Below are positions 1-64,000 of a stretch of 64,000 nt of DNA, one piece after another (positions within the stretch are counted from its first letter, which is position 1; every line of letters begins with the position of its first letter). The DNA comes from Mesostigma viride (taxonomy: Eukaryota; Streptophyta; Mesostigmatophyceae; Mesostigmatales; Mesostigmataceae), in assembly GCA_009746045.1 (NCBI GenBank), contig RPFO01000448.1, positions 3,684,373-3,748,372 of the forward strand. The letters are read 5' to 3'. The position numbers were made by a program, and so were the translations under genes. The notes beneath the pieces are model-generated. The model saw only the letters and a list, made by a program, of their open reading frames with translations. It made no database searches and was not told the origin of the DNA.

Positions 1-753
1 CGTCTCGGTGGTCATAGAAAGTGGGCTGGGCGCCCCGCCCCGGCTGCTGGTAATTCCAGCAGCGGAGCCAATCATGTCGACTAAGAAGTCCGCAGCTAAT
101 GCGGAAACTGTGCGAAGGTCAATAGATTAATTTGGATTCCATGAGACTGCGCTGGTAGTCAGTCAGCGGCCCACAGCCTAGGGCGCTGCATGGCGCTGCC
201 TTCGGCTTGGTGCGCGGCCCTTTTTTGTTATGGGCCAGCGAGGGATATAAGGGTGACGCGCGGCCGGCTAATTTCTTGCGTTCCGGAAGAAAATATATTT
301 GCAAAATTCCCACAAAAGGAACCGAGTATCGGAAAGGCGTCTCGGCTGGCAGTGGCAGTGCCTGGCCTTGTCGTCTCTCCCTGCTCAGCACCCGGCAGGT
401 AGCGGTTCAAACCCTGGTGGCGTCGGAATGCGAATTTTCTGGGTTTTTATCTGGAATCATATTTTGCTGAGGCGGCTCCGCGGATTCGCTAACCTTTTAT
501 CGTCGGGCCCCTTAGGGGGTTATTATAGCCTTGTGCGGGCTGAGTCGCCATGAAGGAGATGTTGCGACACGCCCCACTTTGTGGTCTTTTTATGGAAGCG
601 GCTACCCTCGAGGCTGCCTGGAAGAGGGGGGGGGATTCTTCTTCTTTTCTTTGTTCACTGTTATTGGGGCAACAGTGATCCTATCAAGTTTTGTTTCCTG
701 AACGGCGACAGTGCGGGGGAGGAGGGCAATGGCGCCAGGGACTGGGGTGGATC
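1..753. other. Internal region of a split-direct-repeat element, no gene seen
   Basis: This stretch precedes the B1 repeat of the element at 754-1477 and is probably its internal region. The left repeat (A1) would lie outside the window. Only short frames are open on either strand and none shows a reverse transcriptase, tyrosine recombinase or other motif. I infer a non-autonomous element. Confidence 0.4.
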
Positions 754-1477
754 GGGGGGCTCTTGCTCCTGCATGCGAGGGAGACGAGATGACTACTTAA
801 ACCTGCCTTTGGCAGGGGCTCTACTCATTGTTTTCAATCAAATGCTGGTTTTCTTGGGAGCTCAAGTGTCATAATCGGATTTCTCTGAAAATAGTTTATT
901 AAACAGAATGCGGGAAAGAAAGGGCCGCCACAACCTTGTGGCTGTACATGCAGAGAGGCTTGTTAGACGAATGGGGACGACTTGTTGTTTACCGGGGAAT
1001 CCTACTGGCAACTAGCTTTGCCTTTTGTAAGTCAGGCGCCGTTTGTTTGAACGGCCGGCCATGTGTGGAATGCTGACGGAAGTTGCGTCAAAAAGCTGTA
1101 ATAAAATCTGATGTAACCAGCACTCACCAATTGATTGGTGTGCTGCTTGGTTGGGTAGTGTGTTCAGGGTTGCATTCGAAGAGTACACATGGCCTGACAG
1201 CTCAGACGTGTGACAGATGAGCTGGCTGGCTGAATTAAAAAATTGTCAGCGTTAGGATATTTCTGGTTTTGCCGTTTTCCATTTTGACGGTAGGCTTGAT
1301 AAGCATGGTCGGCGGGTTGTGACCCGTAATTGTTTCTTCCCACCCATCCCACCCTTGGGGGGCTCTTGCTCCTGCATGCGAGGGAGACGAGATGACTACT
1401 TAAACCTGCCTTTGGCAGGGGCTCTACTCATTGTTTTCAATCAAATGCTGGTTTTCTTGGGAGCTCAAGTGTCATAA
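754..1477 (+). mobile_element. DIRS/PAT-like split-direct-repeat element 1, right part (B1-A2-linker-B2)
   Basis: A 121-bp segment is repeated directly: B1 at 754-874 and B2 at 1357-1477. Between them lies A2 (875-1338), beginning TCGG, followed by a C-rich linker at 1339-1354. The order B1-A2-linker-B2 matches the right half of two fuller elements at 5406-8183 and 11611-13574, and A2 is visibly related to theirs in its first 40 bases. A split arrangement (A1-internal-B1-A2-B2) is known from PAT/Ngaro/Kangaroo-type tyrosine-recombinase retrotransposons. No recombinase or RT is present, so a non-autonomous member is inferred. The A1 copy would lie left of the window. Confidence 0.6.
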
Positions 1478-2060
1478 GTCAATTAACGCGTCTTCTACGT
1501 CTTCCACAGTGTGCATGCGTAGCTAGCCAGCTATGTCGCGGTTTACGATCCAGTTAACGATAACGGCTCCGTAACCACCCCAGTACCTACTAATATTGGG
1601 GCAGCTATGGCGCCGTAACCACTACCTGACCCGTCCCGTATACCCCAACGTAACCTGAACCGAAGCCGTTCACGCCCCCGTAAACATAACCGGCCCAGTT
1701 ACTGGGCCGTACCGAATCTCGGGGCCAATATTCCGAATGGTACCGTAACCGGTCCGGTAACCCAAACCGCCAACGAATACGGACCCGTAACCTGGCCCGT
1801 CGAAGTTACCGGGCAGGTTACGGGGGCGTCGAAGTTACCGGACAGGTTACGGGGGCTTCAAATTAACTCCTAGTGTCGTCCTGGTATTTTCTAACAATCC
1901 CCGGTGCGAGATAACGCTCGCTCAGGAGGGCGATCTGCTTGCGCAGCGTTGACCGATATTCTAGGGGACTGATGCAAACTTTGGGCTGCCCCTCGTCCAA
2001 GTACTTGTTCTGCAAGAATCGCTTCTTCACCTCGTCGGAAGCTACCTGTACAGGCTGAGG
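1478..2060. repeat. CCGTAACC / GGTTACGG motif-rich stretch
   Basis: From about 1545 to 1860 the motif CGTAAC or its complement GTTACG recurs many times in both orientations, at irregular spacing. It ends in two near-identical copies of a block reading GAAGTTACCGG.CAGGTTACGG. No terminal inverted repeat pair was found. It resembles the motif-dense subterminal region of a DNA transposon, but that is inference. Confidence 0.4.
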
Positions 2061-2075
2061 ATGATGTTTGCCCAT
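1863..2075 (-). CDS. Possible coding fragment, unknown (70 codons)
   Basis: An open frame of 70 codons on the minus strand is rich in charged residues and has a balanced composition, unlike nearby random frames. It ends in a stop at 1863. I do not recognise a domain. It could be the last exon of an otherwise missing gene or chance. Confidence 0.2.
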   Translation of the reverse strand: MGKHHPQPVQVASDEVKKRFLQNKYLDEGQPKVCISPLEYRSTLRKQIALLSERYLAPGIVRKYQDDTRS

Positions 2076-2979
2076 CCTAGAATCACCATCTCACGAGCAC
2101 AGCATCAGAATCACCATCTCACGATCAAATCTCCTGTGTCAAATTTCAGAGCTTCCTGTTAACTTCCGGTGGAGGAGCAAGACGCGATGGAGGTTTTCAA
2201 ACACCGCGCCTTTCCAAGTTCTTGGTCGTTTGCAGTTGCCTTGGCTGTTGGCAGTTGGCGCGGCCACTGCCAACAGCAGGCGCAAGGTGCAAGGAATCTT
2301 GCACTGCGAAAATCGGACGGCCAAAAAAAGCTCACCGCGCCGGAAATTCGAAATTGCGCCAAAAGTGGTCCCTGGGCACATGCAGCAGCTGACGCAATTG
2401 CCTGGAGGGAATCGGATTCGGAACCTTTGGTACCTTTGCAACCGTCAGTCACTCAAGGTCACTATCTTACAGCGCGTGCTATCCAACGGTTACTTATTCC
2501 CACGCCTGTTTCGTAACTGTGAAGATATCATTATGATTGGAAAAAACTAAGAATATCGTGACTGACATCTCACGTCTCTCCTTAGTTGGTCCAAGTTTGT
2601 TTCAGCACACCGGAATGACTAATTGGTCAAAATCAGCTGCTATCTACAGTGCTGTAAGCGGATCCGGAACCACCCACACTAATTTATCTAAATTCGTATA
2701 GTACGGAAGCGCTTCTTTGCTATATCGACCAAAACTCTATTGCGCGACGCAAAAAAAATCTGGACGTTCAGAGATTGATCTTGTTGGATCCTAGTCGTTG
2801 TATTTTGCCGGCAGGAATCTCATTCCATTCACCAGAGTGAAACACGTCGCGGCGGTGCCAGGCTCGTCACATACAGTATGCGGCTGCCTTGTTTTAAAAC
2901 TAATTTTATTGTTTAAAAAAATCGGATCTCTTACCTTAGCAACGGCCACACGACACTGCGCCGTTTGGACCTTCGCACG
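2061..2979. other. Non-coding stretch upstream of the CACTA gene
   Basis: A short direct repeat (AGAATCACCATCTCACGA, about 2088 and 2109) is present. Overlapping open frames on both strands at 2140-2550 have no recognisable motif. Nothing else can be supported here. Confidence 0.3.
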
Positions 2980-3212
2980 CGGTTTGGGCCTTCTCACGCA
3001 ACCGGGACAACAACCACACGGTGTATCTACCTTACAATTTGGGAGACCTGCGCTAAGGACAGCCATAGCGACAGTGCCGGACTTGACGGCCATACGACTC
3101 TGCTCCGGATTCGGTTTGGACCTTGCACAGTCAACCGGGACAACAACCACACACATGTGTCTACCTTACAATTTGGGAGACCTGCGCTAAGGACAGCCAT
3201 AGCGACAGTGCT
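2980..3212 (+). repeat. Tandem duplication of about 100 bp, period 133
   Basis: The block from 2980 to about 3078 recurs at 3113-3212 with few differences. Both copies run from a GGTTTGG..CCTT start through ACCGGGACAACAACCACAC to GACAGCCATAGCGACAGTG. It lies just upstream of the CACTA transposase and may be part of that element's subterminal region. Confidence 0.75.
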
Positions 3213-3215
3213 GGA

Positions 3216-3385
3216 GGGCCTGCATCGTCTGGAGTCGAGACGATGCAGGCCCTGATCCGGTCCACAGTTTAGTGGATCTTTCCAATGATGATTGACCATC
3301 CTCCTTCTGGAATGTAGGTAGCTCGGGCAGCCATCATGACGTAGGGTGGGAGGGCCTGCATCATCTTGACTTGATGCAGGCCCTC
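3216..3385. other. Pair of related hairpins upstream of the transposase start
   Basis: Hairpin 1 has arms 3216-3230 and 3238-3252 (GGGCCTGCATCGTCT, 7-base loop). Hairpin 2 has arms 3350-3363 and 3372-3385 (GAGGGCCTGCATCA, 8-base loop). The two stems share GGGCCTGCATC, so the four arms can also pair with each other. They end 47 bases before the first transposase ATG. Confidence 0.8.
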
Positions 3386-3431
3386 TGACACGGTTTCAGC
3401 CTTGTTGTTTAACTTGTTTTATCGGTTCCAG

Positions 3432-4041
3432 ATGGCGAGCATGCACGGGTCTGTCGATGACTACATGATGGGTGGCATGCCTGCCGATGGCGGGCTTGAG
3501 CAGGAGGCCCGTGATTTTGCCCGCAATTTCGAGGAAACTGTGCAAAGCATTCGTGCGGACACACCCCTCTATCCCGGGTCGTCTAAGATGGCCCTCGCCA
3601 CGTCTTTGGAACTCCTGTCTCTGCTTGGCAAGAACAGCGCATCCGCCGTGTTTGCCGATGAGCTCTTTAAGTTTTTCTCTGACATACTACCACCGGGCAA
3701 CCAGTTTTCAGCGTCGGTGGCCAAGGCAAAGTCTGTGATGAATAATTTAGGGCTGGTTTACCAAGTGTACGATGCGTGCCCATGCGACGAGTATCTGTAT
3801 AAAGACAAGACTGTAAAGCAATGCCCCGTTTGCAAGCTGAACCGGTATGAGATCTATGAAGACCGGAGTGGAGAGACGGTTGTGACCACCAGACCGCATC
3901 GGCAGGTTCTCAAGTTTTCCCTGAAGGACCGGATCAGGGGCCTTTTCAGAATACCGGTGATGGCCAAAGCATTTAGGTACGCGGCCGAGAACCGAAGCAA
4001 GGAGCCTGACCACCCGCAGAAGAAGATCCACGGGATTAAAG
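3432..4041 (+). pseudogene. CACTA (En/Spm, TNP2-type) transposase, exon 1
   Basis: The exon opens with ATG (MASMHGSV..) and runs about 203 codons to a splice site after ..HGIK. It contains the TNP2 N-terminal signature: a Cys pair near DACPCDEYLYKD followed by QCPVCKLNRYE, then a basic segment ending in RIRGLFRIPVMAKAFRYA. This zinc-binding-like block precedes the catalytic core in En/Spm and Plavaka-like transposases. The donor is GTCAGT at 4042, and joining to 4259 keeps the frame (codon split after its first base). The exon itself is intact, but later exons have frame breaks, so the gene is called a pseudogene. The protein would cut element ends in the nucleus. Confidence 0.75.
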
Positions 4042-4258
4042 GTCAGTTTGGCGCTGTCGTTTCCGCTTTTTTAATGTCCCTTTTTTAAAAAATATTTCCC
4101 TTGAAAGCTTGTTCTTGTGCACCGCTGCTGTTGATCGGCTCAAGGTATGCTGATTTGTGGCTCTGGCTCGTGCAGCAAGGTACCTGGACTAAGTTTTGCA
4201 TGCATGTTTGCTTTTTTCCCTTGCTTTGAACTGTTTTCTTGTGCCTCCCTGAGTGCAG

Positions 4259-4977
4259 ATACAAGGGCCTGGCAGCGGCTTTTGGACCTGTTCCCCGAGC
4301 TTGCATCTGATCCAAGAAATCTGTTCATCGGATGCTGCTTCGATGGAGTGTGCCCGAGATACTGGTTAGACACCTACTCGTGCTGGCCGTGTATGGTTTG
4401 TTTTTTCAATCTGCCCGAGTGGGCGCACATAAATAAACATTTCTGCCCGATGGTCCTCCTGGTGGGGGCACACCGAGGGCGAGCCCCAAAAAAGATGCGC
4501 ATCTTCTTGGACCTCTTCGTAGACGAGCTAATAGAGCTTTTCAAAGGGTTTTATATGTGTGATGTACTTGACGACGCCAAGGGGGAATTCCAAACTGCAT
4601 TCATACGTGTGGTGCTGCTGATGACCATGCATGAGTATATCCCGCATTTTCAAAGCTGATCAACATGCCGGATGCAGGGTATGACGGGTGTTTAAAACAT
4701 GGCCCAAAGTGGAAGGGGACGTATTTTTCAAACGGCAAGATTGTATTCCTGGGCAATGACCGCATGCTCCCTGACACTGACCCACGTCGTGTTACCACGC
4801 AGCCCGACCCGGGTGACATGACTTATGCTGAATATCTGAACCATTGTGAGGACAACAAGCGCCTACCTGAGGCCTTTTCGCGGCTTCCGTACTGGCCAGC
4901 CCTGCAATGCCGGAATGCCATTGATGAGTTCCACCTGGCTTCGAATTTCTTCCTTCGCCTCGGGAACTGCACGAGTG
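4259..4977 (+). pseudogene. CACTA TNP2 transposase, catalytic-core exons with a frame break
   Basis: The acceptor GAGTGCAG ends at 4258. The frame reads DTRAWQRLLDLFPELASDPRN, then a DG motif, CWP, NLP, and LFVDELIELFKG, which is the order of conserved blocks in TNP2 cores (DPRN..DG..P, ..LVDEL..L). The frame stops at 4657-4659, but homologous sequence continues in another frame from about 4645 (GYDGCLKHGPKW.., matching the usual Cys and LP block) to the donor GTAAGA at 4978. A one-base shift near 4640, or a very short unspliced gap, is needed. I read it as a disabling indel. Confidence 0.7.
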
Positions 4978-5124
4978 GTAAGATACTTGATTTTTGTCAT
5001 TGTTAAACTGGATGGTATTTTTAGTCTTGGAAGTTTGCTGCACGCATGCCACCTTATGGCCAAAAGGAACTTACTAAACTTTTTTTATGTGTTTTTATGG
5101 TTGCGTATTTGGGTGCACATGCAG

Positions 5125-5307
5125 GTGAAGCTGCCACCAGGTCGGTACGGCATCGCCTCAAGGAGCTCAATCTGAGCCCTGACTTGTGGATGACCAAGGA
5201 GGAGACCACAACGGTTGCTGCTGATGGAACGGAGAAGACCACAGTCAAGTACAAGGGCAGTCAGCCAGTTTTTCAGCTGTCCAAGAGCGAGAAGAATGAG
5301 ATTTGTG
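5125..5307 (+). pseudogene. CACTA TNP2 transposase, middle exon
   Basis: The acceptor CATGCAG ends at 5124 and the donor GTGAGT starts at 5308. Joining to 4977 upstream and 8388 downstream keeps one frame across both junctions (..CTSGEAATRS.. and ..NEICDLERHIN..). The sequence is mainly a charged linker of the transposase. The intron after it is 3.1 kb long because a split-direct-repeat element (5406-8183) has inserted in it. Confidence 0.65.
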
Positions 5308-5405
5308 GTGAGTTGTGCGGCTGAGCATGGTTATGATTTCATAGTCCATGCTGCTTATAAAAGTTTATTTCAACAGAATGCTTATTCCAAGTGCTCGTTC
5401 ATTAA

Positions 5406-8183
5406 TCGGTGTTCTCTGAACGTAGTTTCTTTATAACAGATGAGAATGAACGCCGCTATGTGAGTGGTACTACGGGACGGTGGGCCTTGGGCTGGACCGG
5501 TTCCATGAGTTAGAATTAGTTGGCCAGTTTTGTATGGCCATTTCTAGTTCGTTAAGTTAAGTAGCAATTAAGTTACTGTTGCTGACGGCTCATGAGGCGA
5601 GCCCGGGCTACGCCGCCCTAAAGTGCCATTTGCACGATGTTCTAGGTCTCTTTTTCTTGTAATCGGATGTATGGGGTATGGGTATGGCGGATTACAAGAA
5701 ATTTAATGCTGCCCTAATCGCGTCAGCCTTTTGGCTGGCGGTGGCCGATTAGAGATGGCGCGTGACTGACATAGCTTGAACAGTCACGTGACTGTGAAAA
5801 AGAAATTGAAATTACCCTCGTCGGTTTTCTCCCCGCAGCTGGGTTCTTGGCCGACGAGAGACTATAAAATACTTCGCGTTTGCCTGCGCGTGGCACCTGT
5901 ACGGAACTCTGAAGCCATGAGTAAGATTTCCGTGCCACGCTGCAGTGCCTACCGCTTTGCTGCGGAGTGTCGCAGCAGGGTTGCAGTTCCTGACTGCTGA
6001 CTGCCGAAGGAAGGGTGGTCGGGTTACTTTTAGTGGGCATTGTGATGGACGACAAGTCTGTCGGCCCTCGCGTAAGTAGAAAAATATTTACCAGCATCCG
6101 CTCTTATGGGTGCGTGAGGTCTCGGGAATGTGGTGGGGACGAATTCCGGAATTATGCAATATTTCGATTCAGACCGAGACTTAAGGGGCCAGTTTAACAG
6201 ACGGACCTGGGCCGGGCAGGACCAAACATTTTGGCCGGCCCAGTTGCGCTTGCGCTTTATCGGCCGCTGGGGTGTGTGATGAGAGCCTGCTCATCAACTA
6301 AAACCTGAAATATGGAAAGTTACTCCCCCAGGTGACAACGTTGACAGTAATCGAGATATGGTGGCATCGGGTGACGTCCTACAAGTTGTCGTCACGTTAG
6401 GGCGGCACTGGCCTTTGAGGGAGGTCCGTGATCGTTAAACGAGGCGTCTTCTTCCTTGTCTTTGCGTGCACATTCAACACCCTCTTTTACTGGCCGAGGG
6501 TGGAAGGCTGGGGGGGGCCCTGCAAAGGGTTATCGTGCATGAGGCTCGCTACAGCCGCCGGCGATTGTAATGGTCGTGACCGTTGCGGCAGGGCAGCCTC
6601 GGGAGCCACTGAGCGAAAGTGGTTGGCGGAGCTTTGGAGATAAAGCACCAGGAAAGGGGGGTTGGGTAACGAGAACTACAATCAATCATGAAATGGGTGC
6701 AGCGTGGCAGGCTCACTCATGGGTTCTGTAATTGCCCACTTATTGTTTTAATCAAATGTTGGTGGATTGGTAATAGTGGGAATAGAATCGGTGTTCTCTG
6801 AACGTAGTTTCTTTATAACAGATGAGAATGAACGCCGCTATGTGAGTGGTACTACGGGACGGTGGGCCTTGGGCTGGACCGGTTCCATGAGTTAGAATTA
6901 GTTGGCCAGTTTTGTATGGCCATTTCTAGTTCGTTAAGTTAAGTAGCAATTAAGTTACTGTTGCTGACGGCCAGTGTTTTTTTTAGTGGCGATACACCGC
7001 CAAATGTGGCGGTGTGGCACTTTTTTTGGCAAAATGTGGCGGTGCCACCCACTTGGACAGGGCACCCAAGAAGCCACAATTTGGCCGTGCTGTTCTACTT
7101 TGTAGTTTCGTTTCGCCACAGGGTGGCCGTGCCTGAAGTTCACTCTAGTACAGGCTACGCCACAATTGGCGGTGTCAGCCGGTCTTCCGGCCGGCGTTCC
7201 GCCACAAGCCTCCCTAGTACTAGAACTACTATGAGTATTACTATGACTGACTGACTTACTGACTGCATAGTGCATGTACGTAGAGCCCGGCCAAGTGCCA
7301 AGTGGCAAGTGGCCCGCTGCCAGAGACCAGAGTGCACTGTGCAGACTGCAGCTTGTGTGCATTTTCTGGCTTCAGCTGGCTGGCGGCCTGGCGGCTGGCG
7401 CCTCAGTTCCAGTCACTCGCCAGCCATACAGTACTGTACTGCATTGCATTGACTATGTGTTTCGACTTTCGGCACTTCAGTAATCGTTTTGTTAAGCAGT
7501 GGCTGTAGTGGTAATCGTTGTTGTTAATTTACCAAGTACGCCCGGCGCCGATGCCTGAGACGGAGACGCTCGCCCGCCTTGTGTACAGGCATTCACGCCT
7601 TAAGTTGGGTTCGAGGTTTTTGGTCAACCCAACTTCAGGCGTGAACCCAACTTAAGGCGTGAATGATTCTAATAAATTCTACTAGTTTGAACTTAAGATA
7701 ATTAAACATACTGTTCTGAACTACTTTGAACTTGGAATGCCAGTACGGCGCCGCGCCGCGCTGACCCCGCTGCCGGTAGGGTCATTTGCTGCACCAAAAA
7801 GCCAGCCCGCCACACGTGGCCGTGCCAAGCCCAATTTTAATTGGCTTAAAGCCACACATTGGCCGAGTAAACTGAAGTTTTCATAGTTCGAAACGCCACA
7901 AGTGGCCTAGCGCCACTAGTAACGAAAACCTTAAAAAAAACACTGCTGACGGCTCATGAGGCGAGCCCGGGCTACGCCGCCCTAAAGTGCCATTTGCACG
8001 ATGTTCTAGGTCTCTTTTTCTTGTCCCGCCCTCCCTCCCTCTTCTTGTGTTTGTTTCTAGGGTAACGAGAACTACAATCAATCATGAAATGGGTGCAGCG
8101 TGGCAGGCTCACTCATGGGTTCTGTAATTGCCCACTTATTGTTTTAATCAAATGTTGGTGGATTGGTAATAGTGGGAATAGAA
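5406..8183 (+). mobile_element. DIRS/PAT-like split-direct-repeat element 2 (A1-internal-B1-A2-B2)
   Basis: A1 (5406-5660) recurs as A2 (6788-8024, interrupted by a hAT MITE at 6972-7945). B1 (6664-6787) recurs as B2 (8060-8183). A begins TCGG and B ends AA, as in the sister elements. The internal region 5661-6663 has no long coding frame, so the element is non-autonomous. Only between A2 and B2 is there a linker (8025-8059), beginning with four C-triplets. It lies in an intron of the TNP2 gene in the same orientation. No target duplication is evident, which fits recombinase-mediated insertion. Confidence 0.75.
6972..7945. mobile_element. hAT-type MITE with a long hairpin
   Basis: The ends are inverted repeats starting CAGTGTTTTTTTTA, and the flanks carry an 8-bp duplication CTGACGGC (6964-6971 and 7946-7953). 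An 8-bp TSD with CAGTG ends is the hAT signature. The interior repeats GCCAC/GTGGC motifs near both ends, probably transposase sites. A perfect 23-bp inverted repeat lies at 7590-7612 and 7643-7665. No transposase is encoded. It interrupts the A2 repeat of element 2. Confidence 0.85.
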
Positions 8184-8387
8184 AAGACTTTTCCATTTCA
8201 ATGCATGTCCTTGTAGCTACTTAATCCTTGGTTATTAAATGGATCAAAATATCTTCAGCTAACTCTCAGTTTTCCTGTTGTTAGCTGTTTATAGTTGGTT
8301 GCATGTTTAAGTGTTTTCCGTTAAAAGATGTGGCTTAAATCTCACAGTTTGTGTTGCTATTTTATGTGGGCATGTTCTTTTATGCAG

Positions 8388-10456
8388 ATCTTGAGAGGCA
8401 CATCAACATGTCCTTGCCAGACTGCTTCACGGGAAACATCGTTGGGCTGCTGGCGCAGGGGAAGCCAGAGCACAAGGCGAAAACACATGACAAGATTGTT
8501 TATTTTTGCAAGTATTTGCCCGTGTTGCTGCGCGGTCGTTTGCATCCGCGCGCACGGAGCGCGTTCCTTGAAGCTTCCGCAGCCTGGGACTGTGCCTTCA
8601 GCGGCCGTGTTTTAACCCCTTAACGCAGGGGCAGCTCGATGAAGTAGGGAAGATGATGGTGCGGTCAGTGGTGGCCATCAGCGGGTGATTCCCGCCAGTG
8701 AAATGTCCCGCTCAATGCATGCTGCAACACATTTGGCAGCCCAGATATCCGAGCTCGGCGTTCCTGACGGTCGGAACATGGCCTGGGGTGAGCGTGAGAT
8801 GTGCACAGGCGGTCACAGCGGGCCATATGTCTAATGTAAATGTGGAGAAGTCCATCCAGCGTTCATTCAACGAGTTCGAGGAGCTGACGTACCTGTCATA
8901 CTTCATCCATGAGCAGACCGGGGTAAGTAATTTCTCACTGTATATGATTGTTTTGATTGTGTTTTTTTTTTGTTCGGTTGAGTCGTTTGCAGTTTTGCTT
9001 GTTTTTTTATTTTCATGCATCCTTTCTGATAGCATGCCTTCTTTTTCCCTCCATGTGTGATCGAGTGCATCTAATGTCACATTGTGCAGATTAAGAGCAA
9101 GTACTACATTTGGGATGTTTTGACCACGGACCCCTCGCGCATGGTTGAGCTGGGCCGCCGCCGACGCCAAAATCATTACCGCTTTTCTTCAGGCGAGCTT
9201 GAGGAGGTGCGGGCGCTGTTGGTGGGGGATGCACTGCAGCGCGCGACTTACACCGATCTGGAGAAGAATGGTGACCAGGAGTACTGGTAAGCTCGCCCCT
9301 AGTTTTGGACTTTTTATGGACATTTGCTAGTTAAAGTTTATCAGGCTTTGCGGATGCGGACTCGCGCAAGGATCCATACGTTGTTTTTTGCACTGTAGTC
9401 CAGCTGTTTGAGTGTTTTGGTGATGACAAGATTTGCATAATTTTTGGCCCTCAAACTTAATTGTTGACCATAGTAACGCTGTTGTGTACCTGCTATTGTG
9501 CTTGCATGCATGTTCTGTATGCAGGGCGCACTACTGCAAGGAGTTGGGTTACGTGCAGCATTGGGCTGCATTGAACAAGGCGCCTCTGGTGCCTGATCGA
9601 GCGCATCAAGGCAGGTGTGGCCGGCAGGCGTGCGAGACAAAGCGGATGAATTCGACAAAGTGCGTATGTATGGGTTCAACTATCGCACGGAGCACGCTGA
9701 TCGCACGCAAGCTCGGCGGCACCAAAATTCTGGCATCGCGTACCACCAGCCTGACGGCGCGTTGCAGTTTGGGCACATAACACACATTTTGCAAACTGCC
9801 CTAGCAGCGCCCATGCCAGAATGGGGATCGCAGTTGGTGCTGAGGGTTGAGCTTTTCGACCCTGGTCATGTCGCTCACCTTCCTAGTGAGAGGTTGATTG
9901 TGATCAGCAGTGCCGACGCCCCACGTAGCCCCAAGTTGGTTTTGCCAACATCGGTCAGTTCAGTGGGGTATGTGGTCGACAAGTCGTTTGCGCCTGAAAT
10001 GGTGGTGATTCCAGCCAAGCTGCCGTGGAACATGGTCAATGACGCGCAGGGCCCTTTGAGTAATGTTGTGACGCGCTCCCTCGAGGCTGATTGGGATCCT
10101 CTGCATGCCTGTGCTTGATATCCCTGATGATGAAGTGCCGGCGGAGACTGTCGAGAAGACGACGACGAAGAAGAAGAAGAAGAAGGCGGGTCAAACCAAA
10201 GCACCCAAGCCACCCCTTGGCAAGGGTAAGGCACCTGCAGCGCCAAGGGCTGCATGGGCCAGGCACAAAGCGCAAGGGGACTGATGCCCCGGAGGCAGGT
10301 CCCAGTTCTGCTCCGGCAACGGTGCCACCACAATCTGTGGGAACGCGGTCGAGTGGGAGACTGCATGCTGATGTGAACTATAGGGAGACAGATGATGAGA
10401 ATACTGATGAGGATGATGGGTATCAAACCAGTGATGAGTCTGAGGAAGACTTTTGA
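8388..10456 (+). pseudogene. CACTA TNP2 transposase, C-terminal exons (decayed)
   Basis: Exon pieces follow in order: 8388 to about 8620 (DLERHINMSLPDC.., LLRGRLHP..), 8633-8700, about 8820-8922 (SIQRSFNEFEELTYLSYF, the conserved tail motif of this family), 9090-9286, 9525 to about 9608, 9610-10118 (ending in a fragment with QFGHITHILQTAL) and 10119-10456 (Lys-rich then acidic tail ending DESEEDF and a stop). The splice pairs 8923/9089 and 9287/9524 keep frame. Frame breaks occur near 8620-8700, 9600-9650, 10110 and 10270, so this copy is not functional as it stands. Confidence 0.6.
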
Positions 10457-10589
10457 TTTTTGGCATACGGCTGCACACAACGCTATTGTTTCAGTGGTTA
10501 TTTTGCACCTGCCATGCATATTTGCGGCGTGCCAAATCAGAATTTAATTTTAATAAAGTTTGCAATGCTCGTTTCGCTGTGATGGTTTT

Positions 10590-10985
10590 CTTGGGACTTG
10601 TGTTTTTCGCCGTTTTTTGGGTCCTTGTGTTTTTCTCGATCAGTTTTTTGGGTCCTTGTGTTTTTCTCGATCAGTTTTTTGGGTCCTTGTGATATTCTCA
10701 GTTTTCTCGGGTCGTTGGGTTTCCCTGAGAATATTGGACCTGAGAATGTTGAGAATATATTTTCAGCTTTTTTCAGTCATTCTCAGGCAAATTCTCAGTG
10801 ATTGAGAATTATTCTCAATTTTTGAGAATAATTCTAAAAAAATTCTCATTTATTCTCATTTATTCTCAAAATTCTTAGAAAAATTCTCAAAAATTCTCAG
10901 TGATTGAGAATTATTCTCAGTTTTTTGTTGATTTTTGAGAATATGTGAGAATTTTTGAGAATTTTTTGAGAATAAATTCTCAGCC
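10590..10985. repeat. TTCTCA/TGAGAA-rich subterminal-like region
   Basis: About three copies of a 30-bp block (..GGGTCCTTGTGTTTTTCTCGATCAGTTTTTT..) lead into 300 bases in which ATTCTCA and its complement TGAGAAT occur some twenty times in both orientations. Dense inverted copies of a short motif next to the transposase 3' end are typical of CACTA subterminal regions, where the element-encoded binding protein docks. I could not find a matching region at the left side, nor CACTA..TAGTG ends. Confidence 0.6.
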
Positions 10986-11340
10986 GAGTTCCTAGTGTGG
11001 CGTGAAGATGGAGGCACATGTCGTAAAGCGAGGCGTAGTCCCCGTAGAAGATGCAGTCCAGAGCATCGGACGGAGACATGTTGGTCCAGTCGTGATCATC
11101 GACCTGGAAAGGTTGGAGCCGAAAGCGCGGTTCCGAGGGGCGTGAAGACCCTCCTGTTTTGTCGGCTGCATCATGAGCGGGCGCGTTTAGGGTCATGCGA
11201 TGCCGATGGCAAGGCATTGAGCCCGGGAGGTTGCTGGGCGACCACCAGTGCACGACTAGTACATCACCGCTGCCTGCCGGGTCTGGCCGAAGCTGCAGCC
11301 TCAGCTCAGTCAGCTGCCGCATTGTTATGGGCGAGCGCAT
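10986..11340 (-). CDS. Possible coding fragment, unknown
   Basis: An open frame on the minus strand runs about 115 codons, with a plausible protein composition (..VVHWWSPSNLPGSMP.., ..SPSDALDCIFYGDYASLY..). It ends inside the TTCTCA-rich repeat, so the C-terminus is not meaningful. It may be a broken exon of a second CACTA-encoded protein. I do not recognise it. Confidence 0.25.
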
Positions 11341-11410
11341 CCGCCAAACTGCGTTGCGTCGAGGGGCGTTTGCTCGTCATATTTACCCATATTTACCCAC
11401 ATTTACCCAG

Positions 11411-11446
11411 AGGCCTCAATTGAGGCCTTTTGGCTCAATTGAGGCC
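11411..11446. repeat. AGGCCTCAATTGAGGCCT palindrome, one and a half copies
   Basis: An 18-bp perfect palindrome at 11411-11428 is followed by a partial copy at 11432-11446. The same palindrome occurs at 15127-15144. The two sites bracket split-direct-repeat element 3, so they could be ends of an older insertion, but I see no target duplication. Confidence 0.6.
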
Positions 11447-11610
11447 TTTTTCACCAAGGTCACATGGGGACGGTAATTTTGGCGGGAAGGACCGGTCCTA
11501 TGGGTCGTCCGGCCCCAGTGGCGCGAATCTGGTATATGTGCTGAGCGTCCTGACCCGTTGGGGTCGACAGGGGTCGACGGTTACTGAAAGATATGTGAGG
11601 TGGAAAAGTA

Positions 11611-13574
11611 TCGGGGTTCTTTGAACGGAGTTTCTTCTATACGTGAATGCGGGAACAAGAGGCCGCTGGATGAGCGGCTTATAGGTCGCAGTGTTTACTC
11701 GTAGCTGTTTGGCTAGAGCTTTTGTGATTAGTAGATGCAATATAGTGCATGGTTGAAAAATGAATTAAATAAAATGTGCGTTCCGCGCTTGGGTTGATTA
11801 TACCCGGGCGGAACGGGGCGTGAGGTGCAGTGCCCCTGAAAAGAACAACCTACGCATTATTTAATACTAGCCGTGCAGATTCGGGATATTCTACCCCCGG
11901 TCTGTACGGTTAGCGTCTTACTAGCATCCACTAAACATAAGGGTTTAATGACGTCAGTTAGCTAGGGATAAGGGAGGTTTTGCGACTAAAAGCCGCTCTG
12001 GCTGGTTTTGTCGGCCTCTTTCTTTGCTCGTTGTCGTTGCGGCGGCAGCCGCAGCTATGGGTGCTGCGGAGCAAAATCCCAAAAGCACTGGTTGCACTGG
12101 CCACTTGGCCAGTGGTGAGACTTCCAGTTGTTAACCGGCCAGGCGTAGTTCCTCGCCCGGTTAACTAAAAGAAAAGAAAAAGATTACCTCCGGTCCGCAC
12201 CTTTTCCCCAGCTTGGGGTCTTTGGTGGGCCGGATGCCGTGACAGGTGCTCAACTGTCGCTTGGTCGGCCCAGTGCGCGAGCTGGTGCTCCGTACCTGGG
12301 GATGCTTGCACCCCGGGTTGGAGCCGGATGGCTGGCACTGGCGACCCGTGTCTCGGTTCGCGGCCTGCGGCTTTTTCTTCGGAAATTGCTGCTGGCCAGC
12401 AAACTTTGCAATTGCCTTCCGCCGAGGGGGGGGTGGTTGGGGCTGGGGACGGCGATGGGAAAAGCGTCTAAGCTAGAAATTTTTTCCCCACGCATAGAAA
12501 CCTCGGGGGGGAATGCGGTCTTGGCTGAACGGACTCTCGTTCAGCCAGGTGCCTGGGGCTGTGGCCTCGGGCATCCGGGCTGGCGGGGCCTGGGCTAGGT
12601 CCACGTTTTTTCTCGAAGCACCCCGGGTCTATGGGGAGACGGCCATAGCGGTACCGACTCGGGGCCCCGAGAGGGGTCATGATAGGCTGGCCGTGCGCAA
12701 TCGCAGTGCAAATGCGCTGGGCCTTTTTGGGCCTGGCCATGCATCCACAGCCGCCGGGCACACGCCTCCCGATGTGGGGGGGCTCCCGTTTTGCGGCAGG
12801 GCGGTCACTTGTGACAACGAGCAAGGTGGAGTGCGGCTTCAAGGGAAAGCCAGGGCGGGGGTGATTGGGCAACGTACTTCATGAAGGGCCTTGAACGGCG
12901 TGCCTCCGGGCATGTCAATTAGTGTCACATGTATGCTTCCACTTATTGTTTTAATGAAGATGCTGGTTTTTGTGGGAGCTACGTGGGACATGAATCGGGG
13001 TTCTTTGAACGGAGTTTCTTCTATACGTGAATGCGGGAACAAGAGGCCGCTGGATGAGCGGCTTATAGGTCGCAGTGTTTACTCGTAGCTGTTTGGCTAG
13101 AGCTTTTGTGATTAGTAGATGCAATATAGTGCATGGTTGAAAAATGAATTAAATAAAATGTGCGTTCCGCGCTTGGGTTGATTATACCCGGGCGGAACGG
13201 GGCGTGAGGTGCAGTGCCCCTGAAAAGAACAACCTACGCATTATTTAATACTAGCCGTGCAGATTCGGGATATTCTACCCCCGGTCTGTACGGTTAGCGT
13301 CTTACTAGCATCCACTAAACATAAGGGTTTAATGACGTCAGTTAGCTAGGGATAAGGGAGGTTTTGCGACTAAAAGCCGCTCTGGCTGGTTTTGTCGGCC
13401 TCTTTCTTTGCTCCCCACCCACCCACCCTTGTCTTGGTTGCCTCTAGGGCAACGTACTTCATGAAGGGCCTTGAACGGCGTGCCTCCGGGCATGTCAATT
13501 AGTGTCACATGTATGCTTCCACTTATTGTTTTAATGAAGATGCTGGTTTTTGTGGGAGCTACGTGGGACATGAA
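11611..13574 (+). mobile_element. DIRS/PAT-like split-direct-repeat element 3, complete
   Basis: A1 (11611-12029) and A2 (12995-13413) are 419-bp direct repeats that look nearly identical. B1 (12867-12994) and B2 (13447-13574) are 128-bp direct repeats. The internal region 12030-12866 has open frames (12239-12598 on +) without known motifs. A begins TCGG and B ends GAA. A C-rich linker (13414-13446) is present only between A2 and B2. The permuted repeat order rules out a normal LTR element. It is non-autonomous, and a helper with RT and tyrosine recombinase must exist elsewhere if it is active. Confidence 0.8.
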
Positions 13575-15484
13575 CCTATTTTGGCCACTTTCGTGCAACC
13601 GGACGACGAATTTTCACGAATGCACGACCATGGCGGCCTCGAGTAAAATAGACTGTATGGCCACGTTCGTGCATCATTTCGACCAGTAAGGAGCTCGTTG
13701 GGTAGATAATTTATCCGTGAAGCTAGCCCGATCGCTAAATGGGTCAGAAGTCAATTTCTAAATTCGTGGGGTCGTTATTTGTGTGCTGAATGCCAGGTTA
13801 GTGAAATTCAGCTGGGGCGTAATTGGCGTTGATAGTGCGCCTGCCAGCAGGCCGGTGCTTCGATATGCTGGGAAGAGACTAGCGGAACGGCGGGGGGGGA
13901 TGTTGGGGCAGCCGTGACTAAAGGGGCACTGGCTATTTTCGAGCCTTTTGGCGTGGATCCGTATGTAGAGGAAGGGGTGTTTTTAGCTAGGAAAAACTGG
14001 GATGCGGACAATAAACGCGCGCGCGCCCCCAGCTATGGGAGCGCCATTATGCGAACAGCGCTGGTGAGGCCGCTGCAGCCGCTTTCATACGTCAATGGAC
14101 GACGCATGGAGCGTCTGTCCGGCCAGATTTGCGGGCTGCATAGCTTCCGGACAACTTGAAAACGCCGATCGAGCTTGAACAGCTTTTCTAATGCAGCCAC
14201 GTTCAGCGCGCCAGCGCATATGCGTGCCTAGTGATCCCGGGTGTGAGGGGTGTGAAAGGTAAGTGCGTCCTGGCATGGTAGTAAGGTAATGGCATCGATT
14301 TGCTTGTGATATCGTCAGTTTTTAGCTGCCTATCGGCGCCTAGTGCCAATGTGACGTAAGGCAGGTTACAGTACTTCGTGCAGTGCTCTGCGGCTGGCCC
14401 CCGCCTTATAGACGTGTTTGCTTTCCATAAGAAGCATGGCAGTTCCTGCCATGCTGGCCATGTCTCAGGCAACCCTTGCAAAGCCCGAAATCAAGCTAAG
14501 AGGTCTAGTAGGCTGTGCAAATTATGTTGTCCAGTTATGCTTGTATATCTTGCCATGTGCTGTTCATCTGCTGCCGCGGCAGCAAACCCCTGTCATAATA
14601 TACCGTAACAACCTAGATATTGGGGCTATGTGAGTGAAGCTACGCGCTTGGAAGGTCACACCTATCATTATAATGCATGATCCTTGTGCGTGTTTGTAAT
14701 AGAGGCTTTGGATTCCTCATGGTTACGTGCAATACCCATGGCAGGCTATTGCTGCCTGCAGTGCTGCGCGACAGCCCCGGCCGTCCAAGTGTGTGTGAGG
14801 GGTCCCTTGGGGAGCATGCCATGTCATGCCATGCTTACCATGTCGTGGGGGAACCTCGTAAGGTCCAAAAGACACGTTACATGCAGATGGAAGTGAGTAC
14901 TGACGCCTTTTGGTCGCTTGTATCTATGGTCATGTTGTGTTGATGGTGCCGTCGCAGCGACAACCTGTTTTATTAAATTATCATAATTAAATATGTATTA
15001 GGGCTATATGACTGATGTTAAGTGCTGGGAACCCCAAAACAATCATAACAATGCATGGCCTTCACTCATATTTGGAATAAAGTTTGTTGGCTCATTGTAA
15101 TTACATGAAACACCCAATTTATGAAAAGGCCTCAATTGAGGCCTTTTTCCAGGTAGATATTGCGTAATAGATTCAGAAAATTAGATCAGCATGTGCGTCT
15201 TAGAAAGACGAAGCGATATTAGTGATATTCACGGCTAAATTCGGTGCTCAAATGTTAAAGTTATGAGCTCCGCCGTCAGCTGAGCCATGGCTACCTCGTG
15301 GCTCGTGGCTCGTGGTGATCGTGGCTACCTACCGGGCAGGCCATGCCACGGACTAACTATTGACGGGGCGGGATGGCATCGGAACCCGGCGCCGGAAGAC
15401 CTTCCCACGCGGCCGGTACCATCGATCCTAATATACTATATCCTAACGCTAATCTATCTAGTCTAGAAAAATCCTAACTACCCT
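13575..15484. other. Intergenic stretch, no gene supported
   Basis: Open frames of 60-92 codons occur on both strands, none with a recognisable motif. A copy of the AGGCCTCAATTGAGGCCT palindrome lies at 15127-15144. The segment 15410-15484 (..CTAATCTATCTAG..) resembles the 3' UTR of the short LINE family and is probably the 3' end of the fragment that follows. Confidence 0.4.
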
Positions 15485-15830
15485 ACTCATCAAAACGCCT
15501 CAGGTCCTCTTGGGGGGAGGTGGCTTGCCCACGGCAGCTGGGTCGGGCGTGTGAGCCTTGACAATCTTCTGCCACCGCGTCTTGTTCTGCATGGCAGTCC
15601 AAAGAAGGGAGAGAGAGTGGATGCGGTATTGAAACTGGGCTGGGACCAGTAGGTCATCCAGCAACATCTGGACATAGTTTGTGACATGTTTCCCTACCCT
15701 TTTGGGAATGCCCTTGGGGCCAGGCCAGGTCAGAATGTGCCGCCCTGGCTGGCCAAGCCGCTGGGGGCCTGCCAGACCAAGGGCGGTGTCGACCTGGCTG
15801 GTGCGAGCAAGGTGTCCTACTATGGATGAT
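15485..15830 (-). pseudogene. LINE ORF C-terminal fragment (divergent relative of the short LINE)
   Basis: The minus-strand translation carries ..GQPGRHILTWPGPKG.. followed by a helical tail and a stop near 15490. This parallels the tail of the short LINE copies (GRHLLTWAGPSD.., read on minus from about 60180 and 53540). The same 3' orientation and a similar 3' UTR support a related, older LINE. Only the last 100 or so codons remain. Confidence 0.55.
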
Positions 15831-16620
15831 GCTGATGATCATTTTTAGTCGTTACAATTGGGTGCGAACAGTTAGTGATGTACAGCTCCTTGCTGCACCC
15901 CTTTGACGCGCGCTTGAGGCATTCATGATTAATGAGCCTTTCACCTATTCTTTAACATGGTCTTGTGTCTTATATGCTGGCCTATGTCAGGTTCCACGCT
16001 GGGCCAGTGGCTGGCCTCAACGACGCCGCCGGCGCCGCCAGCGTGCCATGCAGCCCCTGTCAGCCCGCAGCCCGGCTGGCCGCGTGTGGGCTGAGGCCAT
16101 GCAATGTCCGCACGACCCGCACGTACGCTGGCAGCTGGCACCCAGCTGACAGGGCCTCGTAGGAGGCAGTATCTGCGCACCCAGAGGCGCGATCCGTAGT
16201 TTGGCATACAGCCAGGTAGCCTAATTGACAGTTAGCTACACCCTTGGCTAGTCATGCGCAATATCAAGGAGACAACCAGCGCAGGCCAGAAATCGGGAGA
16301 ATCCGGACCATGGTAGGTCGAGCCTGCCGTTATCTTGTCCGCGTGTTCGAGTCGTTCAGGATGATGAAGATGAATGGTGATGGAAATGTGTATCCTTGTG
16401 CATTGAAATTATGGCTGGCTTACGTGTAGAGCGACTAGATGACCTAGACGGTGGGGCCGGAAACAGCATGCTTGATCAGGGCGTGTGTTTCGAGCCTAAC
16501 TGGCCGGGAGTGTCTAGTGGTGAGCACCCGCCATTGCTGCGATCGCTCTCCCACCATTTACGAGGAAATACCTGCAAATGGAAAACCACTGAAAAGGTCT
16601 AGCTAGTCAGTCATCACGTT
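15831..16620. other. No feature supported
   Basis: Only short unrelated frames are present, including 15925-16149 on + and 15941-16207 on -, which overlap in a GC-rich stretch. I see no motif, repeat or splice pattern. Confidence 0.3.
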
Positions 16621-16824
16621 AGCCATGGCTTGATTCCAAACATCCAAGAACTGCACACGGTGCAAAGGCAAAAAGCCGGAGGACAGCAGTTTCAAATGTG
16701 CGGCGGGAACCAAAAGCCCGCGTATGCCAGAAAACATCGTGTTGCTGCAGCGACGCGACGATGTGGACAACGAATCCAGTGCCAAGCTCGGAACGGCCGC
16801 AAAGGAGATCTGGCATCACAGGGT

Positions 16825-19140
16825 TCAGATGTGCGGAGATACTATGCGATCATGCAGCCGGTCCACGACCTGTTTGTAGAGCTTGTGCCAAGGGGCAGCA
16901 CCGAACAGATGTGGGTGACGTTGCAAAAAACACCGGACTTGACGGAGCATACAGTACTGTAATGTCACGGAGCATACTGTAATGTCTCGGGCATAGTCTT
17001 TGACCAATAAACGATGCAAGAGTTCAACAAGAGTCGTGATGAAATCGACACGATAAGAACAAAGACGTGAAAAACGATGTAACTGAGAAAGAACAACACC
17101 ATATTTTGCTGTGTGGGAAAGGAGACTGTGAATATCGGGGTAACGAATAAAAAGAATTTGCTGGTATTTAGGATCCTTGCGCTTATCATAGACAGCCGTA
17201 CGCCAGCCCTTCTTGTTATGGGTAATGTTAAGATCGAGGTAATTGCAATGAGTATCCTCCGACGTGAGCTTTAATGTGAGGGACGCTTGCATGCGGGTAG
17301 ATGCCAGGCAGACCAGCGGTGATATACAAATGGGTTGCGAAATCAGGGTAATGTCGAAAGCAATGACATCATCAATGTATCGACATGTGTGGATAAAACG
17401 CCTGATGAGAACATCATCGTTTGAGGCAATGAGATTCTCCATGTATGCAAGCTCATAAGTGTATATAGATAGAGGTTTGCAAGTCGAGCCCGGCACATGC
17501 AGTTAGTGCCCATAGGGATGCCGATAGCTTGTTGGTATACATTGCCCGCAAAACAAATGAAGGTGTTATCAACAAGATAAGAGATCCAATGAACAAGGTC
17601 AGCCTTCGTGATAGTATAATTATAAGCATCCCGCACGATAGCACCTGCCGCAATCCCTGAGAGCCACGTTGCCGTGGGCTTGGTCTGAGAAACACGCACG
17701 TGCAGGTGGTTGCGCCCGTGAGGCCTACGTGCATACAGACGAGTAAGGAGGCTATCTAAACGAGCTTTCAAATCGTGCAAATCAGTGTGGTATATAGAGT
17801 GGTGAAATCATAGGTGGCTATGGGCATAGGTATACGCTTCTCTGCTGCTGTCTTAGAACGGCTAAGGGCGGCAAGGCATAGGCGTACTTGGGCTGAGTCT
17901 ATGACGATCCAACTACCAGCGCATTTATACCCGGCATTCGACAGCACCGCCACCCATCATGCATTGGCTTCGGGGAGAAGAGCATTCAAAGCATATGGCA
18001 GACGAGTTTCGAGAGAGGCATCAGTGGGGCTGAATGCGACGCAGCAATGGTGCGCAAAGCAACAGGAGTTTTGTGCAGCTTAAGAGTGAGATACAGATAT
18101 GGGAACGTAGTGGTGGTGGCGGCGCGTCGCTGCCGCTTAAGGAATGCCCGAGCAACAATGTTTTGGCTGTGCAGAAAAGCACGATGAGCAGCATTGATAC
18201 TGGCGGTGGACTGCATGTGCACGCTGAACATAGGTAGGGCGCTGGTTGTCTCCTTGATAGGTAGGGCTGGACGCCAACTCGTGTTGCAAAGTAGCCGGCA
18301 AGGTAGTGCTTCTTGCATATGAAAGCAAAGTTGTTGGCACTCTTGTCATGCAACACACGTGATAATAAAGTCCTGCTTGAAGTGGTCAAGAAGTGCTTTA
18401 TCTGTGGTGTTGAGCCAGGTGGTGCGGTGGACCTGCCGGAGACGGTAATCAAGCCTGGTGAGACGTGCATTGCATTCGTGAAGGAAGAGCGAAACCACGG
18501 TTCCATGGCAAGGGGAGCAAGCTATATAGGTCCGTGCACATGGCATTGCAGAATTTGCGCAGTGATGTTGAGAGCATTGCATTCACCTCAGACTTTGGTA
18601 CACGTGCGCTGGACCCACGGCCGAAACTTGGTGCCTTTGGAAAAAAGGTCTACAAGCGTGTGGCTCGCGGCAGGATGCTGAGGTCAGCGGTCATGACGTG
18701 CTGTGAGGTGGGATCAAGGTACTTGAAATACCGTTGTTGTTGGCAGGCCGGGCAGGGCCCTGCCAAGATGGTGGCCAGCTCGGTGGGCGTTGTATCGCGG
18801 CTGACCTTCCCGTTGCTGAAAACCATTTGTCCCAAGGTGGGAGAGTAATGCCAGGCGGCAATGGGAGTGCCGAAAGTGTTGCGCACCACGAGCGGCATCG
18901 CAGCCTGCACTTGCGGCAAATGCAGAATGTGTGGCAAACACAGCTCATCCATCGCAGCATGAATGAAAGGTGAGATCAGTAAACGGCGCAGACGCAGTGC
19001 ATCTGCATTCCCATTGACACGGTGCCAAATGATACGTGAGAGAAGGCCTCGCAGGCTAGTGGCATGGGAGCGGGGGACTTGCAGATCAGCTGGGGAGCAC
19101 GACCCGACGGCAATGTGTAAGCTGGTAAGCTTCTTCAAGC
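16825..19140 (-). pseudogene. Penelope-like reverse transcriptase relic (RYIDD type)
   Basis: Reading the minus strand from 19140 down, RT blocks appear in the correct order but in different frames: DKSANNFAFICKKHY (about 18320), LTLKLHKTP (about 18090), TYDFTTLYTTL (about 17800), AIGIPMGTNC (about 17510), RYIDDVIAFD (about 17370), and YLDLNI with a YDKRKDP block (about 17200). The KLHK, DFTTLYT and GIPMGTN blocks are typical of Penelope-like and related RTs. No GIY-YIG nuclease is visible. At least four frameshifts show that the copy is dead. The clade is uncertain. Confidence 0.65.
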
Positions 19141-19222
19141 TGCAGGCTTCGAGATAGGATGCATGAAAGTTGCCGCGTTGGATAAGCCGAGACGTGACAG
19201 TGACGTAAGCAGCAATATATAT

Positions 19223-19982
19223 TCATTGAGAATGATAGATTACGGAGGTGAGATAGGCATGCAACATAAGGAAAAACCCGATAACTGGGAGAATAACCCT
19301 GAAGAAATTAATAGTAATCTGACACAGACATCCAAGGATCACGCCAGCGGCACAAGGTACAACTAACTAGACATCACAAAACTACACGCAGCAACAGCGC
19401 TGCCGGCCCACCATGCAGGCCTGGAAGGGATCTAGACCGCATGGGTCGCGACAAAGTCGGCCCGGGTGCGGCGGAATAACACATCAGCCACGGTGCGAGT
19501 GAGGGCGAGTGACAGGCGCTGCCGCCAATACGAGGACCACGTGCGGGCCGACCACGGGGCGGTCTGACCCTCGAGGTCGAGGCGGTCTTCACGGCGCTGG
19601 CAGCACTCGTGGAAAAACTCCGCTGTCTTGGGGCCCATGGCCCCGAACTCCTCAAGGACAAAGGGGATGACCCGGTGGGGCCCCACATTGCCGTAGGAGG
19701 CAAACTTGTCGCGCTCAGCCACAGTGGCAGCAGCGCCGGCATCCACAGCCGCCCGGAGGATGTGGCGACTGGAAAGCGGCCGAGCCACGGAGACATCGAT
19801 GAGCAGGTGGCAACCCTGCCCGTCGTAGTCAAGCACGGTAATGTCGGGGCGGTGGTTGGGTGAGTAGAGGGCGGCCCCATCCGCGTCCTCGCACTTGATG
19901 GTGGAGTGGGGAAAGAACGACCGAACCATGGCACACACCACCCGGAGGAGAGCGGTATGGAGATAGAGGAACCAGTTCTGGC
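19223..19982 (-). mobile_element. 5'-truncated LINE with endonuclease-like C-terminus, copy on -
   Basis: The element is flanked by a 14-bp duplication GCAGCAATATATAT (19209-19222 and 19983-19996). The minus-strand frame (about 19985 to 19435) encodes the last 185 residues of a non-LTR retrotransposon ORF: RPDITV.., LLIDVSVARP, AERDKFASY, then FVLEEFGAMGPKTAEFF. The PD..D..K spacing suggests a restriction-like endonuclease domain, as in early-branching LINE clades. The 3' UTR is about 200 bp and its final 58 bp recur at 50816-50873. It was truncated on insertion. Confidence 0.75.
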
Positions 19983-20001
19983 GCAGCAATATATATACCG
20001 C

Positions 20002-20523
20002 TTATCTGCTTATCTGCTTATTGACGTTTCGGTGGCGCGGCCCTTGGCTCTTAGCCACGTGGCTGGGGCCTCCCTCACGGCAGGTTACACGGCGGACCGG
20101 GCGGAGCGGGCCAAGCTCCTGGCCTACGGCGACGTCGGGCACCATCGTGTGGTGCCCTTTGTCCTGGAGGAGTTTGGGGCCATGGGGCCCCTGACCTCCG
20201 CCTTCTTCAAGGAGTGTTGCCGGCTCCGGGAGGACCGGCTGGACCTGGAGGGCCAGCGGGCCCCATGGTCGGCGCGGACCTGGACGTCATATTGGCGTCA
20301 GCGCCTGTCGGTGGCGCTGACTCGGGCCATGGCTGACATCATGCTCCGCCGTACGCGGGCTGATTTTGCGGTGCAGCAGGGCTATTAGGTTCCTCCCGTT
20401 AGGCGTTTCCATTGGTCTTATCGTAGTATAGAGCTTTGACATGGCTCTGTATATAGGTTTATAGCTGGGCGTTTGCTTTGGTTTGAGTGATTTCACTCTG
20501 CTGTAAGTAATTATATTTTTAAT
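20002..20523 (+). mobile_element. 5'-truncated LINE with endonuclease-like C-terminus, copy on +
   Basis: This second copy is head to head with the previous one. Its target duplication is ATATATATACCGC (19989-20001 and 20524-20536). The frame starts abruptly at IDVSVARP and runs through ERAKLLAYGDVG and FVLEEFGAMGPL to a stop at 20386-20388. It is similar to, but clearly distinct from, the minus copy and has a different 3' UTR ending in a TA-rich tail, so it is a separate insertion into almost the same site rather than a twin-priming inversion. Confidence 0.75.
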
Positions 20524-20802
20524 ATATATATACCGCGCGCGCTAGTGCCATTTTGGCCCCTTGTGGCATGTTAATTAATTAATTAATTAGACTCGTGCTC
20601 CCGTTGGGGAGTCACGGAGCATTAACCCCGATGGATGGATGGATGGGTGCAAACATTCCTACCGGTCTAATCTATCTACCTTGGCTACGTACTACATCTA
20701 TCTAACAACATTCTAACTACAACATCTATCTAGGCAGCCGCACGCTGCCCTGGGGGGAGCTATCTAGCGTGCCTCCCGCGGGTGCTTCCCCACTGGGGGG
20801 GG

Positions 20803-21283
20803 AGTTAGTCTCCATGCTTTGCTGTAGACTAAGTCTCAAAGGCATTGTGAATACAACGTATGAATAATCCTTGTAAACCTACGTTGGTATGTGAATATAA
20901 ATACCACGTGGGCTATGCAGATAGGAATGCTAGTCGAGTCGCATACGTTTCCCTAGATAGGTACTTTGGGTACTGGGGTACGTGACAGATGTCAGTACCC
21001 AGTATACGTAGTGTCCTGTCATTGGACGGTACTAGAGTATCCTAGATAGGGACCGTACTGCAGCGTGCATTGATCTGTGATCACACGATGCAGTGACTAG
21101 ACTGCTACCTGTCATCGTGCGGCCTCGGGCCAACGGTCTGCACCCAACGGTCACTGGCGGCGCAGCCAGTGAGAGGAACGTTGATAAAGGGTAAACCTAT
21201 TTTCTAATGAACCAAGCAATTCATTGCTCTCAGCACTCTGTGTTCTCAAGCATTGTACCAAGTCGGTCGTTCGTATTCTAACT
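20803..21283 (+). repeat. 5' LTR (481 bp)
   Basis: It is identical to the 3' LTR except for one base I can see (AATAATCC here, AATAAGCC there, near 20868). It contains a TATA-like ATATAAATACC near 20896 and several GGTAC/GTACC motifs. The sequence right after the LTR (TGAATTTTATCTGCTACC) is not an obvious tRNA-complementary primer site. Confidence 0.9.
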
Positions 21284-21302
21284 TGAATTTTATCTGCTAC
21301 CA

Positions 21303-22704
21303 ATGGCTATCTCTAACAAGAATGTCGCTAAGAAGCTTAACTTCAACGAGGATGATGACGGGCAGGATCGGCGGATGCCCAAAGACAACAATCAGAAGCC
21401 GGCTGGCGATGCGGCCATTTCAAAGAAAAAGAAGAAAAACAAAAAGAACAACAATGTCTGCCAGGACGAGGGGACGGCGGCTGCAAGGCCGACCGACCTA
21501 CCCCCCTCCCCTGAGAAGCCGGAGGACGAGACGGCTCCCCCCCGGGGGACCGGCTTACCCTCGACTCCGGCGGCTGCAACAGCCGAAACCACGGCTGGAG
21601 CAGCCATGGCTGCGGCTCCAGCCCTCGGCGGTCAACCCCACTGAGGCTCCCCAGTTCGGCCCTCCGTTGCCGACTATTCGGGAGCTCATGCCCCGTCAGA
21701 CGGCTTCGGTGGCGCCGGACGGGGCGATCACGTTTCGCCCCGCCACGTCTGATCTTCGTGTTCCCTTCGCTCAGGGGCACAATCACATCGAGCTTCAGCT
21801 TGGGCGACCTTCGTCCGTTCTTCACAAGAAGAAGGACATGGAAAGCATTAAGCTCGCGCGGGTGGTGCGTAGACCCGTGGAGCCCATCGGAGGACAACAA
21901 ATGTCCGATGATGAGGTCTCCGATACTGCCAGTCTTCCCGACGGGGAGACTGAGATAACCCTTACCCCAGCGCTCCTGGCGGTCGAGCAGGCCGCGCTGG
22001 TGGCTAACGAAGAACGCCGAGCGAGGCAGCGAGACAGGGAGGTCCGTCGAGAGACGGCCTTTCGGCTCGCCGCTAAGCGGCAGGAATACGAGGAGGAGGC
22101 CGCCCGTCGCCTGGCAACCCACCAGGCGATGGCGGCGGCGTACCGCGAGGCAACTCAGCGGCTATACGCGACCTTCTCAAAAATGCTGATTATCCGATGG
22201 AATACTCGGATGCATGGTCAAGACCTGGCCGAGCTTGCTCGGTCAGCCCATTTTAAAGCTATGTCCTCCCTAACCCAAGCCAGGGTAACGGAGGCCATCT
22301 TGGCCAAGCATGGGGTGGTAGCTGAAGCTGCCCCCCCGCTGGAAACCACCAAGAAACCCTCTCCTCCCCAACCCATGCAGTACAAGGAGGGCCTGCTGGT
22401 CCTGGGCCAGAGGAAGGGAAAGAGCACGGACTGCCCTGTCCGGGATGCTCTGATCATGGGAGACCCCTTCCCTGACATTCCTACGGATGAGGCGGCCTTT
22501 CAGGCTGCCCTCCGAGAGCATGAGGTACGCAAGGAGATGAAAAGGCTCCTCCAGGAGGAGGCAGCGAGGAGAGCGGCGGCAGACACCCCTGCCCGCCCCT
22601 CCACCGCTGGGGCTGGACCCAGTGGGGTCACCCGGACCCCCCCGGACTCCCCCCGGGCCACCACGGCCCCCCCTCCCCCTCCCCCACCACCCCAGGTTCG
22701 CCCT
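21303..22704 (+). pseudogene. Copia-like gag, N-terminal part
   Basis: The first ATG (21303, context ACCAATGG) opens MAISNKNVAKKLNFNEDDDG and a Lys/Asn-rich start, then a Pro/Thr-rich segment that stops at 21644. The frame one base over is open from 21253 to beyond 22704 and carries the rest: AVNPTEAPQFGPPLP.., an Arg/Glu-rich coiled-coil region (about 21980-22160) and a Pro-rich end. A +1 shift between about 21560 and 21640 must join them, either a mutation or a recoding site. The frame leads straight into the CACTA insertion at 22705 and resumes in phase at 46251. No known Gag family is recognised here. Confidence 0.6.
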
Positions 22705-22777
22705 CACTACAATACGCTTCCGCGGACACCTTTTTCAGCGGGGAAAGTGCCCCCGGGCTTCCGGGGCAAATTCAGCA

Positions 22778-22802
22778 GGCCGGGCCCACTTCGAATGTTC
22801 CG
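22778..22802 (+). repeat. Left terminal inverted repeat of the giant element
   Basis: The 25 bp are perfectly complementary to 45814-45838 and differ at one base from both ends of the 493-bp relative (TTCGAATG here, TTCAAATG there). AGCA precedes it. Confidence 0.9.
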
Positions 22803-23067
22803 CGGTCCAAGCCAAGTGTGTGACACTTTTCCTTCAATTTTGATGTAAAAATCTTGAATTTTGGCTTGCGAACGTATAAATTTCACGTAAATATTACAAT
22901 TTGTGGGTATTTATCTCATTGTAAGTCTCGTGTGACATAAAAACTTTACATTAGCGTGAAATTGCATTGTTTCATTGAAGAATATCATGGATACATTCGT
23001 CGCACTTGAGACGGAGTCGACTGAATTTACTAAAGACTCGTCCAACATAAAATAAAGTCTTCGAACG

Positions 23068-23600
23068 TCACTTCTTATTCTTGCTCCTTGCTTCTGCTTC
23101 CAATTTCTGCTCTTCTGTTTTGGACTTCTTCCTCTTTGGATCGATGGACATCGCAGGTGCCCACTTTGCCACATCATTCCAACTCTTTCCGTCCATCAGA
23201 GTCACCACCTTCTTCACATAGTCCAAAGGCATCCAGAACTTGCCCCGATGCAACTTTCCGCCCTCTGTCTCTTCTGGAAAAAACTTCATGCAAACGTCCC
23301 TCCATTTCCGATCGTATCCACCTACCTGCCCGTACAACTTCACCTCCTGTAACTTGGTATACTTTTGCTTTTCCCTACTCGCATTGGCCCTTCTCATGGT
23401 GTTCTCGGCCCACCCATCAATCCAGAAGCACTCCGGTGCTCCGTGTTTCTGTTCCCCGTCCATAAGTCTCATCCACAGCGTAGGCTTCTCATAATAAGGC
23501 TCTTGGCTCTGCGCATTCGCTTCCACCCCTTCAGACTGAGCAGTAAGTTTAGCTGCAGGACCGAAGCCCACCGCAGCGTTCGCCCGCACCACATCATTAC
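23068..23600 (-). CDS. Giant-element cargo gene, last exon
   Basis: The exon starts after the acceptor CGCGCAG (minus strand, 23601-23607) and ends at a stop at 23068-23070. It encodes about 176 residues with many aromatic and charged residues (..YYEKPTLWMRLMDGEQKHG.., ECFWIDGWAENTMRRANASR, GGYDRKWRDVCMKFF) and a Lys/Glu-rich tail, possibly a nuclear localisation signal. The composition and splice sites support a real exon. No family is recognised. The exon lies 265 bases from the left end of the element, so the gene reads outward. Confidence 0.6.
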
Positions 23601-23716
23601 CTGCGCGTAACCAATCGGCACATCAACGACGGACTAAAGTCAACGTAGATAGATTGCAAACGAATTAAAAAAAAAATTCAGGATACATGCCACGACCAAA
23701 ACAGCGATTTCCTCAC

Positions 23717-26074
23717 CCTTTGTTATTCCTTTCGGAGCTCGAGTAGCAGCTGTCTTGGGTCGAGACGAGCCGGAAGACTTGGAGGGCGCGGCAGGCTTCT
23801 TCCTCCCCTCAGACGTCGCTCTGCGAGTTGACCCTCCTGCCCCTCCACCCCTTGCCCTTCCATCACCCCTTCGCCTCCCTCCATCTTCCTCCTCCTCGTC
23901 GTCATCCCCGTCCTCCTCCTCCTCCCCCTCCTCCTCCTCCTCCTCCTCCTCCTCCTCCTCCTCCTCCTCCTCCTCCTCCTCCTCCTCCTCCTCCTCCTCC
24001 GCCTCCTCCTCCTCCTCCTCCTCCTCCTCCTCCTCCTCCCCCTCCTCCCCTCCTCCCCTCCTCCCCCTCCTCCCCCTCCTCCCCTCCTCCCCCTCCTCCT
24101 CCTCCTCCTCCTCGGAGGAGGATGATGATGACTCGACTGGCTGCCTTCGAAGCTCTTTCTTGGGATACTTTGAAACGCGCGTAGGCGCGGAAGGAGCGAC
24201 AGGCCGGGCAGAAGCGCCAGGCTCAGCTTCATCTTCGTCGTCCGAGATTTGAACAACTGCCTTTCGAAGCTTTTTGGAAGGGTGTGACTCCGGCTGCGGC
24301 TGGACAGACGGCCGCTGCCCACCCTTCCCTTTGTCCCGCGTCTTCTGCGGTGACGACTTCTCTCCCCCCTTAGACGTCTTCTGCGGTGACGACTTCTCTC
24401 CCCCCGTAGACGTCGCTCTGCGAGTCGACCCTCCTTCCTTTCCCTGTCCCTCGCCTCCCTCGTCCCCATCCGAATCTCCTTCCGCGTCATCCTCAGCCTT
24501 CCTCTTCTTCGCCAATGACGTCCACGAGACGTCAGGCATCTTCCCCATCCGAACCAGTAAGTCTTCGAAGCCATCCAATGACTTCTTTCCGCCAAAAACG
24601 ACCACGATGGGACGCAACTCCCAGAAAAACTGCGTCGCTAGCTCGATAAGCTTCCTGTGGTAACCGGAAGCTCGTTCGACAGTTGTCTTTTTTGGAGGAA
24701 CCATAAAGAGGTCATGGTCACCCCACCAGAAGTCCTTGAAGGACGTCCACTTGCGGCCGAACTCACCATCCAAATTCAGGATTCTACAGCACGGTAGTGG
24801 CGTCAGGCCATCGTCTTGCCTCGCGAAAGTGGATGGGAAGCCCTCACCGTCGCCCACCGCCACCTCCGCCGCCACCCTCCTCACAAATGCCTTCTTCCTG
24901 TCAGGGCCGCCTTTAGGGAGACTATGAGAAGAATACCAGACGGTCATCTTATCCCAGGAAATGCTGCGCCAGTTATACTCAATCGGCTCAGCACTTTTCT
25001 CTTCCACCTTCTCCCCCCCTTTCCCTGCAACTTTCTCCTTCGCCTCAACAACCGCCTCCTTCTTCCCTTCCCCTCCTTCCATCTTTTTTTGATAGTGGAG
25101 ATACAAGTCCTTGTCCAGAAGGCCGTGCGAACCCTTCATGCTGAAGTTCGGAGCGGTTTTGTCGAGGAGATCCACTAGATCGATTTTGCTATCCATCAGA
25201 TCCTTTCTCGGAATCCTTAGGTGATTGGCAAGACCTTCGGACTTTAAGAGGTAGGCGACATTGCGCGTGATGATGACGGCCTTCTCCCAAAATGCAAGGA
25301 ATCGATCGACGACGTCCTTGTTCCTTGGCATCCGCCCAAGTAGTCGACAGCCGAACACCTCTTCAAATAAGCGAGAAGCCTTGTACTCCATATCAGCCCC
25401 CCCTTACATTCGCCATCCAAGTCGGGCTTTTCCTGAAACTTAATAAGGATGAATTGGCGAACGCACTCAAGTACGTCCTTGGCCAACTCCACCAACTTTG
25501 ACAGCTTTTCGGGCCCAACCTCCCCACTCATGATGCATTCACACACAGCGTCCATCATCGGAAACGACGCCAGGTTCCTTACAGACGTCCAGGACACCTT
25601 TTGCCCCTTCTTGGTGCCCTCGGCGTTAGCGAACCGGCATCTGAGAGTCATAGTCTCCTCAGAAGCTGGTGTGACTGAATTCTCATCATCCGGCCTGGCC
25701 TTTGTGAGGCGCAGGAAGGTGTTCGCCAGAACTCGATTGTAATTTGAAATTTGGGAAGGTTGGGCCTTGTTTTTTTTCCGCTCGCCTTCTTCCTCCCTCA
25801 ACTCCCCCTTATCCTCCTTACTCCCCTCCAAACTCCCTTCCCTCCCGACTGATTGTTTGGTGGCCGGCAGGATGTACGCCAGCAGGTTCGTGTAATGGCC
25901 ATCGGGAATAAAATGCCCTTTGCCCTGCTTCACGACGCCGTGCAAGTACAGCCTGTTGTAATTCCAAACATCCAGAAGCGCCTGCCCAAGCGTCCGATCC
26001 GCTACCGCCTGATCTTCGGCATTGGCGCCCTTGGAGATTTCGAATAGGCGATCCAGCTTCTTCTTCCCAACCTC
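23717..26074 (-). CDS. Giant-element cargo gene, large exon with acidic tract
   Basis: The acceptor GTGACAG precedes EVGKKKLDRLFEISKGAN at 26074, and the donor GTGAGG follows 23717. The N-part (26074-25400) has a helical domain with WNYNRLYLHGVV and DGHYTNLLAYIL. The frame breaks at a run of seven C (plus strand, 25394-25400) and resumes with EEVFGCRLLGRMPRN. The C-part includes a conserved-looking block (WYSSHSLPKGGPDRKK, PLPCCRILNLDGEFGRKW, WWGDHDLFMVPPKK, FFWELRPIVVVFGGKK), then Ser/Lys-rich repeats and a long poly-Glu tract encoded by CTC repeats (23920-24120). No catalytic family is identified. The break at a homopolymer could be an assembly error. Confidence 0.6.
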
Positions 26075-26197
26075 CTGTCACGAACAGAGGAACGAAAAAT
26101 TGACACACAAGAACAATTCAAGGGTCGACTTGCAGCGTGACGTTATGAACGCACGGGAGCGCGAAAAATGGTCTTCAGCGCCGAAATCGGTAAGTTA

Positions 26198-26220
26198 GGG
26201 TCACTCTGCGAAACCACCCC
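26198..26220. repeat. Element palindrome, intron copy
   Basis: GGGTCACTCTGC followed by an imperfect complementary arm (CGAAACCACCCC), 123 nt upstream of the acceptor of exon 23717-26074. Confidence 0.6.
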
Positions 26221-26312
26221 AGAAATATGTCGGGATGATCTAGTTTGACTGCCATTGTCGTTTCTGTGTGCGACTTCCCGCATTTATAATGCATGATAAT
26301 GTTAATCATCCC

Positions 26313-28054
26313 ACGGTCCTAAATTTAGGACTTTGTCCTAAATCGTCCTAGTGGTCACTATAACCGAGGTACCGGGGGGGGGGGGTCACTATATGGACCG
26401 TACCCCATGTGGACCGTACCCGGCATGATGTACCCGACCCGTGGTACCGGCACATGGTACCCGGATTCCGTACCCGGGTACCGGGTATAATGGCGGGAAA
26501 GTAGGTACCTCGACCAAAAATATAACCGATTTTGGAGCGAAAAAGTGGGTGCGGGAATGAAGTGAGGTGGATATGGCGACCTGACAATCGTGGCCGGCGT
26601 TTTCACGTGCGTTTATCATTTCGGGCGCCCAGTAGCAAAAACGAAAGGTTGTTAGTTATGCTTAAAGGCTGTGAATATTTTCTGCGCAAGTTTTTATGTG
26701 TAGCGCTGTATCACAGCGGCACAACACAAATGGGTCGCAGATCGCCTGCTCGCGGAGGGTCGATTTTGGCACAAACATGTTAGTGTATTAGCAATGGTGG
26801 TGCGAATCAAGCCAGGAAATTTTTGTGGACGATTTTTATTATAGTCTGGAGTTTAGAAACGGAGTATTTGACATGGGAGCGCCTGGGCCGTGATATTCTT
26901 GCCCGATTTCCATTGTCGACCATGTTTTAGGGACGTTCAGGCTGGGCAGCGAGCGCACCTTATAGGTCTTCACTTTCGGCATTTCTTGGACCTAGAACGC
27001 AGCACAAGCGTGGTTTATATCATTGTCGAACCGGTTGGCCAGCTTTGGTGCGCTCAGCTCTCGGAAAGCTGACCTCGCTGCGGATTTCAGCGACTTTTTT
27101 GCAACCATCTGGAATGAGGCGACGTAAGTAGCAGGTAAGTGCCGGGTTGTCCTAGATCATGAGTGTAACTGGCAACGCTGTCGTGGTGTTTTGAGTCAGC
27201 CAGCTATGCCTAAAAAGAGGGGACGCTCTCTGTGCACATAACTGTCACACATAGTTGGTTTACGTCATACAATTTTTTACGTCTCTATCTTCGTCGTCCG
27301 CTGCAGCTAAAACACACATGCGTAAGAGCAGTTTTACTCATGTGTTAGTTATAAACCATGGTCCTATGGCCTGCAGTCGTTCAGGGTGTTCTCAGACAGT
27401 ATATACAGTATGGTTTACGTGTTACATGCACCCTGAATTCGCTCACAAAGCGTTGCATGTTAGCACAACGTTGTTTTGTAACTTGATTTGGCTGCATTCA
27501 TGTGTTAGTTGCAATGCAAATGCAATGTTTTTTCATCGCTGGGTGGTGGCCAGCATGTCCGTGATGTCAAAGAAGGTTTGGCATATGCTTAGAGAAAGTT
27601 TACCGCAAGGGGTGGGCCATGTTCAAGCCGGGCAACCTCAGCAACCATGCAACCCTATATTGCATTACCTGCACCATCTGTGACACCGTTAATCACGCGT
27701 ATATATAGAGGCAGCCACAGCAGGGTATGGCCTTGTTATACGCTGCCCCGCCATCCCAAGGCCTCGTAGGGTCCCCTAGCGCTTGTAAGATGCTCAAGGG
27801 ACCGTGTGGATAGCATGGTCATGCGTTGACAATAATTGGTCCTAATGGTCCTAAAACCCACATTTTGGCCAAATTCGCGCTTTGAGGTCTGGCAGGTGGC
27901 AGGGCCCATTCATGCACTAAATGTAATTATTTGACCCCAGGTTTTTGATAGAAACTAAAAAAGTGTGTTATCTGTCATGGGCACGAATGCCAGGGTCAAA
28001 TTTTAATGTTTGCATGTATATTTTTTAATTCCACTTGGTCCTAAATTTAGGACT
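26313..28054. mobile_element. Possible insertion in a cargo-gene intron, ends GGTCCTAAATTTAGGAC
   Basis: The palindrome GGTCCTAAATTTAGGAC occurs at about 26315 and again at about 28036, each preceded by a similar TTAAT..CCAC stretch. Extra GGTCCTA copies lie inside (26336, 27838, 27848). The intervening 1.7 kb has no homology to the element's other introns and enlarges this intron to 2.1 kb. A block at 26360-26510 is dense in GTACCC/GGTAC motifs. No TSD could be fixed, so this is a tentative DNA-transposon call. Confidence 0.35.
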
Positions 28055-28185
28055 TTTACTGGGAAGATGGACATAAAGGAAGACTTTTGACATGGTCACT
28101 CCACAGTGCGACCCTTACTCGACATAACACGACGAAGTGGTGGAACTGCAGCGTCACCATTGCCATAGATAGAACTACCACTTAC

Positions 28186-31038
28186 AGATATTTCCGGGAA
28201 ATTTTTACACTCGTCCCAATTTGGAAGAAGGTCGGCCCCCCGAAGCAGAATGACGTTCGTTCCCCCGTACCCAGTATGGAATTGTTCCATAAGGGATGAG
28301 AAAAGTTTAGCCGCCGCGGCACTGTCCTTCGCGTTCTCAGACGCTGCCCCCCCTTCACACATTAGTTTCTTAACATGTGTCACACCGGGCGTCCATTCCC
28401 CCTCCAATTGCTTGAAAGACTTTAAACCCTTGAAATAGTGGTTTCCGTCGACCACCGCATATCGAAGAACGAGATATTCGCCATCAGGATGTTCTTCGTG
28501 AAATCTTGGGTCGAATGCCTTTAACCCCTAAATGGTCTTGCTGCCGATTTTCCGCCAAAAATCGAGTTCCAGCCGATGCATCGGCCCCTTCTCGGGGGAC
28601 CAGATGCCGCGAAATCTATTGAGAATTAGGAAAAGTTTAGCTGAGAAGATTGAAAGTTTATAATTTTCCTCACAGCATGGTACTAGGGTTTGCATACTTC
28701 TGACAAAGTTATAGAGGTGTTCTGGCCGGTCAAAGTACAAGGGGTCAGGGTACTTTTTCACGTACAACGTGCATTCCGGAAAACGACGACCTGGCCATGG
28801 CGGCTTGCGCCCACGCATGGCATTTGCGTTTTCGTTCGAATTTTCTGACCAAACTTAGGATATTGATTTTATACGTCCTAAATATCATACAGCCCAATTT
28901 TTGGTTCGCGGGAATGCCATTTAATAGGTGTCGGCAGCGTTCTTGCTGGAAAAAACTGCGATCAGGCCGGACGATAGAAACGTTGACAGCAATACCTTTC
29001 CGGCGTATTTTAAAGGATATATCGGTTTATTTGTACTTTTTATGATACATAATAGTCGTAAACGTGCAAGGGTGGCCAGAAATCGCCGAATCCAGCGACC
29101 ATGCTGCACAACTTTGGTGTGCCGAAATGCGCCATTTTGGGCCACCGCCTGGGCCAAGGTAACGCCATCCATGCCTGGTAAAGCTTAAGCATCGTTCTCC
29201 TATCGATGTTTGACGTTTATATGTACGTTCTAGTTTGTGTAGCACATTCTTTTTGCATTATTCATGCTCTTTCTTGACCCTGGCCTGGCCCCTTTCTAAA
29301 ACACCCTTCTTAGATGCTTCCCTCAGTCAGTTGACCTGCCACAGGGTGATGGTGATAAGTTTTAGAGGCTGCATGGGTTTGAATACCTCCATATATGTTT
29401 GTTATACATTTCCCATACACATATTGCATGAGTGTGAGGCAGTTGGCTGGTCTCTGTGGCATCATCAAGCACGTAACTGGTGAGTAAAAGCTTCCCATTG
29501 ACAGCATGTGCCACCAGGTGTGCTGGCCATCACCTGGCAAGCTATAGCAGCTTAGGCCTAGTTTATCCTTGCTAGGGCAGGCTGAAATAGGCTCAACATC
29601 ACTAGTTTGTTGGTGGCTGCCTCCTAGAATGCATGCCTTGCGTAGGGTATCCGTACCACGTTACCTACGTGCATGGACAAGGTAGCACCTGCACATAGGT
29701 GCCATGTAAGGGCAGTGTGATGATGCAGTTATGTTTCCCCATCATTGTGGAAGGGAAATGTATTGTTTGGCATGGTTGGTGGCCATATTAGTAGGTAGTA
29801 TGCCCACCCCTACCCCCTTGGTTGCTTTTTACCAACGGTACCCCTAAGGGCTGTGCTGGGTGTAACTGCTGGTATACCCACCCAAATGATGACCCCAATG
29901 GCTCAAACTGTTCAGCAACTAATTGTTTATCATCCCTGAAGTGGTAGGTGCCTAGGTCTTATAACATAATTCAAAATGCACATTCTACCAAAAATGAAAA
30001 CGCGCGTCTTGACCCCCCTGACTTTGACGGCAGTTATATATGGCCTACCCTGCATATATGTGAGGTTGTGATATACCAACCCGAAGGGCAACTCATGGAC
30101 ATGCTTGCCCCCCAAGGACAGCCATTGGATATGGGTAGGTTGGATGGCATCTGGTTTGCAAAATTGTGAAGATCCAGCCGATTTATCGGCAGGATCTCAG
30201 ACCATTTAGGGGTTAAGGAGGTCTGGCTTATTAGGCTGAAGACCTCCCTTGGTTGAAAATCAAAGGGCAGAACGTCGTCTTGTTCCCCGACTCGTGCATA
30301 GGTCCGGAACTCAACACCTCTCTTGAGGAAAGAAGCGGTGGACTTGGTTCCAAGATACTTCTCAATCTCCTTGTCGGACAAGGGGCGAAAGTAACGCGAG
30401 CCCACGAACTCCGCGTCAGTCCTAGCGCCATGGCATTTTTTCAGCCAATCCCGGTAAGGGCCGGTGGACGTGATGTGTTTGGCGAAGAGGCTTGGCTTGG
30501 TTTCCGCAAGCGCTTGAAAGGCGAACTGCCACACAGGGATGCACACCTTAAAATGCAAACTGTTTGTCTTTGCATTCAGCAAGATGCGCCCGTTCTCCCT
30601 GAACACCTCATCGCTTAGCAACCGCTGCCTCATGTTGTCAGGCAAAATCAGCCCGTTGACGGTGTGAATGCGCATGCTATTGCAACCGGTATCGATGAAG
30701 TCACTCGGTCGAATCCAACGGGATTCCCGCACAGCATTCGCGTCCCGAATGGCTTTGTCCCTGATCTCCTTCTCGGAGTCCACGGTCGTTGCCATCTTCC
30801 AATCTTTGATGATCGGCTCCTTGTCCACCTTTCCACTACTCGTCAGGATCCCCTCCTTGAAGAGCTTTGAAAGTGCTTTCAGAAGCTCAAGAAAAGGGGA
30901 GAAGGTAGGCCACTTTAATATATCCGACGCCGGCGCCTTGCCCCTGGCTTCGACGTAGTTAAGCATCTCCTTGACGAGTGCAAAAACGGCATCATTGCCG
31001 GCCAACCTTCCGTCACCGTCTCCTTCCCCCTCGGCACC
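28186..31038 (-). CDS. Giant-element cargo gene, exon with a ParB/sulfiredoxin-like motif, split by a TTAA element
   Basis: Coding parts are 30217-31038 and 28186-28524. The acceptor CGTTCAG precedes AEGEGDGDGRLAGNDAV, and the donor GTAAGTGG follows ..FPEIS. The 1688-bp element between them inserted at TTAA, and the frame is in phase on both sides. Across the joint the protein has QPREVFSLISQTSL, then FDPRFHEEHPDGEY and RYAVVDGNHYFKGLKSF. A variable D-rich loop followed by VVDGNHR/Y..AL is reminiscent of the ParB/Srx fold used by nucleases and DNA-binding proteins. This is a weak motif match, not an assignment. The upstream half has SRYFRPLSDKEIEKYLGTK. Confidence 0.6.
28525..30212. mobile_element. 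Non-autonomous TTAA element (piggyBac- or Kolobok-like), family 1
   Basis: The flanks are TTAA (28521-28524 and 30213-30216). The ends are inverted repeats CCCCTAAATGGTCT, followed inside both by GCCGAT..ATCGGC palindromes. It is 1688 bp and has no transposase. Removing it with one TTAA leaves the cargo exon frame continuous. TTAA duplications occur in piggyBac and Kolobok, and the short TIR does not decide between them. Confidence 0.85.
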
Positions 31039-31157
31039 CTGAACGAAGGCATTGACGAACATGAGACAAGAAAGCAATAAATAGTTAAACGTATGCATAT
31101 AGTCCGCGAGCGTAGGAAAATCTCAGAGTAGGGTGCTAAGAACACAGAAGGTAAAAA

Positions 31158-31180
31158 GGGTCACTCCACGGAGCTACCCC
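31158..31180. repeat. Element palindrome, intron copy
   Basis: GGGTCACTCCACGGAGCTACCCC. A homologous copy sits at 31390-31411 in the duplicated neighbouring intron. Both lie 119 nt upstream of their acceptors. Confidence 0.65.
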
Positions 31181-31207
31181 TCTGAATCTAAATCACCAAA
31201 AACGCAC

Positions 31208-31270
31208 CGCTTCCTTTTCTCCCGCCTTCTTCCCCTTCTTTCCTTTTCCGCCTTTCTCCCCCTCGCCACC
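31208..31270 (-). CDS. Cargo gene, 21-codon Gly/Lys exon
   Basis: It has acceptor CCTCCAG and donor GTGCGTTTTT, and encodes a Gly/Glu/Lys-only peptide. The introns on both sides (31039-31207 and 31271-31441) are clearly homologous over most of their length, including a palindrome copy each, so this exon and one intron arose by tandem duplication. Confidence 0.55.
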
Positions 31271-31441
31271 CTGGAGGAAGGCATTGACAAGGATGAGACA
31301 GGAAAACAATAAATAGTTTAACGTTTGCAAATAGTCGGCGTGCAGACAAAAAATTCCGAATAGGGTGCAAAGAACGGAGAAGGTAAAAAGGTTCACTCCA
31401 CAGAGCTACCCCTCTAAATCTACAATTCCGCAAAAACGCAC

Positions 31442-31959
31442 CTCTTCCTTTTCTCCCGCCTTCTTCCCCTTCTTTCCCTTCCCGCCCTTCTCCCCCCGGC
31501 CGCGTCATCCTCCCCCTTATCCTTCCCCTTCTCCTTTTTATCCGCATCCCTCTTCTTTTTGGAATCTTTTGCCTGACCCTCAAGCAGCTTCGCCCGTTCA
31601 CGATCCCTTCTCTTGAGATCCCACTTCATGAACTTGATGACCTTGTCCACCTTCGCCTCCGTGTACGCCTTTGGTTTCCACTTGAACTTTTCGGTGCCCT
31701 TGGACTTGACTTGGTTGACAAAATCATAGGCCAGGTCACCGTTGAAGGTGTCGGCGCCTTGCATTGCGAAATCGGCCGCCGCCTCAACGCGTAGTTGGGT
31801 GAGATACTTGCGAAACTCCCCGGCACCCATCGTAACATCCTTAGGGGGATTGCCTAGGATGAGTTCGCCAATATCACAGGCAGTCTGCACCTTCTTCCTT
31901 CTGGCAATAAGCTTTAGGTAAGCTGCTTGGAGTGTCGTCGTCGCCCTTTTTTTAGCCTG
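31442..31959 (-). CDS. Cargo gene, helical exon with basic tail
   Basis: The acceptor is ACCTTCCAG and the donor GTGCGTTTTT. The exon encodes about 172 residues: QAKKRATTTLQAAYLKLIAR, CDIGELILGNPPKDVTMGAG, EFRKYLTQLRVEAAADFAMQ, then a Lys/Arg-rich tail. It is probably alpha-helical. No family is recognised. Confidence 0.55.
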
Positions 31960-32090
31960 CTGGAAGGTATACCAACAACACACAACATACACATGAAGCG
32001 AAATGTATTAAGAAGAATAATCTGCACTCTGGCATCCTAGCTCTGCAGCGCGACCTTCAGCGTTATAAACTTAAAAAACATTGCACAAAC

Positions 32091-32578
32091 CTTTGCCTTC
32101 CCCTTCCCCTTCGGAGTTGGCTCGGGCTCATTTTCTTCCTCCTCCTCCTCCTCCTCGTGCTCCTCCTCCTCTTCCTCCTCGTCCACCTCCTGCTCCTTCT
32201 CCTCCTCTTCCTTCTCGTCCACCTCCTGCATGAAAAAAAAATAATAATAATTCAGACGATGACATAAAAAAAACGAGCATTAATTTTGTTTTAACGTTGC
32301 TCTGCGGAGCGACCCCAACCCTGGGCTTGAACAGTAAAATGAACCAAATTTCCTACCTCTACGTTCTCCGTCCCCATCCCTTCGACCTCTTCGAAATGTT
32401 GATCGTCGTCCTGCAAGACAAAACGTGCGTTCAGATAAATATACAAAGTCAGTCAAAACAGGAAGTATTTCTTGAATATCCTATCTTCACAAATCGACCC
32501 GAACCTTTAGCGGCATTTGCTTACCTCCGGGTTCCACGCTGAAGGACTTTGTCCCTCAAAACATGGAATGTCACCCTC
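32091..32578 (-). CDS. Cargo gene, three small acidic exons
   Basis: Exons at 32525-32578, 32357-32410 and 32091-32225 each have an AG acceptor and a GTAAG, GTAGG or GTTTG donor, and encode Glu/Asp-rich linkers ending in PTPKGKGKAK. Phase is kept through all three. The low-complexity acidic character recurs across this protein and suggests a nuclear, chromatin- or nucleic-acid-associated scaffold, which is inference. Confidence 0.5.
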
Positions 32579-32695
32579 CTGGCGGGAAGTAGAGCAAGAA
32601 ATGCGTTCATCGTTAGTAACAATTTTCAACAAAAGAAATACACAACACTAATCTAAACGGACTGAATAAAAATGTACACAAATGTCAATAATTAC

Positions 32696-33771
32696 CTCAA
32701 TGTCAAATCTCCACTCCCGCAACACTTGTCCGATCGGCCACATCTCAGATGGAGTTGTGTGGCTCAGTTCGTTTTCGAAAAACGTCCGAAGAAAAAACAA
32801 GTGAGATAGCATGTCCTGACTCCATGATTTCTCGTTTATGTTCGCCGTCACTAACGACAGGCAGTCGTCGATCCCCTTGTACTCAAGCCATGCGACAACC
32901 TCCTTTCGTGGGGGCTCATACTGTCCGGCCATGTCGAACTCCCCACTCTGACGAAAACGCAGGATCTCATCCTCGCACAACTGAAGAAACAATTCAACAG
33001 CTCGACTCGGAAGAATAGGGTCTGGGTTCACCCTAAACTGCGCCATCCACACTGAATACGACGAAAGGAAGTGCGATCTAACCCCATCCAAATCTTCAAT
33101 CACTTCCGAACCAGCCCTGAACAACTCGGGAGATACCGAGTGGTCCATGGCGATCAGAAAGTCGCCGAAGACATCCCAGTCGAACTGTGCAGCCTTGAAC
33201 CCTTTCTTCAAGAGCAGATTGACATCCGTTTCCGTCAGCGGGGAGGTGTCCCAATCCTCACCTGTCTTCCCCTGCTCTAGGACCTGGTACATTTCCCACC
33301 TGCAGACAGATATGATGATGTCAAAATACTCGTGTGACAATGGGTGCTGTCTCGTGTCCTTGCAGTACTGTTTGGTCGCACAAGACAGCTTGATCCAGAC
33401 GAGCAGGCTTCGAGGAACATAAGCTGTAACATCCGCTGCGTCGGGTATCGTTGACCCGCACTCGGTAACAAGCAACTCAAAGGTGTCGAAAGAGATGCAA
33501 TTTCTTTCCCCTTTAACCTTTTGCCTCGAAGGCTCCGCCCCATGACTTCGAACAAAAGATCACGAAGTGTTGGATCACTCCAAGGGTTCATCTTCTCATC
33601 AGACCCGACTGACACCTCTCATGCCAGACACCGTCATCGATCGCAACTTCGATCTCCTTCGACACAAAGGTGCTCAAGAACGACTTGGCGTCATCGTTCA
33701 GATGTTTTTCGTAAGTCGTCAACCATGACTTCCAAGTTTCCAAGCCCCTCAACTGGATCGGCTGCACACAG
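32696..33771 (-). CDS. Cargo gene, main helical exons with frame breaks
   Basis: From the acceptor TGTGTGCAG (exon starts 33771) the frame gives PIQLRGLETWKSWLTTYEKH and STFVSKEIEVAIDDGVW. A second frame follows near 33610 (SDEKMNPWSDPTLRDLLFEV), then a third from about 33500 to the donor at 32695 (FDTFELLVTECG.., SRAVELFLQLCEDEILRFRQ, RTFFENELSHTTPSEMWPIG). The three segments are compatible with one alpha-helical domain of about 350 residues broken by two indels, or by introns that I could not resolve. No known family is recognised. Confidence 0.45.
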
Positions 33772-33813
33772 GTCCACAAAACGAAACAAAAGCATAATCG
33801 GAAAAAAAGTTTA

Positions 33814-33835
33814 GGGTCACTCTGCGAAGTGACCC
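33814..33835. repeat. Element palindrome, intron copy
   Basis: Arms GGGTCACTCTGC and GAAGTGACCC, 43 nt upstream of the acceptor at 33772 of the exon ending at 33771. Confidence 0.75.
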
Positions 33836-33911
33836 TTCATAAAAAAATCTCAAACAGAACGAACGACTAACTGACATGCACTATGAAGCGGCGAAAAAAT
33901 TATTAGCTCAC

Positions 33912-34215
33912 CCGCAATTTCTCCTCCCCACTCCCAACCTCGGCGTTCCCCTGAGACTCTGTCTCATCTCCCCCTTTCTTCCTCTGGATGCAGCAAGACA
34001 GAGGAAAGCATACTCGTTGAAAAAGTTTAGGGTCACTCTGCGAAATGACCCTCCATAAATTAATCACACATGCAAAGGAAACGGCAACTCAGAAATGATG
34101 GACAAATGAACAAAGAACAAAGGCGAAAAACACAGGATTACTTATCGCTCACCTCCGTTGTTGTCCCGCTCTTCTTGGGATCCTCTGACTTCTTTTCGTC
34201 TGCCCCCCGCTTCCT
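33912..34215 (-). CDS. Cargo gene, two small Lys/Glu exons
   Basis: Exons at 34153-34215 and 33912-33983 both start RK(R/K)G and both end before GTGAGC donors. Each is preceded, about 46 nt upstream of its acceptor, by a copy of the element's palindrome. They look like duplicates of one exon-intron unit. Confidence 0.5.
34030..34051. repeat. Element palindrome, intron copy
   Basis: Arms GGGTCACTCTGC and GAAATGACCC, 46 nt upstream of the acceptor of exon 33912-33983. Confidence 0.75.
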
Positions 34216-34261
34216 CTGAAATCAAAACAACAGGGAAAAGCATACTTGTTGGTTCAGGTTA

Positions 34262-34283
34262 GGGTCACTCTGCGAAATGACCC
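34262..34283. repeat. Element palindrome, intron copy
   Basis: Same sequence as the copy at 34030-34051, again 46 nt upstream of an acceptor (exon 34153-34215). Confidence 0.75.
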
Positions 34284-34374
34284 ATTCATGGTCAGACGAG
34301 CTTAGCAGAGATAAGGAATAACGAAACCGTTAAAAAAAACACGCACACTAATGGGGGTAAAAACTGTTTCTCAC

Positions 34375-35847
34375 CTGAGACGGCTCCGTACCCTCCTTCT
34401 CCGAGACCCCCGCGGTCTTCCCATCCACCTCCGTCGACTTTTCTGCAGCCTGCGCCTTCCTGCGCTCCTCCTCAAGTTTGGCTTGGTATTTCAGGCGTGC
34501 CGCCACACCCGCCTCCATCATCCTCTTCCCCTCCTCCTGCACCTTCCTCTTCGCCTTTGCCTCCTCGTCCTTCTTTTTCCTTTCCTCATTCGCCTTTCTC
34601 TCCTTTTCGTCCCGCTCCCACGACGCCCTCCTCTTCCTGCGCTCCGCCTCCTCCATCTCCGCAGCTTCCATTTCTGCCTGCTTCGCCTCTCGCTCTGCCC
34701 TTTCCTTCTTCACCCATTCCCTCTGCTCCCTTTCCAGGAGCTCCTGGGCGGCCTTCCGTTCCTTGTCCTTTTTCTCCAGATTCACCAGATCTTCGGCGTG
34801 CTGCGTTGCCTGATCCAGATAAGAAGTCAGAAGTGCCATGCGGTCATTCCTTCTCTTTCTTTCCTCCTCCGGAAGATCCTCCAGTGGCCTTGGGTCTGCC
34901 TTGTCCCTGTCCTCCATGCTGATCAGGAGGTCAATGTTCTTCTGCAGATCACGCAGGAACCGCTCATGGTCATCCTCCTTCTCCTCCCATTCCGCTCTTG
35001 CTTTCTTTCTTGCCTGTGGGGAGCGGCTCCTCGGAGGTGAGTTTGACGACCGGCGCTTGGGTGGCGACCGGCGCTTGGGCGGAGACTTCCGACCGTGAGA
35101 CTTTGCAGGCGACTTGGGCGGTGATCGGGACTTGGAGGTCGCCCCCTTCTTTGGAGGGGAGCTTTGGGGAGACGCGGGCTGCGAGCTGGGCTGTGAGGTC
35201 GAGGCCTCGGGTAGGGACCTTGAAGGAGACCTGGGCGACGTGCTGACCTTCGAGGTCGAAGCCTCGTGGTGGGACCTTAGAGGTGACTTGGGCGGCGGGC
35301 TGCCCTGCTCAGACGCCTCGTGGTGGGCCCTTGGAGAAGACTTGGGCGGCGAGCTGGGCTTCGAGGTAACCACCTCGACGGGGGCGGACCTCGGCGAGTT
35401 TGAGGTCGACTTCCCGAGGACGGGGGACTCCTTGTTGATGGCGGGCCGCTGGGGAGACTGTGGAGACACAACGGAGCTGGACCCAGCCCCGGCAGCCTGT
35501 GCCTCAGGTGCGGGCCGCTGAGGAGACTGTGGAGACACAACGGAGCTGGACCCAGCCCCGGCAGCCTGTGCCTCAGGTGCGGGCCGCTTGGGAGATTTGG
35601 AGGCCGACGCCTCCACGGAGCTTGGCCCAGCCCCGGCAGCAAGCATTGTTGACAGAGGAGGAAACTCCTCTACGCCCTTGGGCGGAGAGGCGGGTGGCGT
35701 ACTATACTTAGGAGACTCGCTCGTCGACTTGACCTTGTCGACATAGGTGGCCCTCTCCACCTCTTTTCCCTTCTGAAGCAAGGAGGCCCTCTCCTGCTCC
35801 TCCTTTTCCTTCTGAAGCTGAACTTCCCTCTCCTTCTCTTGTTCCTT
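34375..35847 (-). CDS. Cargo gene, Ser/Pro/Arg-rich and coiled-coil exon (5'-most found)
   Basis: The acceptor TTTGCCGCAG precedes the exon and the donor GTGAGAAAC follows it. About 490 residues: a Lys/Glu start (KEQEKEREVQLQKEKEEQER), a long Ser/Pro-rich region with two tandem copies of a block containing APEAQAAGAGSSSVVSPQSP, RS-type repeats (SPPKRRSPPKRRSSNSPPRS), then a 200-residue Glu/Lys/Arg coiled coil. RS-rich plus coiled coil recalls nuclear RNA-processing scaffolds, but composition alone cannot assign function. No start codon exon was found upstream. It may lie beyond the tandem arrays. Confidence 0.6.
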
Positions 35848-36007
35848 CTGCGGCAAATAAGGAAAAACAAATAGACCAATGTCGGATGAAGAAAGTGTAA
35901 ATTCGCATCAGCGTGAGGGGTGGCGCTGCAGCGCTACCCTAAGAAGAAACAAGGATGAAATCCCATTCAGGTTTGGGAAAAAAAAAATCGAAGATGTAAC
36001 TTTTATA

Positions 36008-36525
36008 AACGTATCTGGAAAGGGTGACTCGGCAGCGCGACCTTACAACACAAATGTGATTGAATAACGTATCTTGGAAAGGTCACTCGGACGCGCTACC
36101 CTACAAACAAAATGTTATTGAATAACGTATCTGGAAAGGGTGACTCTGCAGCACTACCCTACAAACAAAATGTTATTGAATAACGTATCTGGAAAGGGTG
36201 ACTCTGCAACGCGACCCTACAACCAAAATGTGATTGAATAACGTATCTTGGAAAGGTGACTCTGCAGCGCTACCCTACAAACAAAATGTTATTGAATAAC
36301 GTATCCGGAAAGGGTGACTCTGCATCGCGACCCTACAACCAAAATGTGATTGAATAACGTATCTTGGAAAGGTGACTCTGCAGCGCGACCCTACAAACAA
36401 AATGTTATTGAATAACGTATCTTGGAAAGGTGACTCTGCAGCGCGACCCTACCAACAAAATGTTATTGAATAACGCATCTTGGAAAGGTGACTCTGCAGC
36501 GCGACCCTACAAACACTGAATGGAA
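36008..36525. repeat. 58-bp tandem array, nine copies, each holding the palindrome
   Basis: Unit starts are at 36008, 36066, 36124, 36182, 36240, 36298, 36356, 36414 and 36472. Each unit runs from AACGTATC through GGTGACTCTGCAGCGCGACC to an AT-rich spacer ending TTGAAT. Copies differ at a few positions, mostly in the right arm of the palindrome. The array lies 160 bp upstream of the 5'-most cargo exon found. Two further single copies follow at 36540-36563 and 36597-36621. Confidence 0.9.
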
Positions 36526-36659
36526 GTTTGCATTGTGAGGGGGTCACTCTGCAGCGCGACCTTACAAACAAAGACTGCGACATTGCGCAAGGGTAGGGGT
36601 CACTCTGCAGAGCGACCCTACCCAAAAACAATACTAACCACTCCCCAAAAAAATCACGC

Positions 36660-38765
36660 ATGGATGGTGGTGGTGGGTGGCTGGCAGGCATGGATGGTGG
36701 TGGTGGGTGGCTGGCACGCATGGATGGTGGTGGTGGGTGGCTGGCACGCATGGATGGTGGTGGTGGGTGGCTGGCACGCATGGATGGTGGTGGTGGGGTG
36801 CTGGCATGCATGGATGATGGTGGTGGGGTGCTGGCATGCATGGATGGTGGTGGTGGGTGGCTGGCACGCATGGATGGTGGTGGTGGGTGGCTGGCACGCA
36901 TGGATGGTGGTGGTGGGTGGCTGGCACGCATGGATGGTGGTGGTGGGGTGCTGGCATGCATGGATGGTGGTGGTGGGTGGCTGGCACGCATGGATGGTGG
37001 TGGTGGGTGGCTGGCACGCATGGATGGTGGTGGTGGGGTGCTGGCATGCATGGATGATGGTGGTGGGGTGCTGGCATGCATGGATGGTGGTGGTGGGTGG
37101 CTGGCACGCATGGATGGTGGTGGTGGGGTGCTGGCATGCATGGATGGTGGTGGTGGGTGGCTGGCACGCATGGATGTGGTGGTGGGTGGCTGGCATGCAT
37201 GGATGGTGGTGGTGGGGTGCTGGCACGCATGGATGGTGGTGGTGGGGTGCTGGCATGCATGGATGATGGTGGTGGGGTGCTGGCATGCATGGATGGTGGT
37301 GGTGGGTGGCTGGCATGCATGGATGATGGTGGTGGGGTGCTGGCATGCATGGATGGTGGTGGTGGGTGGCTGGCATGCATGGATGATGGTGGTGGGTGGC
37401 TGGCATGCATGGATGGTGGTGGTGGGTGGCTGGCATGCATGGATGGTGGTGGTGGGTGGCTGGCACGCATGGATGGTGGTGGTGGGTGGCTGGCACGCAT
37501 GGATGGTGGTGGTGGGTGGCTGGCACGCATGGATGGTGGTGGTGGGTGGCTGGCACGCATGGATGGTGGTGGTGGGTGGCTGGCACGCATGGATGGTGGT
37601 GGTGGGTGGCTGGCACGCATGGATGGTGGTGGGGTGCTGGCACGCATGGATGGTGGTGGTGGGTGCTGGCACGCATGGATGATGGTGGTGGGTGGCTGGC
37701 ATGCATGGATGGTGGTGGTGGGGTGCTGGCACGCATGGATGGTGGTGGTGGGGTGCTGGCATGCATGGATGATGGTGGTGGGGTGCTGGCATGCATGGAT
37801 GGTGGTGGTGGGTGGCTGGCACGCATGGATGGTGGTGGTGGGTGGCTGGCACGCATGGATGGTGGTGGTGGGTGGCTGGCATGCATGGATGGTGGTGGTG
37901 GGTGGCTGGCACGCATGGATGGTGGTGGTGGGTGGCTGGCACGCATGGATGTGGTGGTGGGTGGCTGGCACGCATGGATGGTGGTGGTGGGTGGCTGGCA
38001 CGCATGGATGGTGGTGGTGGGTGCTGGCACGCATGGATGGTGGTGGTGGGGTGCTGGCATGCATGGATGATGGTGGTGGGGTGCTGGCATGCATGGATGG
38101 TGGTGGTGGGTGGCTGGCACGCATGGATGGTGGTGGTGGGTGCTGGCATGCATGGATGGTGGTGGTGGGTGGCTGGCACGCATGGATGGTGGTGGTGGGT
38201 GGCTGGCACGCATGGATGGTGGTGGTGGGTGCTGGCATGCATGGATGATGGTGGTGGGGTGCTGGCATGCATGGATGGTGGTGGTGGGTGGCTGGCACGC
38301 ATGGATGGTGGTGGTGGGGTGCTGGCATGCATGGATGGTGGTGGTGGGTGGCTGGCACGCATGGATGATGGTGGTGGGTGGCTGGCATGCATGGATGGTG
38401 GTGGTGGGGTGCTGGCACGCATGGATGGTGGTGGTGGGTGCTGGCATGCATGGATGATGGTGGTGGGTGCTGGCATGCATGGATGGTGGTGGTGGGGTGC
38501 TGGCACGCATGGATGGTGGTGGTGGGGTGCTGGCATGCATGGATGGTGGTGGTGGGTGGCTGGCACGCATGGATGGTGGTGGTGGGTGGCTGGCACGCAT
38601 GGATGGTGGTGGTGGGGTGCTGGCATGCATGGATGATGGTGGTGGGGTGCTGGCATGCATGGATGGTGGTGGTGGGTGGCTGGCACGCATGGATGGTGGT
38701 GGTGGGTGGCTGGCACGCATGGATGATGGTGGTGGGGTGCTGGCATGCATGGATGGTGGTGGTGG
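36660..38765. repeat. 30-bp GT-rich minisatellite, about 70 copies
   Basis: The unit is CATGGATGGTGGTGGTGGG plus a short GCTGGCACG/GCTGGCATG end, with three or four recurring variants and occasional one-base length changes. The very long open frames here on both strands are by-products of the 30-bp period. The G-rich strand has many GGTGG runs. It separates the cargo gene from the transposase gene. Confidence 0.95.
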
Positions 38766-39262
38766 ACATATCGCTGGCTGAGGACCAACACGAAAAAAGA
38801 AGCCATATCGCTGGCTGAGGACCAACACGAAAAAAGAAAACATATCGCTGGCTGACGACCAACACGAAAAAAGAAAACATATCGCTGGCTGACGACCAAC
38901 ACGAAAAAAGAAAACATTTAGCTGGCTTAGGACCAACACGAAAAAAGAAAACATTTAGCTGGCAGAGGACCAATACGAAAAAATACTCTGGTCGCTCGCT
39001 GAGGACCAACCCTTAAAAAGAAGCCGTGTCGCTGGCTGAGGACCAACACGAAAAAAGAAAACATATTGCTGGCTGAGGACCAACCCTAAAAAAGAAGGCA
39101 TATCGCTGGCTGAGGACCAACACGAAAAAAGAAGCCATGTCGCTGGCTGAGGACCAACCCTTAAAAAGAAGGCATATCGCTGGCCGAGAACCAACCAGAA
39201 AAAAGAAGTCATGTCGCTGGCTGAGGACCAACACGAAAAAACAAGCCATATCGCTGGCTGAG
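38766..39262. repeat. 37-bp minisatellite, about 13 copies
   Basis: The unit contains TCGCTGGCTGAGGACCAAC followed by an A-rich end (ACGAAAAAAGAAG). It starts exactly where the 30-bp array stops, and copies vary by 10-20 percent. Long minus-strand frames through it are period artefacts. Confidence 0.9.
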
Positions 39263-39799
39263 GACTACAAAAGGGCATCATAGACGCCACCCTGCTCGCG
39301 CGAGTAAGTAGGGGTTCGTTGCACATTTACCTGCACGCATAAATCAGGAAGGGGGAAAAACGGCATTGAACAGGACCACGATTAGAATTGGGCTAGCTAT
39401 AAACTAACCGGACCATTTGAAGGCATAGCAACAAACATCACGCTCGACATCAAAAAAGACTGCGCTGTTGATGCACCTTTTTCATTATGGCGGCGAGTTG
39501 AGGCGGCATTTGTCTCACCATCTTCAGGCAGCGATGATTATTACAGAAAACAGCTATGGCGGCAGCAGTGGTGGTGCGGTTTTCGAAACCCAACAGCTGT
39601 TGTGACCGATCGTCCGTGGAGCGACCCCTGTCAACGGCCCAGCGTAACCGGCGTTCAGGACGGAAAACGTGGCATGCTCGCCATTCGGCCAACGAGGCGA
39701 AACGCGGCGCTAGATTATTCTTATTGACAAACCGCGCATGCGGATTGGACGACTCACAATGTGACGTAATCCAAGCGTCGGTCTTCACGGTCCCGCAGG
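39263..39799. other. Unique stretch between the arrays and the transposase promoter
   Basis: Two overlapping frames (39450-39788 on -, 39556-39804 on +) have ordinary composition and no motif. A degenerate palindrome copy (CGTCCGTGGAGCGACCCC) lies near 39610. I cannot decide whether a first exon of either gene is here. Confidence 0.3.
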
Positions 39800-39809
39800 T
39801 ATAAAAAGG
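39800..39809 (+). promoter_or_regulatory. Candidate TATA box for the transposase gene
   Basis: TATAAAAAGG lies in a GC-neutral context. It would place a transcript start near 39830 and a 5' UTR intron ending at the acceptor TTCTGCAG (40919). This is inferred from sequence only. Confidence 0.35.
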
Positions 39810-40009
39810 AACAACACGCAGCCAATTTGACGCTACAATCGGGATGTTTGGATTCGGGCGTCACCATGCTGCCGTGGATAACGACGTCCGCGGTTCGATT
39901 CTAGCGTGAGCCCGGTGCTTTTTTGCACGTCGTCTGAGAGATCATCTGTCATATTACCACCAGTCGTCACTCTGCAAAGCGACGTGCCTACTGCCACGTG
40001 GTATGGCAA

Positions 40010-40610
40010 AAATTTCGAATGCAGAACTTTTGGGGTATACAAATAAATATATTCATGAATCGGGTATAGTAAATGTATGGGGATATATACTAACATGCTA
40101 GCCAATATATTTATACTTTCTGCTGTCCATATGCTTATTATTATGATTATTGTTATGAATATGATATATGTTCTTTCTAATATTTGTTAAATATATTTTC
40201 CTATTTACTGCTAACTTACTGTACTAGTTTTTTATATAAATGACTAGTACTAGATAGATTAATGCCATGAATACAAATTTAAAATATTGATTAAATTTTA
40301 TGACAATATTACATATATTTATGGACATCACTCTTTTTTTCATACAATAAGTAGAAAATATTTAGTATTAGAGATAGCTAGTCTGTCCAGTTCATATTTC
40401 TTCTATCTAAACAATAATGATTGTAATAGAAATAGTACTAAATACTAATTAAAACTATATAAATACCAATAAATACTTTCCATATTTCTGCTACATAATT
40501 AAACAATAATGATTAAAACAATTATGTTCAATATTCAATTTCATTTAGTAGAATCTTAAATAATTCCATGAATTAATTCACGTATTTTCCTGTCTTGGTG
40601 TGATCATCCA
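40010..40610. other. AT-rich non-coding stretch
   Basis: About 600 bases are strongly AT-rich, with short repeats such as AAATATT, ACTAGTAC and AATAATGATT. There is no coding frame. It contrasts with the GC-rich DNA on both sides and lies within the presumed 5' region of the transposase gene. Confidence 0.7.
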
Positions 40611-40685
40611 GGTACCTCGATCGGCAACGACACGACACGCCTGAAAAATGAGCCGGGAAGGTGTGTTTCCAATGATGCAAATCTT

Positions 40686-40705
40686 GGTCGCGCTGCAGCG
40701 CGACC
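40686..40705. repeat. Element palindrome, perfect copy
   Basis: GGTCGCGCTGCAGCGCGACC is a perfect 20-bp palindrome. An imperfect copy follows at 40757-40777 and another at 40851-40873, the last lying 46 nt upstream of the TTCTGCAG acceptor at 40919. Confidence 0.85.
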
Positions 40706-41061
40706 TCTTCTCAGTTCCATACGAAAAGGCCTTAAAACTTGTGTGTAACTTCGCAAGGGTCGCGCTGCAGAGCTACCAAAAATTTCATGAAGTTTGACTT
40801 TCTCTATATTTGCTTCGCAATTGAGATTCTTTTGTATCTGCGAAGAAGGTGGGGTCATTTCGCGGAGTGACCCTGCTAATATGTAAATTTTTCCGTGAAT
40901 TTCTTTTTGTTTCTGCAGCACGGGAACGGGTGTTTCTTTCGCCAACCTCCTCCTCCTTGCGTGGCGGCTTTGCTAATCGACTCAATGCCCACAACTTGAG
41001 CATCGGGACACCGACGCCCCTTGCAGCGGATCTGAAAAACAGCTCGAAACGAAATTTCGGG

Positions 41062-42443
41062 AATGAGAACCGCAGCACCTCGCCCGCCTCAGGAAGCCAG
41101 CGAAAAGGCCTGGCCAGTACGCCGAGAAGAAGTCTGTTGTGGGGACTCATCTTGCTGATGAGGCGTACAACGTAGTTCATCACATGAGGAATGAATCTAC
41201 CAAGCGGGCCTCTTTTGAGGAGATTGTTGATGGCTTCAATAAGAGGGCTGACGAGCTCAAGGCGGAGCATTTTGACATTCCGGTGGCCAAGCTTTTTGAT
41301 GAGCAGCGGCTTGCACAACTGTCGAGGTCTTGGGTGGCTCGGCTGATCGCCCTTTTTGACGACCTGTCGAAATCCGACCATGACAGAGACGTCAAGATCA
41401 TTTTGGTGTCAACTCTTTTTTGTGGGGACGACATCGAGAAGGAGTTTTCGGCGGCAGAGTTGGAGAGAATGACGGGTGTCCCCGCGAAGACCATTCTCAA
41501 AGTTCGGGCGATCAGAAAGCAACAGAAGATGGAGTTCCTGACGCGTGCGCTGGCGCGAAAGAAGAGGAAGTTGCCCCAATTTGTAATCGAGTCGATCGCG
41601 CAGGCTTGGACTGATGAGGAGAACTCGCGCGCTTCGCCCCAAGAGAGGGATACCATAAAGACGCACGAACGAGTTGGCAATCGTGCGATTTTGGTTGGTG
41701 TCCAAGGGGCCTACTTCTACCTCACCTCGAAGGAGGACATATATCTCAAGTTTTTAGCGGAGCACACGTACTGGGACAAGAAAAGTCCGCAGTATGAGAA
41801 GGATGTCGGCATCCATGTCGGATATACGACTTTCTGCAAGTACGCCCCCAAAACCGTCAAGGGGAAGTGGAAGGAGAGAAACGTGTGCGCCTGTGAGACG
41901 CATACGGTCATGCAGTCGAAGGTAGCGGCATGGACTAGGTACTGCAAGGCGAAGCACGGCAAGAACTGCAAGTGCGGCGACGAGTGTGAGGGATGTTTAA
42001 GGGCGAGATTGCCTGACGGCACGTGCGGGATGTTCGAAAGCCTGCACACGACCGAATGGGTGAAGCACTTCCATTGCCGTGTGGCGGAGGCGGATGGGGG
42101 AAGTGAGCTGGGGGGTGGGGCAAACTCGGCGAGAAACGAAGAGGAGGAAGGGGACAATAATGTGACGGAAGATGAATGGCAGGGGCAAGACCTTGACGAT
42201 CTTGAAATAAATGAGAGGATCGTGGAGGATGAGGAAGGGGTGCCAAGGGTAGGGGACCCATCCATGGAGGAGGGGTCTGTCTTTCGCATTCTGAAGAGGG
42301 CATGTATGGAGAACTCGTGTCCCGAGTCCCGGTGTGGCATCAAAGACTGGGTGTTGTGTGACCGGGACAAGAATTCAACAGAACTACTAAATTGGTTCAG
42401 ATACGTGAAGAAGGAGGTAGTGGTTTCCCGACCGGCAGGGGAG
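41062..42443 (+). CDS. Giant-element transposase-like protein, exon 1
   Basis: The frame is open from 41062, and the first in-frame ATG is 41185 (MRNESTKRASFEEIVDGFNK), so the true start is uncertain and an upstream exon after the acceptor at 40919 is possible. It encodes about 420 residues: a helical N-part (..HDRDVKIILVSTLFCGDDIE..), a basic segment (LARKKRKLPQFVIESIAQAW), then a Cys/His-rich domain (VCACETHTVMQSKV.., CKAKHGKNCKCGDECEGCL, HFHC) that may bind zinc and DNA, an acidic linker, and CPESRCGIKDWVLCDRDK. The donor is GTAAGC at 42444. The next exon carries the presumed catalytic core. Confidence 0.7.
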
Positions 42444-42478
42444 GTAAGCGTGTTTGGATTTTGTGACGCAATTATTTC

Positions 42479-42503
42479 GCAGCGTCATTCTGCAGCGCGA
42501 TGT
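42479..42503. repeat. Element palindrome, transposase intron 1
   Basis: GCGTCATTCTGCAGCGCGATG core, 73 nt upstream of the acceptor at 42575. Confidence 0.65.
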
Positions 42504-42575
42504 TAATTTAAAGGCTTTTCTGATACTTTATGAATATGTTACTTGCAAATTTACTTCATCCCTTGGTTAAAACAG

Positions 42576-43349
42576 GACGCGACCGATCGGCGGGTCCCGG
42601 AGAAGGTCAAGCGGCCCGTACAGGAAACGATGAGGTCAACGCCCGCGCAGCTGAGGCTGGCGATTATCGAGAGTTGGGAGGACTTTACCAACCACTGCTT
42701 TACGTCATGGTGGCAGTCGGCAACGATCAAGGACCGGGAGAGGAACATGACTGAGGGGGATGTGCTCGTGCATGGAGATTGGGCCGAGAATTACGAGAAC
42801 AACAACTACGTCCAACTGCAGTCGCAGTACTTTCACAAGACGAGCTTTGTCCTCATGCCCATGATCGTGCGATATTTGCACAATGGTGCGATGGCAAAGC
42901 GAACGTTCTTTTTTCTCGGGGAAGCCAAGATGAAGCGGGGAGAGCGGGCGCTCGTCTACGCGCTGAGGACAATCATGGAAACCCTGCGCGGACTTGGTGT
43001 GGGGGTGAAGAGGATGTTCATGTGCTCTGACAACTGCTCATCCCAGTTCAAGTCCAAGTACGTGGTTAACGCCGTCTTCCGCCTCCTCATGCAGGATCCC
43101 GACTTGGAATCCTTCGAGTACCACTACTTGGGTGAGCAGCACGGGAAGGGGGAGGTGGATGGTCAGGGAGCGAAGTTCAAGTGCATTGTGAGGAACATGC
43201 AATGCATTCCTGAGAACCAGGGCATCGTTACAGGGCGCCAGATCGTCAAGTACATGCGGGACAGCTGGGAAGGAGGCAAAACCACGAGCAGGGAGTCGGC
43301 CCGCGCTCGGGCAGAGGGCGTCCACCGTCATTTCTTTCATTTTCCTGAG
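42576..43349 (+). CDS. Giant-element transposase-like protein, exon 2 (catalytic core)
   Basis: The acceptor AAAACAG ends at 42575 and phase is kept (..PAGE|DATDRR..). Motifs: LVHGDWAENYENNNYVQLQS (Asp at 42777), RMFMCSDNCSSQFKSKYVV (Asp at 43029) and LGEQHGKGEVDGQGAKFKC (Asp at 43158), giving D-84-D-43-D. An RNase H-like strand with DxAENY, then SDxCxxQF, then HGKGxxDGxG is a signature I associate with an uncharacterised group of eukaryotic transposase-like proteins. I cannot verify this here. It should act on the 25-bp TIRs. The donor is GTGCGA at 43350. No stop or frameshift is present. Confidence 0.75.
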
Positions 43350-43498
43350 GTGCGAAACTCAATTTTTCTTGAACTTGATTGAGGTATCTCTGCAGAGTGA
43401 CCTTTTGCCCATTTGCATTTTATTATTTGATAATGCTAAAAGAACTGGTATGAATTAGCGTCTTATATAGTGAAAAATGCATGCAAAGCACTTTCAAA

Positions 43499-43521
43499 GG
43501 GGTATCTCTGCAGAGTGACCC
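43499..43521. repeat. Element palindrome, transposase intron 2
   Basis: GGTATCTCTGCAGAGTGACC core, 66 nt upstream of the acceptor at 43586. A second, nearly identical copy lies at 43382-43403 just after the donor, so this 237-bp intron holds two. Confidence 0.75.
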
Positions 43522-43586
43522 TTCATGTGTACTTGATCTATTGACACATACCAACTTTCCGTTTCTGACATTCTCCCTCATTGCAG

Positions 43587-44330
43587 GACCTCGACTCCGG
43601 CGCCCGTATGATACCGACGCGTGTCGAGGCCATCAAGCAAGCGCACTGGTGGCGCCTGGACAAGTCTGACCCGGGGCTCCTGATGATGAGGCGTTTTTCG
43701 TGCTACTGCCCAGCCTGCCTAGCTAACAGGTGGGAGGAGTGCCGGACCGAGTGGACACATATCGAGGAATTTAACGATGAGGGCCAAACGATGAAAACTT
43801 TCCGCCTGATGCCGCCAACGCAGCCCATACCTCCGGTTCGCCAGCTGACGCGGGCGGAACTGCTGAAGGATCAAAGGGATGCCATTGGCAGGCAGATGCG
43901 CATGTATGATTACATCGCAGTTCCGTCAGACAGAGAGGACGTGAACCACAATTCCGCCCACCCTTTTTGGGTGATGCAGGTGGTGAGGGAGGCCTCAGTG
44001 CTGGAGAAGGAGGAGGTTAGGTGGGTTGAGGGACAAAACGGACGGCAGAAGGAGATTTTCTTGCCCGGCCACGCCGTTCTGGCGGTTCGGCTGTGGAAGC
44101 GAGATATGCATGACCCCCTGCATTTTACTCTGGATTTGGCTGATTGGCCGGAGTCCCGCCCAGCCGACCTGGTCGATTGCTATCTGTGCATCTCCGCTGC
44201 TCTTCCGCTCCAGTGCATGGTCCTTGGCAACCAAAGGCAAGCCTACGTTGATATGAGCAAGGAGCTTGACGCGTGGCTAACCGCTCTTGTACGCAACCAG
44301 CAAGCCCCGGAGGGGCTGCCACCGGCTTAA
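43587..44330 (+). CDS. Giant-element transposase-like protein, exon 3 (C-terminal domain)
   Basis: The acceptor CATTGCAG ends at 43586 and the stop TAA is at 44328-44330. It encodes about 247 residues with a Cys cluster (RRFSCYCPACLANRWEECRT), then IAVPSDREDVNHNSAHPFWV and LPGHAVLAVRLWKRDM, followed by a predicted folded C-terminus ending EGLPPA. The Cys cluster after the catalytic core recalls the C-terminal zinc motif of the same transposase-like group. The exon is intact. A palindrome copy lies 7 bases after the stop (44337-44360). Confidence 0.7.
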   Translation, partial: DLDSGARMIPTRVEAIKQAHWWRLDKSDPGLLMMRRFSCYCPACLANRWEECRTEWTHIEEFNDEGQTMKTFRLMPPTQPIPPVRQLTRAELLKDQRDAIGRQMRMYDYIAVPSDREDVNHNSAHPFWVMQVVREASVLEKEEVRWVEGQNGRQKEIFLPGHAVLAVRLWKRDMHDPLHFTLDLADWPESRPADLVDCYLCISAALPLQCMVLGNQRQAYVDMSKELDAWLTALVRNQQAPEGLPPA

Positions 44331-44926
44331 ACTTTCGGGGACGCTCCGCAGCGCCACCCCTACGGATCTTTAAGCCTGGGCTTTATTCGCCTACGGTTGG
44401 GACAGTGTTTATTCGTGTTTATATATTTTTGGAGAACATTTTTTTGTTTTTTCATATGTTACATTAGATGACAAGTGGCTGGGAACATTGTTAGCCTCGG
44501 TAGTGACAAATTTTAGTATATTTCCGTGTCGAAATGGCGAGTATTTTATTTAACTTGTACAATAATTATTTCGAATTACAAATTTATAATTTGGTTTGAC
44601 CTAAAAATCATGTCGTCACTCAAATATAGTAGTTGCTGTGTAGGACTTTCCGTCTGCAAATTGGTTCGTACTAATTTCGAATGTCACAACAATGTTACTG
44701 TACTAAGGCCTGTTTGGTAGATGTCTTAAAACACAAATTCGCTCCGGAAGTGCCAAAGTACCTTGCTTGTAACCGGACTAGTTACGAATTGTGATTGGAA
44801 GGTTGTCCCCTACAACCACAAGGAATAGAGGGGACGCTCCGCAGCGCCACCCATACGACAGTCCGGACCGGGCTTTGCTGAAATAATTTTCTCACTCGCA
44901 ACTTAGCCATCAAACTCACTTTTACG
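44331..44926. other. Spacer between transposase and small ORF
   Basis: It contains two near-identical palindrome variants, at 44337-44360 and 44830-44852 (GGGGACGCTCCGCAGCGCCA core). AT-rich sequence lies between, with ATTAGATG and ATTTTAG tracts and no coding frame. The second copy is 75 bp upstream of the next ATG, so it may mark the promoter or 5' UTR of that ORF. Confidence 0.55.
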
Positions 44927-45400
44927 ATGGAGCGCGCCGATGTTTTTGGTTCGCAGCATACATATGTGCATGTCGATAAAAAGGAGCATGCGGCCAACAT
45001 GTATGTTGAAATCGACTCCCCCCCCCACGACTTCCCACGCTCCCTGCGGGGACCGTTTGGAGGTTGGGGTTCAGGTGTCATTGCGTTCGGAAACGGGATG
45101 ATCGACCTGATGCCCCCAGATTCAGATTTGGCGCCTGCCCCCCGTGTTCCGGGTAAGGCCAGGGTGGTGCAATGCCTCCAGAATGAGGGCACGGAAATTT
45201 CGCCCAATGTCTCGGCTGTGCGCCTCCGGGCTGAGGCCCAGCATGAGTTCTTGAATGCGGCGGAAATAGGTGGGGCCGTATGGGCCCCCAAACAATTTTC
45301 CAACGAGCCTCCAAATTTCGTGGGGGACTTGTACAAGGGAGCGTACAAGTTTCGTGACATTGAGATCGATGGATGGGGGTCATTTCTCCAGGAAAAGTGA
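44927..45400 (+). CDS. Small giant-element ORF, unknown (157 aa)
   Basis: The ATG at 44927 (context ACGATGGAG) opens MERADVFGSQHTYVHVDKKE, and the frame ends with TGA at 45398-45400. It has no intron. The sequence contains EIDSPPHDFPRSLRGPFGGW, NVSAVRLRAEAQHEFLNAAE and a C-terminal YKFRDIEIDGWGSF. Ordinary amino-acid usage and the position between the transposase and the right TIR suggest a real accessory gene. No signal peptide or membrane segment is evident. Its family is not recognised. Confidence 0.5.
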   Translation: MERADVFGSQHTYVHVDKKEHAANMYVEIDSPPHDFPRSLRGPFGGWGSGVIAFGNGMIDLMPPDSDLAPAPRVPGKARVVQCLQNEGTEISPNVSAVRLRAEAQHEFLNAAEIGGAVWAPKQFSNEPPNFVGDLYKGAYKFRDIEIDGWGSFLQEK

Positions 45401-45813
45401 ATGCCGGTCCCATTTGGCAAATATAATCGATGATTAATTCCATGCAACATTTTGCGTTGGTCAAATGTGTAAATTTGCATTATTCATCGATTCAATAAAA
45501 TTATGGGGGTGGGTATACCCACCATTTGATGGTTGAAAGTACTACTAGCTTCGTCGATTAACTCTTCTCAACATGGTCCTCTAGTCGACTAGGATTGTAC
45601 CAATCCATCAGGGTATCGAGAAACTTGTTATGCCGAAACACTCCGGTCGAAAATTTCGTGCCACCTGCAGGCAATCAAAAAGCGCACGCGGACCGACGGG
45701 AAAGAGTAGTTAGTCACGAAATTAAAAAAACGACAAAAAGTGTCACACGCGGCCCGGCGGGAAAGAGTAGTTTGTTACGAAGTTAAAAAAACGACGAAAA
45801 GTGTCACACTTTT
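45401..45813. other. Right subterminal region of the giant element
   Basis: Non-coding. It includes two tandem copies of a block containing GCGGCCCGGCGGGAAAGAGTAG-like sequence (about 45690 and 45750), each followed by TACGAA(A/G)TTAAAAAAACGAC. These direct repeats next to the TIR are candidate transposase sites. Confidence 0.5.
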
Positions 45814-45838
45814 CGGAACATTCGAAGTGGGCCCGGCC
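45814..45838 (-). repeat. Right terminal inverted repeat of the giant element
   Basis: The 25 bp are complementary to 22778-22802 and are followed by the second AGCA copy. Inside it lies AAAAGTGTCACACTTTT, a near palindrome also found beside the left end of the 493-bp relative. Confidence 0.9.
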
Positions 45839-46250
45839 AGCAAGCGCTGCGGAACTTAGATACTAAAAATTCGTTTTTGGTTCGTACCGTACAGCCAATC
45901 ATTTTGCGCCCGGATCAAATTGTGATCTGGGCACTGAACACGAAAATTTCAGCGGAACGTACGAAACACTAACGCAACTACAGAAAATTTTCAGTGACGA
46001 AACTGTAGTACCGTGTACCAAGCAAAATGTAGTAGGACTTCGCTAAATTCACGTTCGGAATTTTTCCCCGCAAGATTCCCCTGCAAGATTCCCCCGCACG
46101 ATTCCCCCCGCTAGGTTCAGGCTCCAGTCGATGCTCGCCAAATGGCGCAAAAAAAGAAACATATGTTAAAATCAACGGTGCGAATCCTCGTTACCGCTCG
46201 GGTAACATTCTCACTCATTTCGCGTCTCCTACGAACCGTATTGTAGTGCT

Positions 46251-47466
46251 GTGGGTTGGGGCCCCCTCCCCACCCAGGGGGGGTGGCCAGGACCCCAGGA
46301 GGCCCTGGGGGGAGGTGCAGAGGTGCCCCGAGCACCCACCCAACCTGCTGAGGCCCCCCCAAGGACGGGGGATATCCAAGAACAGCTCGCCATTCTCCAG
46401 GCTCAGCTGGCCTCGTTGCAAGACCAGCAGTTAACAGCTAACCAGCTGCAAACTGTCGAGGGCCTGCGCGCCCCGTGATGTCGCGGTATGAGCGGGGGAC
46501 CATCAACCTGGACCCCACCCGCCTCCAACAGGCAACCGACGTCTTCTTGAGGGCCAACCCCCCTCCCACAGGTGTGTATAACCCTCATAAAAAGGAATCC
46601 AAAATCAATATTGCTGGTTTGCCTGAGGGTCACACCATTGAACAAGCCAAACAATTTGTCTTTGCTCTGGAGTATGGGATGGAAGGCCTAAACCTTAGGC
46701 ATCAGTTTAAGGCTCTCAGGGCCTCATCCACCTTCCACCAATCATCTCCTGCAATTAGAGCATTGATTCAAACCTATCAGGAACGCACCCTGACACCTGA
46801 AGCAGCCATTGAACAGTGGCCTACCTTTATCACTGATCTGAAACAGCTAGTGCTTACCAATAACCACATGGAAGCAGTAGAACGTTTCAACTGGCTTGCT
46901 GCATATAAGGTGAACAAGAATAACCTCTCTGGGGATGCAAAAACATACAGGGTAATGATTGAGAAAGACCTTGAGCTTCTCAAGCTCCAACCAAGGTATC
47001 TCATCCACACCTGGCTAACAAAAGCTAATTTGCAACCTTCTGTCCTGGCTACCCTGCTTACAGGCCTCAAGTCCCTCTGGGACAACTTCAGAGAGTGCCA
47101 TGCTCTATATCGAGGAGGCAGTGGAGCCCCTGGGTACTGGCAACCCCCAGGCCCAGGACCCCAAGGTCCAGGGTGTCCAAGGCCACAAGCGCAATTAAGG
47201 GGGGGGCCAGCCAGGGGGGGGCACCCAAGACCCACAAGTCCTCCCACCAAGGCGGGGCAGTGGCTCTCAGGGGCGTGGCAACACGTGGCACCGTGTGCCC
47301 CTGCATGGCAACCCCAACCCCAACAACAACAACAACAACAACAACAATATAACAACAACAGGTCCCAGCAGGGCAATAATAACAACAGGTCCCAACAGGG
47401 CCAAAACAACAACAACAACAGGTCCCAGCAGGGCCATAACCACAACAACAATCGGTCCCAGCAGGG

Positions 47467-47499
<33 letters not shown>

Positions 47500-47856
47500 C
47501 CAACCTGGAAACCCTGGCATACGGTGCCTGAGGTGCTTCCAGAGGGGACATGACAGGGACCACTGCCCCAACAACGACTCGATCCTGCACACCAACGTGG
47601 ATCTCTGCCCGGGTTGCTGGCACGCACGTCATCCCCTGGGACCTCCAGGCAGCCGGTGCAACAGGACTCGCTACCAAAAACAATGTGAGTTCTCTCACCT
47701 TGCTTACTCTGAGGATGATGATCTCATTACCATTGGGGATGGCAGCCAGGGCATAATTGATTTTGAGGCAGCAACCTTACTGTCCTCCCAACACCCTGTT
47801 CTGGAACCTTACATAAAAGCACTAACCCCTACTGTTGACAACTCCATAGATATTAA
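46251..47856 (+). pseudogene. Copia-like gag, C-terminal part with CCHC knuckle
   Basis: The frame resumes in phase after the CACTA insertion (GWGPLPTQGG..), passes a coiled coil (DIQEQLAILQAQLASLQDQQ) and stops at 46478. The homologous frame continues one base back from 46475 (SRYERGTINLDPTRLQQATD) with a capsid-like helical region (NIAGLPEGHTIEQAKQF.. to ..LWDNFRECH), a Gln/Asn-rich CAA-repeat tract (47320-47510), a zinc knuckle CLRCFQRGHDRDHC, and a second Cys/His cluster (CPGCWHARHP). A -1 shift at 46478 is needed, mutational or programmed. The frame runs into the TTAA element at 47857. Confidence 0.75.
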
Positions 47857-49700
47857 CCCATAGTCCGGAAACTGGGCGTCGGATATATCGCTCACTTTGA
47901 CCCCCGGTGGCGCGGCGCTTAATTCCAGGAGCGCCGCGCCACCCGTGACGGATGTAAGTTGTCCGGTGGGTCTGGGAACACTTAGGGACGAAGGTGATGC
48001 ATAGGTTTGGGGGTAATATTCGCCATAGCCTGGTAAATACAACGTGTATTGAGACAGTATCACGTGACTTTGGCGGGAAATTTTCACTCGCGCGCGCGCG
48101 TAACAAGATATGGCTGCTAGCTTGCCGTTATCAAGGAAATTTTGCGTCTCGCGGCTTGTAATGGTTCAGAATGTTGCTCAGAATGATGATGCGTGATTTT
48201 CGTAGGTCAGGCATGGCCAGATGTATAGCATTGGTAAAATACAGGTGGACATTACTGCTTTCTTGGTCGTCAGTACCAGATGAGTAATGGCATGCCATAT
48301 TTCGATTTTCTTCTTATGGCCCGGCAGTCTGCGCCAGCCCGAGCACCCAGTTTTGGTACTGGACATCCGCAGCAGCGTCCCTGGCCGGGCCCACTTCAAA
48401 TGTTCCGAAAAGTGTGACACTTTTGGTCGTTTTTTTGACTTTTTCGACGATCGTCACTCTGCAGAGTGATTCGTCGTGCGAAATCGTGCGAAATTGTGCG
48501 AAATTTGCTGAAATCGTGTGAAATTTGCTGAAATCGTGCGAATTTGTGCGAAATTTGCTGAAATTGTGCGAAATTTCATGTGAAAAATGTCGACGGTAAA
48601 AAATTTTGATGTGCACAACGTGTGTGAATTCATGCGAAATTTTGTCAAACGTCACTCCCCAAAACGACCCTTGGTTGAAATCCATGCGAAATTGTGCGAA
48701 ATCATGCAAAATTGTGCGAAATCGTGCGAAATCGTGCGAAAATGTGTGAAAATTTTGCGAAAATCACGCGAAAATCACGCGAACTCGTGCGAAATTTTAT
48801 TTTTTTTTTGCGAAAAACGACCAAAAGTGTCACACCCTTGGCTTGGACGGCGGAACATTTGAAGTGGGCCCGGCCCCCTGTGAATTCGGATGCGTTTATA
48901 GGTCATCTTTGCACAGAACATCAACCTGGTAATCATGTCGGATGCATGCATTATGCGGCTATGGCGGCCTATGCCTGGAAAGCATTAGCCAGTGTGAGAT
49001 ATGAGGGTCCCGGCCAGCAGAACCCGGAAAGGTCGTGATCAAGCCAGGTACGGCAACGTGTTTGCATGTCGTTTGCACGGGAATCTGTCGTTTATACATC
49101 CATTTTACACGAGTGTATCATTGCCTCTTGCAGCAGGTTTCCATGCCTGCTGTATGAGTGCTGTTAGCCCCAAATCTGCTCAGTTTGTGGTGTTTCTTTG
49201 GAGGATGCCATTCCGTTAGTGCTGGTTTAGCACTTCTTTGTTTCCCAGCACTTTTTACAGTCCTATGTGGCTGTATACAATGCATAAGTGTGTGGCATTT
49301 CATGGATGGCTGCTTACGCGCGCGTAACCCACACACGTAAGTGAGCGCATTATATAGGTCAGATGGGCTATCCGTGCGGTCTGACCCAAGGAAAGCATGG
49401 TGGCACTATCTATTGACATTGTCCAACCCCAGAATAATTTTTTAGAACCCTCCCTGCAGGGGTAAACTACTAAGGGGATTTCCCTTGCCTGAAAATGATC
49501 GTCTTTTGTCCAACTTTGGCAGTAAATATCTTGCAAATCACTTCCTGGACTCGGAATATTATTGCATTTTCTGAAAGCCCTTGAAGTGTAGATACTCCTA
49601 GCACCTTGGTTGGGGGTATTTGGAGTTGTGGCCTATGAGTTATGATTTTTTCCATTTTCAGGGGTCTAAAAATGCCAAAAACCCATTCCCGGACTATGGG
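47857..49700. mobile_element. Non-autonomous TTAA element, family 2
   Basis: The flanks are TTAA at 47853-47856 and 49701-49704. TIRs are CCCATAGTCCGG, with one mismatch over the next bases. It is 1844 bp and encodes no transposase. A 493-bp relative of the giant transposon is nested inside at 48383-48875. Removing the element with one TTAA joins gag to integrase in one frame. Confidence 0.9.
48383..48875. mobile_element. 493-bp non-autonomous relative of the giant transposon
   Basis: Both ends carry the giant element's 25-bp TIR with one base changed (GGCCGGGCCCACTTCAAATG start), flanked by CCCT (48379-48382 and 48876-48879). Next to the TIRs the same asymmetric extensions occur (AAAAGTGTGAC on the left, CGGTCCAAGCC-like on the right), inverted in orientation relative to the giant copy. 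The core has a palindrome copy at about 48453-48471 and a block of GTGCGAAAT repeats (48478-48580 and 48690-48800). It codes for nothing. Confidence 0.9.
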
Positions 49701-49704
49701 TTAA

Positions 49705-50657
49705 GGAGCTTGCTCATCAGCTGCACCTAGCCATGGGTCATGAAACAGTGGCTGAGGAACTGGCCAAACGGCTGGGGGGTAGTAGCATGGGAAAACAACT
49801 CAGGAATGCAGTAAAACTGGCTAGACAACACTGTCAAGAATGTCAGTTCAATAGCCCCAAACCTCAAAAATGGCATACTGCAACTCCTTCCACCAATAGG
49901 GGCATGATCGTGGGGGATGTGATGCACATCAACAAAGATGTCCAACCCTACCTGATCCTAAAAGACTCATGGTCCAGGTTCACAGTAATGGAACCCCTAC
50001 CTGGCATGTCTGCAGGGCAGCTACGTGTTGCACTCATGATTGCTTTACCCAGATTCTACCCAGTTGACAGAATTTTGCTTGATCAACAATTTTCTTGTCT
50101 GACTGACCTGGAAGGGTGTGAAGCAATAGAGATTGCTGGGCTGGAAGATCATGAGGGTCAGGGGGTCATTGAAAGAACCATCAGATCTGTCAAAACCCTA
50201 CTAGCCAAAAATCCTTCCAAGGATGCTACTTCAGGGGTCTATTGTGACAGGGCACTCTGGTGTCATGAAATGTGCACAACCCTAAACATGAGACCTGTCT
50301 TGCATGCCAAGTGGGGTGAAGTAATCCCAGCAGGCCTGCAAGCAGGTGTATATCCCCCAGAGGTGATAGCACTGTACAACACTGCACGTGCACAAACCTC
50401 AGCAAAACTGGCAGAAAAAGATAAAACCCATCCCAGGCCAGTATTCCAAAAAGGTGATCAAGTTCTCTATTACAAGGAAAACAGCTTTGGTAAGGTTGGA
50501 ACTTGGCTAGGTCCAGTTACCATCCGTGGATTTACCAAAAACAGCAAGACCGTGGAGGTCAAGCACAATATCAATGGGAAGCGTCACAGGGTGAGCTGTC
50601 ATAGAATTAAGAAGTATTATTCTCCCATGGCAGACGTGCCTGGGGAAGAGTCTTTAA
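49705..50657 (+). CDS. Copia-like integrase domain
   Basis: The domain starts at the TTAA junction. An H..H..C..C zinc-binding motif (QLHLAMGHETVAEELAKRLG, then HCQEC) precedes the catalytic core: Asp in MIVGDVMHINKDV, Asp in RILLDQQFSCLTDL and Glu in EGQGVIERTIRSVKT, about 30 residues after the second Asp (35 is usual). KDSWSRFTVMEPLP is the typical copia core block. The C-terminal part has a small beta domain (FQKGDQVLYYKENSFGKVGT). The frame is intact up to the next TTAA insertion. The integrase inserts cDNA, giving the 5-bp duplication seen at the LTRs. Confidence 0.8.
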
Positions 50658-52628
50658 GGGGAGGTGGCACCCCAAAACCCTTAAAAATTGACATATGGTA
50701 ATATCACTTGAAATCCATTTGCACAACCCAAAGTTATGATTGGGGGCACTAAATAACATCTCTAGTGAGTGGTCCATGCACTTGTTGGGGGTACTACCCC
50801 CATATATACGCCAATCGGGTTTTTCCTTATGTTGCATGCCTATCTCACCTCCGTAATCTATCATTCTCAATGAATATATACGCCAATAATGCGCTATAAA
50901 TAGCAAAAGACGCTCATTAGGGCTGGGTATGCCCCAGCCAATGCACACATTTATTTACAAAACTGCCTGCAGCGTTTTTAGTTCCCTGAGTTTGTAGCTT
51001 GCTGAGCTATTTACATCATGAAAAGGGCGAAACCTCGAACAGTTATTAATTTCCCCGCAAAATGACCCTTTTTTTACCGGACATTGGGAATAACTTTTTA
51101 TAAACACGTCAAAAAAATACTTTTTCCTGCAGCGAAAATCCGTCTAACAGGGGGACAACTGTGTTCCAAGTCCCAGGTCATTCCGACAAGTCTAGCTCAA
51201 GTTATAAGGTTTTGCGTGCTAAATCCTGAACATACGCTAAATGAGGTTTTTCTGTGTATAAGGTCACCTAGACATGATGTTTTCCATCCAAGAAGCCAAA
51301 AAACATGCCCAACTCGATCACACAACATAAGAAAAGGCTAGGCACCTCATCTGCCCTCCCCTGCCCTCAGCATGGCCAGCCTTGCCAGCGTGGGCATAGC
51401 AACACCATCGCTAGGCATACACGCACCAAGAGAGCATACACTATGCTCAGCCCAAGGTTACCATGTAAATTTATGCCAAGAACTCAGCAAGTATACGTGT
51501 AAAAACCTTAGAAAGAATGCCCAAGCAATAGAGGCAACTGCAGCCTGCAAACTTGGCAGCAAATCGATCATACATGCTGTCTGCCAAGCATTCACATCCT
51601 ATATCCAGCTTGCCTTGCTGCACACATAGCAGTGAAGTCTTAATGGTTATAGCTCAAGGGAAAAAATGGAAACACCTATCTAATGTTAATGCCACTCATG
51701 CAGTATGGCCAGCAAAAGAACCACTCTCACCTTCCTTTCCAATATGGCAATTTGCTAAGAAGCTGATGCCAGCTTGTTAGCCTCTAGGCATGCCCATGCC
51801 GGATGTCGTTACTAAAACAGGCGTGTCAGATCCGGCACATAACAAAGCGTCTGAGCAAGCTCATGTCCAAAGGATGATGGAAAACAAATGTCAACACATT
51901 ACCAACAACTTGACCTCGGCGCCTGAAGCATGCCAGCCACAAACTACACGAAATTGTACGAAATTGCTAGGAATCTGACGATGCAACCGAAAGAAATGGA
52001 GCGCTTCCTGCAGGGAAACTGCCCGAAAAAAGGGCAAAAGGCCGACGTTAATGCACCTGCCTGCGTGGAAATGTTTCATGCATAAACTGGCACGCAAGCT
52101 CGAACAATAAAAGACATCATCCATTGATCAGGCGATCAAGGAAGGTGCGCCTTCCGTGAATACGTCGAAGGCGACATGCGCAGGCCTGCGTAGGTTCTTA
52201 CCTTGAATGCCGGAAATGTAAAAGAAACCGGGAAGCTTCGGCACAAACTCGACAACACCATTAATTTATAGCCTCATAATCGCTCTTTAGAGCCTACGTT
52301 GCCTCACAATCGCTGCCGTAAAACTGCATTAAATTTCATGATCCGCAAGAGAAATTATATCCTGGACCCCCGCGCCCGTAGCCGTTCGAGAAATTAGCGA
52401 TATTGCAAACCGTAAACTTTCCGCCATGAAATGAGGTCATCGACTAATATTCTGCGAAATTCATGCATTTTTTCTAGCTTTTTAGATGCCATATCGATTA
52501 ATATTGCCTGAAGGCAAGCCGCCATGGCCACCTCCGCGAGGGTTGAGCGGTCCGGGCACACATTATACACCGTACGGACGGTACCGCGAATTTTTTGGCG
52601 CGGAAAATATTCGGCGTGCCACGTCCCC
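50658..52628. mobile_element. Non-autonomous TTAA element, family 3
   Basis: The flanks are TTAA (50654-50657 and 52629-52632). The ends are GGGGAGGTGGCACCCC and, inverted, GGGGACGTGGCACGCC. It is 1971 bp with no intact ORF. It contains a 58-bp LINE tail (50816-50873) and, from about 51535 to 52365, sequence shared with 62690-63690. Removing it keeps the retrotransposon frame in phase. Confidence 0.85.
50816..50873 (+). mobile_element. 58-bp LINE 3' tail insertion
   Basis: These bases are identical, as far as I can read, to the last 58 bp of the LINE at 19223-19982 (inverted). They are flanked by a 14-bp duplication ATATATACGCCAAT (50802-50815 and 50874-50887). It is an extreme 5' truncation that keeps only the 3' end. 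Confidence 0.85.
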
Positions 52629-52632
52629 TTAA

Positions 52633-53088
52633 GCATGGACTCACTACTTCTATCTGGCAACTCCAGCATGCCCAGCAGTAGCCCTGAGCCACCAATTACT
52701 GCTGTTGACAGCACCACAGCACCCTCTGTGAACCCTTCCACCCTCAGTGAAGCCAGGCCCACTTCACAACCTGGGGATTGCTTAACCAGGCACGAGGTAG
52801 CTGGGTTGGAAGCATTAGCTCAGCCCCAAGGCACCAAATTGTCTGCCAACCCTCCCGCTCTGAGGTCAAGATTGGCAGTCGCCTTGCAAGCATTACACAG
52901 GTCACATAAGCAACAAGCTGCTGTGGCCGAAGGGTTGGCAAAAGTCTCAGCTGTGTGCACTAGTCAGGACCCCTGGACCCTGGCAATAGACACTCAGGCA
53001 CAGGTCAGTGTGATCAGTGCACAAGCCATCCCTGGTCTTGAGATTGCACCTTCATTTTGGGCACGGGTGCAGGATTTCTCAGGCCAAA
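52633..53088 (+). CDS. Copia-like linker and aspartic protease, first half
   Basis: After a Ser/Pro/Thr-rich linker and a helical region (SRLAVALQALHRSHKQQAAV), the frame reads WTLAIDTQAQVSVISAQAIP, the retropepsin active-site block, with DTQ in place of the usual DTG or DSG. The second half of the protease lies beyond the LINE insertion, in the same frame. The protease thus sits between integrase and RT rather than before integrase. Confidence 0.7.
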
Positions 53089-53858
53089 TTAATTAATTAA
53101 TTAATTAGACTCGTGCTCCCGTTGGGGAGTCACGGAGCATTAACCCCGATGAATGGATGGATGGGTGCACACATTCCTACCGGTCTAATCTATCTACATT
53201 GGCTACATACTACATCTATCTAACAACATTCTAACTACATCATCTATCTAGGCAGCCGCACGCTGCCCTAGGGGGAGCTATCTAGCGTGCCTCCCGCGGG
53301 ATTGCACACGCGGGCGCTTCCCCACTGGGGGGGGCTCGTTGTCCTCTATGACCTGGGCCCACTAATTGGCCTTGTCCATCATCTTCTTCCAAATCACGGA
53401 GAGGCCTAGGCCCCCCATGTCCTCTACTAGCTGTTCTTTGAAGGTGCGGGCCTTGCGGCGTCTAACATCACTGGGCCCAGCCCACGTCAGGAGGTGCCGG
53501 CCAGGCTGGGCTGGTCGCAGTCCTGCGGGGGGGCCACGTGAGGTGTCTACCTGGTTGGTGCGAGCTAGGTGCCCTACTAGCTGCAGGCGGCGTTGCTTAA
53601 TTGTGCTGGTGATATAGCTAGGGCATGCCCTGGTACAGACCTGTCCTCATTGCGGACATGAGCAGCATATCCTACTCTGAAAATGGAACGCAGCATGCTG
53701 GTGACCGCGCCGTCCAGCTTGCGGGCCAGGTCGGCGGTGAGGGTCCACGTCTCGGCGCCATACGTGAGAACAGGAAGGACGAGGACCTTGAACAGGTCCT
53801 GTTTCTCGATCTTGCCCAGGGGCTTGCGCCATAGGGCCCGGTACTGGCGTAAAGCGTG
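53089..53858 (-). mobile_element. Short LINE copy (770 bp) inside the protease domain
   Basis: The flanks are the 11-bp duplication CTCAGGCCAAA (53078-53088 and 53859-53869). The 3' end with a (TTAA)n tail is on the left. The minus-strand frame carries the same LINE RT tail motifs as the copy split across 20573-62042. Both copies start at the same 5' base (plus-strand end ..GGCGTAAAGCG), which argues for a defined short element rather than random truncation. Its TSD allows exact removal in frame. Confidence 0.9.
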
Positions 53859-53869
53859 CTCAGGCCAAA

Positions 53870-55287
53870 GCTCAATGGATGTAGTGGGACAGGTGATGCT
53901 CCCTATACTTGGTATTCAGACACCCTTCCAGGTGGTGGAGGGGTACTCTGGTAACACCTTGTTGGGGGAACCTTTTGTATCCTATCCTGGGGTGCGGCTT
54001 ATCTCAGCTAATGAGCTCAGTGTCACAGGGGTGGGTGCAGTTCCTCTGGACCACTTTAAAATCCCTCTCTCCAGTATTGTCCCTGGTATGGATGCTGTCA
54101 TCAAGGCAGTCAACACTCAGTATGCACCAGGGGAGATCCCTGATTTGGACAAGTTAGTGCACAGCCAGTTCCTCCATCCCTCAGCCTTTGGGCTGGGTAA
54201 GTGGGACATAGCCATGCACTCCCCCCACCAAATCTCCCACGTCATACAAGAATGCAAAACACAAAAAGGGTTTACCAAGTGGCTGATGGCCATTGTCCAC
54301 CAAGCCAGGCAGGAATGGGTCCTGCCCAACCCCCAAAACCCTCAATACAAACCTCCTGTCACCCCTTCATGGGATGTGCCAGAGGGAGCCAAAAAGCTCA
54401 GATTAAAATTTGTTCTCAAACAAAAACCACAAAAAGTGGGCTCCCCAATCTTCCATGCCAGACCATGTGTCACAGAATTAAAGGGGACATCCACACTGCC
54501 AAAAGGGGAAACCTACACACCTGGGTTGCAACAAACCTCACTCAGGATCATGCTCTCCCTATTCCTCCACAACCTCAATGCAGGCCAAGACTATGTCTGC
54601 AAAGCCACTGATATTAAAAGGGCCTTCCTCAGGGGGGACCCAGAAAAGGCTGAATCTGTGTGGAAAGGGAAGGTGTACGTGGTAGACACCCCAGCTGTGT
54701 GGAAACCCTACATTGATGAGCCCCACCTTATCATCAACATTGGGGTGGAAGGGCTTGTCAGTGCCCCCAAAATTTTCAGAGACTCAGCAGAGGAAGTATT
54801 CAAAAAGCTCAAGGCCACGTATGATGACCTGGACCCATGCTTTTTTGTTGTACCCACCCCCTCTGGACTGCTGCTCTTTGTGTGGCATGGAGATGACCAA
54901 CTCATTTGTGGGCCTAGAGCTGAAGTGGAAACATTTATTCAGCAGGTCCAGGAATCATATGAGATTGGCAAACAGGTGGAATTGAGCACAACCCCCATCC
55001 AGTTCTGTGGCATCATGTTGCAGCTGCACAGGCAGCCAGATCAGTGGGTCTGCTCTCTCTCTCCTCCTGCAGAATATATCCAAGATTGTCTAGATCTGCT
55101 GCAAGACAACTACCTCCCCTTACACATGTGTGCCACTGTTCAGGGCAAACTGGGGTGGTGGTCAGCCATCTGTGGGGCTCCCTTAGCTGTCATCAGCAGG
55201 GTCACCCATGATGTTCTAGTCAAGATAAAATGCAGTCACATCAGGAAGTTGGTCAATGACTGCCCCCCCTCATCCTCCATGGCCTGA
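53870..55287 (+). CDS. Copia-like protease second half and reverse transcriptase
   Basis: In phase after the LINE duplication: SSMDVVGQVMLPILGIQTPF and SGNTLLGEPFVSYPG complete a retropepsin (LLG block). The RT follows: LRLKFVLKQKPQKVGSPIFH, then ATDIKRAFLRGD (first catalytic Asp), and FVWHGDDQLICGPRAEVETF (catalytic DD, HGDD for the usual YVDD), then FCGIMLQL. This is the copia-type RT (RVT_2) order. The frame stops at 55285-55287, shortly before RNase H, which lies in another frame. Confidence 0.85.
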
Positions 55288-55292
55288 ATCTG

Positions 55293-55817
55293 ATGGAAGA
55301 CATCCACATCCAATGTGTCATGGACAGCTCCATGGAGAGCAGAACAATCAATCAGATGGGGGCACGGGAATCAGGGCTGTTTTTTCTCACCAACAGGTCA
55401 GATTACATGTCCCTCACTTCCTGGTACAGCAGGCTACACCGCAGAAAACCTGGCAGCAGCAACTCAGCTGAATGTCGTGCTGTGGTGTCTGCTGCATTGC
55501 ATGCTCGTTCCCTGCAGCACATGCTCACCTGGCTACAAACCCAGGCAGGCAGCACATGAAATGTTATCTCACATCTCTACACTGACAGCTTTTCTGTGAT
55601 CAGTTTTCTAACCAAGAAATCTGTGTCTGCTGCTGTCCACACTGACCTGGATTGGGTGATCCTCAAACAGGAGGCAACCTACTTTTCCAGCTGGACTCAT
55701 GTGGATGATGAGGACAACCCAGCAGACGCTCTAACGAAGCTGCGGGATGCTGCTGGCCAACAGTACCAGCTCCTCTTTCAGAACATGAACCCCTATGATA
55801 TCAGAGTCAGTGTTTGA
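55293..55817 (+). pseudogene. Copia-like RNase H with a stop
   Basis: The frame is shifted relative to RT. Blocks: CVMDSSMESR (first Asp), SSNSAECRAVVSAALHARSL (Glu), a TGA stop at 55557-55559, then LYTDSFSVISFLTKK (Asp) and WTHVDDEDNPADALTKL (the usual copia C-terminal block). The order matches copia RNase H. The shift and the stop make this copy non-functional. Confidence 0.75.
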
Positions 55818-56152
55818 ATAAATGACTGGCCATAGCACAGTACACAACCACCACACCCCCTTACCACAGCGATAGCTGCTGGGCGCCATAAAATTCAACA
55901 CATTCGTTGTGGGGTGTGAGTGCTGGCTAGGTCAGATTTGCAGCTTGAGGACACAAGCTTTGTATACACTTACTTAATGTGTGCTCCAATAACTGGCCAA
56001 ACCAGCCAGCTGTGTACACCTTATCTAATGTGCAATATAACACCTGGCCAGAACAGCCAGCTGTAACCAACCTGGCTCAACCAGCCATGTCTCTTTTGTA
56101 CCCCTAATCAACTTAAAAACAATAACAATAATGTTGGGGGTGCAGACCTGCA
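55818..56152. other. 3' untranslated region of the LTR element
   Basis: It contains repeated ACTGGCC..CCAGCCAGCTGT-like blocks (55990-56080). It resumes after the piggyBac insertion at 59483-59507 with an A-rich run directly before the 3' LTR, which may serve as the polypurine tract. Confidence 0.5.
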
Positions 56153-56156
56153 TTAA

Positions 56157-59100
56157 CTCGTCGTCTGTCCCAACTCAGTCCTCACAGGAGGACTGAGTTG
56201 ACAATTTTCAACCGCGTGTAGCGACTAGGTGGGGGGTCCATCCCAAATGTTTTGATGTGGATCGGGGGTGTACTAGATGTCATTTTGTTGGCAAAAATAC
56301 TGCAGATGTGAAAACTTGACGCGAACACCTGAAAATTACACGGTCGTTGGGCACCCCCTCGCGAATTTGCATTTTTCGGGATAAGAACGAGTGGGAAAAA
56401 TTCAATCAAATCCTGGTGCATGAAGAAAAAATATAGGCATGTAAACAATATAGTTCTTTATCAATAGAAAAAAACTGGGCTCGATTTGGCCACTGCAACT
56501 GCCTGAAACTCTCAGTCCTCAGCCGAGGACAAGGGCTTGCTGGCACTATGCCAGCATGCTACCATTATTCCAATGTCCATATTATGCCATGTAGCCATTT
56601 AAATGACCCATGCTCACACAAAAAACATCTACAAACCTGCAGGGCTCAATAAAACATGCTAGGAGGGCCTTGCAAGTCGCTTAATTACGGAGCTGAAAAA
56701 CGTCTACATGCTAGCATGCTAGCACCTAGTTTTCATTATCCCAAGCACCTAGTGCTGATAATGATAACCTGCCTATATAAACAATATTAGGCAAATTCAG
56801 CGCCTGCTTGGCCCTGCAGCTGTCTGGGCGCGGGTGGCCCTCTTGGCCGCCCACTTCCTGCCAGCCTCGCTGCGCTCGGTGAGGGGCACCATGGCCCTCT
56901 GCTTGCCCTTCAAGGCGTTCAAGCCGGGGATCTTGCCTGGCGGGGCATGCCAGGCAGCGAAGCACTCGCGGTGAAGGGCCACGTTGCATTCTGGGCACCA
57001 GAAGTCAGTGCGAGGAAGGCGAGGCTCCCCAGGCTTGGGCTTGGGCTTGGTGGCAGTGCACACCTCACACTGTGCCTGCATGCGTTCCTCGCCCTTGAAT
57101 GGGATGCGCTCGATGGTGGTGTGTGTGCCGGAGTGCCGCCCACCACGTCCGGGCATCACAGCCACGCCCACGCTGTCGATGGGCAGTGCGGCACCATCCC
57201 ACTTGTTGTGCATCAGCTTGGTGGCCAGCTTCAGGTGGAAGTCCATGTGAGACATGGCCTCATCCGGGCCACCCGCCAGCAGGGTGTGGATGTTGTGCGC
57301 CTGGCTGACCGTCTCGGACAGCATGCCAAAGAATGGCCGGTGGAACCACATCTGCGTGGGCAGCACAGACTGCACATTGTATTCGGCGCAATGCATGTCC
57401 TTGATGTCGACGGCCTTGTACATGGACCAGTACAGCACCACGTGGTATGGAGCCGGCACTAGCACGCGGTCAGCCGTGCGACCTCCGTGGCGCGACACCA
57501 TGACCTGCTTGATGGGGACGCCGCTGCCACACAGCCACACAAGCTGGCGGTCCTGCCACCCGACCACGCTGACCCCGGTCTCCTCGTTGTACGCCCAGCA
57601 CCACCAGCCCTGCGCCGGCTTCCTCGGCACCAAGGCCTTCAGCTCAGCCCACGGGATGCCCTTCCGGTTGGTCATGATCGTCCCCACGCTGTCATGCCCC
57701 TTGGCAGCAAGGCGGACAGCGTTCTCCACGCCCGTGTAGTAGCGGTCGGTGGCCACGGTGCAGCCCTCCCGTGGAAGCGTGTCGCTGAGGCGCTGCGTGA
57801 CCGCGGTGACATGGCCCACTTCTGGCAGCTTGTCGTATGTCTCGGCGTGCCAAATGTACCCGAGGTGGATGTCGCAGAGGCAGTATTTCCGGATGTGGAA
57901 CTTGTTTGGCTTGTCCTTGCAGTAGCAACGGACTGGACACATCTGGTGGCGCGTCTCAATTGACCGCTCGTCCAGGGCCATGTGCCCCGAGGGGACGAAA
58001 TACTTCTTATACTGGCCATTAAGGAAGCGCTCCAGCCAGTCGAGTTGCCACAGACGGTGCTCACGAGTGCGGGGGTCTGCAGGCCTCTGGGTGCTGTCGC
58101 GGAAATGGAGGAACCGGGTAATCTGCTGAAACCGTTTCAATGTCATGTACCGGTTGAGGCGAGCTCTGGACACCAAGGATGCCCAGGTCTGCCTCTTGGA
58201 AATAAAGAGGTACAGAGGGCAGCTTGCACACGCCCATGGTAAGCACGATGGCCAAGTACTTCCCAAACTCATGCACAGTGAGGTGGTCCCATGTTCTTCC
58301 CCCCTCATCCTCCTCATCCTTCTTGCTGGCAGCATAGCGATTGATCTCGGCGACGATGGGCGCCAGAGTGTCCTGGATTACCATGAACAGGGTCCATATG
58401 TCCAGCAGCTTCCATGCACCAATCCTGGTGGGGATGTTCTTGGTAGAAGCCGGCGTTGTAATACCTTGCGGGTTGATTGCCGGCCCCTGGCCTGCTGCCG
58501 GCTCCCCTACGCCCCATCGCCAGCCATCCTGTGTCACAGGCTCAGCCTCCTCGTCGCTGCCCTCATCATGTGGGCGAACACGCACATCCGCTGCCTCCAG
58601 CTCATCCTCGTCATCAGACTCGACGAGATCAGGCACCTCGTCGGGGTCAGCGCCTGCTGGCATGGAATCACGTCGCTTCCGGGTGCGTTTGGGCTTGGAA
58701 GCAGCCCCGGAAGGTTTAGGAGGTCGCCCTCGCCCGCGGCCAGTGGCACCGCGCCCGCCACGCCCTCGCTTTGGGACGAAATCGCCATCATCGCCATCAG
58801 ACGCGGGGTCGTCGTCATCGCCCTCATCTGGCCCCACCTCCGGATCTGGCATTGGTTCGTCATCTGACGACGGGGGGGGGGGCTGTCGGCATTCCCCGAG
58901 GTTGGGGTGCTACTGAGCGACGTTTCCTCGCCGGCAGCGTGGTCCAGAATGTACTGTCTTGAAAAACCATACTGCGTTTCATCATCAAATAAGACTGTAA
59001 ACTGCGCTCCCCGGGACTTTTTGCCCGTGACCTTGCCACACAACACCGCGCTTGCAAAATTAGCACCGTAATTCGACTTTGCCCAATTTATTCCGAACTC

Positions 59101-59478
59101 TGTCGCCTTTACTTTCACTTTAAACCCTATATCTATGCGTATTTCTGGGCCTACTCCACTGCCGGTCTCCGCCATCGCTGACCGTGCATCGTCGTCGTCA
59201 GTCGCAGTCGTCCCTTTTTGGTACCGTTTTTCGCCCAAAATTTTTTAGGGTACCCTAGTTACCCCCCTACAGATGAGGGTCAAAACAAAATCCAAAAAAA
59301 TCGCAAAAATATGTCCCATAAACATCTTTTCACGTAGTATTTGAATAAATTTAGAGAGAATTTTTTTTGACAAATATTCCGACCAGGGCGAATTTTCTAC
59401 AAACCTCAAAAACTCGGTCCTCGGTAGAGGACTGAGATCGACTCAGTCCTCCGCTGAGGACCAGAGACAGACGACGAG
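56157..59478 (-). mobile_element. piggyBac element with its own transposase
   Basis: The flanks are TTAA (56153-56156 and 59479-59482) and the TIRs start CTCGTCGTCTGTC. Subterminal copies of CAGTCCTC and GAGGACTG lie near both ends (56175-56200, 56512-56525, 59410-59462). The 3322-bp element carries the transposase on the minus strand (56797-59238). It is inserted in the 3' UTR of the LTR element. Confidence 0.95.
56797..59238 (-). pseudogene. piggyBac transposase (frame-broken)
   Basis: The protein is read from an ATG near 59174 (MAETGSGVGPEIRIDIGFKV). The N-part has a Tudor/Agenet-like beta segment (SAVLCGKVTGKKSRGAQFTV, then LFDDETQYGFSRQYI) and acidic and basic linkers. The frame then shifts at an 11-G run (58871-58881), giving IGAWKLLDIWTLFMVIQDTL, and shifts again near 58160-58200. 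DDE_Tnp_1_7 blocks follow: GHMALDERSIE, CTVATDRYYTG, YHVVLYWSMYKAVDIKDMHC. A C-terminal Cys/His cross-brace ends it (CEVC.., CPECNVALHREC, H). Both breaks are small indels, one in a homopolymer, so they may be assembly errors. Confidence 0.8.
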
Positions 59479-59507
59479 TTAAGAAATAAATAATAAAACA
59501 ATACTGG

Positions 59508-59988
59508 AGTTAGTCTCCATGCTTTGCTGTAGACTAAGTCTCAAAGGCATTGTGAATACAACGTATGAATAAGCCTTGTAAACCTACGTTGGTATGTGAA
59601 TATAAATACCACGTGGGCTATGCAGATAGGAATGCTAGTCGAGTCGCATACGTTTCCCTAGATAGGTACTTTGGGTACTGGGGTACGTGACAGATGTCAG
59701 TACCCAGTATACGTAGTGTCCTGTCATTGGACGGTACTAGAGTATCCTAGATAGGGACCGTACTGCAGCGTGCATTGATCTGTGATCACACGATGCAGTG
59801 ACTAGACTGCTACCTGTCATCGTGCGGCCTCGGGCCAACGGTCTGCACCCAACGGTCACTGGCGGCGCAGCCAGTGAGAGGAACGTTGATAAAGGGTAAA
59901 CCTATTTTCTAATGAACCAAGCAATTCATTGCTCTCAGCACTCTGTGTTCTCAAGCATTGTACCAAGTCGGTCGTTCGTATTCTAACT
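59508..59988 (+). repeat. 3' LTR (481 bp)
   Basis: It matches 20803-21283 with one visible difference and is followed by GGGGG (59989-59993), the second target copy, and then by the rest of the host LINE (CTCGTTGTCC..). Confidence 0.9.
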
Positions 59989-60295
59989 GGGGGCTCGTTG
60001 TCCTCTATGACCTGGGCCCACTTGGCCTTGTCCATCATCTTCTTCCAAATCACGGAGAGGCCTAGGCCCCCCATGTCCTCTACTAGCTGTTCTTTGAAGG
60101 TGCGGGCCTTGCGGCGTCTAACATCACTGGGCCCAGCCCACGTCAGGAGGTGCCGGCCAGGCTGGGCTGGTCGCAGTCCTGCGGGGGGGCCACGTGAGGT
60201 GTCTACCTGGTTGGTGCGAGCTAGGTGCCCTACTAGCTCAGTGCAGGCGGCGTTGCTTAATTGTGCTGGTGATATAGGGCATGCCCTGGTACAGG

Positions 60296-61817
60296 CAGTG
60301 TAAAATCATACGCCGTATTATACGGTATAATACGGTATAATACGTTATGCGCTGGTTTTTAGCGTATAATTTTTCATACGTAATACGTTTTAGCGCATAA
60401 TGACGTATAATACCGTATAATGCCGTATTTTCCGCGGTTTTTTGGCGTTTCAGTGCGGAACAAGGCTGTTTTTGCGCGGCTGTGATGACAGTGGAACATT
60501 GCAACGACTTGAAACTACGGACAGTGAGATTGATCACATGCTTTCGTATCTCTACTAACCCGTCTGAACCAGGTCTGAACTGTAGCACATGGATTGCAAA
60601 TTGAAACGTGGCGGTAGGTAGGGAGTCACAGAGGGGCGAGCACTGAGCAGCCGACGTGCTGACTGAGCACTTAGTGCATACATAGGAATTCCTACCCAAT
60701 TTTGCCTGACTTGCATGGCGACAGCACGGAATAGCACCCTAGCGATTGCGTTATTTACAACATACAAGCGCAGGAACTAGCCAGCTTGGCTATCGATAGC
60801 TACGTACTCATAAGTCAATTGGTAATGGATGGTTAAATTCACGCCCAGGCAACGGCGCGGTCGGGAAGCGCATGCTATATCACGTCCTGATATTTCGGCC
60901 GCACTGTGCAGGAGGTACTGCTAATGCTTTGCCGAGTCAGATCGGTTTGTTTATCCGACATAAGGTCTTTGGGTATTTATTCTTCTGGTCTGCATGTCAT
61001 AAACTGTTGATGCTGGCTAGACGAAGCACATGGATTTAGCAAAGCAGGTGGCCGGAGTTTATCATTTGTTCGTCGGCCTGCATGCAACTGCATCGTCGGC
61101 CTGCATCTGATCTCCTCGAAGTGCCGGTCCTGCCTGCTCCGGAGCCACGGCATGGTTGCTGCTGCACGCGATGAAAGCTTTGTTAATCTGGGCAAGAACT
61201 AGAAGAATTTAATATGTTGGGATTTGCAGTTAGCGATGCCAGGGCCATGTTCATGGGAAGCTAGCGGAGCACATGGCAGCCTCGAGGGCGAGGGGCCACA
61301 TGGCTGGCTGGATCGTCACACACAGTCACATGCAGCTCAGTATATGCACATAGCATCGCACAATGCAAACATATAATGCATTAATTGTATTTGCGTGCAT
61401 GCACTGCCAGATATATACACACATATACACAATTATGCATGCACACGTTTGCACATAATATGAATAGAGCAAGTGCATGCATGTGCAAGGGTTCCTCACC
61501 AGTTGGAACTGCATGTATAGTACTAACTATGATCACATTACTATGTGCAAGACGAGCCTTAGCTCAGTATTACATGCTACATCGTGTCCACAATGTACAC
61601 CTCATTGAGTATTTTGGGTAGGGCAACCTTGGATTATGTCCAAAACAGTGTTAAAAACATGGGGATTGATGGTGGGTGTCTTAAAATGTGTAAAATCAGA
61701 GTATTCTGAGTGTGTCCGTACGATAACGTATAATATCGTATTATACCGTATCATACCGTATTATACATTATACTCCACCGTGACCGTATAACGCGTATAA
61801 CGTACGATTTTACACTG
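60296..61817. mobile_element. hAT-type MITE with TACGGTATAATACG subterminal repeats
   Basis: The 8-bp duplication GGTACAGG is at 60288-60295 and 61818-61825. TIRs are CAGTGTAAAATC(A/G)TACG. Within 130 bp of the left end and 100 bp of the right end, CGTATAATAC-like units recur in both orientations, as expected for transposase binding sites. The 1522-bp interior has no hAT transposase. It interrupts the host LINE, as shown by comparison with the copy at 53089-53858. Confidence 0.9.
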
Positions 61818-62053
61818 GGTACAGGTCCTCATTGCGGACATGAGCAGCATATCCTACTCTGAAAATGGAACGCAGCATGCTGGTGACCGCGCCGTCCAGC
61901 TTGCGGGCCAGGTCGGCGGTGAGGGTCCACGTCTCGGCGCCATACGTGAGAACAGGAAGGACGAGGACCTTGAACAGGTCCTGTTTCTCGATCTTGCCCA
62001 GGGGCTTGCGCCACAGGGCCCGGTACTGCCAGGCGTAAAGCGTGTGGCATGTT

Positions 62054-62689
62054 GGCATGTGTTATATGGCATGGTCTCTTGTTTAATCACCTGGGTATGG
62101 TGCATTATGCCCATTTGGGCATCCCTTGTTGTTTCATGCCAATTGGAATAAAGTTTTGTGTTGTTATGCCATTTATACCATTTATACCCCTGCCAGCTGG
62201 CACCGTTATAACGGGGCCAGCTGGCTTTGGCCATTTTGTAGCTAGCGTTCACAGTTTTGTGACACTTCATGTATTGAATGCATTGATGGCGTGTCTATGA
62301 TTATAATAAACTGCCTTTCAAAGGCCAGGGCCAACTGATTTGTGTAAATGGTCGATAATGCATTATATATGTCTCCAACCCCATGTGCACTGTATACCCC
62401 CCTGAGGGGGGTGCTATTTTTAGCAGGTGTAGGGCATGGATATGTGACCAACCAAATTTCCCAAACATTATTTGATATAAAAGCATGATTGGTTCCAAGG
62501 GTGGGCCAGAAAATATTATTTGGCTAGTTACTCTCAGGCGCACAAAGTTACCCAAACTCAGTCCGTTCTCGTGGTTCGAGTTGACACAGTTGAAGGGCTA
62601 ATGCATGCCTCCGTTTACAACAGATGGCCTACATGAAATATGTTAATGGCAGCTAGTTGGGCGAACAGGGTGAAATTCACCTCTGACAC
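62054..62689. other. Flank of the nest, no gene seen
   Basis: This continues the sequence found left of 20562. It holds a GCCAGCTGGC..GCCAGCTGGC inverted repeat around a TTATAA core (about 62193-62227) and short GGCAT repeats. No coding frame can be supported. Confidence 0.4.
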
Positions 62690-63690
62690 AACTGCAGCCT
62701 GCAAACTCGGCAGCAAATCATACATGCTGTCTGCCAAGCATTCACTGACATCCCATCCAGCTTGCCTTGCGGCACACATATATAGCAGGGAAGTCTCAAT
62801 GGTTCTAGCTCAAGGATTCAAGCAATATTGGAAACACCTATCTAATGCAATGCCACTCTGACATGCAGTATGGCCATGGCAAAAGAACCACTCTCACCTT
62901 CCTTTCCAATACGGCAATTTGCTAAGAAGCGCCTGATATTGCTGCAGCTTGTTAGCCTCTAGGTACATGCCGGATCCATGTCGTTACTAAAAGAGGCGTG
63001 TCAGATCTAGATCCGGCACAAAACAAAGCGACTGAGCAAGCTCATGTCCATGAAGGATTATGGAAAACAAATGCCAACACATTACCGACAACTTAACCTC
63101 GGCGCTTTTAGCATGCCCGGCCAGCCACAAACTACACGAAATCGTACGAAATTGCCAGGAACCTGACGAAGCAACCGAAAGAAATGGCGCGCTTCGGCCT
63201 GCAGGGAAACTGCCCGAAAAAGGCGGAAGACCGACGTAAATGCACCTGCCTGCGTGGACATGATGTTTTATGCATTTACTGCTGGCACGCAAGCGCGAAC
63301 AATAAAAGACATCGCCGATTGTCCAGCCGCCCAAGCAAGGTGCGCCTTCCGTGAATACGTCGAAGGCGACATGCGCAGGCCTTCGTATAACTAGGTTAAA
63401 AGAAACCGGGAAGCTTCGGCACAAACTCGACAACAGACCGAGGGCCGGATCAGGAGTTAATCAACAACAGCAGTCAGTTGATTCCCAACGCCGGTGATAC
63501 TGCAGGCAAACAGAGATTGTATAGCGCCGGCAATTGAAAAAAAAAAAACAACGATGTAGTCTAGTTTTTTTTTTTGAGACTAAATCATTGAGTTATTAGC
63601 TTCATAATCGCTCTTTATAGCCTACGTTGCCTCACAATTGCTGCCGTAAACCTGCATTAAACTTCATTATCCGCACAAGATCCGCAATGT
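62690..63690. repeat. Dispersed repeat shared with 51535-52365
   Basis: From ACTGCAGCCTGCAAACT to GCTGCCGTAAA the two regions align with scattered substitutions and indels, in the same orientation. Here the copy includes a 100-base insertion near 63450-63590 with poly-A and poly-T runs. The minus frame 62987-63433 has a counterpart at 51891-52124 but no known domain. It is probably an old transposon or part of TTAA family 3. Confidence 0.65.
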
Positions 63691-63968
63691 ATATCCCTTG
63701 GTATCCCTTGTGAGCGTTGGCAGTGAGAGAAGCTACAGGGGTTAATGAAGGCACCCACGTGACGCAGTTGTAGTTACGACGTGCTTATTATATAATTAGT
63801 TAACTAACGCTCCAGATTGTCGGAGGCTAACGTTTTAACTTTTTTCATTTTGCCTTCGTATATCCTTAAGTGTATTAAAAAACAACTCCGTACTGTACGC
63901 CAAAAATATTTTATGTTATTAAAAAAAAATTAGTTATTGGCACCCACGTGCAGCAGTTACGTGCTTAT

Positions 63969-64000
<32 letters not shown>
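63969..64000. repeat. (GTT)n microsatellite
   Basis: Perfect GTT repeats run to the window edge, so their full length is unknown. Confidence 0.95.

Follow-up and report, generated by a model that had tools for sequence, protein, structure and literature searches.

Polintons (Mavericks) encode a protein-primed DNA polymerase B and a retroviral-type integrase and leave a 6-bp target duplication, and Helitrons carry a Rep/helicase and have neither inverted ends nor a duplication. Mutator-like elements and VANDALs possess a Mutator-type transposase and duplicate about 9 bp of the target. The Academ transposase corresponds to DUF6589 in Pfam. Sola elements have a DDD triad; we know of none that has a large divergent gene or palindromes dispersed along it, both of which occur in the element described here.

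In Sola2, as depicted in PMC3627910, the 4-bp duplications are AT-rich, and one element encodes a transposase of 888 aa. The short motifs to which the Arabidopsis protein VANC21 binds lie in non-coding DNA of its own element (introns, intergenic and terminal regions), often in tandem repeats, and binding is accompanied by loss of methylation (PMC5735166). According to the same paper, tandem peptide motifs occur in variable parts of VANC proteins, and exon structures differ among them. RNase H-like transposases carry an Asp at β1, another Asp at β4 and a Glu or Asp by the following helix (PMC5718144).

The window analyzed here, a stretch of 64,000 nucleotides from the unicellular streptophyte alga Mesostigma viride, contains a 23-kb element (Table 1) that is almost certainly a transposon. 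The earlier note, which had proposed a cargo-carrying DNA transposon from this sequence, is borne out by many copies whose ends are fixed, by their 4-bp duplications, by the finding of an uninterrupted site, by the predicted RNase H-like domain and by a miniature that has the element's ends. We consider it likely that the element is an autonomous transposon of the cut-and-paste type, about 19.6 kb long and with recent activity in M. viride, and that it has element-specific palindrome sites. The element resembles Sola in its 4-bp target duplications, inverted ends, long transposase and possibly a DDD triad, a likeness by description; its duplications include the G+C-rich TGCC, unlike the AT-rich ones given for Sola2 (PMC3627910). 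With Polinton/Maverick, Helitron and Teratorn it shares a size near or above 20 kb and genes besides the transposase (PMC6431247), but it differs from these giant transposons by plain inverted ends and a 4-bp duplication, and its 15 scanned ORFs gave no family above cut-off, whether DNA polymerase, Rep/helicase or another. Cut-and-paste elements this large are unusual among eukaryotes.

Table 1 Features of the element and its surroundings in the window
Feature	Position	Strand	Remark
Target site duplication AGCA, left	22774..22777	.	single AGCA at the uninterrupted site in L030
Whole element as inserted	22778..45838	.	23,061 bp; 19,600 bp minus the two nested insertions
Terminal inverted repeat, left, 25 bp	22778..22802	+	same in 10/10 paired copies
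Large divergent gene, 12 or more exons	23068..35847	-	drawn by splice sites, GT-AG introns
Large-gene exons, first part	35847-34375, 34215-34153, 33983-33912, 33761-32696, 32578-32525, 32410-32357	-	
Large-gene exons, rest	32225-32091, 31959-31442, 31270-31208, 31038-28186, 26074-23717, 23600-23068	-	
27 dispersed 22-bp palindromes, GGGTCACTCTGCAGAGTGACCC	26198..44852	.	at most 6 mismatches; all non-coding
Nested insertion, 1,773 bp	26300..28072	.	absent there in 4/4 other copies read
Nested TTAA-flanked element, 1,688 bp	28525..30212	.	ends CCCCTAAATGGTCT; in a large-gene exon; absent there in 4/4 other copies read
58-bp tandem array, 8.8 units	36008..36515	.	palindromes: 8 with 6 mismatches or fewer, 9 with the weight matrix
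30-bp and 37-bp tandem arrays	36655..39265	.	between the two divergent genes
Transposase exon 1	40648..40660	+	N-terminus of P0002
Transposase exon 2, Cys/His-rich part	40919..42443	+	frame interrupted here, open in 4 others read
Transposase exon 3, predicted RNase H-like catalytic domain	42576..43349	+	D581, D665, D708/E706 of P0002
Transposase exon 4	43587..44330	+	
Small ORF, 157 aa	44927..45400	+	intact in 3/5 copies
Terminal inverted repeat, right, 25 bp	45814..45838	-	same in 10/10 paired copies
Target site duplication AGCA, right	45839..45842	.	single AGCA at the uninterrupted site in L030
Miniature, 493 bp	48383..48875	.	element's ends with one base changed; CCCT flanks

Ends, target sites and the copy family

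The ends of the element, which begin with GGCCGGGCCC, pair as perfect inverted repeats over 25 of 25 bp; these ends and the flanking AGCA, already noticed in the earlier reading, were re-derived at the positions of Table 1. The 439.9-Mb assembly containing the window was searched with the first and last 200 bp, as that reading had proposed. The left end gave 397 first-look candidates and the right end 386; on each side all 40 that were scored matched 200 of 200 bases (99-100% identity on the left, 100% on the right), with the window's own copy counted once within each set.

Ten other copies were paired, i.e., their left and right matches lie on the same contig and both appear in the top-40 lists (length 20.9 to 33.3 kb). 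At least two more pairs on a shared contig, C526 and C557, lie outside this set, which is skewed to intact copies because both ends had to be in those lists. Intact 25-bp ends, a feature of DDE/D cut-and-paste elements, are present in all ten. Nine of them, as well as the window copy, are flanked by identical duplications of a constant 4 bp, and the nine all differ from each other (GAGA, TTTA, AAAA, ATAC, TTGT, AATA, TGCT, TGCC, and TTAC), so the 4-bp duplication first seen at this locus recurs at other sites. The scored matches (40 of 40 at either end) and the duplications in nine of the ten paired copies rule out chance as the origin of the ends. The search for an empty site succeeded as well: joined with one AGCA, the flanks of the window copy match locus L030, which has a single AGCA (over the join, 172 of the 188 columns agree). 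This uninterrupted target lies within a related repeat. Right-end flanks are mutually distinct at 30 of the 30 loci of the right-end search, which implies that no fewer than 30 insertions arose separately; judging by the first-look numbers, there are more.

The exception among the paired copies, C442 (ends L049 and L050), shows CGGT versus GTTT and thus no duplication. On the left it has the flank of the copy on C1468 (L004), on the right that of the copy on C1994 (L011); right flanks starting with CGGT are found elsewhere at L012 and L033, and a left flank ending with GTTT at L002. A misjoin between near-identical copies would be the simplest account, with recombination as an alternative. Flanks at the right ends of C72, C87, and C113 are also repeated on other contigs, which, together with the flanks of C442, indicates redundant and perhaps misjoined contigs in the assembly. 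Raw copy counts are inflated, since loci of larger contigs turn up again on some short ones. The unmatched flanks of C442 and the recurrence of flanks on other contigs might be taken as signs of a segmental duplication or an assembly artefact instead of a transposon; for the element as such this explanation is already refuted by the nine different duplications, the 30 distinct right-end flanks among the search loci and the presence of the uninterrupted site, and it has practically no chance of being correct.

Besides the window copy, four complete copies were read (C1106, C1424, C1413, and C87, four of the ten paired). Along the 3.8-kb transposase segment, three of the five copies never deviate from the majority, the window copy deviates in one indel column, and C1413 deviates by five substitutions and five indel columns. 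We read this as the trace of a very recent burst of amplification, as judged from sequence identity. The transposase, encoded by the right-hand gene, is inferred to act on the 25-bp ends in cut-and-paste movement: most likely it would bind the ends, cut the element out and insert it with a 4-bp stagger. A young element in a unicellular streptophyte alga constitutes a natural, probably active system.

The miniature located beside the element belongs to a young, multi-copy family. Its search gave 556 first-look candidates; all 40 that were scored are full length at about 100% identity, and identical 4-bp duplications flank it at 10 of the 10 loci checked, the window's own included. The small relative with the same ends was thus rightly taken as a sign that the ends are mobile. 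No gene was noted within the miniature, so the transposase moving it must act in trans. The shared ends point to the large element as the obvious source, whose transposase would move both. A subterminal near-palindrome (GTGTGACAC / GTGTCACAC) is found at 22818, 45740, and 45801 in the element and at 48412 and 48827 in the miniature; it is a candidate transposase binding site. One more GTGTCACAC lies at 28377.

The transposase and its affiliation

The transposase gene, described in the earlier note as having three exons, contains four, the first at 40648-40660. The protein of 1018 aa is open over all 1018 residues in four of the five copies read; in the window copy, the frame is one base off from the others and meets a stop after residue 89. 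Over the residues scored, the protein is identical to jgi/Mesvir1 protein P0002, under which the transposase is currently listed as a gene model in the Mesostigma genome annotation, and P0003 and P0004 represent related families. In two word-based searches of 5.8 billion sequences, with their limited sensitivity, no relatives were found beyond Mesostigma and one metagenome protein. Neither the four transposase relatives nor 19 single ORFs (15 from the element, 4 from outside) gave a Pfam match above cut-off. Below the threshold, DUF7869 was named for the catalytic region (E 0.026 with the exon ORF, 0.12 with the whole protein), RecQ_Zn_bind for the exon K ORF (E 0.015), and TniQ at E 0.11. A sequence search of the PDB with the transposase returned no match, and none of the 32 stretches of viral contigs that fit a search pattern encodes a relative.

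The transposase is predicted, with moderate confidence, to have an RNase H-like DDE/D core. In the structural model of the catalytic exon, the order of elements is β1-β2-β3-α-β4-α-β5-α, and the predicted catalytic residues are an Asp after β1, an Asp after β4 and a Glu or Asp just before the next helix, which corresponds to the RNase H-like arrangement; the third residue may be Asp (HGKGEVDG). The model itself is of moderate confidence (pLDDT 61, falling under 50 at the third residue). In Foldseek, RNases H come out on top, with 26 chains at E ≤ 0.001, and PIWI-type and retroviral integrase domains align with the model as well; these fold matches are supporting but weak. Hermes-type transposases are absent among the 50 VIA-align matches listed, which is evidence neither for nor against such a relation. 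With a viral structure library, mostly RNase H-type structures ranked highest, and nothing pointed to a viral element.

Membership in the Polinton, Helitron and Mutator-like groups is excluded by duplication length and missing genes. Polintons do not agree with the 4-bp duplications, and no polymerase or integrase family was found above cut-off in the 15 element ORFs; Helitrons do not agree with the inverted ends and duplications, and no Rep/helicase family was detected in the same scan. Mutator-like elements, including VANDALs, are set aside on account of the 4-bp duplications and the absence of a Pfam match above cut-off. For the Academ type, DUF6589 was not matched in this Pfam scan of limited sensitivity.

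The element could also be an overgrown member of one of the named superfamilies with 4-bp duplications, Sola first, with a transposase diverged beyond recognition. The possible Asp as third catalytic residue would fit the DDD triad of Sola, and the weak, sub-threshold similarity to DUF7869 (the E-values given above) might point the same way. The duplication length also agrees with that of Sola2 (PMC3627910), whereas G+C-rich duplications such as TGCC, in contrast to its AT-rich ones, would speak against it; nor is there a family match above cut-off. Such membership appears rather doubtful. With the Polinton, Helitron and Mutator-like groups excluded and Sola compared by description, the element is left unassigned, as it was in the earlier note; the profile search proposed there placed the transposase in no named superfamily above cut-off, the PDB gave no match, and the word-based searches found relatives only in Mesostigma and one metagenome. 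No description of this element was found in searches of the open-licence literature. We regard it as a giant DDE/D transposon with inverted ends, its lineage unassigned, which possibly represents a new superfamily.

The large divergent gene and the dispersed palindromes

Opposite to the transposase gene lies a large multi-exon gene, and the arrangement of genes in divergent orientation around tandem arrays was correctly recognized from the outset, as was the small ORF. A cargo gene of at least 13 exons had been claimed; the multi-exon gene holds, with at least 12 exons as drawn, but "cargo" may be the wrong word. The structure is a sequence-based drawing of predicted exons in which no start codon was found, and tandem arrays are located upstream of the gene. 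The exon at 31038-28186 is interrupted by a nested element. Exons A and I are unbroken in all five copies, D in two of five, J in the four other copies read, and K plus L in three of five. Exon H, of which the drawing is provisional, is free of in-frame stops in three copies; in four of five its length throws exon I out of frame, and the fifth has stops. The ends of exons H and I are near-duplicate, and the exons are repeat-rich with low-complexity stretches.

Differences between the copies are clustered: across the three segments binned, three 250-bp bins (33468-33718, 31718-31968, and 24028-24278) hold 69 of the 119 gap-free variable columns. All three fall in large-gene exons, and one overlaps a GAG-type repeat. 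Blocks have been replaced there and indels change the frame, while in the half with the transposase the copies hardly differ. The pattern suggests local conversion or error-prone repair, or possibly trouble in the assembly.

The broken frames in several copies, the low-complexity stretches and the lack of a homologue might be expected of a captured passenger without a role in the element. The homologue search, with residues 1-880 of the J-K-L part as query and eligible proteins of about 742-2362 aa, detected no homologue at E ≤ 0.001 in the 7,995 candidates that were scored. However, the gene occupies the same place in all five copies read, for which reason it may be a working part and not cargo, and its introns contain the element's own palindromes; a passenger is thus an improbable explanation. 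Most likely, the large divergent gene would be part of the machinery of the element.

The palindromes follow GGGTCACTCTGCAGAGTGACCC. With up to six mismatches allowed, 28 sites were found in the window: 27 in the element, one in the miniature, and none in the other 40,446 bases. Among 30 control scans with shuffled motifs, 28 found nothing, one found a single site and one found two. All 27 sites lie outside the drawn exons and the nested insertions, though 11,084 of the 19,600 core bases are coding; eight of the 27, those of the 58-bp array, cannot be counted as independent. In the miniature, the site is at 48451, and a second one, at 48649, is recognized by a weight matrix derived from the palindrome sites themselves. 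At 8 bits or more, this matrix finds 37 matches, i.e., 34 in the element, two in the miniature and one (8.2 bits) outside; two weak matches (12.7 bits) fall in exons. The five copies read contain 25-28 palindromes each, in similar order in the four others, and no palindrome was found in 90,710 bases of flanks from 68 loci, some of which overlap each other or the window. Their absence from the neighboring DNA examined hints at a control system private to the element.

As in VANDAL/VANC (PMC5735166), there is a second gene with repeat-rich variable parts, and a short motif is concentrated in the element's introns, in the DNA between its genes and in its tandem repeats. Unlike there, no family match links the proteins, and the motif, a candidate binding site, is a 22-bp palindrome. 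The parallel is a working analogy and not homology; the large gene fits it in outline by its repeat-rich exons, the near-duplicate ends of exons H and I and the array of palindromes. Following this analogy, an element-encoded protein would most likely bind the palindromes in the element's own non-coding DNA, for regulation or for protection from silencing, as VANC does in VANDAL; we give such binding roughly even chances. The role of the large gene and the partner that binds the palindromes are both assigned here by inference.

Two other explanations of the palindromes were weighed. They might act in RNA, as intron hairpins aiding splicing, or constitute a tiny accumulating repeat that tolerates only non-coding sites. 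Such inverted repeats could pair within a transcript, and nine of the 14 introns contain one at up to six mismatches (11 of 14 by the weight matrix at 16 bits or more). This is unlikely in view of the palindromes in the 58-bp array, between the genes and in the gene-less miniature, the three introns without any (D-E, E-F, and K-L), the absence of sites at the same stringency from the other DNA examined and the lack of any Rfam match in the window. Alternatively, the transposase itself might bind them in the service of transposition rather than regulation, and the miniature indeed keeps one palindrome 68 bp from its left end. Most palindromes are located kilobases from the ends, however, and near the ends a different motif is found (GTGTGACAC and its complement); this role is left with a low probability.

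Binding by an element-encoded protein with a regulatory or protective function is preferred. If the element's own protein binds the palindromes, anti-silencing by transposon proteins that recognize specific sequences would have arisen more than once, an idea that the motif table of the palindromes allows to be tested directly. A bolder reading, which we put forward tentatively and below even chances, is that these eukaryotic DDE/D transposons form a new superfamily in which giant size is the rule and which has its own sequence-specific anti-silencing or self-regulation, based on a large orphan protein and dozens of palindromic binding sites distributed over introns and spacers. In that case, the VANC/VANDAL strategy would have been invented independently in a unicellular relative of land plants.

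Nested insertions and neighboring sequences

The size of 23 kb reported before applies to the element as inserted. Both nested insertions are absent from their places in the four other copies read, so the core amounts to 19.6 kb and the remainder consists of these insertions. The ends of the insertion at 26300-28072 contain the self-complementary GTCCTAAATTTAGGAC. A copy of the TTAA-flanked element with CCCCTAAATGGTCT ends, 97.9% alike, is located elsewhere in C87. One also borders this place in L031; L031 shares the flank of C87, and the two represent one locus on two contigs. The TTAA-flanked element belongs to a second, probably recent transposon family. Beside the large element, the ORF at 46442-47863 contains a CCHC-like knuckle (CLRCFQRGHDRDHC) and by eye resembles a retroelement gag; the flank of copy L008 contains a portion of it as well.
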